From positions 1 to 42,744 of IMG/VR virus record IMGVR_UViG_3300021504_000004: a DNA stretch of 42,744 nucleotides; one strand, given 5' to 3'. Below, in pieces: positions 1 to 42,744 of the stretch. A model generated the notes under the pieces. The model was not told the origin of the DNA and did no database searches. It saw only the letters and a program-made list of their open reading frames with translations. This stretch comes from a virus. The stretch's first letter is position 1; every line of letters starts with the position of its first letter. The position numbers and the translations under genes were made by a program.

Positions 1-247
1 AGATATTGAATCTATAAAGAGCAAAACTATTGAGCTACAAACTAAAAAGAACCTTGCTAAAAAGAAAGATGTAAATGAAGAAATAACTCCATTCAGAAAT
101 GAGATGTTAGAATTCATATCAAAATACAATAAAAAGTTTTCTGAAACAGAATTCAAGAATAAAGAAAGCAAGGATATTCTAAACAACTTCATAAATGAAA
201 TCGAGAATGCTGTTAATAAAGTTTTAGGAGAGTCAATCAATGACTAG
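1..247 (+). CDS. C-terminal part of a lysine-rich helical phage protein (5' end outside window)
   Basis: The window opens inside a reading frame (codons from base 2) that runs 81 codons to a TAG at 245-247. The peptide is rich in Lys, Glu and Asn, looks wholly alpha-helical, and has no catalytic motif that I recognise. A hairpin terminator follows, so this is the last gene of an operon. It may be the end of the gene cut at 41916-42744: the composition matches and the join would need only one extra base to stay in frame. That link is inference. Confidence 0.6.
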   Translation, partial: DIESIKSKTIELQTKKNLAKKKDVNEEITPFRNEMLEFISKYNKKFSETEFKNKESKDILNNFINEIENAVNKVLGESIND

Positions 248-295
248 AATATATTATATATTTGTATGTCGTGTTTATTTTTCTTTTTAAGAAGG

Positions 296-331
296 GGTTT
301 GCTGACTTAGGTCAGTAAACCTTTCTTATTT
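296..331 (+). terminator. Hairpin terminator after the first gene
   Basis: An 11-base-pair stem (296-306 with 311-321, one G-T pair) closes on a four-base TTAG loop and is followed by a T-rich run, CTTTCTTATT. It probably ends the operon that comes in from the left end. It separates that operon from the promoter at 380-430. Confidence 0.7.
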
Positions 332-379
332 CAGTAATTGGTTGACTATATGGAATTATTACAAATAGAATAAAATATC

Positions 380-430
380 ACAAATAAATGAATAAACATT
401 TGCAGTATAAAATAAAATATTGTAAGTTTA
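380..430 (+). promoter_or_regulatory. Early promoter with operator dyad, copy A
   Basis: The box ACAAATAAATGAATAAA (380-396) is followed by a -33 TTTG (399-402), a 20-base spacer and a -7 element TAAGTTTA (423-430; consensus TAnnTTTG with a changed last base). The layout is the same as at 9281-9331 and 39074-39124. The dyad CAAATA/TATTTG that overlaps the -33 has one changed base here (CATTTG). It should start the operon beginning at 451. Confidence 0.75.
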
Positions 431-450
431 CATCATAAACAAAAAAAACA

Positions 451-705
451 ATGGAAAATTTTGATATTAACCTTTACGGAAAAGACTACTTAATAGATTT
501 TGACTATGAAACAGAAACAGACAATGATTCATTCGATCATGAGTTTGGAACTGAAAATATTAAAGATTATAAATTTATTTCTTCAATTACCATTAATGAA
601 ATATCAGATGAGTATGGAGTTGATGTTACTCATAGATTCAATAAGAAATATGTAGAGGAAATTCTTTTAGTAAAGCATCAAGAAGAAATATTAAAAAGCG
701 AATAA
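451..705 (+). CDS. Small acidic hypothetical protein
   Basis: I do not recognise this 84-residue protein. Its first half is unusually acidic, with many Asp and Glu and few basic residues (for example DFDYETETDND near residues 16-26), while the C-terminal third looks helical with a VxxxLLVK pattern. It is the first gene after promoter copy A, so it should be among the first genes expressed. It overlaps the next gene by one base (TAATG), which implies translational coupling. Small acidic early phage proteins sometimes mimic DNA; here that is only a thought, without a motif to support it. Confidence 0.7.
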   Translation: MENFDINLYGKDYLIDFDYETETDNDSFDHEFGTENIKDYKFISSITINEISDEYGVDVTHRFNKKYVEEILLVKHQEEILKSE

Positions 706-1121
706 TGAACACTTTAGAAATAGTACTAGGAATATTGAAAGATTATCAAGATTTAGAATATGATAGTCTTGATATTCAAGGAATAATGCACATGAGAAAG
801 CAGTTATCTACTCATGGAGTTTTTCTATCAAGTGAATTAGCTCTTGCAAGAAAAGATTGGAAGCAGAAGGAAGCTAATTATGAGATCCTAAAAAATCAAA
901 AAAGAGTTAAATTATTGGATAAAGGAACAACAAAGGCCAACTGGATTGCAAGAGCAAATTTAGAAGCTGAATTGAATGAATCGGTAGAAGCAGAATCGTT
1001 GTATTATGAATTTTACAATATCCTGCAATTCCTTAAAGAAGTTCTATCTGAAATGAATCAAAGAATTGCAATACTTAGAGAAGAATATAAACAGTCCACT
1101 TATGGACAAAAACAAGTATAA
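705..1121 (+). CDS. Coiled-coil hypothetical protein
   Basis: This 138-residue protein appears to be nearly all alpha-helix. Charged heptad-like stretches from about residue 45 to 130 suggest an antiparallel helical hairpin or coiled coil. There is no signal peptide, membrane segment or catalytic motif. It is coupled to the preceding acidic protein by a one-base stop/start overlap, so the two are probably made together from promoter copy A. The function is unknown; a structural or partner-binding role fits the composition. Confidence 0.7.
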   Translation: MNTLEIVLGILKDYQDLEYDSLDIQGIMHMRKQLSTHGVFLSSELALARKDWKQKEANYEILKNQKRVKLLDKGTTKANWIARANLEAELNESVEAESLYYEFYNILQFLKEVLSEMNQRIAILREEYKQSTYGQKQV

Positions 1122-1194
1122 TAGATGGCAATATGAAGCGAATAACAGTGAACAGCAATAAAATTATTTTTTTAAATTTAAAACAATTTACAGT

Positions 1195-1461
1195 ATGGAA
1201 AAAGCAGTTAAAAAATTACTAAGCGAAGTAATAAGTGCGAGTATTGAACAGTATGAACAACATAGAGGTGTTTATGTAAAAGATAGCGAGTGGACTAATG
1301 ATGCAATAGGAAAAGCACTTATGAACACAATGGAAGTGAAATTTAAAACATTAAATTTATTGTATGTTAGCGATATGTTTTGCCAATGCTCTGAAAAAGA
1401 ACCATATACGCATAAAGACGGAATAACTTATTGTAATAAATGTAAACAGGAAATTGTTTAG
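1195..1461 (+). CDS. Small protein with C-terminal zinc ribbon
   Basis: The protein has 88 residues. The first 60 are helical and unrecognised. The tail carries a CxC pair followed by CxxC (CQC near residue 64, CNKC near 81), a spacing compatible with one structural zinc. It follows a 73-base gap without a recognisable promoter, so it is probably read through from upstream. It marks the start of a run of small accessory genes whose intergenic style differs from the structural half of the genome. Confidence 0.65.
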   Translation: MEKAVKKLLSEVISASIEQYEQHRGVYVKDSEWTNDAIGKALMNTMEVKFKTLNLLYVSDMFCQCSEKEPYTHKDGITYCNKCKQEIV

Positions 1462-1482
1462 GGCAATATTAACGCTAAAGAT

Positions 1483-1809
1483 GTGATAAGTAAGAAACAA
1501 TATTTAAAAGCACTAAACATCGTAAAAGAATACGAAAAGCAATTACGTATAGGTAGTGTTGTGCGTAGTACGGAATTAAAAACTGTATTCTTTGATGATA
1601 CTTGGTATGGTGTAACTATTGAAGTTGACGAAATTGATATTAAAAACCAATATGAATTTGCACAGATAGTAGATATTTTACTTACAGAAAAACAACAAGA
1701 AGAATTTACTTGTAATGACACCTCAAGAGAATTTAAAGTACATCACCACCGAATTAAAAAAATGTTTACGTACATAAATAGCAAAAAGAATGTTTGGCGT
1801 AAAAAGTAG
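1483..1809 (+). CDS. Hypothetical protein (GTG start)
   Basis: This 108-residue protein is not recognised. It starts at GTG (1483), since the ATG two bases earlier runs straight into TGA. It begins with a helical, Lys-rich stretch (ISKKQYLKALNIVKEYEKQ) and then appears alpha/beta, ending in a basic tail. The stop codon is followed within ten bases by a long imperfect palindrome (1820-1864). The gene belongs to the accessory block and no function can be assigned. Confidence 0.6.
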   Translation: MISKKQYLKALNIVKEYEKQLRIGSVVRSTELKTVFFDDTWYGVTIEVDEIDIKNQYEFAQIVDILLTEKQQEEFTCNDTSREFKVHHHRIKKMFTYINSKKNVWRKK

Positions 1810-1819
1810 TATTACGCAC

Positions 1820-1864
1820 AACACCGATCTATAAATCGTTTTAATGATTTTATAAATCGCTGTT
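1820..1864 (+). repeat. Imperfect inverted repeat after an accessory gene
   Basis: Sixteen-base arms (1820-1835 and 1849-1864) pair at 14 of 16 positions around a 13-base loop. There is no run of T after the 3' arm, so it does not look like a normal intrinsic terminator. The preceding words ATTACGCACAA recur just before 5355, next to another palindrome. It may be a recombination footprint or an RNA-stabilising hairpin. Confidence 0.6.
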
Positions 1865-1892
1865 ATGAATAACAAATTGAAATAATCACGAC

Positions 1893-2369
1893 ATGATTAA
1901 ACACAACGGTAAAATATGTATAGAAAAGGATTGTACTGGACTTCTATTTGCTAAAAAACTTTGTAAATACCATTACAGCAAAAAGAACTTTAAACCTCTT
2001 AAACAGGCTAAAATTAAGCCAAAGGCAAAAAAGATAAAGTTTAATGATTTTGGATTTGATACCCAATTAGAAATGTTTCAACATTTATGGTTGAGTGAAA
2101 TGCGAGAAACTGGTTCTGTAACCTGTAAAATATCAGGAAAAGACATAACTAGATTTAATGGTACTCAAAAGTTCTTAAATTGCTTTGCCCATATTCTACC
2201 AAAAGGAATGTTTGGTAAATTCAAATTGAATCCTGAAAATATGATGTTAGTTCATCCTGACGTGCATCATTTACTAGATCATTGTACAGAAGAAGACAGA
2301 GAAAAGCATCCTTCTTATGATTGGTATAAATTTTACGAAAAACAAAGTTATTTAAAATCAATATATTAG
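1893..2369 (+). CDS. HNH-type endonuclease with N-terminal zinc finger
   Basis: The 158-residue protein has two parts. Residues 9-27 hold C9, C14, C24 and H27, a small zinc finger joined by a Lys-rich linker. Residues 78-130 hold an HNH-like core: CKISGKDI, then FAHILPKG with H100, then LNPENMMLV, and finally a His cluster at 121-130. HNH nucleases of this kind in phages act in packaging, recombination (lambda NinG style) or homing. Placement among early accessory genes, away from the terminase, favours recombination or homing. The family is fairly sure; the substrate is unknown. Confidence 0.7.
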   Translation: MIKHNGKICIEKDCTGLLFAKKLCKYHYSKKNFKPLKQAKIKPKAKKIKFNDFGFDTQLEMFQHLWLSEMRETGSVTCKISGKDITRFNGTQKFLNCFAHILPKGMFGKFKLNPENMMLVHPDVHHLLDHCTEEDREKHPSYDWYKFYEKQSYLKSIY

Positions 2370-2371
2370 AA

Positions 2372-2581
2372 ATGGCAAAGAAAAAAGGTAAAATAACCAA
2401 AGGTAACTTTGTGATTAAATTCAAAAAAGGATATTATATTGAAAACAAGGATTGGACTGACAAAACAATAGTATTTCATCATGACATTAAAAAGGCTAAG
2501 GTATTCACTTACAAGGAACACGCAGAAAGCTTTGATGGTTATACTTTGAAAACTTGGGACACCGAAATAGTTGAGTTATGA
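2372..2581 (+). CDS. Small basic hypothetical protein
   Basis: This 69-residue protein begins with a strongly basic N-terminus (MAKKKGKITKGN) followed by what look like short beta strands. It lies two bases behind the HNH nuclease and overlaps the next gene by four bases (ATGA), so it is part of one translationally coupled group. Its basic end could bind nucleic acid. No family was recognised. Confidence 0.65.
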   Translation: MAKKKGKITKGNFVIKFKKGYYIENKDWTDKTIVFHHDIKKAKVFTYKEHAESFDGYTLKTWDTEIVEL

Positions 2582-2784
2582 AAAGCGCATTAATAAATGA
2601 CAGGTTTAGATTGATTTATATTTTGTCCTTTCTTCTATTCATTCTAGGATTAACAGTTTGTGCAATAGTGTATGAGCATAACAATTCTGAAAAGGCAAAG
2701 AAAGAGTATCAGGAAATGATTCAAAAAGAGCATAAAAAATTAAAAACCATAGAATTCACAAATAAGCTTTTAGATAAAAAATAA
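2578..2784 (+). CDS. Small single-pass membrane protein
   Basis: The 68-residue protein has a short basic N-terminus, one clear transmembrane helix at about residues 12-32 (YILSFLLFILGLTVCAIV) and a charged, coiled-coil-like C-terminal tail rich in Lys and Glu. The topology is probably N-in with the tail outside, by analogy with type II anchors. It overlaps the preceding gene by ATGA. Early phage membrane proteins of this size are often involved in superinfection exclusion or host takeover, which is inference only. Confidence 0.7.
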   Translation: MKSALINDRFRLIYILSFLLFILGLTVCAIVYEHNNSEKAKKEYQEMIQKEHKKLKTIEFTNKLLDKK

Positions 2785-2839
2785 AACGACTAATAGGGAA
2801 GAAATTAACAATAGATATTAACACTTTAGGAAAATAGAT

Positions 2840-2977
2840 ATGACATTAAAAGAAAAATTATCATTTATTTATCGATCAGTATTTGTAATGATTTCTATCT
2901 CTATTATTGTATATGGAATAATATCGAATATTGATAAGGTAGAAAGGTTTATTTATTCATTGATAAATATTTTATAA
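2840..2977 (+). CDS. Very small membrane protein (45 aa)
   Basis: A 45-codon frame starts at ATG 2840 and stops one base before the next gene. The middle of the peptide (about residues 10-30, ending IISISIIVYGIIS) is a strong transmembrane candidate. Spacing to the next gene and the second membrane protein in a row support that it is real. It is short, so confidence is moderate, and its role is unknown. Confidence 0.5.
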   Translation: MTLKEKLSFIYRSVFVMISISIIVYGIISNIDKVERFIYSLINIL

Positions 2978-2978
2978 A

Positions 2979-3272
2979 ATGGCAAAGATTGAATTAAGAA
3001 AACAGAAGGAAATTAAAGATGTTCTTGGTCTTTGGATGCTAAGTCGAATTACAAGATCAATAGAATTATATCTTAGTTCAGCAGGAGATATTTCAGAGGA
3101 CTTTATACATGAGAAAGGTTATAAGCCACTTTTGAAAATACAGGATATTAAAAAGAGAAATTGCAGAATAGTTTTACAGGTAATCTCTTTTGAAGAAAAT
3201 GTTTATACAGTAGCTTTTTACAAGATTGAAGTACTAAAACCAAAAGAAAATAGAAATCAGCCATTGCCCTAG
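2979..3272 (+). CDS. Hypothetical protein
   Basis: The 97-residue protein has a basic, helical first half and a beta-rich second half that ends in Pro-rich NRNQPLP. I see no catalytic or binding motif. It starts one base after the stop of the small membrane protein, so the two are coupled. A roughly 100-base gap with only a 17-codon ATG frame follows. Confidence 0.65.
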   Translation: MAKIELRKQKEIKDVLGLWMLSRITRSIELYLSSAGDISEDFIHEKGYKPLLKIQDIKKRNCRIVLQVISFEENVYTVAFYKIEVLKPKENRNQPLP

Positions 3273-3374
3273 TAGTAGTTCTTTCAATAGCTCTATTATA
3301 ATACATCCAAAATGTATTGGTAAAATGCACAGAGCAAGTCAGACTAGGTATGGTTGGTTTCATAAAAATATAAA

Positions 3375-3821
3375 ATGAGTAGAATAAGAGATTATAAAGG
3401 GAGTAAAAAATGGTTGGAATTAATTGGTTCTGATATTGTAAAATTAAAATCGAAAACAATTAAGGAGTTTGTTAAAGAAATCCATTCTCCAGAAATACAT
3501 TCCAGAGTAAGATCATTTGACGAAATAGAAGGATTATCACAAGATTGGTTAAATGATAGAGTATTCCTAGATGCTGATAGATATTATGATTCTATTGTTA
3601 AAAGAGGTCAAATCAATAATGAAACTACATTTGAAGATTTCATTAACAAAATAGAAGAAGAAAAGAATGAACTAAATGCAGAAAAAGGAAATCATGTTAG
3701 AATAAAACAAGAACTAATTGATATAATTGGAGTATGTGTTGCAATGGGAAAACATTACAGAATAGACATTTCAGGAGAATTTGAGAAGAAAATAATTATA
3801 AACGAAAAACGAAAAGATTAA
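3375..3821 (+). CDS. MazG-like nucleotide pyrophosphohydrolase candidate
   Basis: The 148-residue protein is helical. It carries ExxE at residues 96-99 and ExxD at 113-116, separated by 13 residues, the signature of all-alpha NTP pyrophosphohydrolases (MazG/dUTPase-2 type), where these acids hold magnesium. Such enzymes hydrolyse NTPs or dNTPs to monophosphates and pyrophosphate, and phage copies tune nucleotide pools or lower alarmones. The N-terminal 85 residues are extra and unrecognised. Its stop codon is part of an imperfect hairpin. The call rests on the motif alone. Confidence 0.5.
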   Translation: MSRIRDYKGSKKWLELIGSDIVKLKSKTIKEFVKEIHSPEIHSRVRSFDEIEGLSQDWLNDRVFLDADRYYDSIVKRGQINNETTFEDFINKIEEEKNELNAEKGNHVRIKQELIDIIGVCVAMGKHYRIDISGEFEKKIIINEKRKD

Positions 3822-3846
3822 TGTATTGTGAGTAATGCACTACATT
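3820..3846 (+). repeat. Imperfect hairpin at the MazG-like gene's stop codon
   Basis: AATGTA (3820-3825) pairs with TACATT (3841-3846), and GTG (3828-3830) with CAC (3838-3840), around a seven-base loop and a two-base bulge. The stop codon lies in the 5' arm. A T-rich run is short, so it may be a weak terminator or another of the accessory-block palindromes. Confidence 0.4.
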
Positions 3847-3884
3847 TTAAGAGTTATTAATATTAATAAATTAAATATATAAAG

Positions 3885-4622
3885 ATGAATAAAATTGAAG
3901 TATTACAAAATTGTAAAGTAGAAGGAAACATAATAAAATTACCTGATACACAATTAGACAGAAAAGAGTATTTAGAAGTGAAAAAAGCTCTTGAATTAAT
4001 TGGAGGAAAATGGAAAGGTGGAAAAGTATTTGGTTTTGTTTTTAAAGCAGACCCTACCGACTTACTTAATCAAATTGCAAATGGAGAAAACAGAAATCTA
4101 AAAAAGGAATTTCAGTTTTTTGCGACACCAAGTGATTTAGCAGAAAAGTTAGTTTATTATGCTGACTTAAAAAACCACGATACTATTTTAGAGCCAAGTG
4201 CGGGGCAAGGAGCAATTATTGAACACATAAATAAACAGTGTGATGTTGTGCCTGAATGCTTTGAGTTGATGGAAACAAACAAGATGATTTTGAATAAAAC
4301 TGATTTGAAATTTGATTTAATTGGAGATGACTTTTTGAAAAGCAACGGTAAAGAATACTCTAAAATTATTGCAAACCCACCATTTTCAAAAAACCAAGAT
4401 ATTACTCACGTTTATAAAATGTTTGAAAAATTGGCTCGTGGTGGTAGAATTGTAACAATAATGAGCAAACATTGGCAAAATTCCACAAACAAAAAAGAAA
4501 CTCAATTTAGAGAATTTTTAGAAGAATTAAACGCTGAAATAACAGATATTAATTCAGGCGAATTTAAAGAAAGTGGAACTTCAATTGCTACTGTAATAGT
4601 TACTATTGAAAAACCATTGTAG
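3885..4622 (+). CDS. N6-adenine DNA methyltransferase
   Basis: The 245-residue protein has the S-adenosylmethionine-binding motif I at residues 103-110 (EPSAGQGA), an acidic motif II near E127, and the catalytic motif NPPF at 164-167, which marks amino-methyltransferases acting on adenine (less often cytosine) in DNA. Residues 20-55 form a small helical N-terminal part. There is no large target recognition domain and no restriction partner nearby, so it is a solitary methylase. In phages these protect the genome from host restriction or change regulation. Specificity cannot be read from sequence. Confidence 0.85.
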   Translation: MNKIEVLQNCKVEGNIIKLPDTQLDRKEYLEVKKALELIGGKWKGGKVFGFVFKADPTDLLNQIANGENRNLKKEFQFFATPSDLAEKLVYYADLKNHDTILEPSAGQGAIIEHINKQCDVVPECFELMETNKMILNKTDLKFDLIGDDFLKSNGKEYSKIIANPPFSKNQDITHVYKMFEKLARGGRIVTIMSKHWQNSTNKKETQFREFLEELNAEITDINSGEFKESGTSIATVIVTIEKPL

Positions 4623-4641
4623 TATTGTCGGTAACGGCTAA

Positions 4642-4657
4642 GGGTCTGTTTTGACCC
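4642..4657 (+). repeat. Short hairpin after the methyltransferase
   Basis: GGGTC (4642-4646) pairs with GACCC (4653-4657) around a six-base TGTTTT loop. Only weakly T-rich sequence follows. The words GTAACGG just upstream recur after the gene ending at 7684. It could be a weak terminator. Confidence 0.4.
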
Positions 4658-4685
4658 GATTTAATAACGAAATAATTTTATAAAA

Positions 4686-4823
4686 ATGGAAAAAATTAAA
4701 TGTATAACATTCGACAAAAAAGCACAGGATAATTTGCCACAGCACATTAAGGATAAAATGAAAGCTGACCGAGACAAAGCTCATAAAGAAATGGATAGTA
4801 AGGGTTTAAATTTAACTAAATAA
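4686..4823 (+). CDS. Small charged protein (45 aa)
   Basis: A 45-codon frame with a proper ATG lies between the methyltransferase and the next gene, ending eight bases before the latter. The peptide is Lys-rich and amphipathic, with a likely helix at residues 18-38. Good spacing and a sensible composition argue that it is translated. No function is known. Confidence 0.5.
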   Translation: MEKIKCITFDKKAQDNLPQHIKDKMKADRDKAHKEMDSKGLNLTK

Positions 4824-4831
4824 ATAGAAGA

Positions 4832-5293
4832 ATGAAAGTATTAGAAAAGATTAAAGAGATTTGTGATGGTATAGAATACAGCAGACATATACCAAAAGAA
4901 GCCGAAGAATTAGCAAGGCAGCATAATATTGTAATTATAGTTGGCGGTTCTGATGATTTAATGTATTGCTATGGTGCGAAAAGTTATTTAACAGAATATT
5001 GCGAACACGGAGAGGGTTGGGACGGTTGCGACCTTGCAAAAGATGCAAGCGAAGAACAACTGCAAAAAGAAGCGAAACAATTAGGATTAAAGATTTTTTG
5101 GTGCGGAACTATTGCCGAAACAGGCGAAACAATTAAAGATTACGATACTAATAAAAGTGGAGCTTTTTCTTATACTGTAAATGATAATATTGAAGCTTTG
5201 GATTTTAAAGTATTGGAAAGAGGAGATGCTAATGATGTATATTGTACGGGCAAGATTATACAATTACCTAATAATTTTAGGATTTACCCGTAG
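4832..5293 (+). CDS. Hypothetical protein, Cys-containing alpha/beta
   Basis: The 153-residue protein starts with a helix-rich segment (residues 1-30), continues with VVIIVGG-like beta strands and has scattered Cys (residues around 50-95) that do not form a standard zinc knuckle. The second half looks beta-rich. It is not recognised. The stop codon is the first part of a long nested palindrome (5291-5361). It belongs to the accessory block. Confidence 0.65.
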   Translation: MKVLEKIKEICDGIEYSRHIPKEAEELARQHNIVIIVGGSDDLMYCYGAKSYLTEYCEHGEGWDGCDLAKDASEEQLQKEAKQLGLKIFWCGTIAETGETIKDYDTNKSGAFSYTVNDNIEALDFKVLERGDANDVYCTGKIIQLPNNFRIYP

Positions 5294-5361
5294 CATTACG
5301 GCTAACGAATTAAGCTAAGAATAGTTGCTTGTAAATACTATTCAAATTACGCACAATGCTA
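5291..5361 (+). repeat. Nested imperfect palindrome between two accessory genes
   Basis: Outer arms TAGCATT (5291-5297) and AATGCTA (5355-5361) enclose inner arms GAATAGT (5319-5325) and ACTATTC (5337-5343). CGAATT and AATTACG between them pair with one bulged base. There is no T run, so it does not look like a terminator. The stop codon of the gene upstream lies in the 5' arm, and the next frame begins directly after the 3' arm. The layout recalls single-strand-folded recombination sites, but the core bases do not match integron attC well. Confidence 0.55.
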
Positions 5362-5401
5362 AATGCAATTATTTTTAGCTTGTGTTAACCACGGTTTTAT
5401 T

Positions 5402-5773
5402 ATGAAAGATGCTTGGATAAATACAAATGGGGAATTGATAGAGGTTGGAGATATGCAACATAATAACTACGCCTCTGAATTACTTGAAAAAGAATTAGGT
5501 TTTGAAGGAATGATGAAATTATTAGATGATAATAATGATTGTTATCCTTACGAAATATTACACGATAGAGGGTGGATTAGAGTAAAAACTAATACATACG
5601 GAAATGGAACAAATAACGTAGAAATATTAGGCAACTGCATTGACTTGACTAAAATTATGAGGAATACAATAGACCCTCCAATGAATAGTAAACAAATGCA
5701 AGTAGCAAAAAGAATTTGCAAAGATAATAATGTAGATTTTAGTAATGCTATAAATGACAGACGCTTCCACTAA
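5402..5773 (+). CDS. Conserved phage-type hypothetical protein
   Basis: The protein has 123 residues from ATG 5402; an in-frame ATG at 5363 would add 13 residues, but the later start gives the MKDAWI opening I expect for this group. Features are DAWI, HNNYASELLEKE, YPYEILHDRGWIRV and a C-terminal helical part with NSKQMQVAKRIC. I recall this pattern as a widespread uncharacterised protein of phages and mobile elements, without known function. A CCAC/GTGG mini hairpin spans its stop codon and a terminator follows at 5798. Confidence 0.65.
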   Translation: MKDAWINTNGELIEVGDMQHNNYASELLEKELGFEGMMKLLDDNNDCYPYEILHDRGWIRVKTNTYGNGTNNVEILGNCIDLTKIMRNTIDPPMNSKQMQVAKRICKDNNVDFSNAINDRRFH

Positions 5774-5797
5774 ATTGTGGTTAATGAATAGAATAAT

Positions 5798-5824
5798 AAG
5801 CGACTTTTTCAGTTGCTTTTTATT
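5798..5824 (+). terminator. Intrinsic terminator
   Basis: AAGCGAC (5798-5804) pairs with GTTGCTT (5812-5818, one G-T pair) around a seven-base loop and is followed by TTTTATTT. It ends transcription of the upstream accessory genes, just before the promoter at 5887-5917. Confidence 0.55.
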
Positions 5825-5886
5825 TGGTGTTAGTTTACGTTATGTTCTCTAACATACAAAATAAACTAATATAATTGTAAAAAGAC

Positions 5887-5917
5887 TTGTGAGATACTAA
5901 ATAAAGCCTTATATTTG
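5887..5917 (+). promoter_or_regulatory. Bacteroidota promoter for the gene at 5959
   Basis: TTG (5887-5889), a 20-base spacer and a perfect -7 element TATATTTG (5910-5917) fit the Bacteroidota consensus. The expected start is near 5923, giving a leader of about 35 bases. It follows a terminator, so a new transcript starts here. Confidence 0.7.
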
Positions 5918-5958
5918 TATAACAAAACAACGAAGTTCTGTAACTAAATAAAAAGAAG

Positions 5959-6201
5959 ATGAAAAAAGTAACAATTTACACAAACGGAAAAAGCTTATTT
6001 ACATTAGAAGACTATTCAAAAACAGCAGGTGTAAGCCATGTCTTAGGAATAACCATACATAGCGAAGCAAGTAAAAATATGGCACGTGCAATGCACACAA
6101 GCGGTCAAATGCACAGGCTAGAAGGCTTAGGAGACAGAAAGGAATTGCAAAATCTTTCTTTAAATAGAAATATGAAGTTGAATAACTTTAAAATTTCGTA
6201 A
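5959..6201 (+). CDS. Small basic hypothetical protein
   Basis: The protein has 80 residues with a beta-like N-terminus (KKVTIYTNGKSLFTLEDY) and a basic, helical C-terminal half. It is the first gene after the promoter at 5887-5917 and lies two bases before the next gene. It contains no Cys and no recognised motif. Function unknown. Confidence 0.65.
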   Translation: MKKVTIYTNGKSLFTLEDYSKTAGVSHVLGITIHSEASKNMARAMHTSGQMHRLEGLGDRKELQNLSLNRNMKLNNFKIS

Positions 6202-6203
6202 TT

Positions 6204-6395
6204 ATGTTTTGGATTTTAAACAAAGAAACGGATACTCCTTATAATTGTGGGAGTATTCCTGCGGTGGTAAAATTGACAGGGATTTTAAAAAGTAGGTTAA
6301 CAGAGAATTTCAGCCGAAAAAAGAAAGATTCTTATAATACAGATATCTGGAGGATTGAGAAAATAGATATGTTGACTTCTGAGAGGCTAATGTAA
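6204..6395 (+). CDS. Small hypothetical protein, possible MerR/excisionase-like fold
   Basis: The 63-residue protein starts with WILNKETDTPYN, followed by a short helix pair (SIPAVVKLTGILKSRLTENF) and the basic patch SRKKK, then a beta end with WRIEKI. The order helix-turn-helix then basic wing is loosely like small DNA-binding proteins, which I cannot confirm. It is coupled to the preceding gene with a two-base gap. Its stop codon lies in an attC-like hairpin (6393-6441). Confidence 0.6.
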   Translation: MFWILNKETDTPYNCGSIPAVVKLTGILKSRLTENFSRKKKDSYNTDIWRIEKIDMLTSERLM

Positions 6396-6441
6396 CGTTT
6401 AGTATATGAGCCTGTACTTGTATGGCTTATATACATTGTTA
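6393..6441 (+). repeat. Long hairpin framed by TAAC and GTTA
   Basis: GTATATGAGCC (6402-6412) pairs with GGCTTATATAC (6424-6434) over 11 positions with one G-T pair and an 11-base loop. Outside, TAAC (6393-6396, including the stop codon) matches GTTA (6438-6441). No T run follows. This is the most attC-like of the accessory-block palindromes. Confidence 0.6.
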
Positions 6442-6479
6442 CCTGACTGGTGCGATTTTAATGATATAAATTTTGAATA

Positions 6480-7088
6480 ATGAACGATTTTAGTTTTAAT
6501 AATTTTTTTGAGCGTGGGCAAATTAGTGAGGCACGAGCTAAAATAGAATACAATACAGAGCTATACACTCAAAATAATAATGCTGAATTTGGAAAATTAG
6601 ATATGCTTGTTACTGATGAACTAATAAAGATGTGTAAAAACTCAAAACATATAATAATATATGGACACTCAAAGAGCGGAAAAATTATTTTAGGTAGATT
6701 AATATCTGAAAAAATAGGTTGTGATTTAATTGTTTCTGATGATTATATGTATTTAGGCTGGTCTAACAATATGTATTACATAAAAAAACTTTTACAAACA
6801 AAGCATAAAGATGAACAAATAATATTTGAGGGCGTACAAACCTGTAGATTATTGCGAAAAGGTGTGCAGTTGGATGATTATTATCCTGAATTAGTGATAC
6901 ACGTTACTTGTAATTATAGAAGCATTGAACAATGTTATTATAATGATAATGAACAATACAAACTAAAGGGCGGTAAGGTAAAGAGATTCAACGAAAAAAT
7001 CCTTGATAAAATATTTTACGAATGGTGGGACATACTACCAACAGAAAATAGACCTAAAATTATAAATATAGATACGAGTTTTATTTAA
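6480..7088 (+). CDS. P-loop NTPase/kinase-like protein
   Basis: The 202-residue protein contains IIIYGHSKSGKI at residues 58-69, a Walker A loop in which the usual Ser/Thr after GK is Ile. A Walker-B-like or substrate loop LIVSDDYM follows about 15 residues later, and IIFEGVQTCRLLRKG further on resembles the substrate/lid region of small nucleotide or zeta-toxin-like kinases. It probably phosphorylates a nucleotide or nucleic acid, but the altered P-loop leaves activity open. A terminator sits on its stop codon. Confidence 0.6.
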   Translation: MNDFSFNNFFERGQISEARAKIEYNTELYTQNNNAEFGKLDMLVTDELIKMCKNSKHIIIYGHSKSGKIILGRLISEKIGCDLIVSDDYMYLGWSNNMYYIKKLLQTKHKDEQIIFEGVQTCRLLRKGVQLDDYYPELVIHVTCNYRSIEQCYYNDNEQYKLKGGKVKRFNEKILDKIFYEWWDILPTENRPKIINIDTSFI

Positions 7089-7111
7089 AGTAAAAATATA
7101 TTTACTTTTAT
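7087..7111 (+). terminator. Intrinsic terminator after the P-loop gene
   Basis: AAAGTAAA (7087-7094) pairs perfectly with TTTACTTT (7101-7108) around a six-base loop, followed by TATTT. It directly precedes the promoter at 7111-7142. Confidence 0.55.
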
Positions 7112-7142
7112 TTGTTGGATAGTAATTTTATGTTTACATTTG
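7111..7142 (+). promoter_or_regulatory. Consensus Bacteroidota promoter for the gene at 7166
   Basis: TTTG (7111-7114), a 20-base spacer and TACATTTG (7135-7142) match the consensus at every fixed position. Transcription should start near 7148, after the in-frame TTG at 7112 and ATG at 7130. This sets the start of the next gene at ATG 7166. Confidence 0.75.
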
Positions 7143-7165
7143 AATATAATTTAAAACTTATAATT

Positions 7166-7333
7166 ATGATAGTAGAAACAGTAACAAACGGGAATCAAAA
7201 ATTAGACATTATTAAAGATGGTAATAAATATTACTTTGATTGCGATGGTGATTGGTATGACACAAGCTGGTGTGTTAACCCTTTACAGGCGTGTATTAAT
7301 GATGCTAAAGAAGAATTAAATGAATTGGCATAA
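7166..7333 (+). CDS. Small acidic hypothetical protein
   Basis: The 55-residue protein starts at ATG 7166, because the promoter at 7111-7142 would start transcription after the earlier in-frame candidates. It has a beta-hairpin-like core (KLDIIKDGNKYYFDCDGDWYD) and a short C-terminal helix (INDAKEELNEL). It overlaps the next small gene by 14 bases. Function unknown. Confidence 0.6.
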   Translation: MIVETVTNGNQKLDIIKDGNKYYFDCDGDWYDTSWCVNPLQACINDAKEELNELA

Positions 7334-7493
7334 TAGATTTAAGGCAATGAAGAAAGGAATGGGCTACACTAATTCTGATATTGCCAAAATAATAGGCAAT
7401 ACAGAAGATAGTATAAAAAGCACTACACAACCAAATAAGGAGTTGCCGAGATGGTTAAAACTTGCAATAGTAATTTATGAAAAACTAAAATAA
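7320..7493 (+). CDS. Small helix-turn-helix-like protein (57 aa)
   Basis: A 57-codon frame begins at ATG 7320 inside the end of the preceding gene and ends TAATG with the next gene. Residues 15-35 (YTNSDIAKIIGNTEDSIKS) fit a helix-turn-helix: helix, Gly turn and recognition helix. The tail PRWLKLAIVIYEKL is typical of small phage regulators of Bacteroidota. An internal ATG at 7347 would give 48 residues. It may bind DNA; its target is unknown. Confidence 0.55.
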   Translation: MNWHNRFKAMKKGMGYTNSDIAKIIGNTEDSIKSTTQPNKELPRWLKLAIVIYEKLK

Positions 7494-7684
7494 TGGATAA
7501 ATACACACTTTACTACACAACAGAAATGATAAGGTATTCAGAAATGATAAAAAATAGCACAGGAATGTCTAAATCTGAAAAACTAATCTTAATTGACGGT
7601 ATGATTAACCATTTAAAAGAGGGGAAGAAAAAAATTATTAAAACGGTTGACAAGCACGAACCTTCGAGTTTAGCACAAGTCTAA
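7493..7684 (+). CDS. Small helical hypothetical protein
   Basis: The protein has 63 residues, mostly helical and Lys-rich, beginning MDKYTLYYTTEMIRYSEMI. It overlaps the stop of the preceding HTH-like gene (TAATG), so the pair is coupled and may work together. No motif was recognised. An AT-only hairpin and T run follow. Confidence 0.6.
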   Translation: MDKYTLYYTTEMIRYSEMIKNSTGMSKSEKLILIDGMINHLKEGKKKIIKTVDKHEPSSLAQV

Positions 7685-7705
7685 GCACTTGCAGGTAACG
7701 GTTTT

Positions 7706-7739
7706 AATAAAAAATCGTTTTAATGTTTTTTATTTTTTG
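7706..7739 (+). terminator. Possible AT-only terminator
   Basis: AATAAAAAA (7706-7714) pairs with TTTTTTATT (7726-7734) around an 11-base loop, then TTTTG follows. The stem has no G-C pair, so strength is doubtful. Confidence 0.3.
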
Positions 7740-7756
7740 TTGTAAATCTTTTAAAA

Positions 7757-7999
7757 ATGCGTAATATGAAAAAAGGAGATAGAATTATATGGGATAGTGG
7801 TTTTGGATACGAGATTGGATATTTCATTAAAAGTAGTGATAATAATATGTATAATACTTATTTAGTAGATATATGCACAGGAATAATTACAAGAGAATGT
7901 ATGCACTCTAAAAACGAGATTAAACCATATAATTCGGAAAATTTAGCAGAAATGCAAAAGAAATATAAATACATTAAAGAGTTTAGTAAGCATTTTTAA
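7757..7999 (+). CDS. Small hypothetical protein with a beta-barrel-like start
   Basis: The protein has 80 residues (77 if the ATG at 7766 is used). KKGDRIIWDSGFGYEIGYFI reads like the first strands of a small SH3-type barrel, followed by a helical, Lys-rich tail. It stands alone between a weak terminator and an 87-base gap. No family is recognised. Confidence 0.6.
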   Translation: MRNMKKGDRIIWDSGFGYEIGYFIKSSDNNMYNTYLVDICTGIITRECMHSKNEIKPYNSENLAEMQKKYKYIKEFSKHF

Positions 8000-8086
8000 T
8001 TGTTTACAATGGACAAATGTAAAGTGCGTTTAAATAGAATTCGATACGAGATAAGAATTTAATAATTAACTAAATAGCGAACGAAA

Positions 8087-8431
8087 ATGAAAACACAAGT
8101 AGCAAATCTAATAGCAGGGGACTTTATAGAAAATACGCTAACCCTCGAAGTGGAGAACAAAAAAGAAATGTTAATCCAATTTGGAAAATACGCAATTGTT
8201 CCAATTAATGAGTATAATAAGTTAGTGAGCGAAGCTAATACGAGTAGAGAAGAATGCACTTTACATTCTGTTAGCGGTTTGTTCGTATTGTATAAAACTA
8301 ATAAACTGATAGAATCTTTTTGGAATGGTAAAGAATGGCAAATGAATAAAGATAATTGCCCTACTTATAGTTGGGATAAAGCTAATGAGTATGCAGAAGT
8401 TATGGGGTGCAGTTTTACTGATGTAGAATAA
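8087..8431 (+). CDS. Hypothetical protein
   Basis: The protein has 114 residues. The first half shows beta strands and a helix (IVPINEYNKLVSEA), and the second half has Trp-rich beta segments (ESFWNGKEWQMNK) before a short helix (SWDKANEYAEVMG). It has two isolated Cys in the middle and one near the end. Nothing identifies a family. The gene is single, with gaps on both sides. Confidence 0.6.
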   Translation: MKTQVANLIAGDFIENTLTLEVENKKEMLIQFGKYAIVPINEYNKLVSEANTSREECTLHSVSGLFVLYKTNKLIESFWNGKEWQMNKDNCPTYSWDKANEYAEVMGCSFTDVE

Positions 8432-8603
8432 CCGCTAACGTGTTGAAATATGAAATGTAAAAGGTGTGGCGATAAATGTTGCAATGGTTTAGTCGCAAGT
8501 CGATATATCTCAGATACCTAAAATCTGACTTCGCCTCCGACAAGGGAAGCAACAGCCTTTTATTTTTTATATTTTGTGTTATTTACTTTTAAAAATTTAA
8601 TAA
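8432..8603 (+). other. Intergenic stretch with possible folded RNA and a 23-codon zinc-finger-like fragment
   Basis: This gap holds a 23-codon frame (8450-8521) that opens MKCKRCGDKCC and then stops, possibly the remains of a zinc-binding protein. Overlapping it are nested complementary words: TGTTGC (8477-8482) with GCAACA (8549-8554), GTCG (8492-8495) with CGAC (8538-8541), and TCAGAT (8510-8515) with ATCTGA (8523-8528) around a seven-base loop. A T-rich run follows at 8558-8569. Together they could fold into a compact RNA with its own terminator. Neither idea is proven. Confidence 0.35.
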
Positions 8604-8837
8604 ATGGAACAGAAACGAAAAGCAAAATTAAGCGAGATACGAGAATGGTATAGATTTAATCTAAGCTTAGATATATGGACAGAAACAAGATTTAAAGACA
8701 AAGTAAGTTATACACACAAATTACCAGAAGAAACGTGGTATGGAGGCTATTGGTTTAATAGTGGTTATTTTGCTTTAATACAATGTAAATTATTTACAAT
8801 ACACATAATGTTTAAGTGGTGGTGCTTAAAATTTTAA
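8604..8837 (+). CDS. Small Trp-rich hypothetical protein
   Basis: The 77-residue protein is rich in aromatic residues (WYRFNLS, TWYGGYWFNSGYF, IMFKWWCLKF). The N-terminal 15 residues are basic. The C-terminus is hydrophobic and could lie in a membrane, though it is short for a full span. It is the last gene of the accessory block. Function unknown. Confidence 0.5.
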   Translation: MEQKRKAKLSEIREWYRFNLSLDIWTETRFKDKVSYTHKLPEETWYGGYWFNSGYFALIQCKLFTIHIMFKWWCLKF

Positions 8838-8907
8838 TTGTAATATAACGACTTTATACTGACATATTTTGTCTTACAAAACGCTGTAACTTATTAATTA
8901 TCAGATA

Positions 8908-9090
8908 ATGCACAATACAAGAAAATATACAAAATCTATAAGATTAGATTCTGAAACTATCGATCTAATAGCTTACTTAGATTCGATGAGTATTAGTTGG
9001 CAAAAACTCGTAGTTGATAACATTAAGGATATCTTAAAATGCAAGGCAGAGGAATTTAACTACATTGATGAAAGCGACTATCCTTTTTGA
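8908..9090 (+). CDS. Ribbon-helix-helix-like small protein
   Basis: The 60-residue protein starts with a basic strand (TRKYTKSIRLD) followed by two helices (SETIDLIAYLDSM and SWQKLVVDNIKDIL), the order expected for a ribbon-helix-helix DNA-binding fold. The length also fits. The acidic end (EESDYPF-like) is unusual. It is coupled to the next gene by TGATG. It may be an early regulator; no operator is known for it. Confidence 0.5.
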   Translation: MHNTRKYTKSIRLDSETIDLIAYLDSMSISWQKLVVDNIKDILKCKAEEFNYIDESDYPF

Positions 9091-9296
9091 TGGAAGTTCT
9101 TCTAAGTGAAATATTGCCAAATTTAAAGAAGTTCAGTTTTAGGGATTCTTACATAACAGGAACTATTAAGAATGAAGGAGTAAGATTTGTTATTAGGCCG
9201 CATTGGAAATTAGAGATGCACTATGTAGCAAGTAGTTATGCAGAAATGTTTTTAATTTTAGAAATAATCCACAATATATCACAAATAAATGAATAA
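9090..9296 (+). CDS. Small hypothetical protein
   Basis: The 68-residue protein starts at ATG 9090 in the stop codon of the preceding gene (TGATG). It appears to be a beta sheet followed by a helix (SYAEMFLILEIIHNI). The last codons and the stop overlap promoter copy B, whose conserved box begins at 9281, so the 3' end of this gene doubles as regulatory DNA. Function unknown. Confidence 0.6.
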   Translation: MEVLLSEILPNLKKFSFRDSYITGTIKNEGVRFVIRPHWKLEMHYVASSYAEMFLILEIIHNISQINE

Positions 9297-9331
9297 ATAT
9301 TTGTAGGACAAAATAAAACATTGTACATTTA
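9281..9331 (+). promoter_or_regulatory. Early promoter with operator dyad, copy B
   Basis: ACAAATAAATGAATAAA (9281-9297), -33 TTTG (9300-9303), a 20-base spacer and TACATTTA (9324-9331) repeat copy A almost exactly. The dyad CAAATA-N10-TATTTG is perfect here and covers the -33. It drives the operon starting with the RadC-type gene at 9359. Confidence 0.75.
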
Positions 9332-9358
9332 CATCATAAACAAAACAAATAAATCAAA

Positions 9359-9808
9359 ATGAGCAAAGATTACAAAGGGAAAATAGACACTTACTCGATT
9401 GTTAAAAACAAAAGCAATTTTGAAAAGGTAAAAATCAAGAGATCAAAAGATGCTTATGATGTGATAACGAAGTTTTATAGTACAGATATTGAGGTCTATG
9501 AAAGCTTTTTTATTTTATTATTAAATAGATCGAATCACGCATTGGGATATGCTAAAATTAGTCAGGGAGGAGTTGTCGGAACTATTGTTGATGTAAAGCT
9601 AATAGCGAAATATTGCGTTGATAGTTTATGTTCTGGAGTAGTTTTAGCACACAATCATCCTTCAGGAAATCTAGGGGTTAGTGATCCAGATGTTAGGGTA
9701 ACTAAAAAAATAAAAGATGCTTTATTATTACTAGATGTGACAGTTTTAGACAGCTTAATATTAACAACAGAAGGCTATACATCAATGGCTGATGAAGGAT
9801 TATTTTAA
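9359..9808 (+). CDS. radC: RadC-type JAMM-domain protein
   Basis: The 149-residue protein is a compact RadC/JAB domain. The zinc site is visible: E48, H98 and H100 in HNHPSG, and S108xxD111 in SDPD. It lacks the N-terminal helix-hairpin-helix of chromosomal RadC, as is usual for mobile-element copies. RadC proteins are linked to DNA repair or recombination, but their real substrate is unsettled. It is the first gene after promoter copy B, beside other DNA-handling genes. Confidence 0.9.
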   Translation: MSKDYKGKIDTYSIVKNKSNFEKVKIKRSKDAYDVITKFYSTDIEVYESFFILLLNRSNHALGYAKISQGGVVGTIVDVKLIAKYCVDSLCSGVVLAHNHPSGNLGVSDPDVRVTKKIKDALLLLDVTVLDSLILTTEGYTSMADEGLF

Positions 9809-9812
9809 AAAT

Positions 9813-9929
9813 ATGATAGGAATTTTAGACACAGAAACAGGAGGGTTCGGAAGAACTTGTTTCCTACAAAGAAGGAGCTATGGAAGTAAATGGATTATCT
9901 CAAGAGCTTTTAGAAGAAGAAGGTATTGA
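9813..9929 (+). pseudogene. N-terminal fragment of a DnaQ-like exonuclease, out of frame with the rest
   Basis: From ATG 9813 the frame reads MIGILDTETGGFG, the Exo I motif (DxE) of DnaQ-type 3'-5' exonucleases, and then runs on to a stop at 9927-9929 through unrelated sequence. The frame of the next segment (Exo II and III) is shifted by one base near 9868 and about 20-30 residues expected between Exo I and the NGLSQELL segment are missing. This suggests a short deletion that broke the gene. Confidence 0.6.
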
Positions 9930-10239
9930 TGTGATTCAAGCAACTGGAGAAGTGATTAATTTTATCAACTCTTATAGCATTACGAAATTCATAGGCCACA
10001 ACATAAAGTTTGATACTAAAAGAGTCCAATATCTTGCTGATAGATTTCATGGTAAAGATTTGACTTATATTGATGAAATATGTACATTGAAAATTGCGAA
10101 GGACAAAATCAGCGACATTGAAAACCATAAATTATCTACTCTTTGCGAGTATTTTAAAATAGATCACGAAGATTCACATACAGCGATTGGAGATTGCTCT
10201 GCAACTCTTGATTTGTACAAAAATTTAATACAGATATGA
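9880..10239 (+). CDS. DnaQ-like 3'-5' exonuclease, C-terminal part (disrupted gene)
   Basis: From ATG 9880 this 119-residue frame has Exo II (GHNIKFD, H40-D45) and Exo III (H100 TAIGD105), the rest of a DnaQ-type exonuclease domain. The Exo I acids DTE lie upstream in another frame (9813-9929), so this product alone should lack activity. The frame is open upstream to a TAG at 9829 with no better start. A natural deletion with frameshift is the simplest reading; a sequencing error alone would not explain the missing residues. It overlaps the next gene by four bases. Confidence 0.7.
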   Translation: MEVNGLSQELLEEEGIDVIQATGEVINFINSYSITKFIGHNIKFDTKRVQYLADRFHGKDLTYIDEICTLKIAKDKISDIENHKLSTLCEYFKIDHEDSHTAIGDCSATLDLYKNLIQI

Positions 10240-11003
10240 AAAGTTTTTTTGAATGCAATATATCCTTTAGAGAGGATGGAGAAGATAAGGACACAAAACA
10301 AGTGTTGCTTATAGATGCTTTAAGTTTTACGGAAAGTGAAGCTAGCATTGCTAAGTATTTTAAAGATCTAAATGCTTTGAATGTTATTAGCATGAATAGA
10401 GTTATTTTTGATGATCTTGTTTATGCAGAAGGTATTGAAGAATATTCTTGGTATGAATACAAAGTTAAAATGCGTTTAGATTCTGGAAAGGATATGTCCT
10501 TTAGGGGTTTAGTAGCTGATGATTCAGTTAAAAAAGCAACGGATCAATTAATAAAGTATTTAGAAGATTCAGATGGACTAACGGAAATAACTTCAATCAA
10601 GCAAAAACAAATTAACGATGTTATTCTTAGTAAATCAGATGAGAATTTTCCAGAAGAAGAACCTGTCATTTTGAGCTTCGATGAGCATAAGGATCTAACA
10701 ATTAGGCTTGAAGATTTAAAAGAGCTAAACAGTAAGCTTAAAGAAAGTCTAGGAGCTGAAAGTATATCATTCAATAAATACAAAGTTCGGGCTTGTATTG
10801 AAAACAAAGATTTCATTATTGGAAAAACACTAGGAAAGAATATTAACAATACTTGGACTGAAGATTTTGTTGATGAAGATACTGGAGATGTTGTTTCAAT
10901 TGAAAGACATGATCCATTAGTTTATTCTGGAACTACCATAGGTAAAGATGACTTTCAGGAGTTGTTAAATAGCAAAGAAGAATTTGTTGTACTAAAAAGG
11001 TAA
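10236..11003 (+). CDS. DUF4494-like protein
   Basis: The 255-residue protein opens with SFFECNISFRE and continues to VLLIDALSFTESEASIAKYF, the pattern of DUF4494, a Bacteroidota family of unknown function common in phages and mobile elements. Residues 100-255 are extra, acidic and partly coiled-coil, and include two beta-rich segments. It starts with ATGA overlap behind the exonuclease fragment, in the operon of promoter copy B. The domain call is fairly sure and the function unknown. Confidence 0.65.
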   Translation: MKSFFECNISFREDGEDKDTKQVLLIDALSFTESEASIAKYFKDLNALNVISMNRVIFDDLVYAEGIEEYSWYEYKVKMRLDSGKDMSFRGLVADDSVKKATDQLIKYLEDSDGLTEITSIKQKQINDVILSKSDENFPEEEPVILSFDEHKDLTIRLEDLKELNSKLKESLGAESISFNKYKVRACIENKDFIIGKTLGKNINNTWTEDFVDEDTGDVVSIERHDPLVYSGTTIGKDDFQELLNSKEEFVVLKR

Positions 11004-11005
11004 AA

Positions 11006-11413
11006 ATGGAACGAGAATTTAAGTTTAGGGCTTGGGATAAGCAAGATAAAAGAATGATTACTGATAAGCAGGAATTCATTCCTTTAATTGTAACATCTCA
11101 TGGAATATTAAGACTAAATCCACATCATAAAGAAAGCTTTTATGAAATAATACCTATCGAAAGGTTTGATATAATGCAATTCACAGGATTTAATGATATA
11201 TTTGGAATTGACATTTACGAAGGAGATAAAATCGATATTGGACACTTCAAGCAAAAGTATTTTGTTAAGTTTATAGATGGATCATTTAAGCTTTTAAATA
11301 CTGAACTAAAAGATGACAATGGAAATCCTTTAGTTTGGGGATTGTTAAGCAGAGCTTACGAAATTGAGTACACAGAAAACAGTATTAAAGTTATTGGAAA
11401 TATTCACGAATAA
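11006..11413 (+). CDS. YopX-family phage protein
   Basis: The 135-residue protein has the full YopX pattern: REFKFRAWDKQDKRM at the start, MQFTGFNDIFGIDIYEGDKI in the middle and VIGNIHE at the end. YopX proteins are widespread in phages of Firmicutes and Bacteroidota; structures show small beta-barrels, but their role is not known. Gene order within the early operon is typical of the family. Confidence 0.85.
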   Translation: MEREFKFRAWDKQDKRMITDKQEFIPLIVTSHGILRLNPHHKESFYEIIPIERFDIMQFTGFNDIFGIDIYEGDKIDIGHFKQKYFVKFIDGSFKLLNTELKDDNGNPLVWGLLSRAYEIEYTENSIKVIGNIHE

Positions 11414-11424
11414 AATAAATAGAA

Positions 11425-11886
11425 ATGAAAAAGGACATTAACCCAAAAGGGAACGTAAACGAAACTCTTAGCAAAGCAGAAGCTTTTAAGGAGCAAACAG
11501 AAAGCAAAGCAGTCAGAAGATTTAGTCAGTATGATACGGAGCTAAGAAGAAAGCTTGAATCAAACAAAGCAGTTTCTTCAATCATATTCTACGGAATAAA
11601 AGAAGGTCATTTTGCGGGTGGTCTTACTGGAGATATTGAAGTAATAGTTGAAGCCTTAGTAAATGGCATGAAAAGAGATCCAAATCTTTTGATTATATTC
11701 TCCACCATAACAAAGGTATTTGAAGCAGAACAGGCAAAGGAAGAAGTTGTTCAGAAGATAGATGAAAGGCAAACTCATCACAATATGGGAGTTGTAAATT
11801 CTTTTATTGAGCATTGTAAGATTGAAGGAATTAAGATTTCAGAGGATGCTTATGAAGAAGCTTTTGAATCTTTCTTTGGTGCATAG
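11425..11886 (+). CDS. Hypothetical helical protein
   Basis: The 153-residue protein is mainly helical, with a charged, flexible N-terminus (about residues 1-40) and two hydrophobic helices around residues 70-100 that look like a protein core and not membrane spans. A Lys/Glu-rich tail follows. It ends in the early operon before the zinc ribbon gene. No family is recognised. Confidence 0.65.
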   Translation: MKKDINPKGNVNETLSKAEAFKEQTESKAVRRFSQYDTELRRKLESNKAVSSIIFYGIKEGHFAGGLTGDIEVIVEALVNGMKRDPNLLIIFSTITKVFEAEQAKEEVVQKIDERQTHHNMGVVNSFIEHCKIEGIKISEDAYEEAFESFFGA

Positions 11887-11947
11887 TTAATTAATTGCAA
11901 ATCAAAAAAACACCAATACGAAAAATCATTTAAAGTTGATTTCTAAA

Positions 11948-12220
11948 ATGAATAATCAATTAAAATTATTTGAAATACCTAAACAAGCTCCAAAGCCAAA
12001 AAGCAAATATAGGTGTAGAAAATGCAAACACATCTATAAGCATGAATACGGTAAGATGAAGTATTGCAAAATGCAGAAAGGTTATAATACAGCATACGGA
12101 GACAGGAAAATTAAAGCTAATGATTTTGGTTGTGAAATGTTCGAGCACAAAACGGTAACAGTTAAAAAAGGATATTCACTTGGGAAATCAACAAAAATTA
12201 TAAAATTGAAAGAATTATGA
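11948..12220 (+). CDS. Zinc ribbon protein
   Basis: The 90-residue protein starts at ATG 11948; an in-frame TTG at 11936 is less likely. It has a flexible basic start and then CRKC near residue 23, C near 40 and C near 62, a CxxC plus two single Cys arrangement that should bind one zinc. I recall similar proteins as common in Bacteroidota phages. It may touch DNA or another protein. It overlaps the next gene by four bases. Confidence 0.65.
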   Translation: MNNQLKLFEIPKQAPKPKSKYRCRKCKHIYKHEYGKMKYCKMQKGYNTAYGDRKIKANDFGCEMFEHKTVTVKKGYSLGKSTKIIKLKEL

Positions 12221-12627
12221 AAAAGATAAATATATTATTAGCGATTGTAATGATTATAGGATTATCGTTACAAAGTATCAGTCAGGACAAATTGACTATT
12301 CCAACAAAAGACAGCACTTCATTTTATTGGAAAAACGGAAAGGAAGAAATAGTAAAAGTTTCATTCATAGCAAATTCAGAAGTTTTTGATATAATGTCTG
12401 AAGGTTGTTTTTCTAATTGTGTAATTAGTATTCTATCAGATGCAAAATTTAACCTAAAAAACAAAAGAAGCTATATACCAATTAAAGTAGCCATTATATC
12501 AGATGAGAAAGGAGGGGTAATGAGTAGTGTCGAATATGTTGGAACAAATTCATACGGTGCAGAACTTGAAACGGAAACTATGTATATTATCAATCCAGAG
12601 AACGGGAACATCTTAAAAGAGTTCTAG
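12217..12627 (+). CDS. Secreted or periplasmic hypothetical protein
   Basis: The 136-residue protein begins with a signal peptide: MKK, a hydrophobic core (INILLAIVMIIGLSL) and a likely cleavage region near residues 20-23. The mature part looks beta-rich and holds two close Cys (GCFSNC) that could form a disulphide outside the cytoplasm. An exported protein in the early operon, next to the terminase, hints at superinfection exclusion or envelope change. That role is inference. Confidence 0.7.
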   Translation: MKKINILLAIVMIIGLSLQSISQDKLTIPTKDSTSFYWKNGKEEIVKVSFIANSEVFDIMSEGCFSNCVISILSDAKFNLKNKRSYIPIKVAIISDEKGGVMSSVEYVGTNSYGAELETETMYIINPENGNILKEF

Positions 12628-12686
12628 CGAGTTTTCAAAAGAAAGTTTGGTAATTTATAATTAATTAAGGATATTTATAGTCAATA

Positions 12687-13133
12687 ATGGGAAAAGACAA
12701 AGAAAATAAAGAAAGAAAGTTACCAATTAAGCAAAGGTTGTTCTGTCAGGAATATATAATTGATTGGAATGGAACAAGGGCTTATAAGACTGTATATAAA
12801 GGAGCAAAGAATGATAACGTAGCAGGAGTAGAGGCACATAAGTTATTAAGGAAACCTAAGATTCAGGATTACATCAAAGAAATACAGGATAATTTAGAAG
12901 AGCAAGCAGGGATAAGTAAGCTTAAAATGATTCTTGAATTAACTAAAGTAATTGATTCTGATAGCGAAGATTCAAAAGAAAAAATAAAGGCTATCGCAGA
13001 AGTAAACAAGATGTTAGGTTACAATTCTACAATAAAAACAGACGTAACAACTAATGGGGAGTCTTTAAATTCAGGCTTATCAGATGAAGAGTTAGACGAA
13101 AAGATAAGAAAATTAAGTGGAAAGAAGGGATAA
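12687..13133 (+). CDS. terS: Terminase small subunit
   Basis: The 148-residue protein has the Terminase_2-type N-terminal DNA-binding part (KQRLFCQEYIIDWNGTRAY ... KLLRKPKIQDYI), a helical middle and a C-terminal tail. It recognises phage DNA and hands it to the large subunit to start packaging. The large subunit follows with a 17-base overlap, as expected for the packaging pair. No promoter was recognised just upstream, so it is probably read through from the early operon. Confidence 0.88.
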   Translation: MGKDKENKERKLPIKQRLFCQEYIIDWNGTRAYKTVYKGAKNDNVAGVEAHKLLRKPKIQDYIKEIQDNLEEQAGISKLKMILELTKVIDSDSEDSKEKIKAIAEVNKMLGYNSTIKTDVTTNGESLNSGLSDEELDEKIRKLSGKKG

Positions 13134-14586
13134 AATAGAGCTATTAAAACTTCTTGAAGAAAGGAGGGTAAGAACAGGAAGGACAAATTTTAAAGAGTTT
13201 GTCCTTTTTACCAAAGAAGATTATTCGATGGAATGGTTTCATTCTATTGTTTGTCATTATCTGGAGTTATTATCTGACAGGCACATTAAGAAGTTAATGA
13301 TATTCATGCCACCTCAACATGGGAAAACCGAATTGTCGAGTAGACGGTTTCCTGCATATTTGTTAGGTAAGAACCCAAAAGAAAAAATAATACTAGGATC
13401 TTACAATTCAACGAAAGCATCAGAATTTGTAGTTGACTGCAATAGAATAATGAAAAGTGATGAATATAAATCACTATATCCAAAAACAGAATTAGATGGA
13501 AAGGACACCGAAATTTACTTTGAAGTAAATAAAGGATCTGGATATTTAAAAGGGGCAGGAATGGACTCTGGAGTAACTGGGACAACCGCAAGCTGCTATA
13601 TTATTGATGATCCGTTTAAGGGAAGGATTACCGCAAACTCACAGAACACAAGGGATAAAGTTTGGATGACTCTAAATGATGATTTCAAAACAAGGATTGA
13701 TAACAATGGTATTGAGCTTATGTTATTTACCCGTTGGCACGAAGATGACATTGCAGGAAGATTATTAAACGAAAATAGCGAATTCTTTGATGAAGAAGAA
13801 AGATCTGAATGGATTATTCTTTCTTTTCCTGCATTAAAAGAAGAAAAACAATTTTATAGCTCTGCAATAGATTATGATGATCCAAGAGAAATAGATGAAG
13901 CTCTTTGGGAATCAAAACATTCAAAATCCAAGTATATAAAAAGGAGAAGAATGAATCCAACTGGTTTCGCATCCCTAGATCAGCAAAGGCCATCTGCTGA
14001 AGAAGGAAATAAGATTAGGAGAGAATGGTTTGTTATCAAGAAGAAAAAAGAACTTCCGTTTAACCCAAGTACAGTAAAGGTTGATTACTTTATTGACGGT
14101 GCGTTTACCGAGAATACACAGAATGATGAAACAGGATTACTAGCTTGTCATTATCATAAGCAAACAGATGAATTGTACATATTTAATTGCTCTGGAATAA
14201 GAAAAGAATTATATGAGTTGTTGCCATATTTCAAGAGTTATGTTAAGTCAAATTTTTACAGTCCAACTTCAAGCATTTATATCGAGCTAAAAGCATCTGG
14301 ACATCCTTTAAAGTCCATGCTGTCAAAGGTAGAATATGGAGGATTTAACGCAAGGGGTATTAATTCAAAAGTCGTAGGATTAGGAAAGTATAACAGGGTA
14401 GAAAATAGTGAACCATTTATTGCTAGTGGAAAAGTTATTTTAATCGAAGGAGGTTGGAATGCTACTTTCTTAGATCAATGTGCATCATTTCCTAACGGAG
14501 TGCATGATGATATGGTAGATGTGCTAACTTATGCGGTACACAAGTATCTAATCAAGAAATCTTCTGGAGGAGTAAGTTATGAATAA
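13117..14586 (+). CDS. terL: Terminase large subunit
   Basis: The 489-residue packaging motor has Walker A PPQHGKT (65-71), Walker B YIIDDP (161-166) and coupling motif LFTRWHEDD (203-211) in its ATPase half. The nuclease half has Asp in DYFIDGAF (D327), Glu in YIELKASG (E390) and HDDMVD (463-468). It cuts concatemeric DNA and pumps it into the prohead. The length and motif order are normal. The GTG start at 13117 overlaps the small subunit gene. Confidence 0.95.
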   Translation: MERRDKIELLKLLEERRVRTGRTNFKEFVLFTKEDYSMEWFHSIVCHYLELLSDRHIKKLMIFMPPQHGKTELSSRRFPAYLLGKNPKEKIILGSYNSTKASEFVVDCNRIMKSDEYKSLYPKTELDGKDTEIYFEVNKGSGYLKGAGMDSGVTGTTASCYIIDDPFKGRITANSQNTRDKVWMTLNDDFKTRIDNNGIELMLFTRWHEDDIAGRLLNENSEFFDEEERSEWIILSFPALKEEKQFYSSAIDYDDPREIDEALWESKHSKSKYIKRRRMNPTGFASLDQQRPSAEEGNKIRREWFVIKKKKELPFNPSTVKVDYFIDGAFTENTQNDETGLLACHYHKQTDELYIFNCSGIRKELYELLPYFKSYVKSNFYSPTSSIYIELKASGHPLKSMLSKVEYGGFNARGINSKVVGLGKYNRVENSEPFIASGKVILIEGGWNATFLDQCASFPNGVHDDMVDVLTYAVHKYLIKKSSGGVSYE

Positions 14587-14672
14587 TTATTTATTGCGAA
14601 TGATTATTAATTCATAATAAGTAATAAAAACAGTAAATATTTTCAAAATAAGTAGAATAATCAATAAAACAT

Positions 14673-14703
14673 TTTGATAATAACATATTAATTAGTAAGT
14701 TTG
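14673..14703 (+). promoter_or_regulatory. Consensus promoter of a possible small RNA
   Basis: TTTG (14673-14676), a 19-base spacer and TAAGTTTG (14696-14703) match the consensus at each fixed position. The expected start is near 14709. No gene of normal size lies between it and the terminator at 14804. Confidence 0.7.
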
Positions 14704-14757
14704 AAATATGAAGAAATTACAGATGCCTATACAAAACCAGATGTTATTAGAAAGATT

Positions 14758-14790
14758 TTTGATAGTTTTTTGAGTTAGTGCTTATATTTG
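14758..14790 (+). promoter_or_regulatory. Second promoter just before a terminator
   Basis: TTTG (14758-14761), a 21-base spacer and TATATTTG (14783-14790) form a good promoter. Transcription would start near 14796 and meet the terminator within about ten bases, so most transcripts should be very short unless antitermination occurs. Confidence 0.55.
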
Positions 14791-14803
14791 ATGTTTATTT
14801 GGG

Positions 14804-14831
14804 AAAGAGCTACAATGTTAGCTCTTTTTTT
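14804..14831 (+). terminator. Strong intrinsic terminator
   Basis: AAAGAGCTA (14804-14812) pairs perfectly with TAGCTCTTT (14819-14827) around a six-base loop, followed by more T. It separates the terminase side from the XRE gene. Confidence 0.8.
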
Positions 14832-14853
14832 ATGGAATTAAATAAAGTAAATA

Positions 14854-14894
14854 CTTGCTTTATGTTGCATAATTGCTATATTTGTCCAGACAAA
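14854..14894 (+). promoter_or_regulatory. Promoter and operator dyad of the XRE gene
   Basis: CTTG (14854-14857), a 19-base spacer and TATATTTG (14877-14884) form the promoter. A perfect dyad TTTGTC-CA-GACAAA (14881-14894) overlaps the -7 element and the start site, ten bases before the ATG. This is the place expected for autoregulation by the XRE protein. Confidence 0.7.
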
Positions 14895-14903
14895 CAAAGT
14901 ATT

Positions 14904-15089
14904 ATGGAATTGAGTAAATTGAAAGGATTAAGAAAATCAAAGGAGGTCAGTATAAAAGAACTCTCAAGAATAACAGGATTAAATAGAGATCGAATATCGC
15001 TAATCGAAAGAGGTCTTGTAAATCCTTCTTTTGAATCAGTCAAGAAAATTATTGAAGCATTAGGGAGTAGAATTGAAATTATATTTTAA
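14904..15089 (+). CDS. XRE-family helix-turn-helix regulator
   Basis: The 61-residue protein starts at ATG 14904, after the promoter at 14854-14884; a longer frame from GTG 14778 begins upstream of that promoter and runs through a terminator. It is an almost pure XRE domain: SIKELSRITGLNRDRISLIERG (residues 16-37, with the recognition helix at about 27-35) and NPSFESVKKIIEALG. It probably binds the dyad at 14881-14894 and controls its own gene and perhaps the structural operon behind it. Confidence 0.85.
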   Translation: MELSKLKGLRKSKEVSIKELSRITGLNRDRISLIERGLVNPSFESVKKIIEALGSRIEIIF

Positions 15090-15289
15090 TGTTAGTAGCT
15101 AAAAGAACAGACGAATTAACAATTGGTAATACATTTACCTTTGATATTGATTTAAAGACAAGAAAACTCTTTGAATTCATTAGGTACAGTAAAAATAAAA
15201 CAGTAATAAATTGCATTGATAAGGAAGCTTCTAAGCCTTGTGAAATTCACATAAAAAATCAAAAGTTTGTTTTTGTATTAAAAAAATAA
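15089..15289 (+). CDS. Small basic hypothetical protein coupled to the regulator
   Basis: The 66-residue protein overlaps the stop codon of the XRE gene by one base (TAATG). It is basic and looks like a five-stranded small beta protein (NTFTFDID, KTVINCID, CEIHIKN, FVFVLKK). It could be a partner or antagonist of the regulator; the layout resembles two-gene control or toxin-antitoxin pairs, but no toxin family is recognised. Its last codons overlap the promoter of the structural operon. Confidence 0.6.
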   Translation: MLVAKRTDELTIGNTFTFDIDLKTRKLFEFIRYSKNKTVINCIDKEASKPCEIHIKNQKFVFVLKK

Positions 15290-15297
15290 TACATTTG
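15266..15297 (+). promoter_or_regulatory. Main promoter of the structural operon
   Basis: TTTG (15266-15269), a 20-base spacer and TACATTTG (15290-15297) match the consensus fully. Transcription should start near 15303, 37 bases before the first structural gene. The conserved early box is absent, so this promoter is under other control. Confidence 0.75.
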
Positions 15298-15339
15298 TTA
15301 CTTAAGATTAAGATATTTTAATTATAAAAAAAAGAAATT

Positions 15340-15993
15340 ATGAATTGTAATTGTCCAACATCAGGAATTTTAGGAGATATACCTTCAAGTACCTGTCCTT
15401 TCGATTTAAAACAAATACAAAAGATTATTATTGCTGTACAAGGCAAAGTAATTTGGGATTCTGCAATAGGTGATGGAACTGGTTTAGACGGTGTTCCTCA
15501 AGTAGATTCTCAATTAGATACTTTAGCAGATTGGGAAGCTTTAAGAACTGCTGTTGATGAAACTAAAGTTATCATTACTCCTTTCATTGGTGGAGATCCT
15601 ATCATTGAAGCAGGAGAAGCTATTACAGAAGGTGGAGGAGATAATTCTTCGTTAAATGGTGTTGAAGAAGTGATCGGTGTAAACCCTTCTAAATTCTCAT
15701 GTACATTTAAAAGCTTAACTCCTGCTCAAGAGAAAGCTTTAAAAGCTCCTAAGTGTGAAGCGGTAGAAGTTTACTTCGTTACTGAAGCTGCAAAGATTGT
15801 TGCTAACAAAATTGATGATGTTACAACGCTTCATAATGGTATCAAAGTTCAATCTTATTTCTTCGGAGATAGAAGCAACGAAGGCTATGCGACAAAAGAC
15901 AAAAATACCATGTCGTTCTCATTACCTGAAGGTTGGTCTGAAAATATTGTATTGGTTTCTCCTATTGATTTTAATCCTTTATACGACTTGTAA
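15340..15993 (+). CDS. Structural protein, possible tail tube
   Basis: The 217-residue protein has few helices and many beta-like segments. It starts MNCNCPTSG and ends with SLPEGWSENIVLVSPIDFNPLYDL-like sequence. The middle SLTPAQEKALKAPKCEAVEVYFV and the ending recall tail tube proteins of Bacteroidota phages from memory, not from a search. As first gene after the strong structural promoter it should be abundant, which also suits a tube or decoration protein. Its place before the portal is unusual for a tube. Confidence 0.6.
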   Translation: MNCNCPTSGILGDIPSSTCPFDLKQIQKIIIAVQGKVIWDSAIGDGTGLDGVPQVDSQLDTLADWEALRTAVDETKVIITPFIGGDPIIEAGEAITEGGGDNSSLNGVEEVIGVNPSKFSCTFKSLTPAQEKALKAPKCEAVEVYFVTEAAKIVANKIDDVTTLHNGIKVQSYFFGDRSNEGYATKDKNTMSFSLPEGWSENIVLVSPIDFNPLYDL

Positions 15994-16018
15994 ATCGTAT
16001 AAAACATAAATTTACATT

Positions 16019-16237
16019 ATGGCTACTGCAAAAAAAGAACCTATTGTGTTGATTTCTATACAAAAAGAGAAAGGTAAGGATGGTAAGTCATCTAAGGAAA
16101 GGAAAGTTACTATCGAACACGCTAATAATCTTATGAGATTACAGGCAGAGAAGAAAAGAAAGAATGGTTGGAAGATTATAGATAAAAAATATATCTTTAA
16201 GAACAATGAGATTCAAAAAAGACCAGATAGTAAATAG
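16019..16237 (+). CDS. Small basic hypothetical protein
   Basis: The 72-residue protein is very basic (many Lys), with a beta strand at PIVLISIQKEKG and a helical middle (TIEHANNLMRLQAEKK). The last 32 bases overlap the portal gene. It may be a small virion or assembly protein. No family is recognised. Confidence 0.65.
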   Translation: MATAKKEPIVLISIQKEKGKDGKSSKERKVTIEHANNLMRLQAEKKRKNGWKIIDKKYIFKNNEIQKRPDSK

Positions 16238-17924
16238 AGTTAAAGAACCCTTTAATTCTGAATTGGTACAAAAAGGGCGAAACTACGAGAGTAGACTTCG
16301 CCTTTTTACTGAGCCAATGGAAGAAGAAGACCTGAAAGATGAATTCGGATGGAAAGCTTTTAAGAAATTCTTATCTGAAGTATTATCTTTAGAGCAAGAT
16401 TTAAAGATATCTGAATTCATTCAGTTTCCTTTGACTGTTACTAACATAACAGAATCTATTGTAAAGGAATTATATAAGGTATTTGATGCCAGTAACTCTT
16501 TCTTTGATGTAAATGTTCTTAAATCAACAAAAAACGCCAAAATAGAAAAGATACTATCAAACATTAATATTGTTAACTGGATAGAAGAAGTTGGTAAATC
16601 AGTAATTAAAAACAGTCCGAACACAATAATCGTAATCGACAAAGATAAAGATGGTAATCCTTACCCTTTAGCTATTGAAAATGATAGATTAATTGATGTA
16701 ATGCTGAAGGATGATGGTATTACTTGCGAGTATATCACATTTCTACATTCAGTTACGGGCAAAGATGAAACTAAAGAAACTAGATATTCCTTATATGATG
16801 ATTATGCTTATTATGTAATCCTAAAAGTAAAAGACCAATACAAGATCGAAAAATCAACTCCTCATGGAGCTGATGAATGTCCTGCAAGAATGTTTGTTAA
16901 CAAAAGCCTTAATTCTAAAGATTGGTTCTCTAGATTCTCTCATTTAGCGAGTTCATTAAGTAAATTAAATGAATGGCAGCAATTTGATGTTTATAAGTAT
17001 TACACAGATCATTACGCACCATTTCCAGTACAAGAGATGGTTAAAGCTAATTGTAGCGTTGATGGTTGTCAAGATGGTTTCATAATGGATGAAACAACTT
17101 ATCAATCAGATGGAGAATTGAAATACTTTAGCACTCCAAGAAAATGTCCTGCTTGTGAAAACAGAAATAAGATAGGAATTGGAGGAAGAATCCTTATTGA
17201 TCCAGTTGAAGATGGAGAAAAGGATAATGTAGCAGGAAAATTCAGAATGATTTCTAATGATGTAAAGAATTTAGAATACATTCAAGGGAAATTGAATTTA
17301 ATAGAAATGTCAGTAACTAACAAGATTGTTGGTGTTGACGCCCTAGTTGCTAAGACTGCAATAAACAAAACTCAAGTAATTGGATCATTCGAATCAAAAA
17401 CTAATATACTGCTAAATATCAAATCTAATTTAGATGATATTTATGTTTGGATTGTATCAACAATAGCCAATATCTATATTAAGAATACTGAAATAGAAGT
17501 TAATGCAAACTTTGGTACAGAATGGTATTTAAAGCCTTATTCTGAAATCAACGAAGATTTTAAGAAAGCAATTGAATCTGGATTACCAACCGAAGAAATT
17601 GATCTAATTTATAATCAATTAATCGAAACGAAATACAAAGGGAATCCTTACAAAATTCAAAGATTGAAATTAATTAATTCTTTAAATCCAGTACCTTACA
17701 AAACATTTGACGAAAAGAAAAGCCTACTAGAATCAGAAATTATTACAAAAGATGATTTCATTATTTCTGAAAGATTAGTTACATTTGTTAAGAGATTTGA
17801 GAAAGATAACGGTGATATCCTTGATTTCGGGATAGATCAAGATGATAAAGTCAGATTAAATACTATCAGTAAACAGTTTAGAAATTACATAATTAAAGAA
17901 AGTACAGATGGAAAAGAAAATTAA
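16206..17924 (+). CDS. Portal protein with zinc-finger-like insertion
   Basis: The 572-residue protein is assigned to the portal from size, position between terminase and scaffold/capsid genes, and a mixed alpha/beta pattern with long helices in the C-terminal half. Twelve portal subunits form the channel for DNA. Residues 283-317 hold C283, C288, C314 and C317, a C-x4-C and C-x2-C pair that probably binds zinc, just after the segment DHYAPFPVQEM. The family is supported by context; I see no decisive motif. Confidence 0.7.
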   Translation: MRFKKDQIVNRVKEPFNSELVQKGRNYESRLRLFTEPMEEEDLKDEFGWKAFKKFLSEVLSLEQDLKISEFIQFPLTVTNITESIVKELYKVFDASNSFFDVNVLKSTKNAKIEKILSNINIVNWIEEVGKSVIKNSPNTIIVIDKDKDGNPYPLAIENDRLIDVMLKDDGITCEYITFLHSVTGKDETKETRYSLYDDYAYYVILKVKDQYKIEKSTPHGADECPARMFVNKSLNSKDWFSRFSHLASSLSKLNEWQQFDVYKYYTDHYAPFPVQEMVKANCSVDGCQDGFIMDETTYQSDGELKYFSTPRKCPACENRNKIGIGGRILIDPVEDGEKDNVAGKFRMISNDVKNLEYIQGKLNLIEMSVTNKIVGVDALVAKTAINKTQVIGSFESKTNILLNIKSNLDDIYVWIVSTIANIYIKNTEIEVNANFGTEWYLKPYSEINEDFKKAIESGLPTEEIDLIYNQLIETKYKGNPYKIQRLKLINSLNPVPYKTFDEKKSLLESEIITKDDFIISERLVTFVKRFEKDNGDILDFGIDQDDKVRLNTISKQFRNYIIKESTDGKEN

Positions 17925-18372
17925 TGCGAATAAGTATGACATCTCAATTAAGCAGTTAGGAGAAATTGCTGAAGCGATAAATTTGCCAAAGAAAATTGAC
18001 GAAGTCAATAAAGGACATTATCACGTTGCTTTTATTAAAAGTACTGCTAATACTAAAGAATTGAAATTCGACCATAAAGTTACTATTCAATGTTTTGGAG
18101 TAAAGGCTTTTAATTTACACAAGAAAAGATTCGGTCAGTTAGGTAAATCAAACATTGTTATCTTTCACGATCCTACAATTGGAGTTACTGATTCTGGAGA
18201 TAATAAACTTAAAATATCTTATGATGAGATGAAGCAAATTGGGACAGCATTAGATATTGAATTTAATAACAATATTTCTAAAGTTGATATCGTTGCTAAA
18301 CTTGAAGAAGTTAATGCTGATTTCACAATGGAATTAACGCTTGAGGAAACTAAATCATTATTCAATTTATAA
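17908..18372 (+). CDS. Head-associated protein with HeH/SAP-like C-terminus
   Basis: The 154-residue protein overlaps the portal gene by 17 bases. A central segment appears beta-rich. The last 40 residues contain two short helices around an Asn-rich turn (IGTALDIEFNNNISKVDIVAKLEE), as in HeH/SAP-type motifs found at the ends of many phage head proteins. It may be a minor capsid or connector component. No enzyme motif is seen. Confidence 0.55.
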   Translation: MEKKINANKYDISIKQLGEIAEAINLPKKIDEVNKGHYHVAFIKSTANTKELKFDHKVTIQCFGVKAFNLHKKRFGQLGKSNIVIFHDPTIGVTDSGDNKLKISYDEMKQIGTALDIEFNNNISKVDIVAKLEEVNADFTMELTLEETKSLFNL

Positions 18373-18400
18373 ACAATCTAAAGACTAAAGGGATATAGTT

Positions 18401-19345
18401 ATGACAATAGAAGAAATAATTGCAAAGGCTAAAGAAGATGCTAATTTCAGAAAAGCATTAGTCACTTATTCATCTTCGACAGAAGAAGGAAAAGAAATTC
18501 TTAATAATTTTGCCATTGCTGAATACGACAAAAAGATTAAAGATAAAGTATCTGAAATACACACAGCTTACGACAATGATATACATGAGATCTTAGGAGA
18601 AAGAAAAGAAACAAATCAAAAGTCCTATGATTTCGTTAAAAAACTTGTTGGAGAGTTGAAAGAATTGAGAATAAAAAGCCCAGATGATAAAGACGAAAAG
18701 ATCAAAGAGTTAAATCTTAAGATCAAAGAGTTTGAAGATTCTGGCAGTCATAATGAGCATTGGAAGAACACTTATGAAGAAGCTCTTAAAAAATGGGAAG
18801 AAAAAGAGCAAGAATTGAACGATAGTATCAAGACTATTAAAAGTGAATTTTCAGGTAATACTGTATTATCCGAACTAAATGCTGCAAAGGCAGGATTAAA
18901 GTTTATAGATAGTATTCCAGATGAAGCTATTAATGCAATGTACGAAGTTGAAAAGAATAAGATTCTGAAAAATGCAAAAATTGAAAATGGTAAAATTACC
19001 TATTTCAATGAGGATGGTTCTCCAGCGATGAACGAAAGTTACAAGCCAGTATCAGCACAAGAGATTTTAGCTAAATCACTTGGAGTAGTATTAGCAGTTA
19101 AGGAAAGTTCAGGAGGAGGAGCGCCAGCAAATATTAAGTTTGGAGAAATCCATACAGAAGGCGAAGGGGATAATGCCAAATCAAAACTTGTACTCGATAA
19201 AGAGTCGTTTAAGAGCAAAACGGAATTTCAAGAAGTTGCAGCAAAAGCTTTGAAAAATCAAGGTGTAGCAATGGGAGATGAAAAATATGATGCTTTATTA
19301 GATGGAGCTTATGCTGAATACGAAGTTGAAAAGTTAGAAATGTAA
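18401..19345 (+). CDS. Scaffold protein candidate
   Basis: The 314-residue protein is acidic and mostly helical, with a long coiled coil from about residue 50 to 150 (repeated Lys/Glu heptads), then a shorter helical part and a Gly-rich linker SSGGGAPANI near residues 232-241. This architecture directly before the major capsid gene is typical of scaffolding proteins, which guide shell assembly and then leave. No protease motif is seen. Confidence 0.7.
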   Translation: MTIEEIIAKAKEDANFRKALVTYSSSTEEGKEILNNFAIAEYDKKIKDKVSEIHTAYDNDIHEILGERKETNQKSYDFVKKLVGELKELRIKSPDDKDEKIKELNLKIKEFEDSGSHNEHWKNTYEEALKKWEEKEQELNDSIKTIKSEFSGNTVLSELNAAKAGLKFIDSIPDEAINAMYEVEKNKILKNAKIENGKITYFNEDGSPAMNESYKPVSAQEILAKSLGVVLAVKESSGGGAPANIKFGEIHTEGEGDNAKSKLVLDKESFKSKTEFQEVAAKALKNQGVAMGDEKYDALLDGAYAEYEVEKLEM

Positions 19346-19369
19346 TATTAATTTTTAAAACCTTTTAAA

Positions 19370-20422
19370 ATGAGTTTATTAGCAACTTATAAGCAGGAGA
19401 TTAGAACAAAAATCCCTAACCCTGTTGAACGTGCAGAATGGAGATTCACACGTTATGGCTTACTGACAGCAGTAAAAGAAATGACCGCTTCGCCAGAGTC
19501 GATTATTAACACAGAACTTCGAGAAAAAGCAATGGCTTCTGAAGGAAGAGATCTTAAGATTCCTGTTTTCAAAATTGGAGATGTTACAGTCAAAGACGTG
19601 AGAAGTTGCGTAATTGATGATCTTGAAAACACTACTGAATTGGTAGATGTTGTTTGGGCTACGATGGTAGCAGATATTTCTATGAAGAAATCAGAACATC
19701 ATAAGAACGAAGTTTCTTATCTTGAAGATTTGAATAGAAAGTTATTAACAGTTGACAATGCGTTTGCGAAAGCAGTTGAAGGATTGATCGATACGACTTT
19801 AGATACTGAAAAATCAGTTATCTATAACTCTGGCTTAGTTGGAGCAACAGGTTCATACCCTCTAGTAGGTGGAGCTATGCAAGTTGCATTAGCACAGCAA
19901 GAGTATTTCTTTAATGATCTTTCTGTAATCATGGAAGAAGATGATTTTCATGCAGCACCATATGTTGTTCTTGGATCTACTGGTTTGATGAGTCCAGTTA
20001 CTCATTACATCAATCAAGGAGCAGGAAACGATGAGAATTTGCAGTACCAATTTGGTAACTATTCTTTCAGATTCTCTAATCATGTAACCGTATCGGCTGC
20101 ATCTCGTTCTTCTGCATACTGCATGCCAAATGGTTCAATTGGATTAATGACTAGAATTGGTATCGACTCTGAACTTGGTAACAAAGCAGGAGATGGTACA
20201 GATTGGAGCAAAACATTCATGCCGACTTTAGGTCATGAAGTAGGAGTTATGTACAAATCTAAATGCTCTGATTTATCAGGACAGACAGGTTTAGAGCATT
20301 TATCTGCTTCGATGGTTGAGAACTGGCAATTTTCTTTTGATGTAGCTCTTGTAGTTCCTTTCAATAGTGATCCTGCAACAATCGCAGGTGCAATCAAGAA
20401 ATTTGATTTCTTATCAGCTTAG
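19370..20422 (+). CDS. Major capsid protein
   Basis: The 350-residue protein follows the scaffold candidate and precedes a strong terminator. It has the balance of helices and strands expected for an HK97-type shell protein, including a long N-terminal helical arm, a helix near residues 110-145 and a beta-rich C-terminal part (SFDVALVVPFNSD). It has no catalytic motif. The call relies on position, length and composition; the fold itself cannot be read directly. Confidence 0.75.
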   Translation: MSLLATYKQEIRTKIPNPVERAEWRFTRYGLLTAVKEMTASPESIINTELREKAMASEGRDLKIPVFKIGDVTVKDVRSCVIDDLENTTELVDVVWATMVADISMKKSEHHKNEVSYLEDLNRKLLTVDNAFAKAVEGLIDTTLDTEKSVIYNSGLVGATGSYPLVGGAMQVALAQQEYFFNDLSVIMEEDDFHAAPYVVLGSTGLMSPVTHYINQGAGNDENLQYQFGNYSFRFSNHVTVSAASRSSAYCMPNGSIGLMTRIGIDSELGNKAGDGTDWSKTFMPTLGHEVGVMYKSKCSDLSGQTGLEHLSASMVENWQFSFDVALVVPFNSDPATIAGAIKKFDFLSA

Positions 20423-20452
20423 AAAAGGAAGTATAAAATATCATATAATATC

Positions 20453-20485
20453 AAAGGCACTTCTGAAACCGAAGTGCCTTTTTTT
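20453..20485 (+). terminator. Strong terminator after the capsid gene
   Basis: AAAGGCACTTC (20453-20463) pairs perfectly with GAAGTGCCTTT (20471-20481) around a seven-base loop and is followed by TTTT. No new promoter was found before 20506, so downstream genes probably depend on partial read-through. Confidence 0.85.
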
Positions 20486-20505
20486 AACTATTTAATAACT
20501 TTATC

Positions 20506-21663
20506 ATGCACAATTCAACTAAAGTAAAAGAATGTTTAAAGCCTGTTGTTGGTTGGAAAGACCATTATGATCTAAATGAAATACCTGCATTGTCTGATGG
20601 GTTAAAGGTTTCTGAATCTGGAGAATACTATCAAGAAAAGCATCCTGCATTAAGATTAGATTTAATAAAGGCCACACTTCCGGAAAACAGAGATTTAGAA
20701 GAATATTTGAATGAAATGGAAGAATCTGCAATTGTAGAATGTTTAAATGACGTTTCCAATCTAAAGCAGATGAACAAGGTTGGTAAAGAAATAGTATCAA
20801 ATGATATTATTTACAATCAAGGAGGTTGGGTTAACAAGACGATATTAAACGAAAGTAGATTTGTAGGAATAAGGTTTAGACCACAGATGTATATAGGATT
20901 AAAAGCACAAATCAACAAACTAGCTTTACAATTCACACACGCACAAGCACAAGATCCTGACGGATTGAAAATATATTTATACCATTCTCACAAAGAATCA
21001 GCATTATTAGAGATAAATTTTAAAACTGATACAGGAAATCAGTTCAATTGGATAGAAGCAAATGTCGAAATGTTTGCAGTTGACAGCGATTTAGCAGGAG
21101 GAGAGTTCTTCTTAGGATATTATCAGGATGATATTGTAGGAAATGCAGTTTCTTATGAAAAGTTAAATTGGAGATTTGGATATTGTACTACTTGCGATGG
21201 AGGAGCTAGTTCAGCAAAATATAACAAGATTGCAAAATATGTAAATATGCAGGGTTTTTATTTACCTGCTGATAGCATACATTCAGAAAGAAAAATGTTT
21301 GATCCTGAAGCTATTATCGAAAATAACAATACCAATTACGGATTTAACTTCAATATTACAGTAAAATGCGACTTAACCGAATTCTGGTGTACAAATAGAC
21401 TGACTTTAAAAGAATTGATATCATTAAAAGTTGTTCATAAGATATTAAAAACTATTTCCTTTTCGCAGCAAATCAATCATGTTGAAGAACAATTGAAGAT
21501 GATGATTATAAGAGATCTGGAAGGAGATAAAGAAACAAACTATATAAACATACCGCAGCAGTACGAAAAAGCTCTTAAAACAGCTAGATTCAATTACAGT
21601 TCTTTAAATAAAGTTTGCTTGCCTTGTTCTGTAAATTCTGGAGTAACTTACGGTGTAGTATAA
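20506..21663 (+). CDS. Conserved structural protein (head/neck region)
   Basis: The 385-residue protein lies just after the capsid gene and its terminator. It mixes helices (residues 55-90) with a central beta-rich domain (WVNKTILNESRFVGIRFRPQ ... QFNWIEANVEMF) and a helical end. Two CxxC pairs occur (near residues 226-229 and 374-377). I think it is a head or neck component by position; no family is recognised. Confidence 0.6.
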   Translation: MHNSTKVKECLKPVVGWKDHYDLNEIPALSDGLKVSESGEYYQEKHPALRLDLIKATLPENRDLEEYLNEMEESAIVECLNDVSNLKQMNKVGKEIVSNDIIYNQGGWVNKTILNESRFVGIRFRPQMYIGLKAQINKLALQFTHAQAQDPDGLKIYLYHSHKESALLEINFKTDTGNQFNWIEANVEMFAVDSDLAGGEFFLGYYQDDIVGNAVSYEKLNWRFGYCTTCDGGASSAKYNKIAKYVNMQGFYLPADSIHSERKMFDPEAIIENNNTNYGFNFNITVKCDLTEFWCTNRLTLKELISLKVVHKILKTISFSQQINHVEEQLKMMIIRDLEGDKETNYINIPQQYEKALKTARFNYSSLNKVCLPCSVNSGVTYGVV

Positions 21664-22124
21664 TGAATGCGTTTGATAAAGCTAGGAATAAGATAAAAGA
21701 ATTAGAAGCTTTGATAAATCCAACTATGCAGAAGGTTTTTGATAAGTATGATTATGTTATCCATGATTATCAAACAGATGAACAGTTATTTAAAAAGGGA
21801 GAAAGAAGCGATGGAAGTATTATAAGAAATATACGAACTGGTGAAGGCTACACCCCTTATACAATAAAACTGAAAAAACAGAAAGGGCAACCTACAAATA
21901 GGGTTACATGGAAAGACACAGGCCGTTTACATAAAGAAATAAAGGTTATAGCAAATGATGAGTTTGTTGTAATAAAAACAAGTGTTCCTTATGCTGATAA
22001 GTTATTTAAAAAGTACGGAGATGATGTTTTGGGAATACAAAAGGAATTCCTAGAAAAATTCTTAGATTTGTACATATTACCAACCTTAAAAGAAGAATTT
22101 GATGATACAATTGCAAAATCCTAA
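21663..22124 (+). CDS. Head-tail completion protein candidate
   Basis: The 153-residue protein starts at ATG 21663, overlapping the upstream stop codon by one base. An in-frame TTG at 21615 is unlikely. It has a helical N-terminus, then GYTPYTIKLKKQKGQP and RVTWKDTGRLHKEIKV, then a strand and helix ending. The DTGRLHKEI segment recalls gp10-like (HK97) neck proteins, where a similar word is common. Such proteins seal the neck. Confidence is moderate. Confidence 0.6.
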   Translation: MNAFDKARNKIKELEALINPTMQKVFDKYDYVIHDYQTDEQLFKKGERSDGSIIRNIRTGEGYTPYTIKLKKQKGQPTNRVTWKDTGRLHKEIKVIANDEFVVIKTSVPYADKLFKKYGDDVLGIQKEFLEKFLDLYILPTLKEEFDDTIAKS

Positions 22125-22833
22125 TGTACCAGAACCAACTAGAGCTATTGAAATTGATAAGGCAATTTATGAGCTACAATTGGTTTTAGATGTTAATCTA
22201 GATTGGCTTACACATGACTATGCAAGATGTTACAGGCATTTAGATAGGAAGGAACATAAATTATATTTTCCAGAAATTTACATTGGTGGAGATAATAAGT
22301 CTTACCATTCAGTAACTCCAGACAATGACAAAAAGGGATTGTGCTTTTTTGTAGTTGGAAAGGAAAGGATTGATGATTTCGAGAGATCACATAATTATCT
22401 CAAGTATGATGTTGGGATTGTATTTTGGGTAAATCTTGAAAAGATAGATTCAGATCTTTTAAAAACAGAATACTTTAGACAGAATCTAATTAGTGATGCA
22501 AGGGAAATTTTAACCAGAAGATCAGGAGGTTTATCATTCAATTTAAAGATTAAAGAAGCGGTTACAGAATTCAAAGAGGTTTATAAAGAATTTGACTTGA
22601 GCGAAAAGGAGAATTATTCTAAAGCTCCTTATGCTGCGTTCAGAATTAATTGTGAGTTTGTAATGTCAGAGAATTGCGGAGATAATTTCTTCGATCCTGC
22701 AAAGGCTTTACTTCAGAATGTTTCAGAAAGTGATATCCTAGATATATTGTTACCTACAATAGATTTTTCGATTGATGCTAACTTTAATTCATTAACAGAA
22801 CAACAAAAGACAGATTTAATTAGTAAATTGTAA
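22102..22833 (+). CDS. Neck or tail-terminator region protein
   Basis: The 243-residue protein starts at ATG 22102, 23 bases inside the preceding gene. The first 160 residues look alpha/beta with an LYFPEIYIGG strand and a long helix, and the end is an acidic helix (ESDILDILLPTI). By position, between the completion protein and the tail chaperones, a tail-terminator or connector role is likely. No sequence motif confirms it. Confidence 0.6.
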   Translation: MIQLQNPNVPEPTRAIEIDKAIYELQLVLDVNLDWLTHDYARCYRHLDRKEHKLYFPEIYIGGDNKSYHSVTPDNDKKGLCFFVVGKERIDDFERSHNYLKYDVGIVFWVNLEKIDSDLLKTEYFRQNLISDAREILTRRSGGLSFNLKIKEAVTEFKEVYKEFDLSEKENYSKAPYAAFRINCEFVMSENCGDNFFDPAKALLQNVSESDILDILLPTIDFSIDANFNSLTEQQKTDLISKL

Positions 22834-22835
22834 GC

Positions 22836-23126
22836 ATGGAAAATTTATTATATTTCTTCTTATTCCATTACGGGATAATGTTCATTTTGAAAAAGAATAA
22901 TATTGTAAGAAGATTAAACACTTTGTCAAGAATGACACGAAGGTTTAGTAAATTATCAGAATTCATTTATGATGTTTCAGAATGCAATTTCTGTTTATCT
23001 CATCATATAGGATTGTTGATTATAATTACTTTATTCTTTATTTTTAAGCTAGATTACATTTATTTAACATATCCATTAATGAGTTCATCTATTATGAACA
23101 TAATACAGAGATTAAGCAATGAATAA
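22836..23126 (+). CDS. Small membrane protein with CxxC-H motif
   Basis: The 96-residue protein has a hydrophobic N-terminus (LLYFFLFHYGIMFIL), a basic loop (RRLNTLSRMTRRF), the motif CNFCLSHH at about residues 49-56 and a transmembrane helix at about 58-76 (GLLIIITLFFIFKL). The Cys/His site could bind zinc or redox-pair. A membrane protein inside a tail operon is odd, though similar ones occur in Bacteroidota phages as I recall. It overlaps the next gene by eight bases. Confidence 0.65.
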   Translation: MENLLYFFLFHYGIMFILKKNNIVRRLNTLSRMTRRFSKLSEFIYDVSECNFCLSHHIGLLIIITLFFIFKLDYIYLTYPLMSSSIMNIIQRLSNE

Positions 23127-23574
23127 AGTTGAGATAAATAAACACGCAATTGAGTTTTATGATGGAGCTGAATACCTTCCAATGAAAAGGTATCAGAGAT
23201 TCAATAAGTATTTACTGATCGATAATGAAGTGGGTTCTGACTTTACGGACTTTGAATTAAGAAGCTCAAAAGCAGTAGAGTTTTTAAAGAAAGGATTAAC
23301 AGATGAAGCGATAAAGGAGTTAGAGAACAGAAGAATGATGGTTTTTAATTCGTTCATGGAGTATAGTCCTAGAGGAATGGCATTAGCTCTATTAGTACAT
23401 AAAATTGATAATGTTGTTTACAAAGATATATCCTCTGAAGGACTTCAATTAGTTCTCGATAAACTTGATGAAATAGGATTTACAGAAAAGCAATCTACTG
23501 AAAAGGTAGATGAAGTAAAAAAAAAATTCAAAATGAATTGGGATTATATTTTCCTAAAGAATTCAGGAACGTAG
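23119..23574 (+). CDS. Tail assembly chaperone (G-like)
   Basis: The 151-residue protein lies two genes before the tape measure, the classical place of tail chaperones. It is mostly helical with a central hydrophobic segment (MALALLVHKID). A run of ten A (23517-23526) at codons 133-136 offers the slippery heptamer A AAA AAA, and the -1 frame continues without a stop into the next frame. Most ribosomes should stop at 23574, with a minority making the longer form. Confidence 0.75.
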   Translation: MNKVEINKHAIEFYDGAEYLPMKRYQRFNKYLLIDNEVGSDFTDFELRSSKAVEFLKKGLTDEAIKELENRRMMVFNSFMEYSPRGMALALLVHKIDNVVYKDISSEGLQLVLDKLDEIGFTEKQSTEKVDEVKKKFKMNWDYIFLKNSGT

Positions 23575-23882
23575 AAGAAGTTGAATATAATGTTGAATTA
23601 ATAAATAAAATGCAGCTTGAGGTTTCTCAGGTATTAGAAGAGTCAGATGAAAATGTAGAAAGAGAAATATTTGATTCTGAAAAAAGACTACTGTTAAAAA
23701 ACACTCCTAACATATGGAATGTAAATACAGAAGGGAATTCAGAGATAGAAATGGAAGTAGACTTTGAAAAGTTTATGATTGCTATCTCTGAACATACAAA
23801 CGAAAATATTGATGATATTTCGGTATTTAGGTTTTATGTGATAGTTGAGTTTATTAAAGAAAAATCTATTAAAAATGGCTAA
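23538..23882 (+). CDS. Frameshift extension of the tail chaperone (T-like)
   Basis: This frame is open from before the A-run at 23517 to a stop at 23880-23882, in the -1 frame relative to the chaperone. It has no ATG near its start, only a TTG at 23538, and its first in-frame ATG is at 23611. Read as a -1 frameshift product it forms a 254-residue fusion, as in lambda gpGT, which loads onto the tape measure. The acidic helical composition fits. It overlaps the tape measure start by eight bases. Confidence 0.75.
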   Translation: MGLYFPKEFRNVEEVEYNVELINKMQLEVSQVLEESDENVEREIFDSEKRLLLKNTPNIWNVNTEGNSEIEMEVDFEKFMIAISEHTNENIDDISVFRFYVIVEFIKEKSIKNG

Positions 23883-26800
23883 TGCAATACTTAATTATAA
23901 AGACATAATAGGCGAAGATGATTCCTTTAAGGAAATATTTAAAAGAATTGGAGAGCTTGAAGGATTTATTTTAAAGACCAAGAATAATATATCTGGAGCT
24001 TTAGATATCGTTTCTCCAAAAGATACTAAGCAAATAACTACTTTAATTGCTAAAGTTGAAAAGTTAAAGCAGTCTGAAAAGGATCTAAGTGATATAGTAA
24101 AGGGAGCTAAAAAAGCAAAAAAGGAATCTGCTGATTTAACAAAGGCTGAAGCTAATGCAGAGAAAGCATTAGTTCAAACAAAAGCAGAAAAGGTAAAACT
24201 TCAAAAGCACGAAACTGATTTAATAATTAAGAACAATAAGGAAAAGGATAGACAATTAGCATTATCAAAAAAACAGGCACTAGCAACAGAAAAGCAAGCT
24301 TTAAAGTTAAAAGCATTACAGCAGCCGTATAAGAAGCTTTCAGATAGACTTTTAGTAGCTACAAAAGCTTATCAAAATGTAGCAGCAGCAGAAGGTATTG
24401 CATCAACAAAAGCAATTAAATATAAAAAAGCACTCGATAGACTAGATGTAAGATTAAAAACTATAGATGCAAATGCAGGAAGGTTTCAAAGAAATGTAGG
24501 AAACTATGCTAAAGGAATGCAATCTCTTTCAAATATAGCAATAGCAGGAGGAGCAACTTTAGGAGTAGCAGGAGTATTTAAGCTATTCAAAGAAGGAATA
24601 GGAACAATGCGAGAGTTTGAACAGGCAAACGCAAATTTAGCATCAGTATTAGGAAAAACAAGACAAGAGATTAAGCCGCTTACTGATTCGGCAAAAGTTC
24701 TTGGATCAGAAACGGAATGGAGTGCAACACAAGTGACATCACTTCAGGACGCTTATTCGAGACTAGGCTTCTCGCAAAACGAGATACTGAATAGTCAAGC
24801 TGCAACTTTGCAAGGGGCAACGGCTTTGCAAGCAGATTTAGGAGCAACAGCAGAATTAACAGGAGGAACATTAAGAGCATATGGAGAAGATGCGACACAA
24901 GCTCAAAGATATACAGATGTATTAGCTAAATCAACAAGCACAACAGCCCTGAATTTTGCGAAATTGTCAACAGCATTACCAATCGTTGGGAAAACAGCAG
25001 ATGTAGCAGGTGTTTCTTTTGAAAGAACAGCAGCTCAATTAGGAGTTTTGTCTAATAATAATATTGACGCTTCGAGTTCAGGAACGGCATTAAGAAACAT
25101 TTACATTGAATTAAGTAATAAAGGCTTGACTTACGAGCAAGCAATGAATAAAATAAGAAATTCAACAGATAAGCTTAAAACAGCAAATGATTTATTTGGT
25201 AAGAAATCGGCAACTGTAGCGTTAACATTAGCAGACAGCACAGAGAAAGTAAACGAATTAGAGGAAGCTTACAATAATGCAGGAGGAACAGCTAAGAAAA
25301 TGGCTGATGAACAACTTAAAACACTAGAAGGTAGTATTAAGCTTTTGAAATCTGCATGGGAGGGCTTTATTCTTAGTTTAAATGAGGGAGACAATGTAAC
25401 AGAAAAACTTGCGATAGCGATTAAGTGGTTATCCGAAAACTTAGTTGATGTATTAAAAGCAGTTTGGTCTCTGATTAAAGTATTTGCAGTTTATAAAACA
25501 ACAATGTTTGCAATTGCGAAAGCTCAAAAGATTGCAGCAATAGCAACGGCAATATACACAAAGGCAACAACGAGAGCAACAACAGCTACTAAATTATTCA
25601 ATAAAGCAAACAAAGGAACAATATTGGGAGTAATAATTACTCTACTGTATGCTGCTTATGAAGCTTTTCAGTTCTTCTCTAGTGGAGCTGAAGATGCGAC
25701 AAAGAAAAGTGATGATTATAATGAGTCATTAGAAGAAGGTAATGATTTACTAAAAGAAAGGAAATTTATAGCAATAGAAGAGTTATTCTTGCAAGAGGGG
25801 ATAAATCTTAATAATTTAGTTAAAAGCCATGAGAAGTTAAACAATGTGCTTAAAAGTAGATTTGGATTCGATAAAGATGCCCTAGAGCTTTTAAAAGAAA
25901 GAATAGAATTAAGAAAAGCTGAATTGATTCAAAATAAATTAGAAGCAGATGAACAGATACCAAAATTAGGAGAAGTTATACAAACGTTAAATGGAAAAAG
26001 AAAAGCAACAGTAGAAGATATTAGGAGAAGTAGGGAATCGAATAAAAAAGCATTTGACGAAGAAATAGTACAGAATAATAAATTCCTATCTATAATAAAT
26101 GAAAGATTAAAAAAATCAGAAAATGCAAATAGCAGTATTAAAGAAACGACAGGATTAATTGAAAAGCAAACAAAGAAGATTTCTGATTTGCAAAAACAGA
26201 TTAAAGAAGCAAAAGATGAAGATCAGATAATAAGTTTAAATATTAAATTACAAAAAGCTCAAAAAGAATTACAACGATTAAATAATTTATACAGATTTTC
26301 AGCAGAAGAAAGGCTAAAAATCGAAACTGATTTAATCACAAATCAGACAGCGAAATCCATTGAATTAGAAAAGCAAAAAGCAAAGAAAATAATAGAGCAA
26401 ATAAATAGTAATGTTGCAATATCAACAGAACAGAAAGAAAAACTTGTCGACAAAGAGAATGCTGTATTGAATAAAAAGATTAAAGAAATACAGATAGCAG
26501 AAGAAGAAAGGGTATTCAAGATTAAATTTGAGTATGAGCAATCGGTAAGAGATTTAGAATTAGACAGGACTCAAACGCAAATTGAGGAAATTGAAGAAGC
26601 TATTGAAAAAAGCACCAAACTAAATAATGCTGCTGAATTTGACAATCTAAAACAATTAGAAGGAAACAAGTATAATTTAAAGAAAAAATCACTACAGGAT
26701 CAATACAGAGCTGAATTAGATTTCTTTGACAAAAGAGCTGCTGCTGAATTATTATTATTAGAGAAGGGGTCTGATGAATATAAAAAGAAGCAAAAAGAGA

Positions 26801-27720
26801 ATTCAGACGAAAGAAAAAAGATTAAAAATGAAGAAATAAGAGAATTAGAAAGCTTAGATAAAGGATATCAAAAAACATTATCGGACAACGATAAGCAAAG
26901 GGAGCAAGATAGAATAGAAAATTGGAAAGAATTTTATGATAGCTATAAGCAAGTATTGGATCTTGTAGTTGATAAATTAGCAGAGGTTTATGAAAAACAG
27001 CTTACTTTATCAAAAGAGAATTTAACAAAACAAGAAGCTCAAGTTGAAAAACAAAGAGTAAGAGCTGAAGAAGGCAAGGCTAACACTTTATTATTTGAGC
27101 AAAAAGAATTAGCAAAAAGAGAAAAACAGATTATTGCTTCAGAAAAAAGACTAGAAAGGATAAGGAAAGCAAAGGCTTTGTACACATCTTACAATGCAAA
27201 TCTTCAGAAAAAAGATACTACTTCAGGACAGGCACTTGCAGCAGCATTAAGAGATTTTGGAATTATAGAAGCTATTTCAAAAGGATTTAAAGATGGAGGT
27301 TATACTGGAGATGGTGGAATTAGTGAAGTTGCAGGAGTTACGCACGGAAAAGAATTTGTATTAGATGCTCCTACAACAAAAGGATTAGGATTAAAAGGCA
27401 AGAGCATGAGCTATGCAAGGGAAAAGTTATTAAATAGCTCGAATCCTTACATGAATACAAAACAGATAGCATTAACAGGATTAAAGCTTGCAGATCAAAA
27501 AGACAGATTCATAAAAGAAACAAATAGTAATATTAATATTCTCGGGCTAGATGAACTTAAAAATGAATTTAGGGAATTAAAGGAATGGCAAATGTCAGTT
27601 CCTATTCAAAAGGTAGATGTTCAGAAAATCACAAGTGATATACTTGATTTTGTATCTGAAACAAGAGAAGGAAATATGACTAAAAGACAAACTTACAGAG
27701 TTCATAAAAAAAGAATCTAA
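23875..27720 (+). CDS. Tail tape measure protein
   Basis: The 1281-residue protein starts at ATG 23875, inside the end of the chaperone extension; an in-frame TTG at 23845 is less likely. It begins with coiled coils (about 1-215), then the PhageMin/TP901-type conserved domain (about 230-500; MREFEQANANLASVLGKT, ALNFAKLSTALPIVG), hydrophobic helices near 530-620, and long coiled coils to about 1130. It sets tail length and helps DNA pass the envelope. About 1.28 kb of residues predicts a tail near 190 nm at the usual 0.15 nm per residue. Confidence 0.93.
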   Translation: MANAILNYKDIIGEDDSFKEIFKRIGELEGFILKTKNNISGALDIVSPKDTKQITTLIAKVEKLKQSEKDLSDIVKGAKKAKKESADLTKAEANAEKALVQTKAEKVKLQKHETDLIIKNNKEKDRQLALSKKQALATEKQALKLKALQQPYKKLSDRLLVATKAYQNVAAAEGIASTKAIKYKKALDRLDVRLKTIDANAGRFQRNVGNYAKGMQSLSNIAIAGGATLGVAGVFKLFKEGIGTMREFEQANANLASVLGKTRQEIKPLTDSAKVLGSETEWSATQVTSLQDAYSRLGFSQNEILNSQAATLQGATALQADLGATAELTGGTLRAYGEDATQAQRYTDVLAKSTSTTALNFAKLSTALPIVGKTADVAGVSFERTAAQLGVLSNNNIDASSSGTALRNIYIELSNKGLTYEQAMNKIRNSTDKLKTANDLFGKKSATVALTLADSTEKVNELEEAYNNAGGTAKKMADEQLKTLEGSIKLLKSAWEGFILSLNEGDNVTEKLAIAIKWLSENLVDVLKAVWSLIKVFAVYKTTMFAIAKAQKIAAIATAIYTKATTRATTATKLFNKANKGTILGVIITLLYAAYEAFQFFSSGAEDATKKSDDYNESLEEGNDLLKERKFIAIEELFLQEGINLNNLVKSHEKLNNVLKSRFGFDKDALELLKERIELRKAELIQNKLEADEQIPKLGEVIQTLNGKRKATVEDIRRSRESNKKAFDEEIVQNNKFLSIINERLKKSENANSSIKETTGLIEKQTKKISDLQKQIKEAKDEDQIISLNIKLQKAQKELQRLNNLYRFSAEERLKIETDLITNQTAKSIELEKQKAKKIIEQINSNVAISTEQKEKLVDKENAVLNKKIKEIQIAEEERVFKIKFEYEQSVRDLELDRTQTQIEEIEEAIEKSTKLNNAAEFDNLKQLEGNKYNLKKKSLQDQYRAELDFFDKRAAAELLLLEKGSDEYKKKQKENSDERKKIKNEEIRELESLDKGYQKTLSDNDKQREQDRIENWKEFYDSYKQVLDLVVDKLAEVYEKQLTLSKENLTKQEAQVEKQRVRAEEGKANTLLFEQKELAKREKQIIASEKRLERIRKAKALYTSYNANLQKKDTTSGQALAAALRDFGIIEAISKGFKDGGYTGDGGISEVAGVTHGKEFVLDAPTTKGLGLKGKSMSYAREKLLNSSNPYMNTKQIALTGLKLADQKDRFIKETNSNINILGLDELKNEFRELKEWQMSVPIQKVDVQKITSDILDFVSETREGNMTKRQTYRVHKKRI

Positions 27721-29486
27721 TGGCTAAGATTGTACATAAAAGAAATGGTAATATAATCAAAGCACCTGACGGTTGGCAAGGGCTTGTTGTTAAGAAAGAT
27801 TTCCTCACTAAAAAAGAGGATGATTCTGTTAATATAAATCAATTAATATTTTCTGGAGAAGAAGCTATTAATATTAGAGAAAGGATTTTGAACGGACTTA
27901 CTGGAGGAGTAGGAATTTACGAAGGCGATCCTTATGAAATAGAGATTGGAGAAATCGGAAATCCAGTCTTTAAATTCAAGGGATATCTGGATTATGCAGA
28001 TTCTCCAGAGTTTATAGGAGAAAATAAAGTAAGTGTTTCATTAAAGAAAAGACAAGGCAATGATTGGCTTAATGATGTAGCAGACGGTTTTAGCTTCAGA
28101 TACTTACACGAAATAGGAGTGATAAGCGATTCGGACTTTGTGGAAGTACCTTATGTAATAAACTACATTCCAGATGGAACACAATTGATATTATTAAGCG
28201 TATCTCTTTACATGATGACTAATCAGGTTGTTGATGAGGTTTCAGAAATAGCTAAAACAGTAGGAACGATTATAAACGCTTCGATACCAGTTATAGGAGT
28301 AGGCGCAGGTGTAGGTGCGGTTGCTGTTACGGCATGGGATATTGGGGACTACATAATGGCAGGAATTGAATTGACAATAAGAACAGCAAAATTGATCTTA
28401 TTAACAGTTGCCATCAAGAAGCTTATAGAAGAAATAAGAGACCAATTAATGCCACCAATAAGGCATCATTTAGGAATGAGTATTTATGATCTATTTGAAA
28501 AAGCTTGTACTCATCTCGATATGGAATTTGAAAGTACACTTTTGACAGAGAAAAAAGATTGGGTAATAATACCGTCAAAAGGACACAAAGGAGGGGAAAA
28601 GCCAGATGGTTGGGAAGGATCTTGGCAAGAGTCAGGAGTACCAGAAATGAATGGTCCATTTGATACTTTTGGAGATTTAATAAGAGTGTTTTCTTCAGCC
28701 TTTAATGCTACATATAAAATTACTGGAAATAAGTTCAGGTTTGAGAGAATTGATTTTTGGCATCAACATTCAAATTTTGTTATAGGAGATTTCTTTACGA
28801 ATCAAGAAACATTACTAGATCATCATAAGCCAAACACCGAAGAAATAGTTTCGAACTATTTTATCAAATACAATTTTGATACTCAAGATCAGAATACATT
28901 GAATAATCAACAGGGAACATTGTTTCAGTCTATTTTAGAGCCAAACATAATAAACAATCCAGATTTAGTTAATTTGAAGCATTTACAAGAAATAGACATA
29001 CCTTGTTCAGTAGGGCTTAGAAAAGAAAAGCTTACAAAAGTTGAGGAGATATTTAAAGAATTAGCACAACTTGTTGACACAATTGTAAACACAGGTTATG
29101 CAGGGCAGATTGATTCAAGAGTTGGGTCATTGCTTTTATCAAGTGATTTCTTAACTATTCCGAAATTGGTTGTAATGAAAGGCTCTAAATTAGCAAAGAA
29201 TCAAAGAACATTAGTTGGAGCAGATAAACTTTGGGAGGATCTGCATTCAATTAATAGCTTTTACAATGGGAGTAATCAATGGAATAGATTCGAAGGTGTA
29301 AAAATGCCAATGTGTGAAAAGGATTTCGAGGAGCTTTTAGAATGTGAATTCTGTAAAGATTCAGAAGGAAATGATGCAATGATTGAAAAATTAGAATGGG
29401 AAAGTTATTCTAATACTGCAATTATGGATTACAGAATTAAGAAAAAACATACAAATAATTTAACTTTAAGGAATATTAAAACATGA
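27720..29486 (+). CDS. Distal tail/baseplate protein
   Basis: The 588-residue protein begins at the stop of the tape measure gene (TAATG). By position it corresponds to a distal tail or baseplate hub component. The first 130 residues are beta-rich. A hydrophobic, Gly/Ala-rich stretch (about residues 185-245, ASIPVIGVGAGVGAVAVTAW) could insert in a membrane. Later a domain with SIYDLFEKACTHLDMEFES resembles hub proteins. CEFC occurs near residue 539. Exact role not sure. Confidence 0.6.
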   Translation: MAKIVHKRNGNIIKAPDGWQGLVVKKDFLTKKEDDSVNINQLIFSGEEAINIRERILNGLTGGVGIYEGDPYEIEIGEIGNPVFKFKGYLDYADSPEFIGENKVSVSLKKRQGNDWLNDVADGFSFRYLHEIGVISDSDFVEVPYVINYIPDGTQLILLSVSLYMMTNQVVDEVSEIAKTVGTIINASIPVIGVGAGVGAVAVTAWDIGDYIMAGIELTIRTAKLILLTVAIKKLIEEIRDQLMPPIRHHLGMSIYDLFEKACTHLDMEFESTLLTEKKDWVIIPSKGHKGGEKPDGWEGSWQESGVPEMNGPFDTFGDLIRVFSSAFNATYKITGNKFRFERIDFWHQHSNFVIGDFFTNQETLLDHHKPNTEEIVSNYFIKYNFDTQDQNTLNNQQGTLFQSILEPNIINNPDLVNLKHLQEIDIPCSVGLRKEKLTKVEEIFKELAQLVDTIVNTGYAGQIDSRVGSLLLSSDFLTIPKLVVMKGSKLAKNQRTLVGADKLWEDLHSINSFYNGSNQWNRFEGVKMPMCEKDFEELLECEFCKDSEGNDAMIEKLEWESYSNTAIMDYRIKKKHTNNLTLRNIKT

Positions 29487-29725
29487 GTAAGTACCAGACA
29501 TTAGAGTATAGCAGTAAGCTTTTAACGAAAACAATACAACAGGCTAACAAAGAAATAGAAAAAGTTAAGGCTAATTTCAGGGATGTAATAAACAATACTG
29601 AAGGAGAAGAACAGACAAAGGTGATGCGTTTAAATGCAGAGCTAACAAAGGCTATCAAAAAAGCTGAAAATGGAGATGACTCATGTCTTAAAGAATTAGA
29701 AAAATTAAAAACCACTTTATTATAA
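29483..29725 (+). CDS. Small coiled-coil protein
   Basis: The 80-residue protein is nearly all helix with Lys/Glu heptads and overlaps the distal tail gene by four bases (ATGA). It stops four bases before the next large tail gene. Its place suggests an assembly helper or small tail component. No family is recognised. Confidence 0.65.
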   Translation: MSKYQTLEYSSKLLTKTIQQANKEIEKVKANFRDVINNTEGEEQTKVMRLNAELTKAIKKAENGDDSCLKELEKLKTTLL

Positions 29726-29729
29726 AATC

Positions 29730-32165
29730 ATGGGATTACTTATAAAAAGCAGGAAATACTCAAACAGATTCCAACCAGAAGAAGTTAATTTCCTTCTTGG
29801 AAATACTGGAGATTGGTTAAAATTAAAGCTTGAGTGTGAATTCGTTGTACTTATTAAATTCACATTGCAAGCTCCTTTGATTTTAGACTATGGAAATCTT
29901 GTAATTGGAGATGGCACATACTGGAATGATTATGGATTTATGGAAGGAGATTCTATTTATTTAATCTATACGATATTAACATTAAACGCTAATGGAGATA
30001 TTATAGATACAGATAACACTTCTGAATTTTTAACAATAGATATCATACAGGGTGATATAGCTATATTGCAAACTGGATTTAATTACCCAGATTCAAATGT
30101 ATTTCCTTACGTAAGTGGATTTAAAAAAGTCGTAGATGTTAAAGTTTATTCAGATAAAAAGCCAGAAGGTTTAGATATTTCATACAATCACTTAGCGAAT
30201 TCATATGCAGATGCAACTTTATTACAATCAGTAATTGATGGAAGTATAACAAAAGTATTTGGAGAAGGATTAAACACTTTAGGGTTAACTTGGCACGATA
30301 TGGAATTTAGCACATCGCAGTCAGGAATGAGCGTTAATAGCGCAAGATGGCGATTTATTTCTTCATCAGTATTTTATCATACTTACGAAATAGAGATTGT
30401 TTTTATGATAAGTTCATTTTACGAATACTTATCAAATTTCGAGGACAATATAAAGCCTAGCTATTTAATTGGAGAAGAAAGTTTAACAGATAACTTTCTA
30501 ATTGTAGCACAGCCACAACTTAACAATCCAAATGTCAGAATACAAAACGATATGACTGACACAAAGAAACTTGGTTCAGTTGGTTGGTTTGACGAAAATT
30601 TCAACGGAAAAGAAAATGACTTTACGATAGATTCATTAATATACGAAGATGTTCTAACAGGGGATTTAGTAGATACTTTGAGTTTTTCAGATGAAGTAAA
30701 AGTAACAGCCGTAATAAGCGGAATTGAAAACTTGACAGCAGCAAGTAAAGTATCAATTGGTTTTGTGTGGCTGCCAGAAGATGAGAGTTTTTTTAAGAAT
30801 AAAGAAAATCAGTTTCATAAAAATCTATTAATAAATACAGCAGGTGATTTCGTTGGAGGTGTATTTAATCCAGATGGAGTAGTAGATCAAACAATTTATC
30901 AAGGATTCACGAATGATTCTGCAATACGCATGGATGTAAGGCAGGTGACAATGACAGAAATGGGAGGTAATTTAGTATATGAAGCTATATGGTCGCCTAC
31001 TGATGGATTCAAAAATTTCATTAATGATTTAGATGAATCAGAAAGATCTTATGGTATATGGATATCGGCAGCAGATAGAACGCTTAGTACAACTCTGTCA
31101 AATCGAGTTAATTTATTATTAGACTTTGATATTCTAACTAAGAGTATTCCAGTAGTAGGAGAGTGGGAGGGTTTAACAATAAATTATTACGAACATAATA
31201 ACGATGGTAGCGAAGATGAATCTTGTAATCTGAATATGATTATTGAAGATGATATTTTAGTGAAAGTACAATATCCAATTAATGTTTTAGAACCTATTCC
31301 AAATGCAATTGAATATGCAGTTGAAATTGAAAATACAATAACAGGAGAAAGGGTTACTCTTGAAAGCTACAATATAAGTTTAGCAGGATTGCCAACAATT
31401 GATGATATTCCTCAAGTCAGTTTTGAAGAATCGAGAGGTTTTCATTATGTAAATGGAAATAATAAGAATTGGGTTAAAATAAATTCGATTGATGGAAGTC
31501 CAAATTATATAGGTTATTATGGTTTAAAAATTAGATGGGAGGATTGGATTCAAAAAGATGATATTCCAAATGATTTCTACAATGCTTTATTACTAAATGA
31601 TGGATACAATAATAATTGGATTAATTATCTTCAGCATTCAGATTGGAAAGTTGTATTCTCTACATACCTAGAAGTAAATGATGACGAATTAGGAAATGTG
31701 AGATACAGGAATACAAGAGATCTTGAATTTGCTAATTACGATGAAAATGAAAATATAGAAGAATTAGAGTGGACTTTTAAAATAGAATCAACAGGAGATG
31801 AACTTGTGTTGGGTGTAGATGATGAAACAGGAAAGCCTTTAGGTGTAATACTTAGCAATGAAAAAGTAAGGGTTGAGGTTGTGTTTGAGAGGAATGACGG
31901 AAACTGGAGTTCAGTAAATGATATTTACGGATTGATTTGTATTGAAACTTATCGTGGTTCAGGATCTTTAGGATTTAGGCAGTTATCAAGTATCATTGAT
32001 AGCGAACCAGATAATCCGTTAAGACCGATTATCGAAGGGGAGAGATTAAAAGTTGAGTTATTAACATCAAGCAGGGTAAGATTATCTTGTTTAGTAGATC
32101 CAGATTTATTACAAGAAGTTGAAAAATATAAACTAAGTGCAAGAATTAATTGTAATCAAGCTTAA
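29730..32165 (+). CDS. Large tail protein
   Basis: The 811-residue protein is acidic and strongly beta-rich from end to end, with repeated Asp/Asn/Gly turns and few helices, as in baseplate or tail-tip proteins. The N-terminal part (about 1-250) holds short strand repeats; two later domains (about 480-640 and 690-811) look immunoglobulin-like by pattern. There is no enzyme motif. It is the last gene of the main tail block before a new promoter. Confidence 0.65.
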   Translation: MGLLIKSRKYSNRFQPEEVNFLLGNTGDWLKLKLECEFVVLIKFTLQAPLILDYGNLVIGDGTYWNDYGFMEGDSIYLIYTILTLNANGDIIDTDNTSEFLTIDIIQGDIAILQTGFNYPDSNVFPYVSGFKKVVDVKVYSDKKPEGLDISYNHLANSYADATLLQSVIDGSITKVFGEGLNTLGLTWHDMEFSTSQSGMSVNSARWRFISSSVFYHTYEIEIVFMISSFYEYLSNFEDNIKPSYLIGEESLTDNFLIVAQPQLNNPNVRIQNDMTDTKKLGSVGWFDENFNGKENDFTIDSLIYEDVLTGDLVDTLSFSDEVKVTAVISGIENLTAASKVSIGFVWLPEDESFFKNKENQFHKNLLINTAGDFVGGVFNPDGVVDQTIYQGFTNDSAIRMDVRQVTMTEMGGNLVYEAIWSPTDGFKNFINDLDESERSYGIWISAADRTLSTTLSNRVNLLLDFDILTKSIPVVGEWEGLTINYYEHNNDGSEDESCNLNMIIEDDILVKVQYPINVLEPIPNAIEYAVEIENTITGERVTLESYNISLAGLPTIDDIPQVSFEESRGFHYVNGNNKNWVKINSIDGSPNYIGYYGLKIRWEDWIQKDDIPNDFYNALLLNDGYNNNWINYLQHSDWKVVFSTYLEVNDDELGNVRYRNTRDLEFANYDENENIEELEWTFKIESTGDELVLGVDDETGKPLGVILSNEKVRVEVVFERNDGNWSSVNDIYGLICIETYRGSGSLGFRQLSSIIDSEPDNPLRPIIEGERLKVELLTSSRVRLSCLVDPDLLQEVEKYKLSARINCNQA

Positions 32166-32181
32166 AAATTAAGTATATTTG
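32150..32181 (+). promoter_or_regulatory. Promoter of the 85-residue gene within the tail block
   Basis: TTG (32150-32152), a 21-base spacer and TATATTTG (32174-32181) fit the consensus. It overlaps the end of the upstream tail gene. Transcription should start near 32187, about 11 bases before the ATG. Confidence 0.65.
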
Positions 32182-32197
32182 TTAAAAATAACATATC

Positions 32198-32455
32198 ATG
32201 AAACACGAAATATCAAAAGGAATATTTATAGATGATACGTTATCATTTGAAAAGCAAGATGATAATGCTATAATGTTTATTGAAAAAAGTTTATATAATA
32301 GGATATTAACAACAGTAAAAAAAGGAAGCATTGGAAGACCTATTGAAAAAACTTTAGATTTTGGTAAAGAAATATACTTTATTGAAAAAAGAAAATATCA
32401 AAGAAAAAATGAAAATGCTATTTCAAGCAGGACTGTTTTAATTATTAAAAGATAA
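32198..32455 (+). CDS. Small protein with its own promoter between tail genes
   Basis: The 85-residue protein is basic, with a helix (NAIMFIEKSLYNRILTTVKKG) between beta-like ends. It is not similar in composition to the acidic tail proteins around it. Its own consensus promoter just upstream suggests that it can be expressed apart from the late operon, as for morons. It could also boost the tail fibre genes behind it. The function is unknown. Confidence 0.65.
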   Translation: MKHEISKGIFIDDTLSFEKQDDNAIMFIEKSLYNRILTTVKKGSIGRPIEKTLDFGKEIYFIEKRKYQRKNENAISSRTVLIIKR

Positions 32456-32460
32456 ATATT

Positions 32461-33663
32461 ATGTGGACAATTACAGATGGAGATTATTATGTTCATGCAG
32501 CATTAGGATTAGACACTAATGATGGAAGTGAAGCAACCCCTTTTAAAACAATACAGAAAGCATTTGATAGTGGAGCTTTTGGAGATAAAATTGTTGCAAG
32601 AGGTGTATTTCATGAAGTTACATCAGGTGGATTAGGTATGCACATTATAGGTGATGGATATTTTGAAATGAAAGGATTTGCATTAATTGGATTTGCTTTT
32701 TATATTTTGAATAGTGTTACTAATTGTGTAATAAGGGGTTATGACACAACAATTCATTCCACTGATACTTTCAAATCATGTGTATTCATAGAATGCACAG
32801 TAGTAGGACAACATAATACATCAAATGAATTTTTCCAGAATTGCGTGTTTATTAGTTGTGGAACTGTAAGATTAGAATGCAGTAAGGCATTAAATTGCAC
32901 ATTTTATAATTGCACAACTGTTTCTATTTTACCATCATTGTCGTTGTTAATAGTAAAAAATAGTTTATTTAACAGAACAATAGGAACTCTCAGTATTACT
33001 TCAGTAAATGTTTCAGATTTTAATTGTTTTGAAGATGGGTTATTAATAAACGGAGAAACCCTTGCACAACGACAGGCCGGGTTAGTTTTAGAACAACATT
33101 CAATAGGGCCAGTAGATTCAGGAATGAATAAAATTACAGATGGAGATTATACTTTATCTGTAACGTCTCCATGTTTAGGAGTTGGAGAAGGTGGAGCAGA
33201 TATTGGGTCAACTTACAAATCATTATACCTAAATGGGTTGAATGCTTTATTTGATGGGGTTTCAGGTAACGGATCTAAAGATGCAAATGTTAATATAGAT
33301 GGAAATGGAGTTGTTTCTTTAGTTTCTGGAGAGGTTGGCACTATTACGAGTGATGTAATAGATTTGCCAACTAACGGAATTTCTTATCCTGTTGGAATGA
33401 TAAGGTTATTCGGAGCAGAAAATATATTAGATGGGGATGGATTCGACTTAACATTATTAGAGAATCTTGTTTACGAAATGAGATGGGGAGCAACTTCGAC
33501 GGCTTGTTTAGCCGCATCTTTTGAGCCTTTCTTGAGAAGAAAAGAACCAACAATCGATTCGTCAGGACAAGGAAATGCAAATACTTTATTTGATCCATTA
33601 ACAGAAGTTCCTTTAAATGCTGAATTTATACAAATTAAAGTAACTCTTAGATCTATACCATAG
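32461..33663 (+). CDS. Right-handed beta-helix tail protein
   Basis: The 400-residue protein begins YYVHAALGLDTNDGSEATPFKTIQKAF, the DUF1565-like entry into a right-handed parallel beta-helix. Short repeats with N-C-x-F or similar (CVIRG, CVFIEC, NCVFISC, NCTFYNC) at about residues 85-160 form the coils, with stacked Cys. The C-terminal 150 residues form another beta-rich domain. Such proteins are fibres or tailspikes that touch cell-surface sugars. No catalytic acids were assigned. Confidence 0.7.
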   Translation: MWTITDGDYYVHAALGLDTNDGSEATPFKTIQKAFDSGAFGDKIVARGVFHEVTSGGLGMHIIGDGYFEMKGFALIGFAFYILNSVTNCVIRGYDTTIHSTDTFKSCVFIECTVVGQHNTSNEFFQNCVFISCGTVRLECSKALNCTFYNCTTVSILPSLSLLIVKNSLFNRTIGTLSITSVNVSDFNCFEDGLLINGETLAQRQAGLVLEQHSIGPVDSGMNKITDGDYTLSVTSPCLGVGEGGADIGSTYKSLYLNGLNALFDGVSGNGSKDANVNIDGNGVVSLVSGEVGTITSDVIDLPTNGISYPVGMIRLFGAENILDGDGFDLTLLENLVYEMRWGATSTACLAASFEPFLRRKEPTIDSSGQGNANTLFDPLTEVPLNAEFIQIKVTLRSIP

Positions 33664-34742
33664 TGGCTTTGAATTTATCAAACATATCAATATCTCAAAG
33701 GAAGGAATCGGATAATCCTGCTAATGAATCTTTGAACATAGAAAATGTTCAAAAAAGCAGAAGCTCACCTTTGTATTCAGCGAATGTTGAAAATGCAGAA
33801 AAAAGCGGACATTCTAAGCTTTACAGTATAGATATTTCTGAAAGATACTGTATCCAATGCACAACTTCAGAAAGAGATATTGCATTTGCTACAAGAGTTG
33901 TTTTGCCAGATACGGATGTAATACCAGATAAAGGATTTAAAGAATGTTGTTACAATAATATTGTATTAGCATCTTTGGATGATGATGATGGTTACAAGAA
34001 TGATTATAATTCATGGTATTTCAGAAAGCAACTAACATCAGATTCATGTGATTTTGTATTGATTGATAATGAAACTGGAGATGAATATGCTTTAAATGAT
34101 TCTACTTATGGAGAATTCAAGCCTTTCGGCTCTTATCCAGATCAAATTAAGATGACTACTTACAGGGTAGATTGGAGAAAAGTTTTACAAACACTAGGAG
34201 AAGGTGTTTACAGTATGAGGCTAGATCAGACCATAGCAGGAATTACTTTTCCGCAGGTATCTAATTCATATAAACTACAAAGCTACTCTATTGAAAGGGC
34301 TAATAATTCTATAAGAATTGATAGCGTTATGAATGGGAGATTAGAGCATATCGAAGTGGACTTTAAAGGCGTTAATTTCAAGAACACTTTAAGGAGTAAA
34401 GGATTTTTCGGCAATAGAAATCCTAAGTTTACTCAAGATAATTTGGTAAGAAGGGAAAAAGGTTACGATGAGCAAATTTCCATGATTCAGGAGAACGAAT
34501 ATGTTTTAGAAATGGGATTGATACCTGAATGTATAACAACCCAGATTTACGATTTTATTTTATTTTCAGATGAAATTTTCTTATCGGATTACAACACAAA
34601 TAATCATTCTTACAGATATAAAGTTCTTCCAGTTGTTTTAAAGAACAACAAAGGAGCTAAATATTACGTTAAAAATAGAGATTCAAGAGTGAATCTAGTA
34701 TTTGAAGATAGATACAAAAATAAACGAAAAATAAATTGTTAG
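33663..34742 (+). CDS. Tail-associated protein with N-terminal tandem repeat
   Basis: The 359-residue protein starts at GTG 33663, sharing a base with the upstream stop. Residues 26-60 contain two copies of a unit of about 16 residues (IENVQKSRSSPLYSA and VENAEKSGHSKLYSI). The rest is beta-rich, with a helix-poor Asp/Asn-rich middle and a basic C-terminal domain. It is likely a tail fibre or adaptor by position. No enzyme motif is seen. Confidence 0.6.
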   Translation: MALNLSNISISQRKESDNPANESLNIENVQKSRSSPLYSANVENAEKSGHSKLYSIDISERYCIQCTTSERDIAFATRVVLPDTDVIPDKGFKECCYNNIVLASLDDDDGYKNDYNSWYFRKQLTSDSCDFVLIDNETGDEYALNDSTYGEFKPFGSYPDQIKMTTYRVDWRKVLQTLGEGVYSMRLDQTIAGITFPQVSNSYKLQSYSIERANNSIRIDSVMNGRLEHIEVDFKGVNFKNTLRSKGFFGNRNPKFTQDNLVRREKGYDEQISMIQENEYVLEMGLIPECITTQIYDFILFSDEIFLSDYNTNNHSYRYKVLPVVLKNNKGAKYYVKNRDSRVNLVFEDRYKNKRKINC

Positions 34743-34743
34743 T

Positions 34744-36387
34744 ATGAAGGTATATGCTGAAGGGTTACAGATAGTTGTAGTGTTGGGAGCAAATGGTCCT
34801 AGCTACATAAATTTTTCAGATGTTGTTTTTATCGAGTATGCTGATTTAGTTCATATAGCTGTATTTGATAATGAAACTAATCATACTTATTTAGATGTAT
34901 GGTCAAATATCACAGATGAAAATGGAGTTCCTTTAGGATCAACATATCAAGAAGTAATTGATGCTTTAAATAAACTTTTAGTAATCGGAGATCCTGGTTT
35001 TTTAGGAACATTCGAGAACTACAATGCTTTAATAGCGGAACACCCAACGGCAGACGTTGGTCAATTAGTGCATTTGATTAATTCTCAAGGAACTCAATGG
35101 TTGCCTTATTCATTTGGAGGTACATTTTATCCAAAAGGTGATTATGTTTGGAATGGTGCAATCTGGAGTTCATCAGTAGATGATATTGCAAATGCTTTAG
35201 ATATATTAAATAATCAAGCACACATACACGATAATAAACCTTTATTAGATGATTTAAAAGTAAGAGATAATTTCATTTTGATTAAAAGTGGAACTGAATT
35301 AGAAGAAGAATTTCCTCCAGTTGGAGGGGTTATAACTTTAACTACCAATATTGAAATAGAAGGATTTGTTGATTCAAATTATCAATTGAATTTAGGTGGA
35401 TATTATATGGTAGGCAAAAATGCTTTTGCAGATAGATTTATATACATAGGGAATTCGGATGCTATAATAGGGCATAAGGGAGGAGTTATAAAAGTATTAA
35501 CTTTAATGGCACCACTTGCAGGAACTAGATTATTCAATTTAGAAGATACACAAGGAAATAGAACTATTCTATTAAGAGATGTGGTGTTAAGTTCATGCGT
35601 TGATATTGGAGTAATAAAAGGATTCAATTTATGTGCGTTAAGTACTATTGATACATTAGAAAATAATAATGGAATCACATTTGAAAATATCAAAAATTTG
35701 TACTTAAATAATATATCATGGAGAAATACTAATTATGGAACATTAGAAAAGTATATTGGAGATTTTGAACTTATTCAAAATATTGGTGGAAAATATCATG
35801 TTGAAGCAGGAGTTACAGGAGTTGATATTTCTGGAATAACATCTATAAAAACAGGGGAATTATTAAACAGTCCATTTACAGGAGATGGAATATACATAAC
35901 TGGAGTACCTAGTGTTGAATGGTTGATAAATTGTTTAGGTGTAGATTCGGAAGGTGATCAATTCAGTAGAGCTTTTCTTTCATACGACAACGGAACTCAA
36001 AACACACCTTTAACACAAAATGTTTGGGATTATTTTGATATGCCAACAGCAACATTAGATTCAAATACATCTCATAGATTTGAGCAAAACCCAATCTATC
36101 CAGACACTTTAATTTATAAAGGATTACATAATGTAAATAATAGAATTGTCATAACAACAGGAGTTAGAAGGATAGGAGGAGGAATTAACACTTATCAAAT
36201 GAGAATTGTTATAGATGGAATTCAAATTGGTAAAACAAAGCAATTTGAACTTGGATCAACAGACACTTCGATAACATTAACCGCAATTCATAATTTCAAA
36301 ACAGATGAACAAATATGGCTTGAAGTTAGAAATATTACTGATAATGATGATATTAGATTATTAACAGCATCTTTAACGATTAAGTAA
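34744..36387 (+). CDS. Tail fibre/receptor-binding protein candidate
   Basis: The 547-residue protein has an N-terminal part (1-110) ending YNALIAEHPTADVGQLVHLIN, a word often seen in tail fibres of Bacteroidota phages as I recall, then a region like a carbohydrate-binding module (about 110-160), a short coiled coil (about 140-180) and a beta-helix-like repeat region (about 190-400). The C-terminal 150 residues look like a beta-sandwich tip. It probably binds the host surface. Confidence 0.6.
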   Translation: MKVYAEGLQIVVVLGANGPSYINFSDVVFIEYADLVHIAVFDNETNHTYLDVWSNITDENGVPLGSTYQEVIDALNKLLVIGDPGFLGTFENYNALIAEHPTADVGQLVHLINSQGTQWLPYSFGGTFYPKGDYVWNGAIWSSSVDDIANALDILNNQAHIHDNKPLLDDLKVRDNFILIKSGTELEEEFPPVGGVITLTTNIEIEGFVDSNYQLNLGGYYMVGKNAFADRFIYIGNSDAIIGHKGGVIKVLTLMAPLAGTRLFNLEDTQGNRTILLRDVVLSSCVDIGVIKGFNLCALSTIDTLENNNGITFENIKNLYLNNISWRNTNYGTLEKYIGDFELIQNIGGKYHVEAGVTGVDISGITSIKTGELLNSPFTGDGIYITGVPSVEWLINCLGVDSEGDQFSRAFLSYDNGTQNTPLTQNVWDYFDMPTATLDSNTSHRFEQNPIYPDTLIYKGLHNVNNRIVITTGVRRIGGGINTYQMRIVIDGIQIGKTKQFELGSTDTSITLTAIHNFKTDEQIWLEVRNITDNDDIRLLTASLTIK

Positions 36388-36388
36388 A

Positions 36389-36931
36389 ATGATTATACAA
36401 ATAGAAAATAGCAAAATATTAAATAATTTAGATGAGTTAGGAAATATCGAAGACCCTAAACATGGAGATTGTTTTTATATAAAAAGCGAAGTTGATGCTT
36501 ATTCTTTTTATGATTCAAAGAAATCAGTTAATAATGGAGAATGGAAACTAGATAAACATGCAATTCTTTATATTAAATATTATAATCTAAAAGAAGGTTA
36601 CACAGATGTAACAGATTACTATCCTAATATAATTAGAACACCAATTGAAGAAATAAAAGATGCTTACAATAAATACAAATCAGATGGTGTTGAGTATAAT
36701 GATAATTTCAGGGCTGAAATGGTTTTGAAATACAAATTAGGAGAACTGACAGAATCAGCGATATTCGAAATAGAATCAAAATTAAAACTAGTTAGGAATC
36801 TGGTTAAAAGTGGGGATTGGATGACGGCAAATTATGAATTAAGCTTAATTACAATTTCAGGAAGCTATACTCAAGAAATGCACGATGGAATAAATAATTA
36901 CATAACAAATTATATTTCAGAAAATTACTAA
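36389..36931 (+). CDS. Hypothetical protein next to the tail fibre
   Basis: The 180-residue protein begins one base after the fibre gene. The first 60 residues look like a small beta domain. The C-terminal part is helical (EIESKLKLVRNLVKSGDWMTANYEL), rather like fibre-assembly chaperones (gp38-like or Tfa-like in place, not in sequence). Position suggests a fibre chaperone. This is inference. Confidence 0.5.
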   Translation: MIIQIENSKILNNLDELGNIEDPKHGDCFYIKSEVDAYSFYDSKKSVNNGEWKLDKHAILYIKYYNLKEGYTDVTDYYPNIIRTPIEEIKDAYNKYKSDGVEYNDNFRAEMVLKYKLGELTESAIFEIESKLKLVRNLVKSGDWMTANYELSLITISGSYTQEMHDGINNYITNYISENY

Positions 36932-36951
36932 TCGTTTAATATCTATGTATT

Positions 36952-37359
36952 ATGATTACTTTAGGAAATGTTCATATCGAGCTTGTAAAAGGTGGAGTTA
37001 TTCAAAAAGAAAGAGTTTACAATCCATCTAGTAAATGGAGAACATACAAACTATTAAAGTCAATTGATATTGAATTATCTAACGGAATAATAGTACATAT
37101 TCCAGAGGGCTTTGATTGGGATTTGAGTTCAGTTCCAAAATTATTATGGTGCATTTTCCCTCCAGATGGAGATTTTGAAATAGCGGCATTGGTGCATGAT
37201 TACTTGTATAGGAATAAATTGATTTCAAGAAGATTTGCAGATAAAGAAATGTTGACTTGGAGTAATAAAGTAAATTTCTCAAAAAACATGGCTAAAGTTG
37301 ATAATTATTTAAGATATTTAGGTGTAAGATTATTTGGAAAATTTGTTTGGAAAAATTAA
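36952..37359 (+). CDS. DUF1353-family protein
   Basis: The 135-residue protein has the DUF1353 pattern: PEGFDWDLSSVPKLLW, then ALVHDYLYRN, then FADKEML. The family is common in phage lysis or tail regions; its H-D pair and conserved acids look metal-binding, but the function is not established. Here it stands first in the lysis block, five bases before the holin. Confidence 0.8.
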   Translation: MITLGNVHIELVKGGVIQKERVYNPSSKWRTYKLLKSIDIELSNGIIVHIPEGFDWDLSSVPKLLWCIFPPDGDFEIAALVHDYLYRNKLISRRFADKEMLTWSNKVNFSKNMAKVDNYLRYLGVRLFGKFVWKN

Positions 37360-37364
37360 AAGCT

Positions 37365-37868
37365 ATGAAACTAGACTACTCATTTATTATCAAGGTGTTG
37401 ACGGGTTGGTTAGGTAAAATTGGAATCTCAATTGGCGTTTTTGTTGCCCCGATTTCTTCTATGCTTTGGGTAATATTTGCTTTGATTATCTTAGATATGA
37501 TTACTTCAGTAATGAAGCAATGGAAAGAAAAGAAATTAGAAGGAAAGAAATTGCTATTATTTCCGATACCTTTTTATGATGGCGATAGGGAAATTGTTTT
37601 TAGAAGTTCAGAAGCTAAAAAGACAATGATTAAAACATTCCTATACATTACATTTATTTCGGTATGTTATGCGTTACCTTATTCGATTATGGAATTTCAT
37701 ATGTATATGCCGCATATTGCAACAGCCTGTATTGGTTCTGTTGAATTAGTCAGTATTGCAGAAAACAATTCTGTTACAACAAACAACAGCATATTTGTAA
37801 AAATCACTAAAGTTTTAACCAAAAAGCTAAATAGCTATATTTCGGATAAGACACAAAACAATAAATAA
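37365..37868 (+). CDS. Holin, phage_holin_4-like
   Basis: The 167-residue protein starts at ATG 37365; an in-frame start at 37347 would overlap the preceding gene. It has a transmembrane region at about 18-48, the conserved word ILDMITSVMKQWKEKKLEGKK of holin family 4, and a second membrane segment at about 91-108. A third weak one is near 118-131. Holins open the inner membrane to release the endolysin. The next gene is that endolysin. Confidence 0.85.
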   Translation: MKLDYSFIIKVLTGWLGKIGISIGVFVAPISSMLWVIFALIILDMITSVMKQWKEKKLEGKKLLLFPIPFYDGDREIVFRSSEAKKTMIKTFLYITFISVCYALPYSIMEFHMYMPHIATACIGSVELVSIAENNSVTTNNSIFVKITKVLTKKLNSYISDKTQNNK

Positions 37869-37884
37869 CGAAATATAAATAGAC

Positions 37885-38292
37885 ATGAATTATTTTGGAA
37901 TTAAAGAATTTAATACATCAAATGCAGAATTAAAAGAAGAAATTAAAGTTAAGATTATAGAAAACTTCATTAATCCTTTAAATCCAATAAGGATTGCTTT
38001 TGGAAAATTCATCTTCGTAAGATCTGGATATAGACCAGAGCTATACAACAAACAAGTAGGAGGAGGTAAGCATTCGCAACATTTGTTTAAAAGCAAAGGA
38101 GCTTGTGATATTTCGCCAACAAAATCAGGAGTAAAACCAACTAAAGCAGATATGGATTTATTAGAAACTGTATTGATTGAAAGTGGGCAATTTACTCGAA
38201 TAGCAAGATACAAGACATTTTTCCATTGTGATTATAAAGGAAGTATAAGAGCTTTATACAATTCAAAATGGGTTAAAATAAAACTTATATAA
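37885..38292 (+). CDS. Endolysin, peptidase M15-like
   Basis: The 135-residue protein has the M15 zinc site: S64-Q-H66, D75 in GACDI and H114 in FFHCD. Between H66 and D75 there are two more residues than in the classical SxHxxGxAxD form. M15 endolysins cut peptide cross-links of peptidoglycan (D-Ala-D-Ala or L-Ala-D-Glu type). No signal peptide is present, consistent with release through the holin upstream. It shares one base with the next gene. Confidence 0.85.
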   Translation: MNYFGIKEFNTSNAELKEEIKVKIIENFINPLNPIRIAFGKFIFVRSGYRPELYNKQVGGGKHSQHLFKSKGACDISPTKSGVKPTKADMDLLETVLIESGQFTRIARYKTFFHCDYKGSIRALYNSKWVKIKLI

Positions 38293-38987
38293 TGAAAATT
38301 TCCAAAACCAACATTTTACTAGCATCTATAATTATAATTATGTCAATTCTGTATTTAAAGTCTTGTGAAAGCAATTCTTTTAAGTCAGAGTTGATTATTT
38401 CATTGAACGATACATTATCTATCACAAAAGATGAGAAAGGTCGTCAAAAGGCTCAAATAGGAGTTTTAAAATTTGAAAAAGAAAAGGATTTGTTGGAAAT
38501 TAGAACAAAAGACAGTTCTATTATAAAACTTCAGGATATCGTAAAAGATTACAAAGGCAAATTGAAAGCTGCTATAATTCTAGGAAATTCAACAAGTGAT
38601 TTTGGGAGTTCAGAAACAATAGTAATACTTGATACTTTACATTTAAAACAGTTTCCTACGTACAAAACAAGTTGGAATGAAAAGTGGAGTAAAGGAACTA
38701 TAATCGCAAATAAAGACAGCATACATAGAAATATTAGTTTTAAAAACGAATTTGAGATAACATTAGGAAATGTCAGGAATAAACTTTTCAGGAAAAAAGA
38801 GTTTGATGTAATAGTAAAAAATAACAATCAAAATACATATACAGAAGAACTAAGAGCATTTTCTGTTTCGCCAAAATCTAAGAAATTTAATTTAGCTCTT
38901 CAGATCGGGTACGGAATCAATAGCAATTTAATGTTGACTCCATATTTAGGATTCGGATTGTCTTACATAGTATTAGGAATTAAGTAA
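38292..38987 (+). CDS. Spanin-like envelope protein (DUF6808-like)
   Basis: The 231-residue protein has an N-terminal hydrophobic segment (about 8-24) ending in LKSC, which could be a poor lipobox (Lys at -2), a coiled coil (about 45-95), then a beta-rich part and a C-terminal hydrophobic strand region (LALQIGYGINSN ... LGFGLSYIVLGI). This order recalls the DUF6808 proteins in Bacteroidota phages. Placement right after the endolysin fits a spanin role in outer membrane disruption, by inference. Confidence 0.65.
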   Translation: MKISKTNILLASIIIIMSILYLKSCESNSFKSELIISLNDTLSITKDEKGRQKAQIGVLKFEKEKDLLEIRTKDSSIIKLQDIVKDYKGKLKAAIILGNSTSDFGSSETIVILDTLHLKQFPTYKTSWNEKWSKGTIIANKDSIHRNISFKNEFEITLGNVRNKLFRKKEFDVIVKNNNQNTYTEELRAFSVSPKSKKFNLALQIGYGINSNLMLTPYLGFGLSYIVLGIK

Positions 38988-39009
38988 ATTAAACCTTATA
39001 TATAGCATC

Positions 39010-39041
39010 AAACCTCTAGCGTTCTGTTAGAGGTTTTTCTT
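39010..39041 (+). terminator. Terminator of the late operon
   Basis: AAACCTCTA (39010-39018) pairs perfectly with TAGAGGTTT (39028-39036) around a nine-base loop, followed by TTCTT. It ends the structural and lysis transcript. Confidence 0.8.
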
Positions 39042-39073
39042 ATTTAAAATAAGTATAAATAACATATTTTATT

Positions 39074-39124
39074 ACAAATAAATGAATAAATATTTGCAAG
39101 ACAAAATAAAACGTTGTACGTTTG
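39074..39124 (+). promoter_or_regulatory. Early promoter with operator dyad, copy C
   Basis: ACAAATAAATGAATAAA (39074-39090), -33 TTTG (39093-39096), a 20-base spacer and TACGTTTG (39117-39124) form the best copy, with a perfect -7. The dyad CAAATA-N10-TATTTG is perfect. It drives the early block beginning at 39148. Confidence 0.8.
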
Positions 39125-39147
39125 CTTCATAATCAAATAAAAAAACG

Positions 39148-39375
39148 ATGAAACAGCAAAAGGCACTTTTCACACAAAAGGAAATTATTCTAAATCATTT
39201 AAATAAGAAAAGCTTGACGTCATTAGAAGCTTTCAATCATTATGGAATAATGAGTTTGAATGTAATCATTCACAGGCTAAGAAGGTCTGGTTGTGACATT
39301 GAAACAACAAAAGAGGAAGGAGAAAACAGATTTGGAATGGAAGTTGAATTTGCTAGATACACACTTAATAAATAG
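39148..39375 (+). CDS. Helix-turn-helix protein (HTH_39-like)
   Basis: The 75-residue protein has the winged-helix pattern of small phage regulators: KEIILNHLNKKSLTSLEAFN, then GIMSLNVIIHRLRRSG (recognition helix near residues 36-46), then a basic wing. It is the first gene after promoter copy C. It could act on the shared early operators or on replication DNA. The fold is fairly sure. Confidence 0.75.
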   Translation: MKQQKALFTQKEIILNHLNKKSLTSLEAFNHYGIMSLNVIIHRLRRSGCDIETTKEEGENRFGMEVEFARYTLNK

Positions 39376-39378
39376 ATT

Positions 39379-39480
39379 ATGAAAAAGGAAACTAAAAAAA
39401 ACAAAGCAATCAATCATTTGATGAAGTATGATAAATCGAATACTGAAATTTATCATACTCAAAAGCATTGTAACATATGA
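39379..39480 (+). CDS. Small protein or HTH remnant (33 aa)
   Basis: A 33-codon frame begins at ATG 39379, three bases after the preceding stop. KNKAINHLMKYDKSNTEIYH reads like the first helix and turn of a small helix-turn-helix protein and then stops at 39480, overlapping the next frame by 53 bases. It may be a truncated gene. Support is weak. Confidence 0.35.
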   Translation: MKKETKKNKAINHLMKYDKSNTEIYHTQKHCNI

Positions 39481-39634
39481 AAGGGAAGGTTATTTTTTGG
39501 TTGCAATTTTTGAAAAATCATTCAGACCAAGATTCCATTACAAATTTCAGAAAGAAGAATCAAGAGATAATTTCATCAAGGAAGCCAAAGTAATTGAAGA
39601 TAAAGCAAAGGAGCAGATAAACATTATCAAATAG
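39428..39634 (+). CDS. Small basic hypothetical protein
   Basis: The frame has 68 codons from ATG 39428. The protein-like part appears to begin around residue 15 (TYEREGYFLVAIFEKSF); it is beta then helical, ending in a Lys/Glu-rich helix. The real start may be later or a frameshift may join it to the preceding small frame. No family is recognised. Confidence 0.5.
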   Translation: MINRILKFIILKSIVTYEREGYFLVAIFEKSFRPRFHYKFQKEESRDNFIKEAKVIEDKAKEQINIIK

Positions 39635-39763
39635 AATTGAATAAGAATTTAGTGTTGATGTGATAACTCAAGATAAAGTTAAACATAGGGTATTGGAATT
39701 TTTCATGGATGTACAGACACAAAACGATTTAATTGTATAGAAAACTATTTAAAATTGATTATT

Positions 39764-40033
39764 ATGACTTTGATAGATTTATTAAGATTTACATTCTTGA
39801 TTGGGACTAAAGAGTTGAGAATAAAAAGGGATCGAGAGTTGAATATTAAGTATTTTGAGATTAAGCCAGACTTGGACAAAGTGAAATCTTGCATTTATTC
39901 CTGCAAAAATAGAGTTCAGTTAGAGTCAGCCAGTAGAATGATTAAAATATTTTACAGAAGACATAAGGATTTGAGTTTGCTAATTGAATTAAAAAGGGAT
40001 TACAGAAATAAATTAGTAAATATATTATATTAA
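39764..40033 (+). CDS. Small basic helical protein
   Basis: The 89-residue protein starts at ATG 39764 (the in-frame TTG at 39755 is less likely). It is basic and helical, with a hydrophobic start (LIDLLRFTFLIG) that is too short and charged to be a sure membrane span, and CIYSCKNRV in the middle. It is followed by an AT-rich gap with the promoter of the next gene. Function unknown. Confidence 0.6.
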   Translation: MTLIDLLRFTFLIGTKELRIKRDRELNIKYFEIKPDLDKVKSCIYSCKNRVQLESASRMIKIFYRRHKDLSLLIELKRDYRNKLVNILY

Positions 40034-40048
40034 TTAAAATAAATATTC

Positions 40049-40056
40049 TATATTTG
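40049..40056 (+). promoter_or_regulatory. -7 element before the XRE gene
   Basis: TATATTTG matches the -7 consensus 23 bases before the ATG. No clear -33 TTTG lies 19-21 bases upstream, so the promoter may need an activator or be weak. Confidence 0.45.
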
Positions 40057-40078
40057 TGATAAATTAATACAAAAAGAA

Positions 40079-40315
40079 ATGGATGGACAGAAATTGCAAG
40101 AGGTAAGTTTAAAGGAACTTATTAAAATTGTAGCAGTAAATAACAAGATGACTTTGACAGAAGTTGCTGAAGCATCTGGAAGAACTCAATCATCATTATC
40201 AAATGCTTTGAAAAGGGGTAATATAAATGTATCTTTACTAAGAGATATTCTAAAGGGCTGTAAAGAGCCTTTAGTAATAAGTATTTCTAATGGTCAAAAA
40301 TATATTTTAAAATGA
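40079..40315 (+). CDS. XRE/Cro-type regulator
   Basis: The 78-residue protein has a helix-turn-helix at about residues 22-42 (MTLTEVAEASGRTQSSLSNAL) followed by LLRDILKGC and a beta end (LVISISNGQKYIL). It is one of two small XRE-type regulators in the window (the other is at 14904) and is the best candidate, with the HTH at 39148, for binding the shared early dyads. It overlaps the next gene by four bases (ATGA). Confidence 0.75.
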   Translation: MDGQKLQEVSLKELIKIVAVNNKMTLTEVAEASGRTQSSLSNALKRGNINVSLLRDILKGCKEPLVISISNGQKYILK

Positions 40316-41226
40316 GAAGTTTAAGTGGTTTAAAACCTGAAGATATTGTCTTTATAGATATTGAAACGGTAAGACGTTGCGAAAATCTAATTGAAGGATC
40401 TAGGGATTATGAAGCTTGGAAAAGAAAGCTTGGAAGGAGATTAGAAAAGCAGGATATTGATATCATTGATGATTATCATAGTCGAGCTGCATTCTTTCCA
40501 GAGTTTTCAAGAATTGCTTGCATATCTGTTGGAAGGATTGTCGGTAAAAAGATAGTTGTTAGGACTTATCAGTATGAAGATGAACATAAGATACTAGACT
40601 ACTTTAATACAGACTTAGAAAATGTATTTAGGAAAAATCCTAATACAATACTTTGCGGTCATTCTATCAAGAAGTTTGATGTTCCTTTTTTGATGAAAAG
40701 GTCAATTTCAAAAGGTATAATTCCGTCAACTCTAATAGATGTTGGAGGACTAAAGGCGTGGGATGTTAAGATGATAGATACTATCGAGCTGTGGAAGGGT
40801 ACAGGATTCTATAATTGTTCATTAGATTCAATGTGCTTATCTCTTGATATTGATAGTTCAAAGGATGAGATAAGTGGTTCTGAAGTTGGGGATCTTTACT
40901 ATGTAGATGGAGGTATTGAGAAAATAGTAAACTATTGTGAAAAGGATGTTGTTGCAGTAATAAATTGCTTTAGGAAGATGAATTTTCAAGATGTTCTCAC
41001 TATTATAGACCATCAGGAAGTAAAAGAGCCAGAGCCAGAAACTTTATTTCAAAGAATTGCAAATACTGGAGTCATAAATGAAGAAGATGAAATAGAAATC
41101 ATAAAAGAAGCATCTTTATTGAATCACAAAGAAAAGCAGTTATTTATTGACATGATAAAAGCATCATTGTCTAGATTAGGTCAGGAACTTACAGAAGAAA
41201 TAGAATTGGAAATATTAAAATCATAA
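40312..41226 (+). CDS. 3'-5' exonuclease related to the PolB exonuclease domain
   Basis: The 304-residue protein has Exo I VFIDIET (D16, E18), Exo II GHSIKKFDVPFL (with D123) and Exo III NYCEKDVV (Y208, D212), all catalytic residues of the DnaQ/PolB-type exonuclease fold. The C-terminal 80 residues are acidic and extra. It degrades single-stranded DNA 3'-5' and may work with the PD-(D/E)XK nuclease six bases downstream in replication or recombination. It is intact, unlike the copy at 9813-10239. Confidence 0.88.
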   Translation: MRSLSGLKPEDIVFIDIETVRRCENLIEGSRDYEAWKRKLGRRLEKQDIDIIDDYHSRAAFFPEFSRIACISVGRIVGKKIVVRTYQYEDEHKILDYFNTDLENVFRKNPNTILCGHSIKKFDVPFLMKRSISKGIIPSTLIDVGGLKAWDVKMIDTIELWKGTGFYNCSLDSMCLSLDIDSSKDEISGSEVGDLYYVDGGIEKIVNYCEKDVVAVINCFRKMNFQDVLTIIDHQEVKEPEPETLFQRIANTGVINEEDEIEIIKEASLLNHKEKQLFIDMIKASLSRLGQELTEEIELEILKS

Positions 41227-41232
41227 ATTTTA

Positions 41233-41913
41233 ATGGAAAGAAAAATAAGATTACCACGCACGACAGCAGACGGTAAACCTAGAATTAGTTACAGCCAATA
41301 CAAATTATGGAAAGATCTGAATTCATTCAATCTGGGAGTAGATGGGTGGAAGGAGTATATAGTTAATTACTTTCTTGGTTTCCGATTTCCAGATAAAGGT
41401 TGGGGAGAATTTGGGCGTGATGTAGAAGATTACGTTTGCACAAGAAAAGGAAAAGAGAAGTTTAAAAGTCTGGAACGCAAAACTTTAGACAAGATTAAGC
41501 CTTTGGGTACTTTTCAGAAAGAAATTGAAGTTGACTTTGGAGAATTCGTACTATTCGGGTACATTGATGATTGTAAAGAAGATCTTTCAGTAATCAGGGA
41601 TTACAAAACAGCCAGTAAATCAAGCAAGGAAAAATATTACTCTAGTGATTTTTGTCAATTAGACTTTTATGCTATGTTTGCTATACAAGAAACTGGAGAG
41701 ATACCAGACTTGGAAGTTGTTATAATTGAAAGGAAAGGAAATTGTATGTTCTCTGGAGGTAGAGAAAAATTGTCAGTTGGAACAAATATCTGGACAAATC
41801 CAATATACACAGACCTTGATAGAATCGAGCATCTAAAGGAAGATTTAACAAGTGTAGTACATGAAATATCAGACTATTACAATTTATATTTAAGCTTAAT
41901 AAACAAGAAGTAA
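41233..41913 (+). CDS. PD-(D/E)XK nuclease
   Basis: The 226-residue protein has the core GYIDD (D112) ... VIRDYKTAS (D123, K125), then DFCQLDFYAMF with a Gln/Asp pair (about residues 140-150), the layout of Cas4/RecB-type and phage PD-(D/E)XK exonucleases. There are no Cys for an iron-sulphur cluster. It probably processes DNA ends for recombination, with the exonuclease before it and the helical protein after it in one operon. Confidence 0.82.
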   Translation: MERKIRLPRTTADGKPRISYSQYKLWKDLNSFNLGVDGWKEYIVNYFLGFRFPDKGWGEFGRDVEDYVCTRKGKEKFKSLERKTLDKIKPLGTFQKEIEVDFGEFVLFGYIDDCKEDLSVIRDYKTASKSSKEKYYSSDFCQLDFYAMFAIQETGEIPDLEVVIIERKGNCMFSGGREKLSVGTNIWTNPIYTDLDRIEHLKEDLTSVVHEISDYYNLYLSLINKK

Positions 41914-41915
41914 AT

Positions 41916-42744
41916 ATGGCAAAAAACGAAAAAAACGAAGAAGTGAAAGTTCTCACAGTAGATCAAGCTTTGGAAACAGTAGAAATAAAGGATGTTGCTA
42001 CTGGAGAAAATGGAGAATTAGTTAAGTTGGTAGATGTTGAACATACCAGAGGTATAATAGTTCAGTTGTCCAAAAAGTACAAAAAGCTAGTTGTAACAAA
42101 GGATAACTACAAAAAAGAAGGTGCTGAAGCTGAAAAAATATTAAGGCAAACCAGATATTCTTTACAGAAAGTTTCAAAGTCAAACATTAGCATCTTAAAT
42201 AAAGCCAAAAAAGAGGACAAGGAGCTATTCGAATCTTTAATTGATATCATACAACCAATTGAGGAAAAACTAAAGATAGGGATAGAAGAATTCAAGGATA
42301 TAGCTCAAAGAGAGAAAGAGTTACAAGAGAAGCTTGAGGAGGAAAAGATAAAAAACATCACTAATAAGCTAAAGGACTTAGATGTTTGGTTTGAAAAGAA
42401 AATTGTTACTGCTAAAACTCAAGAAGATATCATTGAATACAATCTAGAACTTGATAATTTAGAAAAGGAATTTGAATCTTTTGGAGATTTTGAATTCGAT
42501 GCAAAAAAGATCCATGCAGCTTTCATAGGAAGAAGAAAAGAAATAGAATTGAGAGTAAAGGAAGTTTCTGAACTTGAGGAGGAAAGATTGCAAAGAGAGA
42601 AAAATAAAGGTGTAATTCTTGAGATGAGAATTAAAACTTTACTTGAAATGGATTATAAAAATGATCCTCAATCAGAAAAATTAACTGGAGTCAAAAATTT
42701 CACTCATTCTGAAATATTAGGATTCAACGAAATTGAATGGTACA
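41916..42744 (+). CDS. Coiled-coil phage protein, DUF1351-like (3' end outside window)
   Basis: The frame starts at ATG 41916, two bases after the nuclease stop, and is open to the window end (276 codons). After an acidic N-terminus (1-40) the protein is a long charged helical region (about 60-240) with EELQEKLEEEK-like heptads, then a small C-terminal domain begins (FTHSEILGFNEIEWY). The pattern resembles DUF1351-type proteins that sit beside recombination genes. It may continue at base 1 of the window. Confidence 0.7.
   Translation, partial: MAKNEKNEEVKVLTVDQALETVEIKDVATGENGELVKLVDVEHTRGIIVQLSKKYKKLVVTKDNYKKEGAEAEKILRQTRYSLQKVSKSNISILNKAKKEDKELFESLIDIIQPIEEKLKIGIEEFKDIAQREKELQEKLEEEKIKNITNKLKDLDVWFEKKIVTAKTQEDIIEYNLELDNLEKEFESFGDFEFDAKKIHAAFIGRRKEIELRVKEVSELEEERLQREKNKGVILEMRIKTLLEMDYKNDPQSEKLTGVKNFTHSEILGFNEIEWY

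Follow-up and report, generated by a model that had tools for sequence, protein, structure and literature searches.

Repeated −33/−7 promoter copies of bipartite architecture in a Flavobacterium-clade phage and its relatives

What do three closely similar promoter-like sequences, spread over a phage genome, share beyond the signals of a host promoter, and what might read them? The window analyzed here, the whole of a 42,744-base virus record, carries three such copies, all on the + strand: copy A at 380–430, copy B at 9281–9331, and copy C at 39074–39124. Each opens with a conserved block (block 1; 380–402, 9281–9303, and 39074–39096) and ends in a −7 box (TAAGTTTA at 423–430, TACATTTA at 9324–9331, and TACGTTTG at 39117–39124); in copy A, a hinge at about 403–408 and a spacer block at 409–422 lie between the two. 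As the preliminary description had it, the upstream sequence ACAAATAAATGAATAAA is exactly shared at 380–396, 9281–9297, and 39074–39090, a −33 TTTG stands two bases past it (399–402, 9300–9303, and 39093–39096), and in all three copies a spacer of exactly 20 bases leads to TAnnTTT[G/A], starting at 423, 9324, and 39117. The copies are 75–77% identical across 105 nt and form the largest repeat family of the window; scored with their own matrix they reach 89–92 bits, against 4.6 bits for the next site in the window and at most 4.1 in shuffled genomes.

Each copy lies 28–35 bases 5′ of an ATG, and the first genes downstream start at 451 (copy A), 9359 (copy B, RadC-like), and 39148 (copy C, HTH_39); block 1 of copy B overlaps the 3′ end of an ORF at 9087–9296. 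Copies A and C are each preceded by a strong terminator-like hairpin, one of 14 pairs directly upstream of copy A (293–324, + strand) and one of 12 pairs that separates the late operon from copy C (39010–39036, + strand). The earlier view of them as coordinated promoter copies of the Bacteroidota −33/−7 type, placed at the starts of gene blocks, is supported. The statement that one precedes each early block holds only in part: the block behind copy B runs through RadC, DUF4494, and YopX, and then both terminase genes. A mobile intergenic repeat or iteron was rejected on the ground that all window copies are −33/−7 pairs, oriented and 28–35 bases before an ATG.

The core of the copies resembles Bacteroidota sigma-ABfr promoters, with TTTG near −33 and a TAnnTTTG-like box near −7 in three of three copies, a spacer of 20, and a start codon 28–35 bases downstream. 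The last base of the −7 box is A, not G, in copies A and B, and its fourth position is G in copies A and C, copy B conforming at this position to the F. johnsoniae consensus TAHHTTTG (PMC6847099). Unlike sigma-ABfr promoters, the window copies carry a long upstream block that does not vary, and their spacer block is conserved within the genome.

CAAATA-N10-TATTTG, which had been read as an operator dyad over the −33, is literally there, perfect in copies B and C and with one change in copy A. Binding of a dimer to this palindrome is nevertheless very improbable: inverted repeats as good or better occur in 22–49% of dinucleotide-shuffled versions of the 52 nt (P = 0.22–0.49), so that AT-rich promoters can be expected to contain such a dyad by chance, the N10 between the arms is invariant in all three copies, the single arm change, in copy A, is uncompensated, and the dyad is missing from G001 and phage 1/32, which are the nearest relatives, as well as from the other relatives. 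On these grounds we reject the dyad as evidence of an operator. One of its arms is an A-rich block and the other the T-rich −33 itself, and the dyad is one event, copied three times. Because the N10 is perfectly conserved, the conserved unit is the whole block, not two half-sites; in the window, neither direct-repeat half-sites (P = 0.18–0.37) nor inverted ones are significant.

To place the copies among related phages, we used the tail protein at 27720–29486 as query, finding the Flavobacterium psychrophilum phages FpV9/FPSV (49%), as well as tant8-1 (46%), phage 1/32 (46%), and IMG/VR contigs, with G001 the nearest relative (54–63% by protein). An exact search of viral contigs gave no match for the 23-mer and none for a 27-mer spanning hinge and spacer; in genome contigs the 23-mer matched one Anaerovibrio contig lacking a −7 box, which we set aside as a chance match. 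The search proposed in the preliminary description fails when taken literally: the 23-mer is private to the phage of the window, although its architecture is widespread in the relatives. Most relatives carry repeated −33/−7 promoter families of their own, with four copies in FpV9, phage 1/32, G011, G013, and G023, three in G001, G007, G008, G010, and G027, and two in G003, G006, and G009; these families match at 39 or more of 56 positions, compared with at most 34 in shuffled genomes. The scan found no family in G004, G012, G014, and G028, which are larger records without a clear helix-turn-helix (HTH) gene, or in G021, which has an HTH gene, and across genomes the presence of a family goes with that of an HTH gene (Fisher P = 0.001, kinship ignored). 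A 23.7-bit site in G012 has TTTG, the −7 box, and the first transcribed bases in common with the family but not block 1, and was therefore rejected as a member. The families recur across the clade and are private in sequence, the promoters being alike within a genome and different between genomes, even at orthologous positions.

To see which parts of the element are held constant, we aligned 12 families on the −7 box and took the mean within-family identity by position. Identity is 0.85–0.94 from −40 to −21, drops to 0.54 and 0.28 at hinge positions −18 and −17 (flank background, 0.32), and is back up to about 0.77–0.84 from −15 to −1. Over the 12 families the element is bipartite: positions −40 to −19 form one conserved block and the spacer/−7 region another, with a variable hinge between them, and in 11 of the 12 identity is higher in the spacer block than in the hinge (Wilcoxon P = 0.005). 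This bipartite architecture, recurring in the clade, is a better-founded description than the original dyad. Recent duplication alone was rejected: between the two conserved blocks the hinge has drifted to nearly background identity, which speaks against recent copying and for two contacts under constraint. Spacer-block identity is 0.78 within genomes and 0.50 for the orthologous HTH-proximal position in different genomes. While block 1 is partly common to the clade (AAATAAATnAAAAAATGTTTG), the spacer block is private and differs even among phages that infect one host genus, so the host sigma factor alone is no explanation. Agreement within genomes together with difference between them points to a phage-specific reader, which would act alongside the host sigma factor.

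A competing account, which we regard as possible if rather doubtful, needs no phage regulator: the copies would be strong promoters for the host sigma factor, each with an UP-like element rich in AT, and their likeness within a genome would come from duplication, from gene conversion by phage recombination, or from selection for promoter strength. Consistent with this, the A-rich block 1 sits where an UP element bound by alpha-CTD would be expected, a complete −33/−7 pair is there, and the AAATAAATnAAAAAATGTTTG sequence in block 1 is partly common across the clade. AT-rich spacers are also usual in Bacteroidota promoters (PMC7366714). A spacer block conserved within each genome beside a hinge at or near background is, however, not what recent copying or gene conversion would leave; spacer blocks differ among phages of one host genus, and a −33 motif is hardly evident in F. 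johnsoniae promoters (PMC6847099).

In some lineages, the two blocks are inverted copies of each other around a 9-base loop, with arms of 14 bp in FpV9 (P = 0.002) and of 9–11 bp in G011 (P = 0.000–0.04), and with P reaching no better than 0.06–0.12 in G007/G008, all values being uncorrected for the 39 promoters tested. These arms change jointly between lineages, from ATGT/ACAT to AAGT/ACTT. Tant8-1 and G009 instead each have one promoter with a direct repeat (P = 0.003–0.007, likewise uncorrected for 39 promoters).

Which protein might read such a site? The suggestion that the regulator is one of three small HTH proteins of the window is plausible, and synteny singles out one of them, the 78-aa XRE-like protein encoded at 40079–40315 (+ strand), as the best candidate; the other two are not clade-wide. 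In 15 genomes we found, 186–962 bp downstream of a family-type promoter, a small HTH gene (about 77–168 aa), which usually precedes exonuclease/recombination genes. The 40079 start lies 962 bp past copy C, the distance in relatives being 186–624 bp, and the gene has a −7-like box of its own at 40049–40056. The HTH proteins belong to family cl17 in most genomes and to cl57 in the window, G001, and phage 1/32. These two families are weakly related (hhalign probability 16%, E = 0.0015), so the case for the window protein rests on synteny and not on proven homology.

Profile matches and predicted structure both assign the 40079 protein an XRE helix-turn-helix fold. It matches phrog_1373 (E = 2e-7) and HipB (E = 0.002) and scores 17.7 bits against HTH_3, below the 23-bit cut-off. 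Its AlphaFold model, predicted from two sequences with the phage 1/32 homologue left out, has a pLDDT of 85 and resembles XRE proteins with a Foldseek probability near 1, but with E values of 0.004–0.1; the predicted fold is close to HigA2, HipB, and C.Esp1396I. HTH similarity correlates with promoter similarity (r = 0.42, P = 0.001), and with kinship removed the co-evolution signal is not significant (partial Mantel r = 0.21, P = 0.08). In G010 (21822–22283) and G011 (43233–43739), the small HTH protein consists of two HTH domains in tandem, joined in frame.

The reader could instead be another phage protein: the HTH_39 winged-helix protein (39148–39375, + strand), the HTH_3 repressor-like protein (14778–15089, + strand), or a phage factor that redirects the host polymerase. 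One such reader would account for the same conservation; the HTH_39 gene is the first after copy C, and the HTH_3 protein matches phage repressor families. Repeated promoters are widespread in the clade, however, whereas HTH_39 is by similarity common to G001 only and no clade-wide homologue of the HTH_3 protein was found, and we consider these readers unlikely.

The reading we put first, tentatively and at somewhat less than an even chance, is that the early promoters are under a bipartite site read by a phage protein, most likely 40079, that switches the blocks together. The three sites would be early (or delayed-early) promoters of a lytic-type phage of the Flavobacterium clade, at which host RNA polymerase, carrying the Bacteroidota primary sigma factor, would start from the TAnnTTTG-like box. 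The regulatory site would overlap the promoter, combining block 1 (ACAAATAAATGAATAAAYATTTG), a variable hinge of about 6 bases, and the spacer/−7 block (AAAATAAAAYRTTGTA), and the phage-coded protein would bind it at all three promoters. Transcription, binding, and the sign of regulation at these sites are what we infer from the sequence. Since the site covers the whole −33 to −7 region and the 40079 gene lies downstream of copy C, we favor Cro-like negative feedback, that is, early shut-off; activation is the alternative, for which the imperfect −7 boxes, compared with TAHHTTTG, leave room. The cultured relatives have been described as virulent, and tant8-1 and Fpv5 among them as being without lysogeny genes (PMC7077304), making an immunity repressor the less likely role.

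This proposed control parallels several known systems in part. Like the Cro/CI control of early promoters in tailed phages, it has a small HTH gene behind an element-bearing promoter, an element that overlaps the promoter, and several promoters sharing one element; unlike it, the window has no significant palindrome (P = 0.22–0.49) that could serve as a dyad operator and no divergent CI/Cro pair. No integrase was matched among the proteins scanned, which cover the small early ORFs in part. HipB and the C protein C.Esp1396I, which are XRE autoregulators, resemble the 78-aa protein in predicted fold, with a weak sequence match, and differ in that no HipA toxin or restriction-modification partner was recognized beside 40079. 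In mycobacteriophages of cluster A, the repressor reads repeated asymmetric stoperators, with specificities that vary between phages (PMC9283540). The window would share with these the repeated asymmetric sites read by a phage-coded regulator and the phage-dependent specificity; it differs in having only three sites, all of them promoters and none within operons or other transcription units, and no lysogeny genes or integrase were found among its scanned proteins.

Extended to the clade, the proposal becomes more speculative. Each lineage might have a private early-promoter code, a bipartite site overlapping −33 to −7 in 2–4 copies per genome, that co-evolves with a small autoregulating XRE protein able to accept half-sites in inverted order in some lineages and in direct or asymmetric order in others; we consider this possible, with the balance against it. 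If true, such a code would provide natural pairs of small regulators and cognate promoters for Bacteroidota, as well as a natural experiment on how regulators and operators evolve together in phages that lack lysogeny genes. The group includes phages tried against a fish pathogen, and we found no description of its early-promoter control in the literature.

The head gene (15340) has a promoter of a different class, a candidate late promoter of the form TTTG-N20-TACATTTG at 15266–15297 (+ strand) that lies outside the repeated family, which fits an early/late division despite the reach of the copy B block into the terminase genes. In most relatives, a late-promoter-like box, TAAATTTG, is conserved about 70–80 nt upstream of the head gene (cl7); in several it is followed by TCAAGACTTCAAAGGGATAGCGG, and the early block 1 is absent. 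The window sequence at 15290–15297 may be the equivalent of this box.

At the ends of the record, the ORFs at 41916–42744 and 1–247 run off and would not be joined in frame if the record were circularized, which may mean that the record lacks some bases or that its ends are not adjacent. Right before copy A, TATATTTG at 257–264 is followed by the terminator hairpin at 293–324, and this layout (257–324) is, but for a missing CCAC hairpin, that of a conserved short transcription unit that in relatives separates the late operon from the HTH-proximal early promoter. The unit lies at about 19870–19965 in L014, where it has no Rfam match, and has equivalents in G005, G007, G008, tant8-1, G009, G010, G011, and G027. 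It spans about 70–90 nt and consists of TATATTTG, a small hairpin AGRTTTTCCACRAAAYCT, and a strong terminator. Consensus folding gave only the terminator hairpin, the first hairpin being misaligned; read by eye, this first hairpin shows a compensatory change in G010.
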